In this document: positions 1 through 64,000 of the stretch, one piece after another
How the letters are laid out: each line of letters starts with the position of its first letter
How positions within the stretch are numbered: position 1 is the first letter of the stretch
DNA from: Diadema setosum
Lineage: Eukaryota > Echinodermata > Echinoidea > Diadematoida > Diadematidae
Length of the DNA: 64,000 nt
Direction of reading: 5' to 3'
Assembly (NCBI RefSeq): GCF_964275005.1
Contig: NC_092688.1
Coordinates: 25,763,934 to 25,827,933, forward strand
Notes under the pieces: generated by a model
What the model saw: only the letters and a program-made list of their open reading frames with translations
Databases searched by the model: none
Told to the model about the DNA's origin: nothing
Translations under genes and position numbers: made by a program

Positions 1-229
1 TGTACAGGTTTAGGGTTTAGATGCACACTCTTGGTCAAGAAAAAAAAAACTATAGAAAGGTTGCTCTAACAGCTTGGATGCCTCCTAATAGGTCTATAGT
101 ACATCATGACGATGTGAGACAACATGCACATGGTTAGCGGGAAAAAGATTATTAGCATTCCAAATTATTACCCATGGTTCATTTCCTTCATATGGCATGT
201 AGGCCTATAGAAATACATCAGTACTAGCA

Positions 230-370
230 TCATACTCTTTCGACGTCCTTGTAATCCTCAGATGTTTGCACTTTTAGACGGGTTGTATAGAAGTAAGCGC
301 ATGCATCTTTCATTCTAATCCAGACAGGTTTGGCGTGATCCCTGATCAATTCTTCCATGACGTACTGGTG
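230..370 (-). CDS. Candidate terminal coding exon of an unrecognised gene
   Basis: Read on the minus strand, a pyrimidine-rich tract ending in TTTTTACCAG is followed by an open frame of 46 codons that ends in TGA at 230-232. The peptide looks like real coding sequence (HQYVMEELIRDHAKP near its start, WIRMKDACAYFYTTRL in the middle). It is hydrophilic with a mixed composition, unlike the low-complexity frames around it. The exon opens in phase 0. I do not recognise the family. The rest of the gene should lie to the right on the same strand, and the CpG-rich block near 7.1-7.5 kb with a good splice donor is a possible 5' end, but I could not assign the exons in between. It could also be a chance open frame. 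Confidence 0.4.
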   Translation of the reverse strand, partial: HQYVMEELIRDHAKPVWIRMKDACAYFYTTRLKVQTSEDYKDVERV

Positions 371-2573
371 CTGGTAAAAAGAAATGATTACACAAGGAAA
401 ACAAATCAGTTGACTTTGCAATACAATGGACTTGACTGCTCCCATAGATTCCGAAAATAAATGAATAGCAAAGAAGATGACTGAATCCATAGCAAGTTCA
501 AATTATAAGGGTAGAACAGAATCCCTTTTTCACATGAGCACTTAGTGTCTTGCATCAGTTTTTACTTACTTTGCTGAATTTTCTGAAAATAATTCAGGTC
601 TTTTTTTGTTGTTGCTTCCTTCTTATTCATCATCATTATCAAGCAGAGTTACGACCATTACTGTATCCTTTGTCTCTTGGGTGTAGATATTGACATCTGT
701 AATTTACACTTTCAGTAGTATTTGCAATAAATCAATTTTCCATATTTTTTCTCTTTTTTTATGGATTGGATTCGGTTGTTGGGAGTAGGTCCTCTCCCCC
801 TCCCCCCTAAAAAACAAACAAACAGAAGAACTTAAAGCATTTAAAATCTGCATTTTATAGAAAATCATTCACATGCCCTTTAAGTACAGGTGTACATAAT
901 ATTCATTGATTTGGCTCTGCAATTTTGAGTACTAACTTGATTTCCACTTTCCACATGGGTAGTAGACAGTGATGCATCACCAGTTGATTTAATCTGCTGA
1001 CTGCACCATGCCTCATTCTCTGCCAGCAGAGGTAATGTCTTACTCTGGATTTATACAGTCGTCAGGACATCATCATCATCCACTTTGGTGTCATCGCTTT
1101 TCAAGACATCCTAATGGGCTTTACATTCAACTTTCACCACCTGTTGAGTTATGAAGAATTTACAGGGAATAAAACTGAATTTTCACTCAAAATATATTCA
1201 CTAACCCATCGTCATTCACATTCACATAACTTCGTAAAATTAAAGATACAGTGAAATCAGAGTTTTCTTGTGATTATATAAGCTTTGCTTTTTTCTACAC
1301 AGAGGAATAAAAATCAGTGTGTTGTAATGTATCATTCCCAGTCTAATCAAGTAAATGCACTACCTAAATTTTGTAAGGAGAAAAAAAAAATTAACATGAG
1401 CTGTCTACCTGGGTTTTTTTTTCTTTTTTCCCCTGTAAACTCTCTCTCTCTCTCTCTCTCTCTCTAAATTTAGTGGAGGTTCTGAGGTTCCAATGGGATG
1501 AGAAAATTAGACCAAAATAGGCCCTATTGTACCACCCCCCCCCCCAAAAAAAAAAAAAAAAAAATACCATGAGGTGGATTTGCCATGAGCAAACTGAAAT
1601 CAAAATCACCAATCTACCTGCTCATTATAATTTAGAACACTAATTAAAATAGCTTATCACTTAAATTTAAGATTTATGAGAGGTTTTAAAATGAAGCATG
1701 ATTTGGAAGATCCTGTCACACCCCCATCCCCCCCCCCCCATTGTGTCCTTGTTTTGCTGTAGGCCTATCATGTGCACTCACACCAAAAGTAAATCCTTCC
1801 TTAATAACATGAAAGTGTTACTGTCTACTACAAATGTATACATCTTACTCCAAAACATGTACAAACACATTGTATAAGATTATTTGCAAATAAAATTTGG
1901 TGAGATATCTCATGTGGTTTAGGGCCTATTGTTAGTACATAAATCAACGATTAACATAAAGTGTTTCTAAACAGGAGACTTGTTACCTGTGTGGTGTCTC
2001 CCGATCTGCTTGCCCCAAATAACTCAACCCAACTGTATCTCGGATGACGATTGGTGATAATGATGATGATGACGGTCTAGACCCTAATCAACATTGTTGC
2101 TCTCCTGTTTATAGAATAATCAGGGAAATAAAACTTACTGGAAGGCATCAAAAATAAGGACTATGGTCTAGAAGAACCTAACAATAGACACTAACGTTAC
2201 ACGGATAGGCCTGATACACTTTGACTGATGATGTTGAATTCAGGTAGAGTGATCTCAGACTTTCACTGTTTTATAGTTACTGAATAACCCCATGAAAACA
2301 CTAAAGTTACAATCAACAAAGTCACATTGATTTAGTAAGTACAATCTGTAATACCAAAGGGACTTAGAAATTTATTGACGCAACATATTAGTCCAGCCAA
2401 TTAACGTTACATTACAAAATACCAGCTTTCAATGAAGACTTAACATGTTACCTCTTTAACAGATTCTTGGGAAATGATATTTTCTCCTAAAGTGAGACGA
2501 AATTGAGGTAAATCTGTTGAATATTTTTGGTGAAATAGTGGTTACAATAAAGGCGGTCGATGAGTAGTACAGA
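371..2573. other. Non-coding stretch, probably intronic
   Basis: No convincing gene is visible. The stretch is AT-rich, with a (CT)n run at 1441-1465, poly-C/poly-A tracts near 1535-1562 and 1730-1740, and trinucleotide repeats. A short minus-strand frame near 1054-1114 (reading DVLKSDDTKVDDDD before a stop) follows an AG dinucleotide, but its acceptor is weak, so I do not call it an exon. Positions 70-130 resemble part of the 842-bp element at 14219-15060. Confidence 0.5.
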
Positions 2574-2769
2574 CACTAGGCCCAAAACCACTATTTCGGC
2601 ACAATTGGACAATCGCAAAACGCGAAAATTAAAGTTTTTAGAATAGGTTTCATTTTTATACCAATCCATGACACAAATATTTAAGTTTGTAGTTGAAAAA
2701 TATGAACACACAATCTTGCTTTATTTTTGTGGTGTGATAATTTCTTTCATAGGGCGTAGATTTCATCAT

Positions 2770-5700
2770 GTAACATACGTTACCAATGTCATTCTATTTC
2801 AAATGCTTTAAGATTGGTGACTACAGTCTATGATTGAGATAATTATGCGTCAGATGTGAAGTATACCATCGGCTGCCATGTTTGTAAATGCTGCCTGCAG
2901 ATGGGAAGGATGGCAAATGACCTGTATGCTATACTGAACACAGCATGTCCTATTGTGTTAAATCTTATTTCATGTAATGTTCATTTGTTTTCTCGATAAT
3001 TTGATGTCAGACTTTCTTCCTGAGAAAATATTTTCAACATTCATCAGTCCCAAATTGCCAGCCAATTCTTGAGTATCATCGATGAAACATGTGAATCTAT
3101 GTGCGCAAAAATATATTCGTCAGACTCCACGTAACGTATGTTTCATGTTAATGTAACGTAAGTTACAAAGATAATACTACTACATGCGCAACTGATTTTG
3201 GTACTTTTTATTTTTGGTTTTGGTATATATTCTTACACTAATTTCTCGTCAACTCTAAGTGAACGTATATTATAACAAGATGTCGCAATATCATGGTGAT
3301 ACAATTCTCAAAAATTACAATTGAAATAGTTGTAAAACTGCAAGACTTTATAACATGTCCGCGTATAAACTCTGGAGTAGAACATTAATCCGTTACTGTT
3401 GATATTTTGAAGACAATTGGCTTCATACTTATGAATTTATGGCATTGAAATGATAAGAGTTGGGAACATGCTTTCACGTGCCTTCACGGACGAAAATATT
3501 GTCATGATGTACGTGTAATATAAAACGAGTGGTGGGTAACGTAGGTTTCACTTCAATTTTATCATAATGGAATTTTTCGTATGCTTGACGTCTTGTAATG
3601 TGTTATCTTCATATTGATGTCTTGTAACTTGTTATCTTCAGCTGTCACTTCATGCTGTTGAAAGATATGTTTCGAATCCATAACTTTACAGACTCCATAA
3701 CTTTGCTGTCGCAACCTGTCGCAACAGTTATTCTATGCAGGAACAGTTTGAAATTAGCAGTTGCAATACAATCTTCACAAGATTTTTAACACTTGTATGA
3801 AACAAGAAACGGCAGAAACGAGATGGTTACTCTACTAAAGTGCTTCATAATGAACAATAACGCCGTATTGCTTGTATTTGAAATTTCTGAACTCGGTAAA
3901 CAAGAGATATGGAGAGAAGGAACCAAGAAATGTTCTTTGTTAATTAAATAAATGACCACTTTACTAAGTTGACTATGGCAAATGAGGTCGATGAAATAAC
4001 GTCAAATTACATAGTACTGTTGCATTAGCACAATACTGGGTAGGATGAATGAAATTGTCATTAGTGAAATGATGTACTCGATTGTCCTTGTTATGTATGC
4101 ATAAGACAGTATAATCCACAACGATAACAAGAATAACAAGTCTTGCATTAATAATTCTTGCCGTATCTGGAAATTGTCTCCTGCATGGAAAAATGTTTTT
4201 GAATCGTTCAAAAGAAAAGTGAAAGGACAAGTTGCTATACATGCACAACAAAGGTACTGATAATGATTACAGGCAGGCCCGTAAGTAGGATTTTCATGGG
4301 GTGGGGGATGGGGTCAGAGTTAGAAAAAGTCGACTTCTTCCAGTTTTAATCACCTGACAGGGAGAAAAATAAAAGCTCCCGTGCCATTTTTTCTTTTGTT
4401 TCATTTCTTTTACCAGGTTTCATCGACTGACAAGCAAGAAAAAAAAAGAAAGAAAAGAAAATTGAAGAAATATAAAGAAAGGCTTCAGCTTAATTCTATG
4501 CTGCCATTACAAGCCCAATTTCATGTTTTTTTTATTTGTTTAATTCAAACTGGGGAGGAGGATTCTGCGATTCATTTTTTCTTTTTATTTCCTTTTGTTT
4601 ATATTTTGACTGCTGGCAAAGGGGCGGGGGACCTCGAACCCCCTCCCCTATAGTTACCCTGGTAGGGTAAATAAAGAAAAAAAAGATGCGTGACTTTGTT
4701 TCTTTTTTTGTCAACTACGCGACGGGTACATGTTTTTTTTTTCTTGAATCTTTGTTTAGAGGTATGATTTTTCGCCAATCTGATTGCAGCTTATACGTTC
4801 CCTATACATGGGGTTTTAGTCTTAGCACTGCTCTTCCCCATTGCAACTGCATTAACTTCAACGAGAAGGAAGAACAAAAAATGTTGATGTCTTAAACATA
4901 TATCTTACTGAAACATACATCACTATAATTATTATTAGCATTATTATTATCATGTAGGCCTGATCTATGATGGTATACTCAGTAATAGTTAAAATTACAT
5001 TTCTTTAATGCACATGTATTTTTGTTACCTTTTCTTCATTCAAAGTGTGTTTTTCTTCACTTTGAGATCATCAACGATATAACGACACAAATTTGAGTTA
5101 ATTTTCTCCGTTAGAAATAGTCAGGTAGTAGTAAGTCACCATATTGATTTATGATAACCGAAGATAAATATAATTGTAAAGACTTATTTCCCTATGAAAT
5201 TCCTTCAACTATAGTTCTGGAACAGTTAAATGTTATTTTTATCCACGCACATTCTCTAAAATATCCTTTTTCAATGACATGAATTGATGAAACTTACGTT
5301 ACCAAAACTAGAAACTTACGTTACTATATTAATGCAGGGACCTGATCCAATAGTTTTGAAGTAGAGATCTGCGTAATCCCTAAGTTTATTAGCTATTTAT
5401 TGAATTTTCTTAAAACAATGTTAAATTCATTGTTTATACCTGGAATATGACATCATTAAAGCCAAGTTGAACATCAACGCCCACCAAACGATTTTTTTTT
5501 CAAAGATACTATGATTATGTCCCCTGTTACTGCATCCTCCTAACAAACAAGAACATACAGCTGTAAATGAATTTGATATGTTTTGACGGAGAAACTCATC
5601 AACATCATAACTGCAACAATTAAATTGTCTCAAATTAAATGGGCTTTTCTGTGGATTGTCTGTTATCAACATGACAACATCTTGAAACTTACGTTACCAA

Positions 5701-6423
5701 AATTTGAAACATACGTTACGTAATAAATTGAGTGATTTATTTCAAAAGAATAAACCTGTACAGCAACGCAATAACTGGATTTTTACGGTGGAATCTACTG
5801 ACTTAATAAAGACACAATAAACAGAAGTAAAGCATGATTCTATGAAAAACAACAACACATTTCCAACAATCAAATACTTACTCAGTTTTTCAACACATCA
5901 TGTAAAGGTATTTTGCGCGCTGCCAGTGCTCAAGATGCCATTGAAAGAAGTTGCTGAGCTATCCCATGACCTCAAATCGACGGCACAGATTCGAGAAATG
6001 TACATTTAGGTGGTAATTAATGGTGTAATTAAGCTTTCTGTCATTTGGTGGTAACGTAAGTTACATCACGTATGTTACACTTGTGGATTAAATCGTATAA
6101 GTTAGCAACATAATAGTGAATCTTTTGCCACCCATGGGTATGACGACAATCTACTCCATTAGTCTCAACTCTAGAACAATCATTCAGAGCCATGCACCTT
6201 CATACTTTTTACAAAGATGGTAACGTATGTTACTTCTCTTAAATCTACCTTTTTAAAATCTATATTTGCGAGATTAGCAGTCGCATGTCTTTTGAAGCTG
6301 TGTGATGAAATATCTTTTAACATAAACTTACACCCCTTTTGGTCAGAAAAACAATACAATTGTGTAGTACTCACTGTAATAGCATAACCAAGTTGGCAGT
6401 ACAAAGATGGTAACGTATGTTTC
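2770..6423. repeat. Subterminal 14-bp near-palindromes, consensus GTAACGTATGTTAC
   Basis: Copies lie at 2770-2783, 3131-3144, 3153-3166, 3536-3549, 5289-5302, 5311-5324, 5684-5697, 5706-5719, 6051-6064, 6065-6078 (partial), 6220-6233 and 6410-6423. Variants end in TTTC instead of TTAC, or have TAAG for TATG. Several are paired about 22 bp apart. All lie inside the 4.24-kb element and none lies in its middle 1.7 kb. Such clustering near the ends is typical of transposase-binding subterminal repeats (inference). Confidence 0.75.
5921..6009 (+). other. Weak candidate exon inside the 4.24-kb element
   Basis: After CTGCCAG, a short plus-strand frame reads LKMPLKEVAELSHDLKSTAQ and a few more residues before TAG. 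It has protein-like composition but is only about 29 codons long. It could be the last exon of an element-encoded protein or chance. Nothing else in the element supports it. Confidence 0.2.
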
Positions 6424-7095
6424 AGCGGATCTGGCGACACATTTCCATCAGTTATTTTGTTGATAAAGAATGGTTAGTTTAAAAAGTTGTGTTAGGTTTT
6501 CATAGAACCTTAAGCCACTTTTCTGAAACCGTGAGTAAGCTTCCGCTTTATGCTCATATTTTCCCACAAAGTTGAGAAAACATTAAAAATCATCGTTGGC
6601 GACATGCACTTTTAAGCCTGTTGGCCGAACTTATCCCTCCACCAATGGCTTAGTGGTATAATTTCGCCTTCGAAATGATTTCAGTTTTTGTTTATATGTC
6701 CCTTGGTATCACATAAAATCACAGGGGCATTTTGAAAGAGCTTTTTATCTCTCCTAGGTGAGAAGGAACATGAGCGACACGATTTTTGACCAATTGCGCC
6801 GAAATAGTGGTTTTGGGCCACTAGGTCTAGACAGTACGTCAGTACATAATGTAGGTCCAACCATACGTATAGGCCCTAACGTAGAACCATAACGTTGGGT
6901 CGTTAGGCAAAATCTGTAACGTTAGAGCGTTCCCCGATAATACTAGTTAACATTAAATCTAACAGTTAGAAATCTATAAAACAAATAAAAATCTTCAAGG
7001 GCGTAGCCTATTTCTACGACCACAGTTTTACATTAAACGAGGGCAATTTTGCAATAAATCTTGGTATTTACAAAGACAAAGAGCAGCAGACTCAC

Positions 7096-7520
7096 CGCTT
7101 TCATGCAGGCCGGCCAGGCTATAACTCTATCGCTTCGACGCCATTAAGAATAATACACAGTGCTCTATATGCAGTCGATACATCACGGCGCGGTGGACAC
7201 ACACAGGCCTAGGCGCAGGCTAGCCAGCCAATCAGACAGATCCATCCGTACAGGTACGCACAAATCTCCTTTCCCGCCAATTGTGCGTGCATTATGGTCA
7301 TATGAATAGAACGAGTGTGCGCTAGAAGCACACGCACAGGATACCACTGCGTGCGTTGTGGCCGCGGCCGTCACATGCGCTGCTGACTTGTAAAGTACGA
7401 GTATTACAGTGTTTATATTAAACATGTGCGGTGTGTAGAACGTGTTTATGAGGGGTTCTAAAAGTAAACGCGTCTGTTTACCCTGACAGTAGAAGTGTTT
7501 AGGCCTAACCAACAAACAAT
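7096..7520 (-). promoter_or_regulatory. CpG-rich 5' end of a minus-strand gene (candidate promoter and first exon)
   Basis: This block is clearly richer in CG dinucleotides than its surroundings. On the minus strand a strong splice donor (AAAGCG followed by GTGAGTC) sits at 7095/7096. An ATG nine bases before the donor would give a three-codon coding start, and an upstream ATG opens a five-codon frame that stops, so it would be an upstream ORF. This is what a first exon and promoter look like, and it may belong to the gene whose candidate last exon is at 230-370. The 110-codon open frame across the block is probably a CpG-island artefact. Confidence 0.4.
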
Positions 7521-7854
7521 TGGGTATTGCCCTAGACCATGAACGAAATCATTAACAAAAACAACTCCCATTTTTTTTCTAGCAGTTAAAATATAGGACT
7601 CTACATGTGAAACCAAAATATAAATTCATCACAGTTGCATTACATATTTTTAGGTTATCCTTTTTCTTTATTGATTAGGCATATAGTATATCCACGAAAG
7701 GCCTAAAACATGAATTATATCATAATGCATCTTGATGTCGTAACAGTTTCCACTATCTCGTGATAAAAGGGAACTAGAAATTACAATTTACACACCATTT
7801 CCAACACTTCTCCATATATATGTGGACATATTGAGATTAACATAGCGTGACCAG

Positions 7855-7986
7855 AATAAACACTCCAACTAAACACTCCAAGCTAAACACTTTAACTCTC
7901 AATACTTTACACGTGCTATACACACCGGGTGTTTAGATGTTAAACAAAGTGTTTAGATTTTCAACACTGTGTTTAGTTCATAAACA
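7855..7986. repeat. Inverted cluster of TAAACACT / AGTGTTTA words
   Basis: The left half carries TAAACACT three times and the right half its complement AGTGTTTAG or GTGTTTAG at least four times, so the block folds into a long imperfect hairpin of about 130 bp. It is probably a small MITE. No equivalent was seen next to copies B and C. Confidence 0.45.
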
Positions 7987-8009
7987 TGTCGCATGTCGCA
8001 TTTTTTACA

Positions 8010-8340
8010 GTGTTCGGACTTGCAAATCTTATTTCATTTTCAGATTAACAACCCTTCGGCGTAACAAACTGTAATTAATTTTCGCAACATCAAACCTTCG
8101 GAATAATGAACTTTATTTGATTTTCGGATTAGAGAACGTTCGGACTATTGAATCGTTTTCGTTTTCTGATCGACAAACCTTTGGACTTACGAACTTTATT
8201 TACGAATCTTATTACATGTTAGGATTAACGAACCTTCAAAATACCGAATTTGATATCATTTTTTAGACCAACAAGCCTTCTGAATCACTCCACAAATGTT
8301 CGGATTTAGGAACCCTATTTCATTTTCAGAATACAAACAT
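8010..8340. repeat. Degenerate ~42-bp tandem repeat downstream of copy A
   Basis: Units carry the words ATTTTCGGATTA and AACCTTCGGANTANTGAAC at roughly 42-bp intervals. The same array follows the stop codon of copies B and C, so it was part of the duplicated unit and probably lies in or just beyond the 3' UTR. Confidence 0.55.
8195..8200 (-). promoter_or_regulatory. Candidate polyadenylation signal, copy A
   Basis: AATAAA on the minus strand, about 260 nt downstream of the tail stop. It is conserved at the same place in copies B and C. Confidence 0.4.
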
Positions 8341-8459
8341 CTGGGTATAGGGAGTGTGTGTTTCGGAATAACGAACATCCAGAATGGCGAATATCATCCA
8401 TCGTATATAGTCGTCGTTGTTGTGACGTGTAAGACACAGTTCATAAAATAAGTGTAAAG

Positions 8460-9275
8460 TCATATTGCGAGTTCTGGTTCACGAGGAATACTCTCATACA
8501 CTGTTGAATCGAGGTCATCTTCTCTTCTTGGGGAAATGTCGCTTTCGTATAAATCTATTTTTGTGGACGGAAAGTTGTTTTGGCTCTCACAGCGATCATT
8601 GATGTTTTCATCAGTATGTGCTTCTAAAACGAGATAGCCATGTTCATCCACCTCATGCTCAACTTGTGACGTGCTAGGATAGATAGAAGCTGCATATAAA
8701 GGATCGTTCTGGGTCATCGCATAAGGGTCAAATTCGTCATTTCCTTAGACATTCAAGTAGGTAGGACAGTTCTCCGTTTCTAAAGTGGGTGCAGCTTGGT
8801 CGGAAACTGAAGGAATTTCATGGTAGATTGGAAACTGGTAGTTCCTATATTGACCAGTGTCACCTACAGCTTTGGATGTGGTGGATGATGCTATGTTGAT
8901 GTCTTTACCACAGCGTGAGCCACTGGCAATGTCACTGGCCTCTATGGCATCTCGACTTGCTTCAGGCTGAAATCTAGTAGCTCTGTGCAGACTGACATTG
9001 GAAAGGAGGTAGCCGTCTTCATCAACATCTTCATCTTTATCAAAGTGTCTTGATTGAAGAAATATGACCTTCTTCTTCCCTTTCTTCTCTGAGCCTGACA
9101 TGTCCATGTATAGTGCTTTCCTGCTATTAGCTCCCATATGTATACACTCAAAAAAGTGTTCACTCTCCGGGTGTATGACGTCATAAGAAGGACGTGATCT
9201 AGTCTCTGCTGAATTTGCAATACCTCTCCCGATGCTCATTCTAGTTTCAAGAGACAGGTCTGGTGACATGTGACC
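8460..9275 (-). pseudogene. Copy A tail exon, with premature TAA
   Basis: The acceptor (TAG before GGTCACATG) and phase 0 start match copies B and C. The frame reads through SYDVI, ALYMDM and DEDGYLLS motifs, then meets TAA at 8745-8747 where copy C has GAA. About 94 further codons remain open in the same frame to the normal stop at 8460. The truncation would remove DEHGYLVL, the two YES motifs and the LYAASIY segment. Confidence 0.85.
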
Positions 9276-10251
9276 CTATTTCATGAAAGACACAATGAGT
9301 CTCCATGAGGCACATCTATCATACTATTGTATCATATCCTGAAAAGGTATTTTCTGCTTAAAACTAAAATATTACTCATGAAACTTGCAGGATTGCCACA
9401 TCATCAAAGCAAGTTGGAATAAAACTATAGAAAAACGAGACTGAAGAATAGGACCTATTCTAGTGCACTTCTTGGGTCAGCTTATGTCGACGATTGTGTG
9501 TGAACCATGTCAGCATTTAAAACTAAACAGCTAAAAAGCAAGATGTACACTACTTATTGTATTGTCATATAACTTAGAATTTTGGGCACAGCGTAGTAAT
9601 ATACTGTTCCTGATTATGTCAGAGGCACTGCTGTTCATATTTTTTTTTTTAATAATCATGATAGTACGCATACACATTTCGAGGTGGAAAATCGAGATAA
9701 CAAATTTGTAGCAGAAGTGACTAAATTGGTCTCCGAAAACTGCTAAAAAGCACCACTGCTTTCAGGCAATGATTCTAAGCGCAAAAACGTATTTAAAGAA
9801 GATGTACCACTGTAAGAAAATACTATCTATAAAATCAAAAAGTCGACCAGAAATGCATTGTACGATTATGCATGTTTATTTGGCAAAAATAAATCTATGC
9901 AAATTTTTGTGGATTTTCTGGTAGCCGTTGAGAATAAATTCCTTCTTTTTTTTTTTCCAGATTACTCAATATTTTCTCATGCAAGTTCAGCTGCAGGGAG
10001 CATTTATATTCATTTACGTAAGTTAGATGGACCACGAATTGGATTTATTATATTCAAAACTCACTACACGCTGTGAATTTTTAAAGAAAATGAAAAAAAA
10101 AAGTTGAGGAGATTTTTCTGCTACATTTTCCGTCCCAAGCCTGCTCAACCCCCCCCCCCCCACAGAAACACACATACGTACAGTGAAATTCTCACTTCTA
10201 AACTGAAAATTGAAACCCGTGACCCATAAGACGTAATTTGTCTGTCATTAC

Positions 10252-10405
10252 CTCTGCACGGTTCTCATACGCGTTCTCTGGATGAGCTGTGGCGCCTCCG
10301 TGATCTCCTGTGCCTTCAATATGAGTCGAAGTGTTTGGCGGATTCAGTTGCGACTGCACTTCATTGGAATGGACTTTCGACTTTTGACTTGAAGCTTGTC
10401 GACGC
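10252..10405 (-). pseudogene. Copy A juxtamembrane cytoplasmic exon
   Basis: 154 nt, entering in phase 2 and leaving in phase 0. It is flanked by TATAG acceptor and GTAATGA donor. It encodes RRQASSQKSKVHS at its start and an NAYENR motif near its end. Open by itself; it belongs to the disabled copy. Confidence 0.75.
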
Positions 10406-11682
10406 CTATACGTATAACATAAAATGAATAAAGAAAGAAAGCAATGCTCTTAGAATGCATATACTGTCAAACTGAAGAGGACGTTACTGTAGATCACAGC
10501 ACAAATAAGTCCATTATCAAAAAATTATTAATATCATTCTTTTTTTTTTTCAATTTTTCATTGCTTTCAATAAACAAATTGTGATACAAAATTTCTGTCA
10601 CTACAGTATCTAACACAGCAGAATACAAATACCACCACTTTTTTCTTTCCTTTTATGTCGTAGTATCTAATGTAGCTCAAATTAGTTTAACTTTTGGCAG
10701 CAGAGTTTTGAGATGAGCAAAATTAAATCGAGATTTAACAGTCCCATTTTCATTGATTAGCATGTAATTATAATCATAATGTTACCAAGGAGGTTCAAGA
10801 GAATGGAGTCACAACCGTCTTATATATCCATTTCCTAGACGTTCGATACCGCCACTCACATATGCCACATATTTGAAGCATGTGCCAAACAGGATCTGCC
10901 GTGCAGAGGGGAAGACAATTGACCCGTGTCTCATTGCATTATCACCAGTCACTCTGTAGGAAGATATGTCTTTGTGATGATAATACTTTTCGCTATCTCT
11001 TCTTATAAAAGACAGGTGATATATAATGGTAAAGACACGGGGATGCGCGAATAGGATTTGGACGAAAAAAAAATGATGAACTAAAAATGAAAATTACTCG
11101 ACTGGGGATATCCGTGCACTAATCTGATAGAATATCAATAAAGAATTATACTTGAAGATTCCAGTTTTATTTGTGGGAATTTAGTGGAAAAGTGATCAAA
11201 CCGGCTTTCCAGGATGAAACAGTTTTAAACACTTTAACATGATACAGCTGTGATCTACACTTTTGCACAAATTTCTGGACGGGATTGATTTTTGTTTTAT
11301 ATGCTTTATCATTAAGTGAGATTTCATTTTATTTAATAAATAAACTAGCAAAATATAGCCAACATTATCAAATGAATCTTCAGATCGCTCAGCGAGACGG
11401 CGGCATCAAACATCGATCATCAAAGGCACACATGCACGTGTGGACGTGTTTTGTACATCAATAGAAAACTGACAACTGTTTGAATAATTACAGCCAGTTG
11501 AAACTCCAAATCTTAAACCTCCTCGATGTTACCAAACATCAGCAGAAGGACGCGATGGGTAAAACAATACTAATTCTGGCATAGATATTTTCTCTGCTAT
11601 CTGATTTATTTTACTTTTTTCGACTCCATATAAACAAACGCGGCATCATGTTTTTGTTTTGGTGATGGTTTTCTTATCAAAA

Positions 11683-12332
11683 TGTGACCCTGCATCACAG
11701 AACCAACAAAAAGTCGCCAGACATGGATTTTCAGCTATTCTGAAAGAGCAGACTCCAAGCTTTAAAATGATATATAATTCAATTAAAATGCACTCTTCTA
11801 ACCTATCTAAATATTGGAAACAAAGCACACACTCTGGAAAAGTGTGAACTGGGAAAAGAGGCTCTAAAGTACATGGTCTATTCAAGCGCGATGAATTGGA
11901 CAAGAAGAGGATGTACGCCATCGGAGCAACCACATCGAAGACATTATCAAATCAAGCTGAAATTCAGCATGCTCTATTAACACATTCTGTCCATGATTAA
12001 TGCCAACTTTTAAAGCAGTAGCATTTTGTTTTCAAAAGTTATTAGAATTGAAAGTGAAGAGTGTGCAAAAGATTTTCATGAAATGAAAGGAGCCTCTAAG
12101 ACATGCCCGATCACACTACTCTACAAAAAAGGGGTTGTTGAAAAACTGCTGAAAACGCACTTTTCAATCCATCTTATACTCCCAAACTTAGGAATGATGT
12201 AGAAGCAGAATAGCTCTTTCAGAAAACATGGAAAACTCAAGATTGACTTGGTTGACCAGTTTCACCTTTTTTGAGTCCTCACGTAAAATCAAGGGGTGCA
12301 ACTTTTTGTTGGTTTTGTCATGGACGATCACA
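11683..12332. mobile_element. ~650-bp MITE-like element in a copy A intron
   Basis: Ends are inverted: TGTGACCCTGCA...AACAAAAAGTCG at left and the complement (CAACTTTTTGTTGG...GATCACA) at right. A related copy lies at 25742-26431. The B and C introns at this place lack it, so it inserted after duplication. Confidence 0.55.
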
Positions 12333-12595
12333 AGTTATGTTGAACAAATACTGTGTCAAAAGTTTTGGGCGACAGATGGAATAATATAATAAAATGTCTG
12401 GCAACCAGAAACTGAGGTTTTCGTGACATGTTCACCTACCAATTAAAAAAGAGGAATGCAGATCATCAGCAAACTTACTTCAACATTCATGTGCATTTAA
12501 TGTACACTCACTTCTGAATGTTATGCTTTGTTTAGTGAGTCGCATAAAATGATTTCACACCCCAGATTTACAAACTTGTTTTGACAAAAATTCAC

Positions 12596-12713
12596 CTTTT
12601 CTGTTGATGCCTACACCAAGCGTTGGACAGTATGCCAACCACAGCAAAAACAACGAGAAAGGTTCCCAGGATGTACATAATAATACCATAATTGTTCTCG
12701 TAACTCTTAGGAT
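12596..12713 (-). pseudogene. Copy A transmembrane exon
   Basis: 118 nt, phase 1 to 2. It encodes a short extracellular piece (DPKSYENNYGII) and a hydrophobic helix (YILGTFLVVFAVVGIL) followed by WCRHQQKR as a basic stop-transfer. CTTCCAG acceptor and GTGAAT donor are intact. Confidence 0.8.
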
Positions 12714-13580
12714 CTGGAAGATAAAGCATTAAGTTCAAATTCAATCTATAATATTTAACATATTTAAGATATAAATATAAAATATTTATATGTATTCCGA
12801 ATGTCACATTTTATTTCGATACATTTACAAAATAATATAATATAATCATAATGTTTAGTAAAACATCGATATTGCAATGATTTATAATTACATGCAAATA
12901 TACATAATATGAAAATATTTTTGATGGTAAAGTAGTAAAGTTCATCCCATCAAACTCTGATATTTAAGCAGAGCGTTTAGACTTTCCAAAATTATAAAAG
13001 AATAACGGGGAACAAAATATGGTCAATAATTGCTTACTTTACTTCACAATATTACTTGGCCCTTTTGCACAATGATATGGATGCACTTTCATTGCACTTG
13101 TAACCCATTTTCCCTCATTGACCCTTTTTTTCAGGAAAATGCCTTTTCATTAGATCAACTGACATTTGCATAATGATAGTTACATCACCACGAAAATCTG
13201 ATAATCGATTGATAAGAGCTTTCTTTTCAGTTCCTGTTGAAGAACGGCGCATTGCAACATTTCTTCATTTCTTCATGGATATTTTTTTTTATTCTTGTAT
13301 CGTAAGAATTAAACTCTTCTTCAGTAAGAGACAGTAACAGTTTCAAAAGTTGAATCCAGTATATTGATCCATGATCAATTCACTATGAAAAAACAATGAA
13401 GAACCACATCTAGTGTGTTTGCGTCTAAACCAGGTGGTGAAACAATAATGTTTAGGCAATAGTAGCGAAGTTGTCCAATGTAGTTATTGCGTATATGCAA
13501 TTAATTCGTTAGGAGATAAAAGTGGAAACACTAGAAACAAAAACACATTTTTACTACGGCTCGAATCAATATAAACTCAC

Positions 13581-13649
13581 CTGACTGAGACGGAGACGTT
13601 TCAGTTGTCTCTCGCAATGACGTACTGTCTTGAGTAGTCTGCGTCTGCC
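13581..13649 (-). pseudogene. Copy A stalk exon 2 (Ser/Thr-rich)
   Basis: 69 nt, phase 1-1, reading GQTQTTQDSTSLRETTETS. Its Thr/Ser content suggests an O-glycosylated stalk. GCACAG acceptor and GTGAGT donor are intact. Confidence 0.7.
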
Positions 13650-14095
13650 CTGTGCATTGAGATAAACCCACCACAATTATTGATGGTATACATGCTGATG
13701 ATATAATGTCCTAAACACCTATCCCCAAGATGGAAAATACGATCATAATAGATCTATTTATCTATTCTAGATATCAGACTTGTGTACGTGGTGATAAAAG
13801 TATGAAAAGTTGTAGTGTATGAATGCTCATAATGAAGATGTTGACATTGCACAGGCCGCTGATCCTCCCCCCCCCCAAAAAAAAAAAGGAAAAATGTCTG
13901 GCTCTTCTGAAACAAAAGTAAGAGAAGAGGAATCAGAAATCCTGTTACCAAAAGAGTAAAAAAAAAGAAAAAAAAACATAATTCAAAAATTCCGCCATGA
14001 GATGTTTCCCCTCAAAGGGAAATATACATACACAGAACATTTACCCTTGACCCTCTTTGGAGTAGTCATCACCCTATCAAAAAGACTCACTCACT

Positions 14096-14122
14096 CACAC
14101 ACACACACACACACACACACAC
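14096..14122. repeat. (AC)n microsatellite
   Basis: It lies in the intron between the two stalk exons. The same microsatellite sits at the matching place in copy B (36027-36080) and copy C (61759-61803), so it predates the duplication and varies in length. Confidence 0.8.
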
Positions 14123-14218
14123 ATGGCCCCTACATTGTATTGAATTCATACCATTGTCTTGTTATTGTATGTCGCAAAATAGTATTTAAAACTAGATATA
14201 TCGCTACGGCGACTGATA

Positions 14219-15060
14219 TGCCTCCGCCATAATGCATGGTTCTCCTAATAGGTCTATAGTACAATGTCTTGACAATGTGTGATGACAGTTTCACACAATT
14301 GGCAAAATATTAAAATGACAGGTTTGCCACAAATGTGCTGAATGTTCACTTTCCTAGAACTAGGTTCAATTGGATAAATTATTCAAATGTCAGAGTGCAG
14401 GTATTTGGGGAACTGATGATTTTTACTTGACTTTTGACCCTTTTATAAGTTTATGCATTGAGTAATTTTCAAGGTATTGAGAAAAAGTATAATTTCAGTA
14501 TCAAATGGGAAAATAGCATTATCTAAACCTGGTCTTTGACCTTTGACCTCACAGTTCCACAGAGAATCACTGTTAGGTAGAACATGCATAAATATGTAAG
14601 TTTCATGATGATACCTTGAGTTACTTTCGAGATATGGAGGAAAAAGTGCAATTTAGCACTTTCACTTGACCTTTGACCTTTTGACCTTTGACCTTTTGGC
14701 AAGAAACTTCCCCAAAAATATATATTGGGTAATACATGCCATACATCAAGTTTAAAAAAAAAAAAAACCTTCAGGCATATTGCATTTTAAGGTACCTTGA
14801 ACCATTTGCGAGATATGGAGAAAAACATGAAATTTCAATTTTCTTTTCACAAAATAACCTGTGACCTTTGACCTTTGACCCTGTGACCCTAAAATCCACA
14901 CAAAGTATTATCCCCCAAGGATATACCCTAATACCAAGTTTGATGTAAAACCACCACACGGTTCTTGAGATATCGACAAAAACAAAACGGGACGGACGTA
15001 CGGACGGACGGACGGACGACCCGAAAACATAATGCCTCCGGCCACTTCGTTGCGGAGGCA
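14219..15060. mobile_element. 842-bp MITE-like element with TA target site, copy A only
   Basis: It starts TGCCTCCGCC and ends GCGGAGGCA, inverted ends flanked by TA. The interior has repeated TTTGACC heptamers (about 14,660-14,700 and 14,865-14,890) and a GACG tetranucleotide run (about 14,990-15,020). Introns of B and C are uninterrupted at the matching site (shared flank ATAGGCTTTG). Confidence 0.7.
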
Positions 15061-15310
15061 TAAAAATGAAGTTATAGGCTTTGCAGACAACAGAAATTCA
15101 AGCTAGTCGCCATTACTCTTGATGTCTGCGAACTTCACAATTACCATCTTTTTGTTGGTGGTAATGTTTATTCCAAGCGCATAGGGACCTTTGACCTGCT
15201 ACTTTATGAATATGCCAAATATGAATTACTTTTAACATTGTGATCATTTTATTATTGCACATACGGTTTTGCTCATATGTTACATGGTATTTGCCAACTG
15301 TAGTACATAC

Positions 15311-15376
15311 ACTTAGAAGTGTTTTCTATACTTTGTGTAGGCATTGTGCTGTTATTGCCATCTTGCCACTCTGCGT
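15311..15376 (-). pseudogene. Copy A stalk exon 1
   Basis: 66 nt, phase 1-1, reading DAEWQDGNNSTMPTQSIENT. It carries an NNST sequon for N-glycosylation. The donor is GTATGT where copy C has GTAAGT. Confidence 0.65.
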
Positions 15377-16121
15377 CTGTGAACAAACATTCCCATCCAC
15401 AAAAACAATAACAACCTAATGAAAACATGTTTGATACCACAGCAAAGAAAGGATAAAATTCAGGAGTAAACTTCATGGAGTTCAAATCAGTGGTGCCTGT
15501 GGTGTCGTAAGCTTACGTGATCAGATGGTAAAAATGCCTATCTCTTTGGTATATTTTCAAATTAAGAGAAGGAAAACATGCAGTGAGCATTTCAGAGCAC
15601 GTATCGTAATCATGGAAAAGACATACCGAGTATAGATTTATGTTTCCCAATGAATTAATCCGCGGGGAACAACACGATTTTGTATATTCGAGTAGTGAGT
15701 AATTTTGTAGGTAAGGTTTGTCTTGTGTCAACGCATTTGAATGACTTACTTCAATTTTTCATCATATATGGAAGTATTAATACCAGGAACTTAAAACAGC
15801 AGTCATTATCGCGCTTTATGTCATGTCGAGTGTTTTAGGTGAAGGCTCAAATGGCACATATTCGTCATTAACCGCGCTCAAATGTAGATAACTCTCATAT
15901 AAGATACAAATGAATATATATATACATAATACACGTACATGTATATACCAGAAAATTTCACAACTCCTTCACTTCAAGACAAAAATAAAATGCTGTCTTT
16001 TTTTCTCTATCGCTCCGTCTTACACTATTTTACAAAGCAGAGATTACTGAAGATAATAATCGTTGATAATAATATATATATACTGTCAAAAATGATTTTT
16101 AGGACAGACCGTTTGCTTTCC

Positions 16122-16331
16122 TTTCGACTGCTTGGCAAGAAGGGATTGAAGTGTTCCAAACCGGGAAGTAAGTCGACCATCTAGGTTGTATCACACACTG
16201 CAGTGTTGCACTCCCGTTGATGGTGTAACCTTTGTCACAGGTGAGAGTTATCTTCGACCCGAAGCTCGTAATATCCGAGTCCCAACTTCCATTGGGCACA
16301 ATCCCAGGATGATTTCAAACTCCTACCGAGA
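16122..16331 (-). pseudogene. Copy A sushi/CCP exon, two lesions
   Basis: 210 nt, phase 1-1 by comparison with B and C. It keeps GIVPNGSWDSDITSFG and the later cysteines. The first-cysteine codon region TGTGAT is changed to TGAAAT, giving an in-frame TGA at 16315-16317, and the splice donor GT has become GG (16120-16121). Confidence 0.8.
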
Positions 16332-16869
16332 CTTTCAATAAAGGAGACATACAGGAAATTCTCGTGAGCCATGACGGAAAGGTTGAAATAACCACTACCA
16401 CCATCACAATATATAAAGAGAACTACTAAAGCAATATCATAGATTAAGATCATGACACTTGTTACATTTATAACCTATGATGCCAATAGCGAATAAAATG
16501 AATATGAAATCATAATGACTGCATATTTTATTGTATTTCTGATTATGAAATAGCATGAAATACTGTGCAAGTCAGAAAATGTGATTCTACGACTGGATTG
16601 CTTCCTTAATATTACTATTCACTATGTACCACTAGAGGGTCTGAAGTATCAGTTATTAATGAAAAGCATTGATGTACATCGATAGTTTTGTTATGGGAAT
16701 AAACATGATTTTGAAGTATATACGGACACATCCATCTGACAGCAACAGAGTGTTCATTAAAGCCTAGAAATTGGCAAAAATGATAAAATGACTCCGTGTT
16801 CAGGCATTTAATGCAAAGCACTACATGGATGCTCCCGCTGGTCACCTGCTGGTTATTTACGCAAGTACA

Positions 16870-16908
16870 TTTTTCTTCTTCTTCTTCTTCTTCTTCTTCT
16901 TCTTCTTT
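16870..16908. repeat. (CTT)n microsatellite
   Basis: Perfect trinucleotide run in the intron between the sushi and WSC exons. Its complement produces a spurious poly-Glu frame. Confidence 0.8.
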
Positions 16909-17184
16909 GAACATGAATTCCATAGATTATTAAGTCTTGCAAGTCTGTTATGCACCATCATGACTATGTCACTTCGAAAACGAATGAAATGCCCAACCAA
17001 CTGAGAAAGAAAGGGGAAAAGTAAGAAAGAAAGGTCATTTTCAAAATGTGCACTGAGTTAATTAAGAACGGTTTATTGTGGCAATTACAGGTGTCAGAAT
17101 TTATTAGAAAATAATTCTGTCGTCTTCATTGTCATTGATGCTTGTCTACATTTATTTTACTCTCTGATGTCTCGGCGTACTCAC

Positions 17185-17454
17185 TGTTAAATGAATAATG
17201 TCGGTTGGAGTCAAACTCTGTCGCAAGTGCACATGTCCAATTGTGAGAAAAGTTTCCGTCAGAAATGATCTGCGCATACGTTTCAGACTGAAAACAATTG
17301 CACATTCCTTTTTGCATGACAGCAACGCCATTGCTTACGGTCTGTCTTCTACAGGTAGACATGCACTCGCCGTCCGAATCAACGTCAAGTACAACTTGGG
17401 ATGTTGCTTAAAGGTTTAGTTGGTTGCCTTTGTAGCATCCGAGAAATCCAGGCT
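17185..17454 (-). pseudogene. Copy A WSC-like exon with in-frame TAA
   Basis: 270 nt, phase 1-1. It begins EPGFLGCYKGNQ, typical of a WSC domain, and keeps the later NFSHNWTC. TAA at 17408-17410 replaces CAA of copies B and C early in the domain. Confidence 0.8.
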
Positions 17455-17799
17455 CTACAACAGTCACAAAATGTTATTATTTAAACCTGCCTATGGTTTC
17501 CTTTCTGCTCAAGAATTATTCCAATCACTGAAAAATCAAATTGTAGATATTGCAGAACAACTGAAATGACACTTTAACAAGCATTTCTGTTTGAAAACAA
17601 GTCCATTTCTTTATACCTGAAGCACCTGGAAATGATAATTGTAATAAAATCTATACACATGACATCGGAATTTATGGTTTCGCCATACACAATCATTGTC
17701 AAACATAAGAATTCAATTCATCTATGTGCCGTAGCATATTATATTACCTCTATTAACAATGATATATAATTCGCAAATTTCGATGTTTACATCTCTCAC

Positions 17800-17880
17800 C
17801 TCGGCACGGGAGTCTAACAATCCTGTTTGAGGAACACTCGGTTGTTGTTGTCTTTAGGCAGTCGACTACACGCAGCGGCT
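17800..17880 (-). pseudogene. Copy A SRCR part 2
   Basis: 81 nt, phase 1-1. It reads PLRVVDCLKTTTTECSSNRI, with three cysteines of an SRCR C-terminal half. Splice sites are intact. Confidence 0.7.
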
Positions 17881-18349
17881 CTGTGCATTGATATTGTACA
17901 AAGTAGTTCATTAACTATTCTTAAGTTTTGAACGCTGCATTTCTCATGAAAGTTTGAGACATGAACAACAGTTGCCATATCTGATAAGTATGCATGTATG
18001 AAGAAAACAAGCTACACAGTAAAGAATCAAGGTGTAAAAAATCAGATATGAAAATGTATCTGGGCATTAAAGATTTTGCATGTACAGAGAAGTGTTGCAC
18101 GTATATCAAAAGAAAAAACCGAATTATGATTATGACAATACCTCGCAAACTTTTGCTTATGAATTTCCATCTTTGAATACCTTGCAGATTTCACCTTTTG
18201 ACGCAGACTATAGTGTGCTTGTCAACTATCAACTTTCCCTTTGTCTGTGATGCGATGCATGCTATATTCTACATGAAACGGTGCACATGCATTACTCACA
18301 AGTTTTTTATCGGCATGCATAATGACAATCATGACAGTTCTGCGGTTAC

Positions 18350-18574
18350 CTTCACCACACAAGAGGACTAGAGTCTTGTCTCGTGTTGCTGCAGGCCCAT
18401 TGGCCAAAATAGACTGGCTTGTATACTCCCTTGCAGCCGGGAAACCGAGCTCTCTGCAGACCAATTCAGCAGCTTTGGGGGTAAATCTATCTCAGCAGAC
18501 GTATTTGTCTGATTCGATAACCACCAGGCCTTCAAGGGGAGAGAGTCCATCAACCAGCTTCACCGATGGCATCC
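18350..18574 (-). pseudogene. Copy A SRCR part 1, in-frame TGA and 12-nt net deletion
   Basis: 225 nt against 237 in copy B, phase 1-1. It begins GMPSVKLVDGLSPLEG, has the SRCR hallmark LVCRELGFPAA and ends LLCGEG. After YVC, copy B reads YDEFNAGEF, whereas copy A has lost several codons and carries TGA at 18492-18494. Confidence 0.8.
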
Positions 18575-19897
18575 CTTGAAGATTGATGTTCGAGGAAATA
18601 AAATGAATTGTGGTTACTGCTAATGTATAATAATTCATTAATGATTGCATAATTCTCATGTAATCAGCCATCGTAGCTCATTCGAGGTAAAGATGATTTT
18701 AGGGAGGAATATCGGAATGATAAGATCTATATCCTTGTTCGAGATATTCACCTAAATTTTCCTTGAGGATAAAGTGTATCAATTACAGCAGGAGAAACAT
18801 TGTACTCTTCGTTTTGATGTTGTTGTTGTTGTTGTTGTTTGTTGTTGCTTGAATTAGCATTGACCCTGAGGCCTTAACACACTTCCTACACTCCGAAACT
18901 GATAAAAAAAAATGATAATAATGGCCCAGTATTAGAGGTACCATCGAAGTCTTGAAGAAATGTCAAATTCTTTGGACACATTGCATTGCCATTGCCATCC
19001 ATGTCCCTGCGAATTCGGTGTCGCGATTTTATTTTGTACCATTTCAGGGATAGACAATGCATTTTACAATCAATCGTAGTTTACTTATTCTGCTTTGCTG
19101 CATTTTTGATATGGATTTTGATGCAAAGATTGCAAAGTTGATATGCAAATAAGGTTATTTCTGCAGTGATTGAAAGTCTTCATAGGTAGAAATTGTCATT
19201 TAATTTGATGTTAAGTATAAAGCCACTATGGAAGAATTGAAACTGTATAAAAACAAACAACCACGGCAAGAACCGCAGCCTTAAATCCCCTCCAAACCAC
19301 CAGGACAATGCTAAGATGTATTCTCGCTGCCGCCATCGAACTCAGAAGGGGGCTAGAGATTGAGAATCCGTGATTCTAGCCCCTGAGCCACAACAATAAT
19401 CATGATATTCTCTCGTCAATCGAGAAAAAATGGTATGAACTTTGTATAAGTACACCATCATATTGATATCATGGCTTAGATGAAAATGACGCATTATGAT
19501 ATATTTTAGTTCTTTGATTTCTTTTCAATTATGCCTGCGTTTTGACGCAGTCTCTTATAGATACCATCGACATAAGGACTTGGATTTTTTGTTCAGGATA
19601 CCTATTTTCTATACGATAGTCATAGTATCATTATTCTGTGCAAAAAAGACTGTAATTTTTACTTCTTTGAATGTAGATATTACCGTTTCACTTTACAGTC
19701 TAAATGGTCTACTTTCACATGTGCGCTTTGAAATCACGTGCCTTTTTGACAATTAAAGTGTACGCGCGGTCTACGCAATCATACATAATCTGTTGCAATT
19801 CGAAAGATAAAGTCAGGTTCAAGAGAACTGAAGGAAATTATTGTTGGAGTGAATAAAACAAACGCAGCTTCTTCATGAAATTGTCATAGACACTTAC

Positions 19898-20210
19898 CCT
19901 CGTAACACTTCACTGACATGTTGAATTTCACAGGGTAGATATATATACCATAACCGTAGCTTCGTCTGATGAGTGAGCGATAAAAAGGGAGAATACTCTG
20001 AGTCTTTCAATATCAGATTCCGAGATTTCTTGTTCCCTATTTCATCAAGTCTTTCGAATCCCACCACTCCGTTGTTGATTAGATAGACGGTATAGAGGAT
20101 TCTCCTTCCACTGGGTGCCTGCAGAACCCAGCTGTCACGGTTGTCAACGCAGGTTTGGTCACACCGTATCTCCCATTCAAGTGGAATCCCCGAACAATTT
20201 AGACTGTAAT
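19898..20210 (-). pseudogene. Copy A CUB-like exon with apparent +1 shift
   Basis: 313 nt between good splice sites (ATCACACAG acceptor, GTAAGTG donor). The 5' part reads NCSGIPLEWEIRCDQTC and DSWVLQAPSGRRILYTV, which resembles a CUB domain. The next exon needs phase 1, so the end must be read in another frame (SYGYGIYIYPVKF, then KCYE). A run of five A on the plus strand (19982-19986) is where one base too many would explain this. Copy B has exactly the same feature. Confidence 0.65.
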
Positions 20211-20629
20211 CTGTGTGATGATAAGGATCACAAAGAGTGCACGTAAATTAATGAATTATGAGAATAGCAATAAAAGGAACAATGAAAAATTCCTCTGAGT
20301 ATTCGAGCTGATGTCAGTTCTGTGACATGATTTAAAATGCCAAATCATGTACTATTTCTTGCCGAATTCTTGTAACGCATTCGTCTTCCTGGAGATCACA
20401 TGCCAGTAGTTAAGTTATCAATGAATATTCTTTCACAAACGCAGCAGATAAAAATGATAAAGGTTAACTTTATTGAACCTATTACTTGTGGGAATTATTA
20501 GGACAAAAGTTCAAGCATATCTGACAGAACATTCCATTCTCGTGTAAACACTGACTTGCTACAAGAACTGAGAAGGAGAGAAATGTGCGAGATATGTCAA
20601 TGATGGAAAGAAAATTGAAAGGTACCCAC

Positions 20630-20723
20630 ATGTATTAGTTCCAAGTGCTGAGGACTTCATAAAAGGATTGCTAAACAAGAAATGAGCAGAAATCCATACG
20701 AGGAATATCATTCTTTCCTCCAT
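20630..20723 (-). pseudogene. Copy A first coding exon, signal peptide
   Basis: It starts with ATG and encodes MEERMIFLVWISAHFLFSNP, a short acidic/basic head then a hydrophobic core, continuing to SSALGTNT. It leaves in phase 1 at GTGGGT, which matches the phase-1 start of the CUB-like and SRCR exons. Confidence 0.6.
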
Positions 20724-21070
20724 CGCAAAAAAAAAAAAAAAAAAATGGGAAATCATAGCACAGCCACTGCAGATAATTCCGAAATAACAGCACGCTACGG
20801 AAGTCTGAAAGTCGGTGTAATGTTCCCTTCAATCCTTACATACAACGTGGAATAGATATGAACAAAAAATATTGTTGATGGTACTGAGGTGATTGATGGC
20901 GTTGGAGTATTGAAAAGTCTGAGTGCGCATGATAAGAATGCGTTCGAGCAGAATCTCATAAAGTTGTCTGGGCTTTCAAGGAAGCGATACAGGAGGATCC
21001 ACAGCATGCAGCCACTCGAGAATGCCAAGCATTAGTTTCAGTTATAAAACGCCCACGCCATGCAAGCTGT
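20724..21070 (-). promoter_or_regulatory. Conserved 5' flank of copy A
   Basis: This stretch matches 45892-46210 upstream of copy B closely and contains no stable coding frame across both copies. It probably holds the 5' UTR and core promoter. No convincing TATA box was identified. Confidence 0.35.
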
Positions 21071-22700
21071 CGCTTGAGATAATTGTATTGTCATATTATT
21101 ATCACAGATCTATTATCATAGTTCTGTGATCGTGACAGTATTGAAATTAATAAGGTACTTTCGGACTACATTATTATCGCCTAAGTGCTTCCAGCAAGCT
21201 GAATGACTCCATAAAAAATTGTGCTGTTCTATAGATGCATGTTTTGAACATGAAATATATGTAAACCAAAGTGATAAATAAAACTCTTGAGTATGAAAAA
21301 CTACTTTCGACCCTTAACAAATTCACAGAGCATTTTCTCTTTTTCTCTCCCCCCCCCCCCCCTCTCTCTCTCTCTCTATTCATCTCTCTTAGTCCAGTGG
21401 ATATAGAAAAAATCATGCACTTAATGGTAAAAGCACCATACTTGGTACACATGTACATGATGCCAATACAAGTCATTTCTGATATGAAAGCCATTCTGAT
21501 TCTCCCTTTTGCGGCCGTGGCGGCCATTTTTCAAAATGGCCGCCATGTGATATAGCAATGCTGTGTATTTTGGAAACTATAAGTCCGATTGTCGTGATTC
21601 TTGTACCAAAGTATAGGTTTTGAGGGTCAAGGATTCCAATTAAATACTTTTTGAGAGGATAAAAACATGGCAACCTATGATTGGCGGCCATTTTGAAAAA
21701 AAAAAAGTATGGCCACCATGCTAGATATAACATATCCTTAAAACGTATGGACAAAGGGTCATGACTCTGGTACCAACTTATATGTTTTGGGGTCAAGGAT
21801 TCCGATAAATTCAACTATAAGTGAATATGTATCGTTTTATCCTACGTTTTGGCGGCCATTTTAATAAATATGGCTGCCATACAACAGATAATGAATATTG
21901 TATATCTTCGAACTAAACAGATATATAATCACGATTCAAGTGTAAAAGTATAGTTTTGGGGTGAAGGTTTTCAATATAATGGTGTTTTAGCAAAGTGAAT
22001 AGGTTCATCACATCCTTTGTTTGGCGGTCATTTAATAAATATGGCCTCCCTCCAGTTATATAACGTACGAGTGTTATGAAAGCGGGATGCCCATTGTGGA
22101 TTGATTCTGGTGTAAGCGTTTGTGTTAGGGGTCAACAATTACTTATTCACTCATTTTTAGTATTCTAATGTGAAACATCTGGGCACAGTTAACTTTGTAA
22201 CCATTTTGGAAAATATGCTCAACTTCCTCTGTAGGATTTCTGTGTGTACAGTGTATGTGAAAAACATGATCTTCACAATTTCATGTCTGCAGTACATATT
22301 AATCAAGATTATAGATTTTCTAGAAATATAGACTCTCGCTTTCTCTGGTCCCTGGACCATTGAATGAAAATAATAATAATTATAATAATAATAAGGTCTT
22401 TTTTACCCAGGGTAGCCTCTTCAGTGTTGCCACTGCTCTAATCATAGTTTCCAACCAATATAGTACATCTGTTTTCTTTGGAAACATGACACTAAGAGTG
22501 AGAAAACTTCTAAAACTTCTTGGGTCACTTACATCAAATGTAAACACACTATATGTACGTCTATAAAATCCATGATTGACCAGGCTGTTCTGATACTTAC
22601 AACTACACTGAATCTTATACATCAAACGATAAAGTAAATATAATAGGTATTATCGATATATCTTTGTAGGTTTACATCTAATTGTCATTTGCAGCTCCAT

Positions 22701-23056
22701 GTTGTTGTTGTTGTTGCTCATTTTCCATCTGTGAAGATGGCTGGATAGCCCATATTCAGCTACACTAAACTGGTCTTCCATGGGGTCCAGTTGGTTGTGG
22801 GGTGGGACCACTTCACCGGGTTAGACACCCTGCTCTTTGCGATGAATTAATGAAGAGGGATCTTTTACGTGCATGAGCTGTGACTCTGTCATACACGGGA
22901 CCTCCATTTTATGTCATATCCGAGGGACAGAGTGTTTTGCCTCTTGCTAGAGGGGACGGTATGTTTACACACAACATTGCTCAGTCCAGACTCGGGTTCT
23001 AACCCGAGCCGCGTGATCGTGAGGCAGACGCGCTACCGACTGAGCCAACTACCGCC
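22701..23056 (-). mobile_element. tRNA-derived SINE
   Basis: On the minus strand the head reads GGCGGTAGTTGGCTCAGTCG, an A box (TGGCTCAGTCGG), and then GGGTTAGAACCCGAG, a B-box-like T arm. The body ends in an (AAC)n tail (GTTGTTGTT on the plus strand near 22701-22716). CTCCAT repeats directly at 22695-22700 and 23057-23062. This is a complete retroposed copy rather than a tRNA gene. Confidence 0.7.
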
Positions 23057-23599
23057 CTCCATATGAGTCTACTAGCAAAATATAAACTACAAGAAAGATT
23101 ATGCTAATTTATGAATTTAAGGAAAACCTCAAAGAAATACAAATTTTTAGGTTCATAATTATTGGAAGATAAAACTGCAGAATATAATATTCAGTAAATC
23201 GATCTTACTTACCGGCACCAGTAGAAATACTGAAGACGTCCTCTAAAGCGCACCTGCATCTTTGCATTCACGTTCATCACCGCTCATCAATGGACGATCA
23301 GGAACAATAATTGTTTGGGATTGTCAGAGTTCATTCGTATCCTTCATATGATTCCTTATAATTTTGTGTAACAGTTTTGACAAGGTCATACTATGAAATA
23401 ATGAACAAGAACTGAAAAAAAAAAATCAGTAGGTCTTATAAGACTGCAATAATCATGTCTTTGTGGCTGGAAACAATGACAGTACACTAATTGTACTCTC
23501 CTGTCAATGCATCCAAAATTGTGGGGGGGGGGGGGTCTTCTATTCCATTCTCACCATTTATTCTACCTTTGATATTCAACATAATTATATTTAGTATTC

Positions 23600-23776
23600 C
23601 AGGGGGTGTTTCATAAAGCTGTTCGTAAAGTTACAAACAACTTACGAGCGACTGGTGATCAGTTGCGATGTGCTATACTACGATACTAGAATTTCAATAA
23701 TTCACCACAAGAACTGATCACCAGTCGCTCGTAAGTCGTTCGTAACTTTACGAACAACTTTATGAATCAGGGCCCG
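23600..23776. mobile_element. ~175-bp hairpin MITE
   Basis: The two halves are near-perfect inverted copies: TCATAAAGCTGTTCGTAAAG and CGAGCGACTGGTGATCAGTT at left, and their complements at right. No coding capacity. Confidence 0.65.
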
Positions 23777-24039
23777 GGTATGCAACAATTGTACTTATGT
23801 GATGTTCAATACCTACTTGAATAGTGAATGTGATAGAGGTATGGTCAATCAACAACAATCAATGAAAATAAAGAACTAAACGTCGCAACAACAAAGGAGG
23901 TTCATTTACCAATAATAGGTGAACGAGTCTTGTCAATTGGGACATTACATATGGCAGTGAGGGTGTATACCAGTGTATTTTGTAAAGGCTCAGATCCATG
24001 TAAACTGTTTGATGATCTGTTTGATGATCAATAGACAAT

Positions 24040-25139
24040 TGCGGATTGGATGGAAACCAATAAGTTGATTTTGAATACAGATAAAACTCATTATATTTCA
24101 TTTTGTATGCGAATTATAACAGACCACAATTTGCTATTGTATTTTAAGAATATGAAAATAGATAGAGTTGTAAGCACAAAATTCTTAGGAGTAATTATAG
24201 ATGAAAGATTATCTTGGAATTATCATATTGATTACATAGCCAGTATTATATGAAGAAACATAGGGGTTTTGTATAAGTTACAGTATCTTCCTAGAAATGT
24301 CCTTAAAATGTTATACCATGCTTTGATTTCACCACATATTAATTAGTGCAATATTGTATGGGGATTCTCTTTTGATAAGAATATTGATCGAAAACATAAA
24401 TTACAAAAAAAAAAAAAACGGGGAGTGCGTTTAATAAAAAAATTCAACATATGCTTTCCCCAGTTTACCTCTGTTTTTAGAAACTCAAATATTACCCATT
24501 CAAGATTTAATTTCATTAGAGTCTGCAATAGTCATGTTTAAACTTCATAATAGTTTTCCCCTGATGTATTCTCTGATTATTTTACCCTCAATAGTTCAAT
24601 TCATTATTATAATACCAGAAATGCTCTGAGTATTCATCCCCACTCAAATCGCACATTTTGTACGCATTCATCAATATTTTACAAAGGTACTATTTAATGG
24701 AATAATTTGAATATAGTTTTCAGGATCAGTAAGACCGTAAGACAATTTAAAAGATTATATAAACAACATCTTTTTTGATGCGATCAAATTACAAGTTGAC
24801 GAATAGTTAAATATGGAGTTTTCTTCTTTTCTTCTCTACTTTCATATCTACACGTTTATCCTTTCTTTTATTGATTCAAGTTGTAAATCTTATCGTATTT
24901 TGCATTCATGTTTGTTTCAATTCAGTTAAAAAAACAATGATCATACATGATTACACATATTTACATCTCAATATTTCTTAAGGGATCATTTTCAATAAGC
25001 CTACTTTGTGCTTCTCATGATTCCGCCACTATCATATTTGACACCATGTATTTTTGTTTGTTTGTTTGCCTGTCTGTTTGTTTTTAATGCAAAGTTTGTA
25101 AACCAATTATGAAAGTGGAAATAAATGAAATGAAATGAA

Positions 25140-25140
<1 letters not shown>
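24040..25140 (+). mobile_element. 5'-truncated LINE, reverse-transcriptase C-terminal part
   Basis: The plus-strand frame 24050-24253 reads ETNKLILNTDKTHYISF and STKFLGVIIDERLSWNYHID, a hallmark of the thumb region of CR1/L2/jockey-type reverse transcriptases. Beyond a TGA the frame continues as RNIGVLYKLQYLPRNVLKML and SPHIN. Multiple stops and a poly-A interruption show it is dead. The 3' end has AATAAATGAAATGAAATGAA repeats before an (AT)n run at 25143-25186. Confidence 0.7.
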
Positions 25141-25189
<49 letters not shown>

Positions 25190-25206
25190 GCATATATGTA
25201 TATATA

Positions 25207-25683
25207 CAGGGTGGCCCCTCAGAAAACGAAAACGAATATCTTTTTCAAAACCAAAAGGAAATTGTCCAATTTGGTTGAGTATTCTTTCTAGATATGCTTT
25301 TGTTGATCATTAATTTCTTACTTTATTTAATCAAAGCCCAGCAACGGAGACTACCCAACAATTGAAGGTCAATTTTCAACAATAATCCTATTCAAGCATT
25401 CCACATTGTGATGTGCGGCCTTAATTCTTTGTTAGTCTCCCAAGGCAGTGGCTTTTGTTCGATGCTGAAATTTGTTGAATTGAGCTAAGAAATGTGACGC
25501 TCGACCCGTCTTTACAAAAACATCTGTAGAATGAAAACCACTCAACCAAATTGGATGATTTTGGTGTCATTCTTCTTCTAGATAAATTCTCTAAACTCTA
25601 TGTCATTCATTTTGGCATCAAAGCAATGCAAATGTGCAAATGTTTGCGAAAACTCGCGTTTCCGTTAATCCTAGGCCACACTG
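25207..25683. mobile_element. 477-bp mariner-type MITE
   Basis: It begins CAGGGTGGCC and ends GGCCACACTG, inverted ends flanked by TA on both sides. GAAAACG is also inverted further inside. No coding frame. It sits against an (AT)n run, so the TA duplication is weak evidence by itself. Confidence 0.55.
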
Positions 25684-25741
25684 TATATAATGTGCGTGTG
25701 TGTGTGTGTGTGCATACTCTATGTAGTGCGGCAGTCATATT

Positions 25742-26431
25742 TGTGACCCTGCACCTCAAAACAAACAAAAAGTCGCCAGACATGAATTTTTAGTTAAGAC
25801 CATATTCTGAAAGAGCAGACTTTAGGCTTTAAAACGATGTATAACTCAAATTAAATGGACTCTTCTAACCTATCTAAATATTGGAAAGAAAGCACCAACT
25901 CAGGAAAAGTGCGAACTGAGAAAAGAGGCTCTGAAGTACAGTGTCTATTCAAGCGCTTAATCTTCACCAAACCGTGCTGGCTGTGCGATGAATAGGACAA
26001 AAAACAGGAAGTTAACCACCAGAGTAACAACAATGAAGAGATTATCAGATTAAACTTAAATTAAACATGCCTCATTAACACATTCTGTCCATAATTAATG
26101 CCAACTTTCAAAGCAGTTGCACTATCCTTTCAAAAGTTATTAGAGTTGAAAGTGAAGAGTGTGGACAAGGTTTTTCAGAAATGAAAAAGGGATTCTAAAG
26201 ACACACCTAATCATACTATTCTGCCAAAAATGTTCGAGATAAACTGCTAAAAAACACACTTTCCTGCCCGTTTTATAATACCAAATTTTAGCATAATGTA
26301 TGAGAAGACCTGCTCTTTCAGAAAATATGAAAAAGTCAAGTTTGGCTAGGTTGACCCATTTCACTTATTTTCAGTACTCACGCAAAATCAGTGTGTGCGA
26401 CTTTATGTTCGTTTTGAGGTGCAATGTCACA
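25742..26431. mobile_element. Second copy of the TGTGACCCTGCA element
   Basis: About 690 bp. The left end TGTGACCCTGCACCTCAAAA is matched by inverted TTTTGAGGTGCAATGTCACA at the right. It is closely related to 11683-12332 across its length. Confidence 0.6.
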
Positions 26432-27202
26432 TTTATCAAAATGGACATGGAAACGAAATGTGTTAGTTCTATTCATCAACAAATGCTTGTTTAAAATCAT
26501 TGACCCCAATTAGTTTCAAAGGCGTACAGTATAGTATATATTGCGGTGGCCATGTTTTAAAATGGCAGCCAAAACATAGGATGTGATGGTTGTATACACG
26601 AAAAGATGTATCCATTTAAATAATTGAACCTCAAAAACATATTTTTGTACCAGAATCATGAATATGCATCCATTGGTTTTAAAGATATATGAATAGAATA
26701 TAGAGCGGCAGCCATATTTTTTCAAAATGGCCGCTAATAAGTAGGTTGCCATCGTTTTATCCTCTCAAGAACTATTTTATTGGAATCCTTGACCCTCAAA
26801 ACCTATACTTTGGTACAAGAATCACGACAATCGGACTAATAGTTTCCAAAATAAACAACATTGCTATATCACATGGCGGCCATTTTGAAAAATGGCCGCC
26901 ACGGCCGTCAAAGGGAGAATCAGAGTGGCTTCCATATCAGAAATGACTTGTATTGGCATCATGTACATGTGTGCCAAGTATGGTGCTTTTACCATAATGT
27001 GCACGATTCACCCTATATATGCTCTATATCCGCTGGACTATCTGGCCTATCCATTTTAGATCATTTTAAATGTATAGTAGTCTTGGTGTAAGAAACTGAA
27101 CCCGTCTGTTTGTTTGTTTGTTTTTTTTCTTTTGTGAGCGTTGAATTGAAATCTAAGTGATAAAGCTCTTTTACATCCAATTGAGGGCTTTAACTGAAAT
27201 AT

Positions 27203-27757
27203 TTAAGGAAAAGTCCACCTTCATATACATGTGGTTTGAATGAATGCAGCAATGTTAGTAGATCACATCAGTGAAATTTTGGGGGAAATGGACAATCCGT
27301 TCAAAGGTTATGAATTTTTAAAGTTTTTGCTCTGTCACTGCAGGATAAGAAGACTACTACAGCTTGTGATGTCACATGTATAGAACGATAATCGATAATA
27401 CCAGAAAATATAAAGAAATTTCAACACATTTTCACTTTTCTTGCATAAGAAAAGAACACTTGACTTGCGTCTTTCAGAAGGTAGGGAATATTACCCTTAA
27501 CATACGTCAATGACAAGTCGAGGAAATGTGCACTTTTTTCAAAAACTAAAATTGTGTGAAATTCTCTGTCGTTCTACGCATGTGACAGCATACACTATAG
27601 TATTCTTCTCATCCAGCAATGACTGCGCAGGAACTTCAAAAATTCATAAATTTTGAACGGATTGCCCGATTTTCCTCAAACTTTCACTGATGTTCTCTCC
27701 TAATATTGCTGCATTCACTCGATTCACATGTCTATGAAGGTGGACTTGTCCTTTAAA
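27203..27757. mobile_element. ~555-bp MITE with ~130-bp inverted ends
   Basis: Ends are AAGGAAAAGTCCACCTTCAT and inverted ATGAAGGTGGACTTGTCCTT. The inverted match extends inward through TGCAGCAAT and CAATCCGTTCAAA. A relative at 46663-53127 is split by a nest of later insertions. Confidence 0.6.
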
Positions 27758-28355
27758 GATGGTCGCCAAAATTCCCGCAAAAAAAAAAAATGACGTCTTG
27801 CTACAGTTACTTTTTAATTGTTGAAAAGGGAGAAACAAAAATTAAAGATTTACTTTACATTCTTTATCTCGAGTTAGCTGAACCTGCATCTGGATGAAGC
27901 AACTTTTGCATCCTTGAGAATTATGAGATATTCAAGATTCAGAATGAATGTACCAGTTTGTTTTATGTTATTTTATTTTCACTGCGATTATGTTGAATTT
28001 ATGATAATATGATATGGATACTCGGGCCCGTTCCCCCTCGATATGGAAAATCACTGCAGTGGTAGGCTCCTCCATGTGCTTGTTTGCAGAACGGGTGACG
28101 TTTGCAGGAGATCTTTCCTGCTCTTTAGAGTTATGTGAACACATATAATATCCCTGCTCTGTCAATGTTGAGGAAGAAAAGGGCTCGAGTATACGTCATG
28201 AGGCCTCTTCAACTAATCGGCCACTCCCTGCGCGTGTGTAGATATCCAATCGAAAGCGTACTAGTATATCCTATACGATTTCCAAGGCTTTCAGGAAAGT
28301 GGCACGAGCGAGTACTTACATTGTCGGTCATCTTTCGATTCCTTTACCACTCACT

Positions 28356-28386
<31 letters not shown>

Positions 28387-29131
28387 AGCACACAATTTCC
28401 AAATAGGTTATATTGGGTGCTAGATCGGGCAACTAAAATTCGTCATGGATTATTGTATTTATTTCAATTTCTGGCTACAAAATTTGGAAATTTCAAGATC
28501 TTAGTTGCCCGAAAGGGCTAACAGACACATTTCATATGATATTTTTTTTTTATCAAATGAACTTAAGCGTGCACACAGGAGTGTTAGACATTTTTGTTGT
28601 TGTTGTTGTTGTTTCCAAACGTGTCATCGTTACACTCATTGCGCTTTTACAGAACTAAAGCAAAATGGTGAAGAACATTTTTTGAAGTGATCTAAGAAAG
28701 TATTCCAAACATTTAAATCCAAGATCCCCGATTCATTTCTTTTAAAGATTCATAACCATTCTATGCTTTTATGCGGATGGAATATAATTTTGTGTCAAAA
28801 TGTTTTAGAGTTTCTTTTAATAAATTATTAGTATCACCATTTCACATTAAATTTCATGCACAACATGCAAGGGCTGGAAGTAGGAGATGACATTGAGACT
28901 AATAATATTTGCAGTGTGTGTCTTTGTATGTCATAAGTCACACGGATTGACTTCAAAAGGGACCTCTTCCCAAGCTGTGAAAACTTAACAATGACTAGAG
29001 ATGATTGCCCTCCTTCTCTTGATATCAGGCCAAAGCTTGGGATGAACTTGCCCAACTATTCTTCCATACTCCGAGTGTGAATGTAAAAGTGTAACTGAAG
29101 TTCGGCCAGGCATATTGTATGTTAGTATTTC

Positions 29132-29351
29132 GGGTGCACGTCACGAGACCGACACCCACGAGTCATATAGCCCATGAGTTATACAGCTCACGAGTCATAC
29201 AGCCCATTAATTTGACACTAAGCTAACAAGGCCCACAAGACCGACACATTAAGCCCCGTGTTGTATCTGTCGAAGTCGTGGGCTGTTTTTACCTATTGTC
29301 GAACTCGTGGGCTGTATGACTCGTGGGTGTCGGTCTAGTGGGATGACCCCC
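29132..29351. mobile_element. 220-bp MITE with 8-bp target duplication and a paralogous empty site
   Basis: AGTATTTC flanks the element on both sides (29124-29131, 29352-29359). Ends are inverted around GACCGACACCCACGAGTCAT, with repeats of ACGAGTCATACAGCCCA inside. The matching place between B and C (about 54545) is uninterrupted, so this inserted after the duplication. An 8-bp duplication suggests hAT-type mobilisation. Confidence 0.75.
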
Positions 29352-30367
29352 AGTATTTCTGGCCTCCCGTGAGCTGCCTACGTCCATGAAAAGAAAAAAG
29401 CCCACTCCTCTCTCAAAATTTGTTTTTACTTTCATATCCTTGATCGCCAATAAATGTATAAATGATGTTTCCTCAAATATGTATAGTTAATGAACGTAGT
29501 TGCTCCGTATTCATCTACTTCCATTGTACTGAACATTATAACTATTATAGTCAGCATCGAAATCTTTTGATTCTGAACGCGGAATTTCACTTCTTGCACA
29601 TGGATGAAATTGAGTCGTCGACAAATAGGTTGATAAAATTGTGATTTGATTCCTCTTTATTTAAAATCAGTTGCTCCGGTTTAGGTGGTATAACTTTAAG
29701 GGTCGGCGTATGGAGCGATCGTTTCATTTTGCTTGATTGTTTTATGCTTGTCTACATAAAATGCATTCTTAGGATAAACTCAGAGCCATGATCAAACTCT
29801 TCCAAGCCCTTTTCAGGATCTCTCCTTTTTCAATTATGAACTCTTCAATGACGATGTTTACACATTTACATCATACTACGACATATTACATTAATCATCA
29901 ATAAGCAACTGAGCGGGAACTAATTGATCGATTTCCCGTCAGTTGCAAAATTATCGATTCTCATGTTATTTGCTATCATTGTGATATAATTGAAACCACA
30001 AATTTGGTAAAGGCGTAAAAATCTTTTTATTCCATGATGGCCTTTCTCCTTCCCTTCCTCAGAAAATTGTAAGTGAACAACAACATCACTCTTAATACCC
30101 TACTGAATTTTCAGTGTCTTCAAGACCTTCAGGAGTAGCACTGCGGACACTGATTATCCTTGTTACAATGTAAATCAGTATTAATGATCAGATTTACTGT
30201 CTTTATCCCAAGTCCGAAATGTTAGCTTTGGATGTCTTTTGGTCATTAATGAAATGATGCCGGGTATTTCCTAATAACACGAATTCTGCTAGTGCATAAC
30301 ACCATACTAGATTGCTTCCTCTGTTTTCAAATTTATGAACGATTAACTCTTTACCCTCTACTTAATA

Positions 30368-30450
30368 ATTGAAGAGCTTGCTTCCAAAAGGCCCTAAATC
30401 CATTGAAAAAAATGATGGATTTAGCGCCTTTTGGAAGTAAGCTCTTCAAT
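30368..30450. repeat. Conserved 34-bp-stem hairpin
   Basis: TTGAAGAGCTTGCTTCCAAA and GGCCCTAAATCCAT pair with an inverted copy ending GGAAGTAAGCTCTTCAA, around a loop of about 14 nt. The same hairpin is at 55250-55363 with (AT)n in the loop. Confidence 0.6.
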
Positions 30451-31314
30451 TTATAATGATATTACATGTTAAATCCATACCCGAAATTACTTTATGCAAT
30501 GTCCCACTGAGATTACCATAGTTATCAATATTGTGTTAGAGCATATACTGAAACTGGGTAGGTTTATGTATCAAACGTCCCTCGCAGGTCAATAGTAAAG
30601 CTCTCATTAGTGTTTGTTGCTTTCTCGTATTATGTTCGTTCACTTATTCTCTCAAAAAATGAGACTATTTAAAGGAGAACATGTCCTAGTCCAAGCTAGA
30701 AATATGATGATCGCATTCGTTGACCAATGTACTTCGGTAATATCATACTCCAACACACCTGATTATGGTATATATACACAAACGTTATGGTGCGAAACAG
30801 GTATCTTCATTGAGGTGTACACAATGTCATAATGTACCTTTGCAGCGTCTCAGGAAAACGCTCCACAACACTGTAAAAATGAACTTTCTCTTCTATCCAA
30901 CTTATAGCAACGCAACACTATATGTCATTTTTACAAAACGGAGTAAACGTCTCTCTAACAAAAATGTTTTAACGAATGATTTTTGAATATGACAACACTT
31001 CTTCATTCATTGTTTTCATTAATGGATTATGATAAACATCACAGGTTAAATTAATTTTGGTTTCCTTTGTATTTTTTTGCTCTGCACTTGAATTCAGCCT
31101 GTTAAAGGTGAAAGTGTTTTTTTTTTAAGGCACTCTTAAAATTGGCATTTGTTCTCATACTTCCGGATTATATTGCATGGTTGTCACGTTTGTAATTAGG
31201 TTAATGGAGCCTATGTGATTCCCTAGCTCCGTCATGATGAATGGTTCAGAGATGATTTAGCCAAAATATAAGTTAACACTGGAAGGTTCGCTAGTGCGCA
31301 CCTTCTCATTTTTC

Positions 31315-31690
31315 GGAATGAAAGAACCTTCGGACTTACAAATCTTATTTCATTTTCAGATTTAACAACCCTTCGGCGTAACAAACTGTAATTAATTTTC
31401 GGAATGTCAAACCTTCGGAATAATGAACCTTATTTGATTTTCGGATTAGAGAACGTTCGGACTATTGAATCGTTTTCGTTTTCTGATCGACAAACCTTTG
31501 GACTCACGAACTTTATTTACGAATCTCATTACATGTTAGGATCAAGGAACCTTCAAAATACCGAATTTGATGTCCTTTTTAAGACCAACAAGCCTTCTGA
31601 ATCACTCCACAAATGTTCGGATTAAGGAACCCCATTTTATTTTCAGAACACAAACATCTGGGTATGGGGATTTTGTGTTTTTCGGACCAA
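31315..31690. repeat. Degenerate ~42-bp tandem repeat downstream of copy B
   Basis: Same array as 8010-8340 and 56225-56600, with AACCTTCGGAATAATGAACC and related words. It contains AATAAA on the minus strand at 31512-31517, a candidate polyadenylation signal 270-280 nt past the copy B stop. Confidence 0.55.
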
Positions 31691-31789
31691 CTAACATCCA
31701 GAATGGCGAATATCATCCATCGTATATATTCGTCGTTGTTGTGACGTATACGTCAAGACACAGTTCACAAAATGAGTGTAAAAGCATAT

Positions 31790-32530
31790 TTAGAGTTCTG
31801 GTTCACGAGGAATACTCTCATATACTGTTGAATTGAAGTCATCTTCTCTTCTTGGGGAAATGTCGCTTTCGTACAAATCTATTTTTGAGGACGGAAAGTT
31901 GTTTTGGCTCTCACAGCGACCATTGATGTTTTCATCAGTATGTGCTTCTAAAACGAGATAGCCATGTTCATCCACTTCATGCTCCACTCTTGGCGTGCTA
32001 GGATAGATAGAAGCCGCATATAAAGGATCGTTCTGGGTCATCGCATAAGGGCCTAATTCGTCATTTCTTTCGACATTCCAGTAGGTAGGACAATTCTCCG
32101 GTTCTAAAGTGGGTACAGTTTGGCTGGAAGCTGATGGAATTTCATGGTAAATTGGAAATTGCAAGCATGAGCTACTGGCAATGTCACTGGCCTCTATGGC
32201 ATCTCGACTTGCTTCAGGTTGAAATCTAGTAACTCTGTGCAGACTGACATTGGAAAGGAGGTAGCCGTCTTCATCAACGTCTTCTTCCTCTTTATTAAAA
32301 TGCCTTGATTGAAGAAATACGACTTTCTTCTTCCCCTTCTTTTCTGAACCTGACATGTCCATGTACAGTGCTCTCGTGTTATCAGCTCCCGTATTTATAC
32401 ACTCAAAAAAGAGTTCACTCTCCTGGTGTATGACGTCATAAGAAGGACGTGATCTAGTTTCAGCTGAACTTTCAACACCTCTCCTGATGCTCATTCTAGG
32501 TTCAAGAGACAGGTCCGGTGATATGTGACC
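31790..32530 (-). CDS. Copy B tail exon (246 residues)
   Basis: It opens in phase 0 after TAG with GHISPDLSLEPRMSIRRG. Tyrosine motifs in order: SYDVI, ALYMDM, DEDGYLLS, PIYHEI, PTYWNV, LYAASIY, DEHGYLVL, LYESDI and VYESI. A basic patch (KKGKKK) follows YMDM and an acidic run (KEEEDVDED) precedes DEDGY. Compared with copy C it lacks 24 residues after SDIAS, removed cleanly in frame, and stops two codons earlier (TAA at 31790-31792). Confidence 0.85.
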   Translation of the reverse strand, partial: GHISPDLSLEPRMSIRRGVESSAETRSRPSYDVIHQESELFFECINTGADNTRALYMDMSGSEKKGKKKVVFLQSRHFNKEEEDVDEDGYLLSNVSLHRVTRFQPEASRDAIEASDIASSSCLQFPIYHEIPSASSQTVPTLEPENCPTYWNVERNDELGPYAMTQNDPLYAASIYPSTPRVEHEVDEHGYLVLEAHTDENINGRCESQNNFPSSKIDLYESDISPRREDDFNSTVYESIPREPEL

Positions 32531-35500
32531 CTATCAGAGAAAAGTCACACACAAAACCACCATGAAGTACATCTATCATCCTTTCCTGAAAATTATTTTT
32601 GCTTTAAAGTGAAATATTACTCATGAAGCTTTCATTGTCTAACATCATCAAAACAAGTTGGAATAGAACTTTAGAAAAAAACAGAGACTCTGAAGAACAG
32701 GACTTATTCTAGTGCACTGACATAAGTCAACTTGTGTCGATGATTGTGTGTGTGTCAGCGTTTAGAAATATAAGCCAACTACATTTTTTTTTTTTTTTTG
32801 GGGGGGGGTATTGTCAGATAAACGTAGAACGGGGGGGGGGGGGACTCAGCTGCAATATTCTATTTCTGATTATGTCGAAGGCACTGCTGTCCGTAAAGTT
32901 TCTTAATAGTCACGATAGTATGCTTACACACTTTGAGGTGGAAAATTGAGATAAAGAACAAAAGTGGCTTGATGTACGATACCGCTTAAAACCACTACAG
33001 ATTTCAGGAAATGATTTCAAGCGCAGACCCATAATAGCAATGTATTATTGTAAGCGATTTCACATGCCTATTGGAAAAAAAGCTAAAGCCATGTGAATCT
33101 TTGGGGATTTTTTTTTAGTCCAAGTTAAGATTTATTTTTTTCTTTTTTTCTTTTCTTTTTTTGCCAGATATTACTCGATACTTTCTCATGTAAGTTCAGC
33201 TGCAGGGAGCATTTTATATTCATTTACGTATGTTAGATGGACCACGAATTGGATTTATTCCAATCAATTGCACTACACGCTATATACATTACAAAAGAAA
33301 ATGAATAAAAAAAAATTGAGGGAATTTTCCTGTCATATCTTCTTTCTCAAGCCTCCTCACCCCCGCACCCCATAGAAACACGCATACTTACAGCAAAATT
33401 CTCCTTTCTTAGATAAAACCTGTAACCTAAAAGACGTAATTTGTGTGTCATTACCGCTGCACGGTTCCCATACGTGTTCTGTGGATGAGCCGAGGCGCCT
33501 CCGTGATCTCTTGTGCCTGGAATATGAGTCGAAGTGTTTGGCGGATCCAGCTGCGACAGCTCTTCACTGGAGTGGACTTTCGACTTTTGACTTGAAGCTT
33601 GTCGACGCCTATACGTATAACATAAAATGAATAAAGAAAAAAATAATACTCTTTGAATGCATCCTGTCCAGCTGGAGAGAACGTTACTGTAAATTACAGC
33701 ACAAATTGTTATATTGTCCAAAAAAAAATGATTAATATTTTTCTATCCATTTTCTCATTCCTTTTCATAATCAAAGTGTGATATAAAATTCCTGTCCCTC
33801 TAACAAAATCTAGCACAGTGAATAACAAACAGAATATACCAAAAGGATTGTTTTCTTTTCTTTCATTGTATCTAAAGTAGCACAAATTAGTCTAACTTTT
33901 GACAGCAAAGTTTTAAGATTTTTTTTTTCTACTGCGATTTCTATTTTTTTTTTCTACTGCGATTTCTATTTTTTTAAGAATGTCTAGTGTAGAAGGAAAA
34001 ATTGCCGTTTTTTTTATGTTTTGAAACAGTGGCAGAATGCTGACTTAATACTAGAACTTCAACTGGGAGAAATATTCATCCCCTGCTAAAAGCCTGCATT
34101 TACCCACGGCAGTTGTCTGTCCACTCACACTTGCTTAACAGCCTCCAAACTTTCACGTCATTTTGTTTTTCCTTGTTTTTTGTGTGTCGTCCGTATTTTT
34201 CTTTAGTTTTTTTTTTTTTACTGTGTATACATAGACGGCTCCTTGTCGTTGTTTTGATGGTGGTTTGTGTACAATAACTTAAGTAGAATATTGTATCAAT
34301 GAACATTTTGGGCGACAATGAAATACACAATAAACACAATAAAATGTCTGGCGACCAGAAACTCAAACATCTCCACCCCCCCCCCCCAATATGTAAGAGA
34401 AATATAAATCAAACAAAGCAAATTTACTTCAACATTCATGTGCATTCAGTATACACTCACTTCTGAATATGTTTTGATTGTTCAATGAGTCGCATACAAT
34501 GACTTCACACCCTAGATTTACAAACTAATTTTGACAAAAAATCACCTTTTCTGTTGACGTCTACACCAAGCAATGGACAGTATGCCAACCACAGCAAAAA
34601 CAACGAGAAGGGTTCCCAGGATGTACGTAATTATATTATAATTGTTCCCGATACTCTCAGGATCTGGAAGATAAAGCATTAAGTTAAAATATAATTCATT
34701 ATATTAAACATATTTAAGATATGAATATATAATATATATTTCTATTCCCTATGTCACATTTTATTTCGATACAATTACAAAAATGATGCTATTGTAATGT
34801 ATAATAAAACAGTTATATTGCAATGAATTATAGATATTATATGTAAACATACATAATATGAAAATATTTTATTACATCAGACTCTGATATATAGACAGAG
34901 CGTTTAGACTTTCCAAAATTATAGAAGGATAACTAGGGAAGAAAATATGGTCAATAATATAGGTTCTCCCGGCCAATTTTGCACTTTTGTCAGTCCAATT
35001 TTTAATTGCTAATTATTCAATTTAGCAAAATTTAGCATAGATGACATGTTTGGCATTTCGTTTTCATGATCTCTTCATTCAAATTCATTTAGGAGTATCC
35101 AAATTACCTTTAGCCTCATTCTAATTAACATTTTTTTCAATTGAAATTCGTAAAACAAACACAATCTCGTTATTCGTTCATTCAATTTAGAATGACATAG
35201 TCACGTGATCACGTACATGCCCCACTCGTCACTCGAATTCATATTCATATTCAGAATTAAACTCTTCTTCACTATGAGAAAGTAACAATTTCAAAACTTG
35301 AATCCAGCATATTTACTCATGATGAATTTACTATGAACGATGAAGAGCAACATCTAGTGTGTTTCCGTCTAAACCAGGTGGTGAAACATTGTTTAGGCAA
35401 TAGCAGCCAAGTAGTCCTAATGTAATCATTGCGTATATGCAATTAATGGGTTGAGAGGTAAAAGTGGACACACTAGAAGCAAAAATATGTTTTACTGCGG

Positions 35501-36718
35501 GTCGAATCATTTTGATACTAAACTCACTTGACTGCGATGTTTCAGTTGTCGCTCGCAATGACGTACTGGCTTGGGTAGTCTGCGTCTGCCCTGTGCATTC
35601 AGATAGACCGACTGCAATTATTGATGGTATACATGCTTTAATATGATATAATGTCTGGAAAATACGTTCATGATAAATCTTTTTATCTGTTCTATTCTAG
35701 ATATCAGATTTTTGTACGTGGTGATAAAAGTATGAAAATTTGTAACGCATGAATGCTCATAATGGAGATGTTGACTTTGCGCAGGCCGCCGATCCCCCAC
35801 CCCCCCCCCAAAAAAAAAAAAGTGGTCTCCCGAAACAAAAACAAAAAATCAGGGGAAGAGGAATCAGAAATCCTGAACCCACTAAAAAAAAAAAAAAAAA
35901 AAAAAAAAAACATAATCCAAACAATTCCGCCAGGAGATTCTTCCCTCAAAGGGAAATATACACTAAACAAACATTGACCCTTGATCCTCTTTGGCGCTGT
36001 CATCGCCCTATCAAACACACTCACTCACACACACACGCACACACACACACACACACGCACACGCACACACACACACACATCCACATGGCCCCTGCAGTAT
36101 ATTGAAAACAATCCACTTTCTAGTCATTCTATGTTGCAAAATTAATTGCAATTGTAACAAAGGGGGAAGTGATAGGCTTTGCGGACAGCAGAAATTTAAG
36201 CAGCTAGTCGCCATTATACACTCCATGTCTGCGAACTTCATAACCACCATCTTTTTTGTTGGTGGTGATGTTTATTCCAAGCGCGTAGGGGTCTTTGAGC
36301 TTGCACCTTATGAATACTCCAAATATCAATTACTGTATAACATTGTGATCATTCTATCATAGCACATACGGTTTTGTTCAAAGTATGTTACACTGTATAA
36401 TTGCCAAATGTACTACATACCTATAGACACGATAGAAGTGCTTTCTGTACTTTGTGTAGGCATTGTACTGACATCTGGCCACTCTGTGTCTGTGAACAAA
36501 CATTCCCATCCACAAAAGCAATGACAAACTCATGTAAAGATCTTGTGTGATAGCAGACAAAAGATTTATCATAAAGCATACTGAGGGGTACATGTGGTGT
36601 CGTAATCTTACGATATTAAATGGTAAAAATATCAATCTCTTTGGTCGTTGTTGTATGTAGGTTTTCCCAGCCTATTTCGCACTTCGTCAGTCCATTTGAT
36701 AGAAGGTTCGTTCAATTT

Positions 36719-36749
<31 letters not shown>

Positions 36750-39700
36750 CCCTCGTTCTCATACAGTCTGTCTTTCAAATTTGCAACTTGTGCGTCCAAT
36801 TTAGTATTTCGATTAATTAAATTTGCACATGTGGCTTTAGAATTCGTAAAAAGGTATTCATATTGGCAGGTACTCTACGTTCATTCAAATTCGCCATCAT
36901 TGGCCGAAAAGGGTATTTGATCGAGTCATTCAATTTCGCGAATGAGCTATCAAATTCCAATTATATTCAATAAAATTTACTTCATGTTATTTCTTTTTTG
37001 AAAAGGTGAGAAAATCTAAACGTGTATGTTAATGTACCTCTCTGTTTTCAAATTGTTAAGCAGTAAAGGTATCATTTTTTTTTCACCCTATATAATTAGA
37101 GTTTGTTGTTCTGTAACGCCCCTTTTCTTTCACACATGTCATTTTTACAGTCATGACAGCACAAGTTACATACAGACATATATCTCAAGAAGACAGAGAA
37201 AGAATTATAGAAACATGTGAGGATCATAATCTTGACTACCTAGAACTGGCCGACACATTCGGAATAAAGCACTTAACGGCCATATAAGTTGTGACCACAT
37301 GCGCTATCTTCGGACTGTGAGATTCAATACGCACAATGAAATAAAAACTGTTGCCAAAATCTAGATACGAAAATATGAAATGTGATGATGTTTACAAAAT
37401 AATAGCTATGATGAAAGAACATAAAGAAGGAAGCGAGGCATAAACATGTCTGCTAAATTGACTGCAGAACATGTTACATAGGATGCCCTAAAATGAATTC
37501 GAATGAACGAGTGCAGCATGTGCGTGATCACGTGACTGTATCATTCTAAACTGAATGAACGAATAGTAAAATGGTGCTTGTGTTACGAATTTCATTTGTT
37601 GGTTTTTTTATTTATTTTCTTTCACAAAAGTGCTGATAAGAACAAAGTTTAAGATAATTCGAATGATTCAAAATGAATATCACTGAAGAAATCATAATAT
37701 CAAAATACCGAACATGTAATCTAGGCTAAATTTTGCTAAATTGAATGCAGCAATTAGGAATTGGACTGTAAAAAGCGCAAATTTGGCCGGTAAAACCTAT
37801 ATTTTCAAATTAAGAGGAAGGAAATATGCAGTGAGCATTTCAGAGCACGTATCATACTCATGAAGAAGATATACGGAGTATAAAATAGATTGATATTCCT
37901 CAATGAATTATTCCACGGGGAAACATTGTGTATAATTCCGAGAAATGGAAAATTTTGCTGGTAAGCATTGTCTCATGTCAATGCATTTGAATGATTTATT
38001 TCAATTTTTCTCCTATCATGCTTATCAAATATGGCAGTACAGGTATTCCCATTGGTGCGTTCTATGTCATGTGGCGTGTTTTAGGTGAAGGCTCAAATGG
38101 CACATATTTGTTATCAGCCCCACTCAGATGCCGATAACTCTCGGAAAGTATGCTTTAAAAAAAAAGGTTACCAAAGAAAAAAGATACAAAAAAATAGAAT
38201 ATCATTTGCAGCTCTTCCCTTTCAGGTATAGTGTACAATGCTGGGTTTTTTATATTTCTCTTACACTATTGCACTTAGCAGAGATTTTTTTTTTTAAATC
38301 ATAATCACTGATAATATACTGTCTAATGGATTTCTAATATAGGACAGGCCGTTGCATTACTTTCAACTGCTCGGCACGAAGGGAACGAAGCATTCCATAC
38401 TGGGAAGTAAGTCGACCATCCCGGTTGTGTCACACACTGCAGAGTCGCACTCCCGTTGACGGCGTAATCTTTGTCACAGATGAGAGTTATCTTCGACCCG
38501 AAGCTCGTGATATCCGAGTCCCAACTTCCATTGGGCACAATCCCAGGATGATCACAAAAACCGACCGAGACTTTCAATGAAGGAGAGATGTATGGAAGTC
38601 TCATGAGCCATGAGGGGAAAACTTGAAATAATCATATCATTGCGATATGTTCCATGGATAAATCATTATGAAGAAAGATACTATGATTACATTTAAACAG
38701 ATTCACTTTTGTATCTCTTCTGGTAGGGTTCAGATACCTGTTTATCTGCAATAATCAATTGACAAGCTGACTTGCACAAAACGTGAACATAATTATAAAC
38801 ATTGATTGCATAAAATAAATAACAGTAAACATATATGAAGTTTAATTTGGTAATTGAAGGTGTGAGCCTGACAGAGCATATCGTGAGGATTACAGCTTAT
38901 TAACCAGTTAACAGTCACTGACAAATGGCTGAATAATACTGTCGTCATTATTGTCACTGATGCTTGCAACACTTGTCTTATTTCACTCTCTAATGTTAGG
39001 TAATCTTTGGCCCTGAATACTCACGGCCAAATGAACGATGTCGGTTGTATTCAAAATGTGTCGCAAGAGGACATGTCCAATTGTGAGAAAAGTTTCCGCC
39101 AGAAATGATCTGCGCGTACGTTTCAGACTTAAAACAAATGCACAATCCTCGACGCATGAGAGCAACGCCATTGTCTTCGGGCTGTCTTCTACAGGTAGAC
39201 ATGCACTCGCTGTCCGAATCAACGCCAAATCCGGTGTTAAATGCTGTTTGAGAGTTTAGTTGGTTGTCTTTGTAGCATCCAAGAAATCCAGGTTCTACGC
39301 AGTGACAGAATATTATGATAATTTCAACCTTCCAATACCTGAAACTTTGAAGTGTACATTATTTCAAATTCATTTCCACAACAGCTAGTCACAAATCATC
39401 CCTGAAATGGCAGTTGAAAAGCCGTTTGTTTTTTTTTAATACAGGTCAACTATTTTACATCTGTAGCGCCTGAAAAAAAAAAATGTATATGTATAATGTG
39501 TGTGTGTGTGTATGTGTGCGTTGATATCTAAATTTATGGCTGTTCACAGTGTCGAGTTGTATTCAACCATAGGCCTACACAATTAACGACTAAAAGAGCT
39601 CTAGTTCGCATACACCAAACACACTAATTCAGTAAAGATATCAAAGATATCATTCATCAAAGATATCAATATGTTTGCGAACATCTGCTTTATGAATGAT

Positions 39701-42700
39701 AACGAAAATTAACATGTTTTCATTTGACATTTTGCAATTCTTACCTTGGCAATGGAGTCTAACAATCCTGTTTGAAGAACACACGGTAGTTGGCATTAAG
39801 CAGTCCATTAAACGCAGCGAATCTGTGCATGATATTGTACAAATCGTTCATGAAATGGATAAAGTTTAATGCCGCATTTTCCCATAAAAGTTTGATGCAT
39901 AGATAACGGCTCTCGTGTTTAATGAATATAAATGTAAAGAGAAAATAACTATGGTAACAAAACATAAAGAGAATATCAGTAATGAATGCGTTTTTATATT
40001 ATAAGAGTTTCTGTGTAGAGAAAACGAATCTTATTCTAATGAATATTTTAGTGCGTCATCTATATCACTAAGCTCTGTAATGTAACGATGTCATTGGCAA
40101 GTATTATTGCTCATCGTTGTGTAAGTGTACAGCAAGAAAACTGGCAGTATAGTTGAAAAACAGAAGAGAAAGAATAACATTAGGAATTTTGGAATGCCGT
40201 GATATTAAAAGTGTTGCACGTTAAAAACACGAACCATGGAAATGGTAAAAGGCCTACCTCATTAACTTTATTTTTCTAATATATATTTCCATCGTTGAAT
40301 ATATTGCAAAGTTACCTTTGGACGCAAAATGTGCTTTCAGGCGATCAAGATTATTTGATGCGATACATGCTATTCTACCTGGGATGATAAATACATATGC
40401 ATACACAAGTTCTGATCGGCATGCATATTATTCTGCAGTTACCTTTACGACACGACAGCACTTGAGTCTTGTTTAGTGTTACTGTAGCGATTGCGGCCAA
40501 ATTCTGAAAAGTATACCCCTTTGCCGCTGGGAAGCCGAGCTCTTCGCAGACCAATTCAGTAGCTTTGGTGGTAAATTCACCAGCATTGAATTCATCATAG
40601 CACACGTATTTATCTGACTCAGTAACCAATAGACCTTCAAGGGGAGAGGGTCCGTCAGCCAGCTTCACCGATGATATCCCTTGAAAATAAACGACCAACG
40701 TTCGAAATTTTGGGGGGGTTAACAGATAATCTATAAGCAATCATTCACACCTTAGCTCATTCAAAGTGAAGACGATTATTAGAATTATGGTCTAAATCCT
40801 CCTTCGAGTTATACATTGTGGTTTCCCTTTCACAGTTCCTCAATTAAAGGAACGGAAGAAGCAATGCGATTTATAACTTGTTTTTGTTGGCTTCTTTTAT
40901 GTAGATCGCACTCTGCTTTAATTCTCTTCCCCAAACTGGGGAACAGTATGAAGAAAACTGAATAAACTGAGTCATCAATAGAATTCATGAATGCAATTCA
41001 TACGTGACGTAAGGATCAATAATAACACCTATTATTCTAGATAATGTCGAGAAATCAATCTATCAACTAATAGTCAGTACGTGATGGCTTTCTGTTCATC
41101 CGGTATTGGAATAAACATATACATCAAATTGAGTACAATATACAGTACAATAATACATTATGACAGATACGGATATGGAATGATGGCTATTATGTGAATT
41201 GATTTTCACAACACTCATGGACAACGACATTAATGTCGTTGAATCTAAAGATTGCAAAGGTTAGGAATTGTTGGTGTGCTGGCATCTTAGACTCATCATC
41301 CTCTTCCTTATCGCCACTATCATAATCATCATCAACATCATCGTCACCATCATAATCATCATCACCATCATCTTCATCAATATTTTCATCATCATCATAA
41401 TCACCATCATCATTATCATCACTATCATCGTCGTCATCATTATGAATTATACCACAGAGGTGAGAGGAATATTATATGTATATCATATGTTTCTATACAG
41501 TCATTATTTACGGGCCGGTTATGTCCATTTTGATTTTCCCCCTTTGTATTGTTAAATAAATAGGTATATTTATAGGATTTATATTTTTGCATATGCATTT
41601 ATCATTATGTATGTTTTCCCGTTTTTTCTATAATATTGGATGTGAAATAATTATGATTATGTTGGGTGGATTTAATGCAATTTATCGGTAGTGAATTTCG
41701 GTAGATTCATATAATTGAACGAATGATTAGAGCTACTTTTTTGTGTGAGTGTTCTCAGGTTAAATGTATGCTGATATAAGTTCATTTTAGCGGTTTTTGG
41801 TTTTTTTTTTTCTTTTCGTCCTGAAACAGCTGTTCATGTATCATGTTTGTGTGTGAATGTACTTGTATACATGTATATATTTGTGTAACTGTCAATTGTG
41901 GAGTGATGGACCGGGTCCACTGTATTTCTTTCCTTGTACTTACCTGCCTGTGGGCAGGTAGTATCCTAGGAATATTTATCACATGCTTTAATTTGCAAAG
42001 GAAATTAAGTATGTTATATATATACTCTTTCCTGTTTTGCATTTTGGGTTTTATTTCTTTTAAGATAATGGCCAGGATATCTACCAAGGAAGTATTAAAA
42101 AAAAATAAAATAAAATTTCAGATTTGCCGAACACCCCGCATTGAAATTGCCATCATGTATCTTCCAGGACAAATCAATGTCGCAAATTTCATTTCGTACA
42201 TTTCATATTAGTGAGGGACAAACCAGTAATTTGGTGTTTAAAAGGGCATTTTACCGGTTTTTTTATTTTTTTTATATGTTGTTCTTTTAATTCTAAAAGA
42301 CCCAGCGGTGCAAACAGAATCAAAATTTCATAACGATTAAGTCTGTAATTTAATGTTAAAAATTGAACTTTTTAGGTGAGAATTATGCTAATGAGCTGAC
42401 GAGCCCGGATGTTATGATGTCACAGGTGCTCTCACTATCACTGATTACAAGTGCTCGCATACGCGTGCGTTAATTCGTATCGAGTAGCAGACGACGCTTA
42501 GGCCTAATTTAGCTAGCAGGCGGCGCTTGTGTACTGTTCTATCCATGTAGATATCTCAAATTTCACTAAACCAAATCGCACCAAAATTACAGGATATACT
42601 TCATAGCATATTTCAAAGTATTCTCTTATATTTGAACGAAATCAGTAATCTAGAAGTATCAATATTGACGTCGACTTTCAAGTCGTCATTACGAAAAAAA

Positions 42701-45700
42701 CCTCACTCTTCGCGAGAGATCTTGGCGAACGCAAGATGCACAATCTAGAACTGAAGTTAGCCGGCTGGTACTGTGCGAACAGGGAATTTACGCGAGAACT
42801 AAATTCAAAAGCGTAATGATTTTTGCGACTTGTGTGATATAGGAACTACATTTTTCATTCAACTTACCACAAATAATTTGTAAATTTATTTATTGCCCCC
42901 CGATTACTTGAAAGATTTGTCTCATGATATTAAATGGCTAACTTCAGTCTGTGCGTGCGCAGCAGGTAGGGAGGGCCTGGCCGCAATCACTCGTGTTAGT
43001 CGTACAGTTAGAGCAGATTATTTTTAGCGACGCCGACAGGAAAGTCGACATCTACACTTACGCTTCCCGACATGTGATTTGTTTCCAATTAACGTGAGCT
43101 GTTGGATAATTAATATGAATCATAAAGTATTTCCTGTGAGTTTGGTGCCATTGGCAAGTTGAATGTTGAGATATCTACATGGATACGGAAGTGCGCTAGC
43201 ACTATACCTACACCATGCGCTGGGATCGCGAAGCGGTGACACTGTGTTCTAATCTACGTGGTCAGGCCACTCTTCCGAGATATGGCTCCTAGTAGGCCTA
43301 CTGAAACAAACTGTTAGATCTAACATTAGTCCTTGGTGTAAATAACACCACTATGAGATTTATCTCGACTACAAAACATCGGAAATCCATAAAGCAGATA
43401 CCTTACCTGAAAAATCCAGCACAGGAACAACAGTACCTGCAGGACAAGGGTCCAGATCTAGATCTGGAGTCTGGACTTTCGTCTGGACTTTCTTCAAGTT
43501 CTGGCAGCAGGGGTATGTAACGTTACGCTGTGCCGTATTAGCGCTGTGCACATAGGGCCTACAGCTGCAATGTCGACGGTGAGTGTAGGGCCTACTCATC
43601 AAAACTTGGACTGCCACGTAGAACCTACTCATTGACTGCTCAGTAGTCCTAGTCCTAGTTCTAGTATTTCAGAGTCTATGTGTACTGGGTACCGTTTTCA
43701 TCTCACTAAGCGTAAATCGTGCGTGCCGTTGAAGAGAGTCTATCTACATTTGGATTTAGATTCACTCAGCCCTTATCTACGTTAGATAGTTTGAACTGGC
43801 GAACCATCGCTCGATCATGATCATCAATGCGTAACGTTACTTACACATAGTCTTCTATGGGCAGCACGTTCGGATAACGATGCCAATTTCATTTTGCATA
43901 TCTGGAATTTCCCCACAAGTTTTATCTAAATAAAAAGCTGTTGAAGAGATTGCTTTTAAAGATTAATAGATATTGTTTAACATATTTATTATAGCTCCAT
44001 ATTGCAATTATACTAAATAAAAGCTTTTGCAGTACTTCGCGTGAGATTTCATCAGTAGATTGGCATTATGTAGTTCGTCTTGCTAATGTCGAGTTGTGCA
44101 CCAAGAGCACCTGTGACGTAGGCCAAATTGTGTGGATCGATCCATGGCTTGCTCGTTTTCATTTTTTTTTTCAAAAAATCATTACAGGCTTATCCTGGGT
44201 TGTAGAATCCTCTCTTTCCAGTAGTAGGCATCATAAAATGTAGATTAGAATTATCAGACAATTAGAAAATGTCAGTACAGTTTTCTTTTAAGTCGCGTAC
44301 AATACCTTTGTATATTTCAAATTAATAATGGTGTATCTAAACTGTTTTGTATGTCATGCACTGAATGTAGCTATGCAATGTTTGTGATTCTCTTTTGGTG
44401 CACTGTGTCGTGGAACTTTGTGTTTGAGCTTTAGAGTGGCTTATTTTGAGTAGTCACCGTGGAAGAATTGAAACTGTATATAAAAAAACAAACATACAAA
44501 GAAACAACCACGGGAAAAGAAACCTTACGCCCCCTGCAAAGGACAAGACACCTTGCTTAAAAATGCAAAATCGCGACCGCCATGGGACTCAGAGCGGGGA
44601 AAAAAAGAATTGCTGGATCTCTCCCCTGAGCCATAACAATCCCATGAAATAATGCTGTCAATCATTGAATATTTGTATACATTTGTCATTCTGATACATA
44701 TTATGGCTTCGATGAAAATGAGGTATATGATACGGCATTTAATTACTTTGTGTACTTTCATTTTACTTCCATGTGATGTCACTGTTTCATCGCGTCTTAT
44801 ATGACTTGAATCTATGTTTTTTTATTAATAATGTGTGTCAACGTGTGAGTACGTCCTCGCTGTATAGGTTTTCATGTTTCACTCTTTTAAAAACACGATG
44901 TCGGCCATTTTGAAATCATTCGGCCTGCTTACTACTAGTGTCAACACAATCATACATTATTTTATGTCCTGTCGTTAAATGGAAACATCGGGTTCGGAGG
45001 GAAATATCAGTGTAGGAGTAACTAAAAGTCAGTGAACAGTTGCATTCATGGTGATAAAAGTGTAAACTGCACTTACCTTCGTAACACTCCACGGACATGA
45101 TGAATTTCACAGGGTAGATATATATACCATAACCGTAGCTTCGTCTCATGAGTGAGCGATAAAAAGGGAGAATACACTGTGTCTTTCACTATCAGATTCC
45201 GAGTGTCCTTGTTTCCTATTTCATCAAGTCTTTCAAATCCCACCACAACATTGTTGATTGATTTGAGGGTATAGAGGATTCTCCTTCCACGGGGTGCCTG
45301 CAGAACCCAACTATCACCGTTGTCAACGCAGGATCTGTCACACGTTATCTCCTGTTCTAGTGGAATCTCCGAACAATTTAGACTGAAATCTGCGTGATGA
45401 TAAGGATCACAAAGGGTGCATGTAAATTAATGATTTATGAGAATAGTAATAAGAGGAACAATGAAATATTCCTCTAGTATTCGAGATGATGTCAGTTTGG
45501 TGACATGATTTAATGCCCAGAATCATGTACTATTTCTTCCCGAATTCTTGGAACGCATTCGTCTTCCTGGAGGCCATAGCCCAGTAGTTAAGTTATATAT
45601 GGTTTTTCTCTCACAAGCGTAGCAGATAAAAACTTATTGGAATCTTATTACTTGTGGGAATTATTAGAACAGAAGTTCAAGCATACATCTGATATAACAG

Positions 45701-45891
45701 TCCATTCTCGTGTAAACACGGACATGCTATAAAAACTGAGAAAGAGAGAAATGTGCGAGATCTGTCAATGATTGAAAGAAAATTGAAAGGTACCTACATG
45801 TATTAGTTCCCAATGCTGAGGACTTCAAACAAGGATTGAAAAACATGAAATGAGCACAAATCCACACAAGGAATATCATTCTTTCCTCCAT
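31790..45891 (-). CDS. Receptor copy B: SRCR-WSC-sushi transmembrane receptor with Tyr-rich tail
   Basis: Predicted type I cell-surface receptor, eleven exons: signal peptide, CUB-like, SRCR (two exons), WSC-like, sushi, two stalk exons, transmembrane, juxtamembrane and tail. Splice sites are canonical and phases agree at every junction except across the CUB-like exon, which is one base too long. Without that exon the product is about 675 residues. The family resemblance (SRCR, WSC, sushi) suggests recognition of glycans or microbial surfaces, and the tail suggests tyrosine-kinase signalling; both are inferences, and the ligand is unknown. Introns hold copy-specific insertions, notably 3-4 kb between the CUB-like and SRCR exons. 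It may be functional if the CUB-like exon is skipped or the extra base is a sequencing error. Confidence 0.75.
33455..33608 (-). CDS. Copy B juxtamembrane cytoplasmic exon
   Basis: 154 nt, phase 2 to 0. It reads RRQASSQKSKVHSSEELSQL and SAHPQNTYGNRAA. The YENR motif of copies A and C is YGNR here; both keep a YxN pattern. Confidence 0.8.
34546..34663 (-). CDS. Copy B transmembrane exon
   Basis: 118 nt, phase 1 to 2. YILGTLLVVFAVVGILSIAW forms one hydrophobic helix followed by CRRQQKR. It is the most conserved module across the three copies. Confidence 0.85.
34959..35250. mobile_element. Solo end of a Tc1/mariner-like element
   Basis: It begins TATAGGTTCTCCCGGCCAAT and matches, inverted, the right end of the element at 36657-37800 through CACGTGATCACG. 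It replaces about 280 bp of the intron found in copies A and C. Confidence 0.5.
35528..35590 (-). CDS. Copy B stalk exon 2
   Basis: 63 nt, phase 1-1, reading GQTQTTQASTSLRATTETSQ. It is two codons shorter than in A and C. Thr/Ser-rich, likely O-glycosylated. Confidence 0.7.
36027..36080. repeat. (AC)n microsatellite, copy B
   Basis: At the same intron position as in copies A and C, interrupted by GC variants. Confidence 0.8.
36421..36489 (-). CDS. Copy B stalk exon 1
   Basis: 69 nt, phase 1-1, reading DTEWPDVSTMPTQSTESTS then IVSI. GTTCACAG acceptor and GTATGT donor. Confidence 0.7.
   Translation of the reverse strand, partial: TQSGQMSVQCLHKVQKALLSCL
36657..37800 (+). mobile_element. Degenerate ~1.1-kb Tc1/mariner-like element with transposase N-terminus
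   Basis: Inverted ends TAGGTTTTCCCAGCC and (complement of right end) TAGGTTTTACCGGCC sit at TA. Copies A and C carry the uninterrupted site (TATTTTCAAATTAAG). At 37153-37287 a 44-codon frame reads YRHISQEDRERIIETC and DYLELADTFGIKHL, a helix-turn-helix of the kind found in Tc1/mariner-like transposases. Stops follow, so the element is dead. Confidence 0.55.
38361..38570 (-). CDS. Copy B sushi/CCP exon
   Basis: 210 nt, phase 1-1, 70 residues. It starts VSVGFCDHPGIVPNGSWDSD and has the four-cysteine sushi pattern (CDHP, LICDKDY, LQC, PSC) with the conserved Trp (VWN) before the last cysteine. NGS sequons are present. Donor GTAATG. Confidence 0.85.
39025..39294 (-). CDS. Copy B WSC-like exon
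   Basis: 270 nt, phase 1-1, 90 residues. EPGFLGCYKDNQ opens the domain; ECMSTC, LCICF and NFSHNWTC supply the cysteines. It has six cysteines rather than the usual eight of WSC domains, and the final CGG segment is missing. WSC domains are thought to bind carbohydrate. Confidence 0.8.
39745..39822 (-). CDS. Copy B SRCR part 2
   Basis: 78 nt, phase 1-1. It reads DSLRLMDCLMPTTVCSSNRI then VRLHCQ, completing the cysteine set of the SRCR domain begun in the previous exon. Too short to stand out as an open frame. Confidence 0.75.
40443..40679 (-). CDS. Copy B SRCR part 1
   Basis: 237 nt, phase 1-1. It opens GISSVKLADGPSPLEGLLV and carries KYVCYDEF and the SRCR hallmark LVCEELGFPAA, ending VLSCRK. 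With part 2 it makes an SRCR domain of about 105 residues with six cysteines. The domain is split by a phase-1 intron. Confidence 0.8.
41290..41450. repeat. (ATC)n-type imperfect microsatellite
   Basis: CATCATCACCATCAT-like trinucleotides over about 160 bp, in the copy B intron between the SRCR and CUB-like exons. The open frame across it is an artefact. Confidence 0.8.
42240..44300. mobile_element. ~2-kb foldback element with CpG-rich core
   Basis: TAAGTCTGTAATTTAATG and TGTCACAGGTGCTCT at the left recur inverted at the right (44093-44200), and TCTATCCATGTAGATATCTC (42540) is inverted at about 43165. The core (42680-43870) is rich in CG and holds an 87-codon minus-strand frame without recognisable features. 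The matching intron of copy A is only 1.3 kb and lacks it. Confidence 0.45.
45077..45389 (-). CDS. Copy B CUB-like exon, apparently frameshifted
   Basis: 313 nt with good splice sites. Read from the phase-1 start it gives NCSEIPLEQEITCDRSC and DSWVLQAPRGRRILYTL, resembling a CUB domain. The phase-1 exit demanded by the SRCR exon is met only by another frame (SLMRRSYGYGIYIYPVKF, then VECYE). Differences from copy A are partly synonymous only in that second frame. One surplus base in the run 45161-45165 would reconcile them. Skipping the exon keeps the frame. Confidence 0.55.
45798..45891 (-). CDS. Copy B first coding exon, signal peptide
   Basis: ATG-initiated, 31 codons plus one base. MEERMIFLVWICAHFMFFNP has a hydrophobic core suited to a signal peptide; SSALG may precede the cleavage site. 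Donor GTAGGT gives phase 1. The start was chosen because it is conserved in copy A and opens right before the hydrophobic stretch. Confidence 0.6.
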
Positions 45892-46290
45892 CGCGAAAAA
45901 GGGGAAATCATAGCACAGCCACTGCAGATATCTCCGAAATAACAGCACGCTACGAAAGTCTGAAAGTCGGTATAATGCTCCCTTCAATCCCCACATGCAA
46001 GGTGTAATAGAAATGAACAATAATTACTGTTGATGGTACTGAGCTGATTGGTAACGTGGTTGGAGTATTAAAAAGTCTGAGTGCGCGTGATAAGAATGCG
46101 TTTTGAGAGCAGAATCTCATCAAGTTGCCTGGGCTTTCAAGGAAGCGATGCAGGCGGATCCACAACATGCAGCCACTCGAGAATGCCAATCATTAGTTTC
46201 AGTGATATAACGCAAGCGCTGTCTTTCGAGATATTGTATTGTTATGTCATTACTGTTATATATATTATCATATTTCTGTGATTAAAATTA
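45892..46290 (-). promoter_or_regulatory. Conserved 5' flank of copy B
   Basis: Homologous to 20724-21160 upstream of copy A. Small indels shift frames between the copies, so this is taken as UTR/promoter rather than coding sequence. No clear core element was identified. Confidence 0.35.
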
Positions 46291-48252
46291 ACAAAGTACT
46301 TTCGGAGTACTCTATTACTGACTAGAGCTTCCAGCAAGCTGAATGACTCCATAAAGAATTGTGCTGTACTATAGATGCATGTTCTGAGCCATTAATATGT
46401 AAACCAAAGTGATACACAAAACTCTTGAGGGTGTATATTTTGAATGGAGAACTACTTTCGACCCTTACAAATTCACAAAGCATTATCTCTTTCTCGCTCT
46501 CTCTCGCTCTCTCCATTTTTGGGCCATACATTTTAGATCATCTTAAATGTATAATAGTCTTGGTGCAAGAAGCTAAACCCGCCCGCTTTTTTTTTTTCTT
46601 TTGTGAGTGCTGGATTCAAATCTGGATGAAAAAGCTCTTTCACAATTGAGGGCTTTGGAATATTAAAGGACAAGTCCACCTTCATGTGAATTGGGTGAAT
46701 AAAGTAATATTAGTACATCAGTGAAAGTTTGGAGAAAATCGGACAGTCAGTTCAAAAGTTGGGAATTTTTAAAGATTCTCCTCTGTCACTGCATAAGGAT
46801 GAGAAGACTGTTACAGCTTGTGATGATGTCACATTATAGAACAATATCAAGAAAATATAAAGACGTTTCAACATATTTTCACTTTCGCATCATTAAAAAA
46901 AAAAAAAAAATGACTTGCCTCTTTCAGAAGGTAAGGGATGATACACGGCCGGCGGAAGAGGGGGGGGGGGGGGACCGTGGGGGCTCCCCCCCCCCAAATT
47001 TTTTGTGCACCAGATAAAGGAATACATAAGGTGTCATCACTTTCGCCCCCCCCCCCCCACACTTTTTTTTTAACCTGGAATTACGTAAGTGGCACTAAAA
47101 AGAAAAAGTAATAGAGTGTTAGCGCGGTAAGGTTATGTTTTTCCTTTGAAGACCCCTTTTTTTTGTGCTTGTCAGCTGGAGAAACCCGGAAGTGGAAGGA
47201 GGAGAAAGATGAGGTGAAGACCTTTTTGGGGGAAGAAATCCGGGATTGGAAAGGGAGAGATGAGGTGAGGACCTTTTCTTTTTTTCTTTTTTCTTTTTTT
47301 TTTTGGGGGGGGGTTGTTGTTGGTTTTTTTTTATGTGTATTTTTTTGTTTGTTTGTTTTTTTGCTTGTTAACTCATGAAACTAAAACCCGGAAGTGCTCC
47401 CCCCCCCCCCCCCCAACATACACACACACTTTTGAAAACGCTCCGCCGGCCCTGATGACATAAGTCTTCCCGCCTAATTTCATCAGATCTGCATTTGATT
47501 TAAAAAAAAAAAAAAAAAATCGAGTAAATTTAAATGATCACTTAAGCATTCAAGAAGGTAACTAGGTCATTCAATTTAGTTTAATCAGCATAAGATTTCA
47601 TAATTTTCTCAAATAAACATGTATAAAGGGCGTTAAAGGAAGGTTAAAGGGATCGTATAGTTTTGGTTGAGACCTAGTTTCAGGTGTCTAACATTTTTGG
47701 TGACATAATGAGAAACCTCTTATGAAATATGAAAGAGCATGTAATTCTATGAGGAATTAAACTTTTATTTGATGAAAATTGGTTTTGAAATGGCTGAGAT
47801 ATCAAAAAAGAGTGATTCTAACAAAGTGTGGGACCCACACTTTATCAAGATCGCTTTGTTTTACTTTGTTTTTGGATGTTTCAGTCATTCTAAACCCGAT
47901 TTTCATCAAATAAACTTTGAATTCCTCTTAAAATGGTATGCTCTGTACTATATCATAAGTGTTTTTTTGGTATCTCGCAAAAAGTTAAAAGCTGTTACGG
48001 CACATTTTGGTAACTGCACATTTTGCACATTTCGGTAATTTACCAAAATATGCCGATATTGCACCTATACCTGGCGGGATCAACTGTTACTAAAATGTGC
48101 AGTTAAAAGTGGATTTGCCTGCACATTTTGGACAATCTGCACATTTTGGTAACTGGACTAAAAACCCATGGATAGGCTCGAGATTTATAATACGGTCAAG
48201 GAGTTAAGGTGATATGGTCCTGCTGCAGCAGTAAAGACAGGCAAGACACTTA

Positions 48253-48569
48253 CAGGCCCGTAGCCAGGGGGGTGCGTCGGGTGCGTACGCACCCCCCCCC
48301 CCCCCAATTCTGAAAGGTCCACTTTTTCATAATAACGGTTTTTAGCAATTCTCAAGATAACAATCCAAATAAATATAAAGACACATTATATGCTACGTAA
48401 ATGTGGAAGAGTACGTTTAACAATGTTAAAAATAATTGTACGAAACCCTTTTGTTGTATGAACCATCGGATCGTCCCCATGCACACAAACACAAATGTTA
48501 TGTATCAATTTGTGCGAGCTATTATTATATTGGCACTGCATGCCATGGCCCTTGGCGCGTGTGACCGGT

Positions 48570-48603
<34 letters not shown>

Positions 48604-51240
48604 CCACTGGCCGCCCGAGTACGTGCGATTCGTGTATGACATTGAGGTTGACACTTGCATTTTTTCACAGGAACAGAGGTAAGTGGATGAAAATCTAATA
48701 GCCTCAAGTTTACATATATAATAAAAATGAAAGAAATTTCCTCGAATTACTATAATCGAAAACCTGAGACATTTTATATCTACGTCTCACAAAGATATAG
48801 TACATGTATATATAAGTACATGTTGGCATGATAATGCCTGGGGATAGATTATTATGTCAACTATTTTCCATTATGAATGCATGCTCCAATCAAATTGTGA
48901 AAAGGTGGTCATGAATTAGCATTTCTTACGAACGATCAGGAGAGACGAAACAAAATGAAAGACCTGTCTTACTCCAGTTCTCTTGTAACACTCATTGGGC
49001 CATTATGCATGCCTAACGAATTATAATAGCTGCTTTTTCTAGCCATTTTGCTAGTACCAACATTCGAGAAAAGATCATCTATCAAGTAACTACGATCTCT
49101 GTGCATAATCTAATGCTTTTAAACACACTTGCCTACTCGCCTTCAGCTGGCATTTGCTTACGGTTCCAACAAACTATTAGTTATACATTTTCTCATGTTG
49201 TGACAGTTCGATTGGTTCTCATTTTGAAGTGAGCCAAAACCTAAGAACATTCTCACTTATAATTTCCAAAGAGTATTATGCAGGCACGCAAACTCAATTT
49301 ACTTGTATTTCATTTAAATGTAATGGGTAAGAGGGTATGAGAGAGAATGCTGAGCTATGAAGTAAAATGGTAAAGTAAAAAGTTTGTCAGATAGAATTAC
49401 AAAAGCCTGAATATTGCAAGAGCTCCGGAGTAAAAACAGTCAGGGAAAAACCCTATGTATGATAACATTGTGAGAGCGTTAGAAACTAATTTACAGGTAG
49501 CGGATTTCTTTGCAGGCCAAATTCGGAAATGTACTGTTGATTATTACTTATACATTTTCTCATGTTGTGACAGTTCTATTGGTTCTCATTTTAAAGTGAG
49601 CCAAAACCTAAGAACATTCTCACTTATAATTTCCAAAGAGTATTATGCAGGCACGCAAACTCATTTTAGTTATATTTCATTTAAATGTAATGGGTAAGAG
49701 GGTATGAGAGAGAATGGAAAGTGCTGAGCTATGAAGTAAAATGGTAAAGTAAAAAGTTTGTCAGATAGTATTACAAAAGCCTGAATATTGCAAGAGCTCC
49801 GGAGTAAAAACAGTCAGTGAAAAACCCTATGTATGATAGCATTGTGAGAGCGTTAGACTGCATTGTGACGCATCGTTATTTAATTTACATTCTTTATTGA
49901 TATATTTTCATAAATATCTCATGAGTCGGATTGGATTACAATTCTCACTTACAGCTTTGTAGAAGTCTGAGTCAACAGTATCACACTGTACTTCAAGACG
50001 TATTATAGTACAAACGATTTCTTGAGCCTGCACCGTTTCAGGCTCTGTTCTGGATACGGCGGTAGAAACTCATTCTTTTTTGTTGTTTATTTTATCATTA
50101 TTTACTAATCTCTTTTCTAACTTACAGGTAGCGGATTTCTTTTCAGGCCAAATTCGGAAATGTAGTGTTGATTATTACTTATACATTTTCTCATGTTGTG
50201 ACATGGTTCTCATTTTAAAGTGAGCCAAAACCTAAGAACATTTTCACTTATAATTTCCAAAGAGTATTATGCAGGCACGCAAACTCATTTTAGTTGTATT
50301 TCATTTAAATGTAATGGGTAAGAGGGTATGAGAGAGAATGGAAAGTGCTGAGCTATGAAGTAAAATGGTAAAGTAAAAAGTTTGTCAGATGGTATTACAA
50401 AAGAAACTCATTCTTTTTTGTTTGTTTATTTTATCATTATTTACTTATCTCTCTTCTAACTTAAAGGTAGTGGATCTCTTTGCAGCCCAAATTCGAAAAT
50501 GCCTAGAGACAGCTAGTAACCAAATATGCTACTATAATTTAATAAATAAGAAATAACCATTCCAGTATGTATCTTAGTGTGCACAGTAAGACAGATCAAA
50601 GCAAATAGGAAAACATCTGAGCACTAACTGACTCAACTTCTTCCAATGGCTAACGGATGTTTAATTTTTGAATTTCACTGACCTCCAAATTTCACAAAGA
50701 AAACCTTCTTAGCATGATGGTTAATATGACATTTGACTGTTTGCGAATCGGACCTACTACCTTTAATATTATTAAATCTAAAATGATTATTTGAAAGTTC
50801 GGAAAAGCTGGAAATATCCTACCACAAGGAGGCAAAATGTAAATGGTTCACATTTACAATTCATTTTGTTTTAAAAATTTTCTTATTTATTTTCGTTTTT
50901 GACAAACTCGCATACCAGGCTTCAGGCCTGCTAACGCGGGTATACAATAGAAAAAATAAAAGTTAAAGCAACACCAGGAAAATCACTATTCTCAATTTTG
51001 CGGCGCGCTACGCGCGCAGAGTCTCGAGCACAATTAAACTTTGCAACTTCCTGGCAAAATGAGTTTTTACTATTTCCTAGATGAAATACCGTAACGCGAT
51101 TGCATGCAACAGACAAAAATACAAATTTCCTCGAGACTTTAAAACGTCATTAAAACAGTCAAATTTCACAATTTGCGGCGCGCTTCGCGCGCAAATTCTA
51201 ATACAACTTTTGTAGTTCGGTCGTCCAAAGAATATATATA

Positions 51241-51277
<37 letters not shown>

Positions 51278-51383
51278 GTGTGTGTGTGTGTGTGTGTGTG
51301 TCATCATTGGTATTGGTACCGAAGGTCCGTTTTTTTAGTGACCGCACCCCCCCCCCCCTTGAAAAATCCTGGCTACGGGCCTG
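48253..51383. mobile_element. 3.13-kb element nested in the 5.04-kb element
   Basis: Ends CAGGCCCGTAGCCAGG are 16 bp, perfectly inverted, and CACTTA is directly repeated at 48247-48252 and 51384-51389. The ends are followed by G/C runs. Internal features are a long T run (48571-48603), repeated 250-300-bp blocks (49181-50470) and two GCGCGC-type short palindromes (about 51001 and 51178). No long coding frame. Confidence 0.7.
49181..50470. repeat. Three repeated ~250-300-bp blocks
   Basis: A block beginning TATACATTTTCTCATGTTGT and running through AATGGGTAAGAGGGTATGAG recurs at 49181, 49548 and 50181. A second word, GGTAGCGGATTTCTTTGCAG, recurs near 49495, 50127 and (diverged) 50465. Spacing is uneven (367 and 633), so this is an interspersed internal duplication. 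Confidence 0.65.
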
Positions 51384-51389
51384 CACTTA

Positions 51390-52840
51390 ATTAGCTCACC
51401 CGAGCTGAAGGCGCGAGTAAGCTATTGCGATTGCTTTTCGTGCGGGTATGCTGTGTGACCTACGTGCCAGGTGCGTGGGGCTGACAACTCAGTGAAGGAA
51501 TTCCTCTGAAGGAATGGCAGAAGTACCACAGAATGTCATTAATTTGGCCGCATACGGGGACTGCGAAATACATGCGTGGGAGTTGCCTGCGAGGTGCTGC
51601 CGATAAGGGCCTCCTACTGGCGTTCTGCTTGTACCTCTGCGGGCAATTTCCACGACTCACACGGAAAAAGTTTTGGTCATGCTGTAAACTTAGCTGCGGG
51701 TAAATCGGACTTGCGTGCGCACCTCCGGGCAAATACAGGCGAGATACGCGCTAGGTACTGTCAGGTGCGGACCAACTGCGGAGAGCTCCGGGTAGAAAAT
51801 TTGCTTGCCCGCAAGTCAAACTTCCCCAGATACGGTATGACAAGGCCTTGAGCATGTTCAAAATAATTATGTTCGGAGTGAGTTGCGGGGGTACACGCAG
51901 AACACCAGTAGAAGACCCTTACCGGCAGTACCTTGCAGACAACTCCAACGCAGATGCTTCGCAGTACCCGTAAGTCGCTCGTAACAGAAAACGTATCGGT
52001 TTCAAAGTTCTCACGCAGGTCAAACGGAATACACGCAAGTAGAAGGTAAGTAGCACGTGTCTAGCAAATAAGACACAAGTGCGAAACTCGTAAAACATTC
52101 TTGTCCGCCCGCAGAAAATTTTCCTGCGTGCTGAAAAAAAAAATCCCTACTCGCAACAAGCCCGTGTAGCTTGCCCGGGAAGGTGTGACACGGCCTTACA
52201 GGCCCTGTCACACCTTTCCGGGCAAGCCTTGCGTGCGACTTGCGAAGAACAATTTTTACTACCCAGAGGTCCCCGCAGATGACCTGCACGTAACAGTACC
52301 TAGCACTTATCTCACTCGTAGTCGCCCGGAGGTGCGCTTGCAAATCCTTTTTACCCGTAACCATAATAAGGCCTTGTCACACCTTTCCGGGTAAGCTACA
52401 CGGGCTTGTTGCTTGTGAGGATTTTCCAGCATACCGGACAATTTCTGAGGGCGGACGAGGATTTGCGCGAGTTGTGCATGTTATGTGTCTTACTTCCTGG
52501 ATGCGTGCCACTTATGTTCTTCTTGCAAATATTCTGTGTGACCTGCGTGCCAGGCGCGTGGGGGCTGACTACGTAGAAATTCATCTGAAGGAATGTCAGA
52601 AGTCCAACAGAAATGACAGAATGTCATTATCTTGGCCGCGCTGACCGCATACGGGGACTGCGAAGTACCTGCGTGGGAGTTGCCTGCGAGGTGCTGCTCA
52701 AAATTTGGCTGCGGGTAAATCGGACTTGCGTGCGCAGCTCCGGGTAACTAAGGGCGAGATCATTTTCCTGCGTGCTGGGAAAACCTTACTCGCAACAAGC
52801 CCGCGAAGCTTACCCGGAAAGGTGTGACACGGCCTTTAAG
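51390..52840. mobile_element. GC-rich repeat cluster with GTGTGACACGGCC ends
   Basis: The word AAGGTGTGACACGGCCTT and its complement occur at about 52180-52225 (head-to-head), 52370 and 52820, next to CCGGGTAAGC. GGGGACTGCGAAGTACCTGC-like and TGCGGGTAAATCGGACTTGC segments occur twice (51555-51720 and 52652-52740). This looks like two or three nested copies of one GC-rich MITE. Confidence 0.5.
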
Positions 52841-53129
52841 CTGCCGAACTCATTCGGTGGGGACAAAAACCAACTGCACTTACAATGTGTTTTTGTATGT
52901 GATGATTGTGGAGGAAAAGAAAGTTACCAAAATGTGCCGTCAATGTCCTGCACATTTTGGTAAATTTACCAAAATGTGCAGTTTCCAAATAACCATAATG
53001 TGCAATTTACCAAAATGTGCCGTAACAAAAGCCCTATTCTCATCTCCACCTATACTGTACCATACTGTACTGATATTGCTGCATTCACTCAATTCACATG
53101 CCTATGAAGGCGGACTTGTCCATTAAAGA

Positions 53130-53717
53130 TGGTCGGGGAAAAAAAAATGACGTCTTGCCACATTTTCTTTTAAATTGTTGAAAAAGGAGAAACAAAAATT
53201 AAAGATTTACTTTATCTCGAGTTGGCTTAACACGGATCTGGATGAGGTAACTTTGCATCCTTGAGAATTATGAAATATTCAAGATTCAGAATAAATGTAC
53301 CAGTTTATTTTATGTTAAATTTATGATAGTATATGGATACTCGGGCCCGTTCCGCCTCGATATGGAAAATTACTGCAGTGGTAGGCTCCTCGATGTGCTT
53401 GTCTGCAGAACGGGTGACGTTTGCAGGAGATCTTTCCTGCTCTGTCTGTAAAGTTATGTGAACGCATAGTATCCCTGCTCTGTCAATGTCGAGGAAGAAG
53501 AGGGCTCGAGTACACGTCATGAGACCTTTTCAGCTAATCGGCCACTCCCTGCGCGTGCGTAGATGTCCAGGCGTACAGGCATGTATCTCATACGATTTCC
53601 AAGGCTTTCAGGAAAGTGGTACGAGCAATGTCGATCATCTTTCGATTCGTTTACCACACACACACACACACACACGCACACACACACACACACACACCAC
53701 ACACACATACACACACC

Positions 53718-53751
<34 letters not shown>

Positions 53752-55288
53752 TAAACAGCACACAATGTCTAAACAGGTCATATTTGTTGCTCGATCGGGC
53801 AACTAAAGTTATAGATTGTTCATTTCTATATCTGGCCACCAAGTTTTGAAATTTCAAGAACTTAGTGGCCCGCAAGAGCTATCAGACAAGAAAGTATAGT
53901 GTCTAGCCAATACTTTTATACATGTGTGTGTGTGTTTGTGTTTACATTATGTATTAGTATGCATGTATATAAAACATATTGAAGCACATACATGCCCTCA
54001 TTATTTCAAATGATTTTCTTTTTATTACATGAACTTAAGCGTATACACACAGGAGTGCTAGACATTTTTGTCGTTGTTTTTTTTTTCTAACGCGTCATGG
54101 TAACAGAAATAAATTAATAATGATGAAGAACACTTTTTGAAGTGATCTGTGAAAGCATAGCATTTAGATCCAAGATCCCTGAATCATTTTCTTATTTTCA
54201 TGATCATTCAATGCTTTCGTAAGGAATCATTATGATTTTGTGTAGAAAATGTTTGGAGTTTTCTTCTGATAAATTACTGTCACCATTTCACATTCAATTT
54301 CAACATGCAAGGCTGGAAGTAAGAGATGACACTGAGACTAATATTCTTGCAGTGTGTGTCTTTGTATGTCACAAGTCATACGGTGTGACTTCAAAAGGGG
54401 CATTTTTCCAAGCTGCAGAAAACTTATGACTACAGATGATTGCCCTCCTTCTGTCGATATCAGGTCGAAGCGCGGGATGAACTATTCTTCCATACTCCAT
54501 CGAGTGTGAATGTAAAAGTGTTACTGAAGTTGGTCATTGTATGTTGATATTTCTGGCCTTCCGTATTAAAGCTGCCCATGTCCATGGAAAGAAAACAAAA
54601 TCCCACTCTTCATTTTTTTTTTCACTTTCATATCCTTGATCGGTAATAAATTTGTAAATGCTGTTTGCCTCAAACATGCAGCTAATGAACGGAAGTTGCT
54701 CCCTATTCATCTACTTTCATTGCACTGAACACACCAGTATTTAATGTATTATAACAACTATAGTCAGCATCGAAATCTTTGGATTCTGAACGCGGAATTT
54801 CACTTCTTGCATATGATTTAAATTGAGTCATTGACAAAAAGGTTAATGAAATGGTGATTTTGTTCCTCTTTAATTCAAATCAGTTGCTCCGGTATAGATG
54901 GTTTAACTTTAACGGTCGGCGTTTGGAGTGATCGTATCCTTTAGCTTGAGTGTTTTTGTTTGTCTACATGAAATGCATTTTTAGGATGAACGTAGAGCTG
55001 TGATCAAACTCCTTCAAGCATTTTCCAGGATCTCTCCTCAGCAGTGAGTTCTTCAATGACAATGTTTACACTTTCACATCATGATACGATAGTCCAAAAT
55101 GATAGCTTTGGATGTCTTTTGGTCAGGTAAATGATGCCGGGTATTTCTTGATATTAATACACGAATTCTGCTAGTGAATAACACCACACTAGATTGTTCC
55201 TCTGTTTTCAAAATTATGAACGATTAACTCTTTACCCTCTACCTAATAATTGAAGAGCTTGCTTCCGAAAGGCGCTAAATCCATTGAA

Positions 55289-55331
<43 letters not shown>

Positions 55332-56220
55332 ATTTAGCGCCTTTTGGAAGCAAGGTTCTCAATGTATAATGATATTACATGTTAAATCCATACCTTAGAT
55401 TACTTTATACAATGTCCCACAGAGATTACCATAGTTATTAATAATTATTGTTGTACAGCATACCCTGAAACTGGGTAGGTTGATATATCAAACGTCAGTC
55501 GTAGGTCAATAGTAAAGCTCTCATTAGTGTTTGTTGCTTTCTCGTATTATGTTCGTTCACTTGTTCACTCAAAAATGAGACTATTTAATGGAGAACATGT
55601 CCTATCCCAAGCTATGATGATTGCATTCGTTTACCCTACTTCGGTACATTATTATACTCCAACACACCTGACCATGGCACATACACAAACGTTATCTGGT
55701 TATGGTGCGAATCGGGTATCTTCATTGAGGTGTACACATAATGTACCTTTGCAGCGTCTCAAGAAAACGCTCCACAACAATGTAGAAATGAACTTTTTCT
55801 TATATTCAACTTATAGCAACGCAACAATGTATGACATTTTTACAAAAAAGAAGTAAACGTCGGCCTCTACCAAAAATATTTTTAAAGAATGAGTTTTGAA
55901 TATGACAAAACTGCTTCATTCATTATTTTCATCAATGGATTATGATAAACATCACAGGTTAAATTAATTTTGTTTCCTTTGTATTTTTTGCTCTGCACTT
56001 GAATTCAGCCTATTAAAGGTGAAAGTGTTTTTTTAAGGCACTCTTAAAATTAGCATTTGTTCTCATACTTCCGGATTATACTGCATGGTTGTCATGCTTG
56101 TTGTTAAGTTTATGAAGCCTATGGGATTCCCTAGCTCCGTCATGATGAATGGTTCAGAGATGATTGAGCCAAAATATAAGTTAATATTGGAAGGTTCGTT
56201 AGTGCGCACCTTCTCATCAT
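53130..56220. other. Intergenic region between copies B and C, gene-free
   Basis: Paralogous to 27760-31310. It contains an (AC)n run (53655-53751), the hairpin at 55250-55363 and no conserved coding frame. Confidence 0.55.
55250..55363. repeat. Hairpin paralogous to 30368-30450, loop expanded by (AT)n
   Basis: TGAAGAGCTTGCTTCCGAAA and GGATTTAGCGCCTTTTGGAA form the stem. The loop has grown by a TA run of about 40 bp. Confidence 0.6.
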
Positions 56221-56224
56221 TTTC

Positions 56225-56600
56225 GGAATGAAAGAACCTTCGGACTTACAAATCTTATTTCATTTTCAGATTAACAACCCTTCGGCGTAACAAACTGTAA
56301 TTAATTTTCGCAACATCAAACCTTCGGAATAATGAACCTTATTTGATTTTCGGATTAGAGAACGTTCGGACTATTGAATCGTTTTCGTTTTCTGATCGAC
56401 AAACCTTTGGACTTACGAACTTTATTTACGAATCTTATTACATGTTAGAATTAACGAACCTTCAAAATACCGAATTTGATATAATTTTTTAGACCAACAA
56501 GTCTTCTGAATCACTCCACAAATGTTCGGATTTAGGAACCCCATTTCATTTTCAGAATACAAACATCCGGGTATAGGGAGTTTGTGTGTTTCGGAATAAC
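56225..56600. repeat. Degenerate ~42-bp tandem repeat downstream of copy C
   Basis: Third instance of the TTCGGA-rich array. It contains AATAAA on the minus strand at 56421-56426, about 262 nt past the stop, a candidate polyadenylation signal. Confidence 0.55.
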
Positions 56601-56687
56601 GAACATCCAGAATGGCGAATATCATCCATGGTATATAGTCGTCGTTGTTGTGACGTGTAAGACACAGTTCATAAAATAAGTGTAAAG

Positions 56688-57506
56688 TCATATTTCGAGT
56701 TCTGGTTCACGAGGAATACTCTCATACACTGTTGAATCGAAGTCATCTTCTCTTCTTGGGGAAATGTCGCTTTCGTATAAATCTATTTTTGTGGACGGAA
56801 AGTTGTTTTGGCTCTCACAGCGATCATTGATGTTTTCATCAGTATGTGCTTCTAAAACGAGATAGCCATGTTCATCCACCTCATGCTCCACTCTTGGCGT
56901 GCTAGGATAGATAGAAGCTGCATATAAAGGATCGTTCTGGGTCATCGCATAAGGGGCAAATTCGTCATTTCCTTCGACATTAAAGTAGGTAGGACAATTC
57001 TCCGTTTCTAAAGTGGGTGCAGCTTGGTCGGAAACTGAAGGAATGTCATGGTAGATTGGAAACTGGAAGTTCCTAGATTGACCAGTGTCACCTACAGCTT
57101 TGGATGTGGTGGATGATGCTATGTTGATGTCTTTACCACAGCGTGAGTCACTGGCAATGTCACTGGCCTCTATGGCATCTCGACTTGCTTCAGGCTGAAA
57201 TCTAGTAGCTCTGTGCAGACTGACATTGGAAAGGAGGTAGTCGTCTTCATCAACATCTTCTTCATCTTTATCAAAGTGTCTTGATTGAAGAAATATGACC
57301 TTCTTCTTCCCTTTCTTCTCTGAGCCTGACATGTCCATGTATAGTGCTTTCGTGTTATCAGCTGCCGTATTTATACACTCAAAAAAGTGTTCACTCTCCG
57401 GGTGTATGACGTCATAAGAAGGAAGTGATCTAGTCTCTGCTGAACTCGCAATACCTCTCCCGATGCTCACTCTAGTTTCAAGAGACAGGTCTGGTGACAT
57501 GTGACC
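56688..57506 (-). CDS. Copy C tail exon (272 residues)
   Basis: It starts in phase 0 with GHMSPDLSLETRVSIGRG and ends PREPELEI. Tyrosine motifs in order: SYDVI, ALYMDM (57330-57341), DEDDYLLS, PIYHDI, PTYFNV, PYAMT, LYAASIY, DEHGYLVL (56853-56876), LYESDI and VYESI. YMDM fits the PI3K-p85 SH2 consensus YxxM, YFNV fits the Grb2 consensus YxN, and DEHGYLVL is close to the hemITAM DEDGYxxL. Copies A and B have DEDGY where C has DEDDY. No kinase or death-fold domain is present, so signalling would need recruited partners. Confidence 0.85.
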   Translation of the reverse strand, partial: GHMSPDLSLETRVSIGRGIASSAETRSLPSYDVIHPESEHFFECINTAADNTKALYMDMSGSEKKGKKKVIFLQSRHFDKDEEDVDEDDYLLSNVSLHRATRFQPEASRDAIEASDIASDSRCGKDINIASSTTSKAVGDTGQSRNFQFPIYHDIPSVSDQAAPTLETENCPTYFNVEGNDEFAPYAMTQNDPLYAASIYPSTPRVEHEVDEHGYLVLEAHTDENINDRCESQNNFPSTKIDLYESDISPRREDDFDSTVYESIPREPELEI

Positions 57507-59048
57507 CTATATCATGAAAGACACAATAAGTCTCGATGAGGCACATCTATCACATTGTATCATATCCTGAAAAGGTATTTTCTGCCTTAAAATGAAATAT
57601 TACTCATGAAACTTGCATGTTGCCACATCATCAAAACAAGTTGGAATAGAACCATAGAGAAACGAGACTCTGAAGAATAGGACCTATTCTAGTGCACTGC
57701 TTGGGTCAACTTACGTCGACGATTGTGTGTGAACCATGTCAGCATTTAAAACTAAACAGCTAAAAAGCAACTACACTATTTATTGTATTGTCATATAACT
57801 TAGAATTTGGGGCACTGCGTAGCAATATACTGTTCCTGATTATGTCAAAGGCACTGCTGTTCATATTTTTTTAATAGTAATGATAGATTACATACACATT
57901 TCGAGGTAGAAAATTGAAATAACAAACTTGTAGCAGAAGTGGCTTTGTCTGCGAAAACTGCTAAAAAGCACTACTGCTTTCAGGCAATGACTCTAAGCTA
58001 AACACAAAAACTTATTTAAAGAAGATGTGCAACTGGAAGAAAATTCTATGAAATCAACAAGTCGACCAGAAATGCATTGTACGATTACACATGTTTATTT
58101 GGCAAAACTAAGTCTATGCAAATATTTGTGGATTTTCTGGTCCACGTTGAGAATAAATTCCTTCTTTTTTCCAGATTACTCAATATTTTCTCATGCAAGT
58201 TTAGTTGCAGAAAGCATTTATATTCATTTACGTATGTTAGGTGGACCACGAATTGGATGTATCATATTCAAAACTCACTACATGCTATAAGTTACCAAAG
58301 AAAATGAAAAACAAAAGTGAGGGGATTTTCCTGCTACATTTTTCTTTCTCAAGCCAGCCCACCCTCGCCCCCCCCCCCCCCATAAGAAAAACACTTACGG
58401 ACAGTGAAATTCTCAGTTCTAAAATCGAAACCTGTGACCCTTACGACGTAATTTTTGTGTCATTACCGCTGAACGATTCTCATACGCGTTCTCTGGATGA
58501 GCTGAGGCGCCTCCGTGATCTCCTCTGCCTGGATGAGTCGAAGTGTTCGGCGGATCCAGCTGTGACCGCTCTTCACTGGAGTGGACTTTCGAATGACTAG
58601 AAGCCTGTCGACGCCTATACGTATCAAACATAAAACCAATAAAGAAACAAAACAATACTCTTAGAATGCATCCTGTTAAACTGGAATGAACGTTACTGTA
58701 AATTACAGCACAAATAGGTATATCAATAAAAACAATGATTGATATTTTTTTATATTTTCTCATTGCTTTTCATAAGCAAAGTGTGATACAAAATTCCTGT
58801 CCCTCTAACATAATCTAGAAAAGTGAATTACAAATAAAATACCCCCAAGATTTGTAATTTCTTACATCTAAAGTAGCACAAAATTATTCTGACTTTTGAC
58901 AGCAAAGTTTTGAGATGAGTAAAATTTCGCTGCACTTTTTTATTTCTGATGAATCTTACATTATAAGCATAATGTCACCAAAAATCAGCAGAACTCAATG
59001 GGTAAAACAAGCAATTCTAACACGGGTGTTTTCTCTGCTATCTGACAC

Positions 59049-59083
<35 letters not shown>

Positions 59084-60001
59084 CTGGCGATTTCTATCCT
59101 TTTTTTTAAGTATGTCTAATCTAGAAGGAAAAATTGCAATTTTTTATGTTTTAAAACAGTGGCAGAATGTTGAATCAACACAAGGACTTCGACTAGGAGA
59201 AATAGTCATCCCCTACTAAAAGACTGAATTTACCCATGGCAGTTGTTTATAACCAATAACCACTCACACTTGCTCAACAGCCTCCAAACTTCCACGTCAT
59301 TTTGTCTTTGCTTTTTTGTTTGTGTGTGTTTTTTCTTTAGTTTTGTTTTGTTTTTTTTTGTTTTTTTATAAATCGGCGGATCATTGCCTTTGATTTGGGG
59401 TGGTTTTTGTAAAATAAATTGAATACTGTTTGGACGACAATGAAATAATAACATAATGTCTGGCGACCAGAAACTCGGGTTTTTGTGACACAAGTCCATC
59501 CACCAAATTATGTAAGAGGATTGAAAATTAGCAAAATTACTTCAATATTCATGTGCATTCAATGTACACTCACTTCTGAATACTAGTATACTTTGATTGT
59601 TCAGTGAGTCGCATACAATGACTCACACCTTAGATTTGTAAATATGATATGTTTAAATGTAATGTGTGTTTTCATGATTATTCTACTCGGGAAAGATAGC
59701 CTGAGAATGCCATTGGCCCGCTTAACAGTCGGGACTCATTCAATTCGTTTTACAGGAGTAAATGAATGGAATTCAATAGTCCAGATCTCAAGTCCAGCAC
59801 TACACTTTCTCGCTTTAGAACATTATTCAAACAGCATACTTTTAAGAAACTGTTATCCATGACTGAGTAGACTGCTTGATACCTAATTTCTTTTTCTCTT
59901 CACTTCTCTGATCCTTACATTGCTACTGAATGTGTGTGTTGGGTGTGCGCTGCGTGTGTTAAGAACATGGTGTGTGTATAGTGTAGGGCTGGTAAGTTGT
60001 T

Positions 60002-60032
<31 letters not shown>

Positions 60033-61757
60033 ATTTTTTTCTTTCTTTTCATTTTGCACAATATGCCATTTAACGACTGTAATTTGTGTAATCTTGTTTT
60101 GCGCCCCAACAACAAGCACTAGATGTTTCAAAGGGGTCCCGACATTAATTCCCTTAAAATGTGCATGTATGTATATACGCATATACGCATATATCCGCTT
60201 TTGTTTTTATTGTGTACATAATGAGCTTTTGATTTATTTTGTGCCGAATAAAATTGCATTGAATTGAAAATATTTTTGACAAAAATTCACCTTTTCTGTT
60301 GACGCCTGCACCAAGCGATGGACAGTATACCAACCACAGCAAAAACAACGAGAAGGGTTCCCAGGATGTACGTAATAATTTTATAATTATTCTCGTAACT
60401 CTCAACATCTGGAAGATAAAGCATTATTAAACTTCAAATCCAATGTATAACATTTAACATATTTAAGATATATTATGATTTCATATATTTCCAGTGTAAC
60501 ATTTTATTTTGATACATTTACAAAAATATGATGTAATTATAATGTTTGCTAATATCAAACATCTATATTGCATTGAACAATGAATATATGTTAACATACA
60601 TAGATATAATATGAAAATATTCTGGATGGTAAAGTAGTAAAGTTCATTACATCGAACTCTGATATATAGGCAGAGCGTTTAGACTTTCCAAAACTATAAA
60701 AGAATAACGGGGGATCAAAATATGGTGAATAACTGCTTACTTTACTTCACAGTATTACTTTGCCCTTTTGCACCATGATATCAATGCACTTTCATTACAC
60801 TTTTAATCCATTTTCCCTCATTGACCAATTTTCCAGGAAAAAGCCTTTTCATTAGATCAACTGATATTTGCATAATGATTGTTACATCACCACAAAAATC
60901 TGATAATCGATGAATAAGAGTTTTCTTTCCAGTTCCTGTTGAAGAACGGCGCATTGCAACATTTCTTCATGGACATCTTTGTTATTCATGTATGATATAA
61001 GAATTAAACTCTTCTTCACTATTAGACAGTAACAATTTCAAAACTTGAATCCAGTATATTGATTCATGATGAATAATTCACTATGAACAAACGGTGAAGA
61101 ACCACATCTCGTGTTTTTCCGTCTAAACTAGGTGGTGAAACAATAATGTTTAGGCAATAGTAGCGAAGTAGTCCTCGTGTAATTATTGCGTATATGCAAT
61201 CAATGGGTTTGATTCTAGTTGAAACACTAGAAACAAAAACACATTTTTACTATACGGGTAGAATCAATATAAACTCACCTGTCTGAGACCGAGACGTTTC
61301 AGTTGTCTCTCGCAATGATGTAATGGCTTGGTTAGTCTGCGTCTGCCCTGTGCATTAAGATAAACCCACCGCAATCATTGATGGTATACATGGTGATGAT
61401 AATACTGCCTAAACACCTATTCCCCAGATGGAAAATACGTTCATAATAGATGTATTTATTTGCCAGATACCGGACTTTTGTACATGGTGAAAAAAGTATG
61501 AAAATTTGGAGCGCATAAACACTCATAATGGAGATGTTGACATTGCACAGACATTACACACCCTCACTCCCCCCCCTCCCAAAAAAAAAAAAAAAAAAAA
61601 AAATGAGCAGAAGAGGAATCAGAAATCCTGATAGCATTTTTTTAATCCAAAATTCCGCCAGGAGATTCTTCCCCTCAAAGGGAAATATGCACTACACAGA
61701 ACATTGACCCTTGACCCTCTTTGGCGTAATCATCACCATATCAAAGACACTCACACA

Positions 61758-61798
<41 letters not shown>

Positions 61799-63853
61799 AC
61801 ATACAACGTCACATGGCACCTGCACTTATTGAATTCATGCCATTGCATTTTCATTGTATGTCGCGAATTAATTGTAATAGTAAAAAGAAAATGAAGTTAT
61901 AGGCTTTGGAGACAACAGAAATTCAAGCTACATTGTCATTTGACAGCATCGATGTCTGCGGACTTCAAAATTATCATCTTTTTTGTTGGTAGAGATGTTT
62001 ATTTAAAGCGCATAGGGGCCTTTGAGCTGGCACATTATGGATATAGCAAATATCAATTACTGCTAACATTGCTATCATTTTATCATTGCAATGCAGATTT
62101 GTTCATATGTTACACTGTATTTGCCAACTGTAGTACTTACCCTTAGAAGTGCTTTCTATACTTTGTGTAGGCATTGTGCTGATATTACCATCTTGCCACT
62201 CTGCGTCTGTGAACAAACATTCCCATCCATATTTAATGACAAACTCATGAAAAGATCTTCTGTGATAGCAGAGCAAAGATAGTCATTCAGTGACTTCATG
62301 GAATTCATATATTTTCTTATCATAAAGCGTACTCAGCGGTGCCTATGGTGTCGTAATCTTACGATATCAAATGGTAAAAATGTCCATCTGTTTGGTATAT
62401 TTATTATTTTCAAATTAAGATGAATGAAATATGCAGTGAGCATTTAAGAGCACGTATCAATACATGAAGAATATATACCGAGTATAAAATAGATTGATAT
62501 TTCCCAATGAATTACTCTACGGGAAACAATACGATTGTTTATAATTCCGAGAAATGGGAAATTTTATTGGTAGACCTAAGCATTGTCTCATGTCAATGCA
62601 TTTGAATGACTTATTTCAATTTTTCTCCTGTTATATCATGCCTATCAAATATGGCAGTATTAATTTCCACTGGTGCGGTGTATGTCATGTGGAGTGTTCT
62701 AGGTGAAGGCTCAAATGGCACATTTTGTTATCATCCGCACTCAGATGACGATTCCTGTCGGAAAGTAATGCTTACAAAAAGTAATAAATTTGAATATCAT
62801 TTGCAGCTCCTCCCTTTTAGGCATAATGTAAAATAAGGTCTTTTTATATCTCTTACACTATTGCACAAAGCAGAGATTTTAAGATCATAATCACTGATAA
62901 TATATTGTCAAATTGATTTCAGGAGATGCCGTTTGTTTTACTTTCGACTGCTCGGCAAGAAGGGACTGAAGCGTTCCAAACCGGGAAGTAAGTCGACCAT
63001 CCAGGTTGTATCACACACTGCAGTGTCGCACTCCCGTTGACGGCGTAACCTTTGTCACAGATGAGAGTTATCTTGGACCCGAAGTTCGTGATATCCGAGT
63101 CCCAACTTCCATTGGGCACAATCCCAGGATGATCACAAAATCCAACAGAGACTTTCAATAAAGGAGAAATGTGTAGGGAATTCCAGTGAGATATGGGGGA
63201 AAACTTGAAATAATCATTTCATTACGATATATTACATGGAATAATCATTATGAAGAAAGATAATTATTACATGTAAACAGATTCACTTTTGTATCTCTTC
63301 TGGTAAGGTTCAGATACACGTTAATCTGCCAAATCAATTGACTAGCTGACTAGCACAGAACGTAAACATAATTATAAACATTGATTGTATAGAATAAATA
63401 ACAGTAAACATATATTATGAAATTCCTTTTTCTTACTGAAGTATGAACCTGACAAATCTTATCGTGAGAATTACAGGTATTAACAGTCACTGACAAACAA
63501 TACTGTCGTCATTATCATCACTGATGCTTGCAACAGTTATTTCACTCTCTGATGTCAGGTAACCATTGCTTCTGAATACTTACGGCTAAATGAACGATGT
63601 CGGTTGTATTCAAACTGTGTTGCAAGTGGACATGTCCAATTGTGAGAAAAGTTTCCGCCAGAAATGATCTGCGCATACGTTTCGGACTGAAAACAAATGC
63701 ATAACCCTTCATGCATGACAGCAACGCCATTGCTTTCGAGTTCTCCTCTGCAGGTGGACATGCACTCGCCGTCGGAATCAACGCCAAATCCGATGTTAAA
63801 TACTGTTTGAAAGTTTAGTTGGTTGTCTTTGTAGCATCCAAGAAATCCAGGTT
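56688..63853 (-). CDS. Receptor copy C (5' part beyond the window)
   Basis: Seven exons are visible: WSC-like, sushi, two stalk exons, transmembrane, juxtamembrane and tail, together about 565 residues. All are open, with matching phases and canonical splice sites. The SRCR, CUB-like and signal exons should lie just right of 64000. The tail is the longest and most complete of the three copies. A LINE sits about 20 nt into the intron after the transmembrane exon and might affect splicing. Confidence 0.8.
58467..58614 (-). CDS. Copy C juxtamembrane cytoplasmic exon
   Basis: 148 nt, phase 2 to 0. RRQASSHSKVHSSEERSQL then SAHPENAYENRSA. It is two codons shorter than in A and B. YENR is another YxN motif. 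Confidence 0.8.
59646..60267 (+). mobile_element. LINE 3' fragment inserted next to the copy C transmembrane exon
   Basis: The plus-strand frame 59644-59862 reads TVGTHSIRFTGVNEWNSI, the typical C-terminal reverse-transcriptase end motif of LINEs. The 3' end has AATAAAATTGCATTGAATTG. AAATAT is duplicated at 59640-59645 and 60268-60273. Copies A and B have the uninterrupted site. A (GT)n run lies at 60006-60032. It is antisense to the receptor gene. Confidence 0.7.
60291..60408 (-). CDS. Copy C transmembrane exon
   Basis: 118 nt, phase 1 to 2. DVESYENNYKIITYILGTLL continues into VVFAVVGILSIAWCRRQQKR, one helix plus basic stop-transfer. Confidence 0.85.
61279..61347 (-). CDS. Copy C stalk exon 2
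   Basis: 69 nt, phase 1-1, GQTQTNQAITSLRETTETS. Thr-rich. Canonical GCACAG and GTGAGT sites. Confidence 0.7.
61759..61803. repeat. (AC)n microsatellite, copy C
   Basis: Paralogous to the runs at 14096 and 36027. Confidence 0.8.
62141..62206 (-). CDS. Copy C stalk exon 1
   Basis: 66 nt, phase 1-1, DAEWQDGNISTMPTQSIEST. The NIS sequon suggests N-glycosylation. GTAAGT donor. Confidence 0.7.
62942..63151 (-). CDS. Copy C sushi/CCP exon
   Basis: 210 nt, phase 1-1. VSVGFCDHPGIVPNGSWDSD opens it; CDKGY, LQC and PSC complete the four cysteines. Very close to copy B, differing at scattered residues (NFG for SFG). Confidence 0.85.
63584..63853 (-). CDS. Copy C WSC-like exon
   Basis: 270 nt, phase 1-1. 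EPGFLGCYKDNQLNFQTVF at the start, then ECMSTC, LCICF and NFSHNWTCPLATQF. Acceptor TGCGTAG, donor GTAAGTA. Intact, unlike the copy A counterpart. Confidence 0.85.
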
Positions 63854-64000
63854 CTACGCAGTCACAGAATATTATGATTATTTCAACCTTCCAATACATG
63901 ATACCAGTCGACCTCCCTAATGATACTTTGAAGTGTACATTATGTTCAATACATTTCAACAATCTGACAATAGCTAGCCACAAATTATCCTTGAAATGAC

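Follow-up and report, generated by a model that had tools for sequence, protein, structure and literature searches.

The window, a 64,000-nucleotide stretch of Diadema setosum contig NC_092688.1 (positions 25,763,934 to 25,827,933), contains three units of a tandem array on the minus strand. Self-comparison of the window places their tail exons at 8460–9275 (copy A), 31790–32530 (copy B) and 56688–57506 (copy C). These positions give spacings of 23.3 and 24.9 kb; co-linear blocks of the three units share 70–92% DNA identity, and the tail proteins can be aligned end to end (92% identity for A/C, 79% for B/C). Each unit runs in the order signal peptide, cysteine-rich “CUB-like” domain, truncated SRCR, WSC-like domain, sushi, stalk, transmembrane segment (TM) and tyrosine-rich tail. 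Splice sites, all inferred from genomic DNA alone, and phases agree from unit to unit, which bears out the first-pass annotation of three copies at a 23–25-kb period with common exon order and phases. That annotation was right to call a tandem cluster, but three copies are too few: DNA fetched around the window contains eight units (A–H), and the array is one of several clusters in the genome. The exons of copy B are as follows.

45798–45891, minus strand: E1, start codon and signal peptide, phase 1 at its end
45077–45389, minus strand: E2, cysteine-rich “CUB-like” domain, with a frame break at the TATATATATCTACCC tract (45112–45126)
40443–40679, minus strand: E3, truncated SRCR, N-terminal half to two thirds
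39025–39294, minus strand: E6, WSC-like (Pfam WSC E 0.014, under the cut-off)
38361–38570, minus strand: E7, sushi (Pfam Sushi 9.9e-9, above the cut-off)
36421–36489, minus strand: E8, Ser/Thr-rich stalk
35528–35611, minus strand: E9, Ser/Thr-rich stalk, with a possible internal acceptor common to other copies (TGCACAG/GG)
34546–34663, minus strand: E10, transmembrane segment, phase 2 at its end
33455–33608, minus strand: E11, juxtamembrane cytoplasmic exon, phase 0 at its end
31790–32530, minus strand: E12, tyrosine-rich tail, 246 aa

Two candidate exons between SRCR and WSC-like in copy B, E4 (40316–40378) and E5 (39745–39948), were rejected for between-copy indels that are not in threes, and an early reading in which the first exon ended in phase 2 was abandoned after further comparison. 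E1 of copy B is also present in A, C, D, F, G and H at 83–94% DNA identity, and its tail matches that of unit G at 99.9%. Copy A is laid out in the same way.

20630–20723, minus strand: E1
19898–20210, minus strand: E2, frame-shifted type
18350–18574, minus strand: E3, in-frame TGA
17185–17454, minus strand: E6 (WSC-like), in-frame TAA
16122–16331, minus strand: E7 (sushi), in-frame TGA
15311–15376, minus strand: E8 (stalk), donor set by eye
13587–13670, minus strand: E9 (stalk), acceptor uncertain
12596–12713, minus strand: E10 (TM)
10252–10405, minus strand: E11
8460–9275, minus strand: tail exon, in-frame stop at 8745–8747

Copy A is a pseudogene, with an in-frame stop in each of its SRCR, WSC-like, sushi and tail exons, in keeping with the earlier description of a decaying cluster. 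Unit H has one stop, and in unit D the TM exon is present and no tail exon was found. Of copy C, the window contains the stretch from the WSC-like exon to the tail; E1 (70641) and E2 (70133) lie beyond it.

63584–63853, minus strand: E6 (WSC-like)
62942–63151, minus strand: E7 (sushi), Pfam 3.4e-10
62141–62206, minus strand: E8 (stalk), donor set by eye
61285–61368, minus strand: E9 (stalk), acceptor uncertain
60291–60408, minus strand: E10 (TM)
58467–58614, minus strand: E11
56688–57506, minus strand: tail exon, open, 272 aa, the query of the genome-wide tail search

Pooled dN/dS was calculated without the pairs B-D, B-G, D-G and A-H, other pairs that involve A or H, both dead, being included. 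From E2 onward it was calculated for seven exons and ranges from 0.26 to 0.79: 0.59 for E2 (the part before the frame break), 0.51 for E3, 0.79 for WSC-like, 0.26 for sushi, 0.77 for TM, 0.57 for E11 and 0.61 for the tail. The value for E1, a short exon, is 0.93, indicating little constraint.

Identity of the Outer Domains

The domain labels given from the letters alone fared unevenly. Sushi stands: Sushi/CCP (PF00084) scores above its cut-off, with E-values of 3.4e-10, 9.9e-9 and 2.9e-5. The SRCR label is correct as to homology, which a profile search against PDB supports (PIT54 1e-13, CD163 4e-10); over its positions 2–47, the profile of the copy B exon (A2) matches chains of PIT54, CD163 and CD5L (1e-13 to 7e-9). 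Pfam SRCR scores are below the cut-off of 26.1 bits (9.9e-5 and 1.8e-4, or 23.0 and 22.2 bits). The Pfam match ends at profile position 70 of 100 at most and the PDB-profile matches by position 51; the exon lacks about the last third of the domain and is not a complete SRCR domain of about 100 aa with 6–8 cysteines.

The other two labels did not hold as given. Pfam WSC (PF01822) reaches 13.6–17.1 bits in three exons against a cut-off of 27.8, a possible partial match (E 0.0065–0.08, profile positions 1–55 or 1–60 of 82); the copy A piece has no Pfam WSC match, and the WSC-like profile found no match in PDB. A genome search with PF01822 failed as a means of enumerating the family, as none of its 109 places, mostly on contig C10, falls at WSC-like exons of the array family. 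For the “CUB-like” exon, Pfam returned no family at all for three straight-reading copies and no CUB-type family for A or B, and the PDB search gave nothing convincing (only a potassium-uptake protein, E 0.009). Neither Kringle nor immunoglobulin domains had a Pfam match in any exon scanned.

A Frame Break in the First-Domain Exon

We read 35 first-domain exons: the eight array units, one gene from the array on contig C17, six picked for diversity before the motif described below was known (four shifted, two straight), and 20 picked for absence of the exact motif and therefore biased against it (15 shifted, four straight, one +2). With frame classes assigned by eye, the last strand of the domain lies in the +1 frame in 27 of the 35, seven read straight, and one (L067) is in +2 and was excluded from the pN/pS and TATATAT tests (34 rows). 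Shifted exons come from contigs C4, C6, C7, C17 and C24. Assembly error is an unlikely source of the break, because it recurs across many diverged loci. The frame is interrupted in most of the first-domain exons that were read, so that a complete product requires some further step.

Sequence past the break looks coding. In the 27 shifted copies pN/pS is 0.37. Units A, B, D, G and H closely resemble one another; 22 non-redundant shifted copies give a value of 0.35, and straight copies give 0.49 over the same stretch. Read in the frame that the downstream exons use, none of the 27 has a stop, and the spacers, measured by eye (10, 16 and 19 nt), differ by multiples of three. With the dN/dS of E2 upstream, there is coding signal on both sides of the break. 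These features are unexpected of dead exons, and both copy B and the C17 gene have open reading frames in their other exons; both points tell against the idea that most arrays are relics in which the break kills the gene and straight-reading copies alone work. We consider this decidedly unlikely, even with so many first-domain exons broken, four further stops in copy A, one in H, and the undetected tail of D.

A candidate slippery site, TATATAT, is present in 24 of the 27 shifted copies (absent from L053, L058 and L066) and in none of the seven straight ones, a comparison not controlled for kinship. The motif TATATATRYCTACCC occurs at 81 sites, while its reversed control occurs at 18; of the 81, 59 are at CUB-like exons among the matches listed, and four more lie 1.5–2.8 kb upstream of listed SRCR exons. 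Chance occurrence was rejected on these counts, the 18 sites left over after the exon-linked ones equaling the control. Predicted RNA structure downstream of the break was unexceptional in six shifted copies (z −0.75 to +1.37) and gave −2.15 in the straight copy F. An intron alignment (A, C in part, D, E, F and G) revealed nothing both conserved and coding between E2 and E3 that might serve as a hidden, phase-repairing exon.

Splicing is a credible, if tentative, way around the frame problem: E2 would be skipped, or a nearer donor used after CCCN, leaving the first domain absent or shortened. Skipping E2 would keep the frame, as E1 ends in phase 1 and E3 begins in it. In 26 of the 27 shifted copies (L053 is the exception), CCCN or TCCN is followed by a GT that lies in phase 1 of the upstream frame. 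However, neither route accounts for the coding signal that the last 36 nt retain in +1; in L057 and L063 a stop comes ahead of the nearer donor, and a Val codon conserved in the +1 frame would yield GT there anyway. That the first domain is instead made by recoding seems to us unlikely: two frames (+1, or −2) both appear to be translated, and only the shifted one leads on into the remaining domains. In most cases the break falls in UAUAUAU followed by CUACCC-N, where tRNAs might re-pair two bases back; alternatively, on CUACCC-N, tRNA-Pro might slip forward on CCCN.

The Tyrosine-Rich Tail

Complete tails have 9–15 tyrosines each and retain YMDM, YxxI and GYLVL motifs. In 10 diverse tails, tyrosine columns are over-conserved (6 of 10, vs. 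26 of 195 other columns; p 0.0012, kinship not controlled). TVYESI occurs in the tails of A, B, C, E, F and the C17 gene, SIYHEI in those of E, F and the C17 gene, and PIYH[ED]I in A, B and C; on motif inspection, the tails fit the ITIM/ITSM consensus patterns, [S/I/V/L]xYxx[I/V/L] or TxYxx[V/I]. We take YMDM to be a PI3-kinase p85 site, YxN (missing from tails L036, L038 and L039) a Grb2 site, and YxxI/L and TVYESI sites for proteins of SHP or SLAM-adaptor type. The tyrosines are putative phosphorylation sites, over-conservation not in itself showing phosphorylation. A tyrosine module of 68 residues is repeated in tandem elsewhere in the genome, L033 having about six full copies of it and L034 about eight; this amplification, like the conserved frame break and the units without a detected tail, goes beyond the first-pass annotation.

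A Genome-Wide Family with One Gene per Unit

Each of four ectodomain exons was found at no fewer than 150 places genome-wide, and the tail search gave at least 157 matches, with about 105 loci among the matches listed. Bindin indicates a sea-urchin genome. Neighbor counts used 150 places for each of three exons and 110 for the tail, from which second and later pieces of a tail locus had been removed by eye; merging gave the 105 loci. Among the matches listed, a CUB-like exon is followed downstream by a same-strand SRCR exon within 6 kb in 105 of 150 cases, SRCR by WSC-like within 6 kb in 76 of 150, and WSC-like by a tail within 15 kb in 57 of 150, with no opposite-strand neighbors in any of the three; for CUB-like to tail within 25 kb the count is 49 of 150, with two opposite-strand neighbors. 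Where a WSC-like exon has no tail nearby, some tails may have been lost or gone unrecognized.

In the array on contig C17, CUB-like is followed by SRCR and SRCR by WSC-like in all 26 units, and the order is never inverted. The TM exon is present in 23 of these units, nine with a detected tail and 14 without, so that long-tailed and seemingly tailless members stand in one cluster as they do among paired receptors. For 17 of the 26 ectodomain units no tail match precedes the next unit, as might be expected if ectodomain and tail exons were separate genes alternating by chance. That arrangement is very unlikely indeed because the order is kept in all 26 units; moreover, a phase-matched TM exon lies between ectodomain and tail, in every one of the nine tailed units, and phases chain from E1 to tail in the C4 and C17 genes except at the E2 break. 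Same strand, same order and compatible phases across the genome-wide family support one gene per unit, and with it the earlier proposal that ectodomain and tail belong together.

Relation to Known Receptors

The literature searched yields no family name for this architecture, in agreement with the earlier failure to match it to a named receptor. The mixture of SRCR, WSC, sushi and CUB is partly in print already: a 2024 SRCR survey counts 38 sushi, 36 WSC and 35 CUB domains in SRCR genes of the purple urchin, likewise in tandem clusters, and its main text never uses the word “tyrosine” (PMC10855680). Unlike the superfamily described there, the array has a truncated SRCR under the Pfam cut-off and is defined by a fixed domain order and a tyrosine tail. 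Its truncated-SRCR profile matches chains of CD163, CD5L and PIT54, whereas each array unit combines a single truncated SRCR with domains of other kinds.

Kremen (Kringle-WSC-CUB) resembles the units in having a WSC-like domain, and maybe a CUB-like one, in a single-pass protein; it is not known to have such a tyrosine tail, and the array exons scanned have no Kringle or CUB match and a WSC under the cut-off. The vertebrate paired receptors KIR, LILR, PIR and SIRP are likewise tandem families with long-tailed and tailless members and ITIM/ITSM-like motifs (SIYHEI and TVYESI in the array), but the array differs in having no immunoglobulin domain in the scanned exons, in its many tyrosines per complete tail, and in the 68-aa modules of some loci. 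Multi-site docking proteins (Gab, IRS, FRS2) share the YxxM, YxN and YxxL sites along an apparently unstructured chain; here, in contrast, the docking chain belongs to a receptor family with about 105 tail loci among the matches listed in one genome.

Proposed Function and Significance

We propose, with a probability of about 0.6, that the window belongs to one array within a very large family of type I membrane receptors in sea urchins, with one gene per unit, and that these receptors signal through tyrosines, likely in innate recognition. A unit would encode a signal peptide, a cysteine-rich N-terminal domain, a truncated SRCR, WSC-like and sushi domains, a stalk and one membrane pass, with a long tail in many units, though not in every one. 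The ectodomain would bind ligand and the receptors would then cluster, whereupon a Src-type kinase could phosphorylate the tail and its tyrosines dock SH2 proteins (p85, Grb2, and SHP or SLAM-adaptor type). Tailed and tailless units might act like vertebrate paired receptors.

By analogy with tandem, fast-turnover families, recognition of microbes in innate immunity is the likeliest role. The same receptor could serve gamete recognition, development or cell adhesion, and gamete recognition also has rapidly duplicating families with constrained tails; we regard this as possible though rather unlikely, since pattern-recognition families probably more often show so many exon matches in several clusters, a mix of tailed and tailless units, and dead copies.

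The great expansion of innate receptors in sea urchins (TLR, NLR, SRCR) is a textbook example, but tyrosine-based tails are not a known feature of those receptors. The family described here is apparently a very large, undescribed one of single-pass, tyrosine-tailed receptors. It has at least 150 first-domain exons, about 105 listed tail loci, and ITIM/ITSM-like, PI3K and Grb2-type sites, and its tailed units lie next to tailless ones. Such a family would parallel paired immune receptors in an invertebrate, with an ectodomain of another kind, and makes the origin of such systems a testable question. Should ribosomes shift at the break, surface expression of the whole receptor family would hang on a translational switch, and failure to shift would give a short secreted form. 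The conserved frame break would amount either to translational recoding on a large scale or to a splice switch.

An array of eight tandem units

A tandem array had been proposed in the first-pass annotation, with a 23-25-kb period and SRCR, WSC, sushi and CUB-like domains joined to a multi-tyrosine tail, in the style of innate immune receptors. The array is real: the layout of copy B, the clearest unit, which has plausible splice sites at each exon, recurs in copies A (tail 9275-8460) and C (tail 57506-56688) at spacings of 23.3 and 24.9 kb, confirming three tandem units. It is also bigger than claimed, with clusters on further contigs and eight units in the DNA examined around the window: A, B and C within the window or at its edge, and D to H leftward of it (negative positions). 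All genes considered here are on the minus strand. The tail of unit H, which sits just past the DNA examined around the window, is known from a genome-wide tail search. Beyond C on the right, the best tblastn match out to window coordinate ~184 kb, one stretch excepted, reached only E 0.47.

Exons of copy B
45891-45798, minus, E1, signal peptide
45389-45077, minus, E2, first domain
45112-45126, minus, conserved +1 break in E2, with coding constraint on both sides
40679-40443, minus, E3, SRCR
39294-39025, minus, E6, WSC-like
38570-38361, minus, E7, sushi
36489-36421 and 35611-35528, minus, stalk exons
34663-34546, minus, transmembrane (TM) exon
33608-33455, minus, E11, juxtamembrane
32530-31790, minus, tyrosine-rich tail

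Junction phases in copy B are all 1 up to the TM exon, then 2, then 0, the exception being the frame break in E2. Past the 3' end of the B and C tails lies a 42-43-base tandem repeat (31310-31445 and 56219-56357), and between the two copies, at 49175-50403, are ~300-base direct repeats of ~95% identity at offsets of roughly 370 and 630 bases.

Domain assignments

The proposed domain labels fared unevenly. The sushi exon is a solid Pfam call, and the SRCR exon holds as a partial homologue of SRCR proteins, with PDB profile matches spanning about the first 50 positions and a best Pfam match ending at profile position 70 of 100. The WSC label fell short, as the WSC-like exon scores under the Pfam cut-off; WSC matches at cut-off level in the genome sit elsewhere than the family's WSC-like exons. 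Neither Pfam nor PDB gives a detectable relative for the first domain, and “CUB-like” is kept as a name only. It carries three invariant cysteines in the part common to all 11 aligned copies, and one further cysteine in the last strand of the three straight copies among them (those whose E2 reads through).

Elsewhere in the genome, an ordinary multi-SRCR expansion lies at C12:10728775-10793170, where full SRCR exons, closely alike, recur by the dozen with spacings starting at ~740 bases; it is distinct from the tyrosine-tailed family. Contig C10 has separate large WSC clusters above the Pfam cut-off at 13.2-13.7 Mb and 32.7-35.5 Mb.

A conserved frame break in the first domain

The most surprising part is the frame break. 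In seven units (A to E, G and H), E2 keeps its frame as far as a tryptophan or the residue replacing it; its last strand (PVKFNMNVKCYEG and variants) then lies in +1, the one frame that joins E3 in the right phase. Unit F lacks four bases at the break and reads straight. Reading 35 first-domain exons shows the +1 break in 27 (shifted copies), a straight frame in seven and a +2 break in one; the break is therefore not confined to the local array.

Over the 36 bases past the break in the 27 shifted copies, pN/pS is 0.37 in the downstream-exon frame, against 3.1 and 1.6 in the alternative frames, and variation across the three codon positions runs 11, 14 and 25 (22 non-redundant shifted copies, p 0.01). 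No stop occurs past the break in the downstream-exon frame in any of the 27, while the upstream frame reaches one within 39 bases in eight; at two loci beyond these eight, L057 and L063, it stops just before that stretch. Spacers, read by eye, are 10, 16 or 19 nt in shifted and 6, 15 or 18 nt in straight copies, with a constant remainder within each class. The break motif has 81 genome-wide matches, 63 of them in the family (59 at listed exons and four beside listed SRCR exons).

The usual context of the break is a TATATAT...CTACCC tract, with TATATAT present in 24/27 shifted vs. 0/7 straight copies. Three points speak against its being a classical frameshift signal: three shifted copies lack the tract, no RNA structure lies 3' of it, and the counts do not control for relatedness. 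Splicing could likewise give a receptor, with E2 skipped in phase or a nearer donor used, for which a GT is present in 26 of the 27 shifted copies, but the coding constraint past the break is then left without explanation.

State of the copies and tail homogenization or exchange

In-frame stops interrupt E3, E6, E7 and the tail of copy A, and a single one interrupts the WSC-like exon of unit H. Unit D keeps its TM exon; its tail exon was not found in the DNA around the window. The stalk exon of unit F, read by eye, has a one-base difference that seemingly shifts the frame. In copy B, the E2-E3 intron contains ~2 kb (42241-44287) absent between the matching blocks of D and G, probably a mobile-element insertion.

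Compared with B, C and F, copy E shows 0.43-0.88 synonymous substitutions per site over E2, E3, E6 and E7 and 0.85-1.05 in E11, whereas the tail is at just 0.22-0.30; the tail exons have thus been homogenized or exchanged. The B and G tails (31790-32530 and -104419 to -103679) are separated by 136 kb and share 99.9% DNA identity, with their E11 exons at 100%, beside TM and second stalk exons that differ by 3-10%, which points to recent gene conversion.

The tyrosine-rich tail

In a set of 10 tails drawn from six large contigs, conservation reaches 90% or more in 6/10 tyrosine columns vs. 26/195 others (p 0.0012, relatedness not controlled). Several sites recur without being universal: LYMDM(S/T)G, DGYLLS, (I/V)Y(H/E/D/Q)(E/D)I, (T/E)YxN(I/V), NDPLYSxSIY, DE(H/N/D)GYLVLEA, LYExEI and YESIP. 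A 68-residue module with EYxxI, NDPLYSxSIY and GYLVLE is repeated in tandem at two family loci:

C4:4098500-4101800, L033 tail, six full module copies, 30 tyrosines, 603-residue open frame
C4:25077600-25080000, L034 tail, eight module copies, 47 tyrosines, 730-residue open frame

Such a tail reads as a docking platform with multiplied capacity, whose putative binding partners are predicted from general motif rules.

Genome-wide family

A bindin match at 193 bits marks the genome as probably that of a sea urchin, bindin being a sperm protein of echinoderms. The tail query has at least 157 genome matches, in places more than one per locus, with ~105 loci among the matches listed; WSC-like, first-domain, SRCR and sushi exons have at least 150 each. 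Family exons share clusters on contigs C4, C6, C7, C12, C16, C17, C24 and small contigs, not every exon being in each cluster. Among the matches listed, C24 at 19.75-20.24 Mb shows the first domain, SRCR and sushi but neither WSC-like nor tail exons, possibly a subfamily of other architecture; near 25 Mb the reverse is seen, WSC-like and tail without first domain or SRCR.

In the array at C17:24886024-25546712, the order first domain, SRCR, WSC-like is kept in 26/26 units, 23 of which have a TM exon and nine of those 23 a detected tail; ectodomain and tail are therefore most likely one gene. Many units most likely terminate past the membrane or draw on a different tail, and the array comprises either long-tailed beside tailless members or tails common to several units.

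Searches of the open-licence literature, which also drew on PMC10855680, found no paper naming the family, an absence that is weak evidence. Judged from anatomy, a receptor-like, tyrosine-signalling function is probable, and an immune role no more than a reasonable inference.
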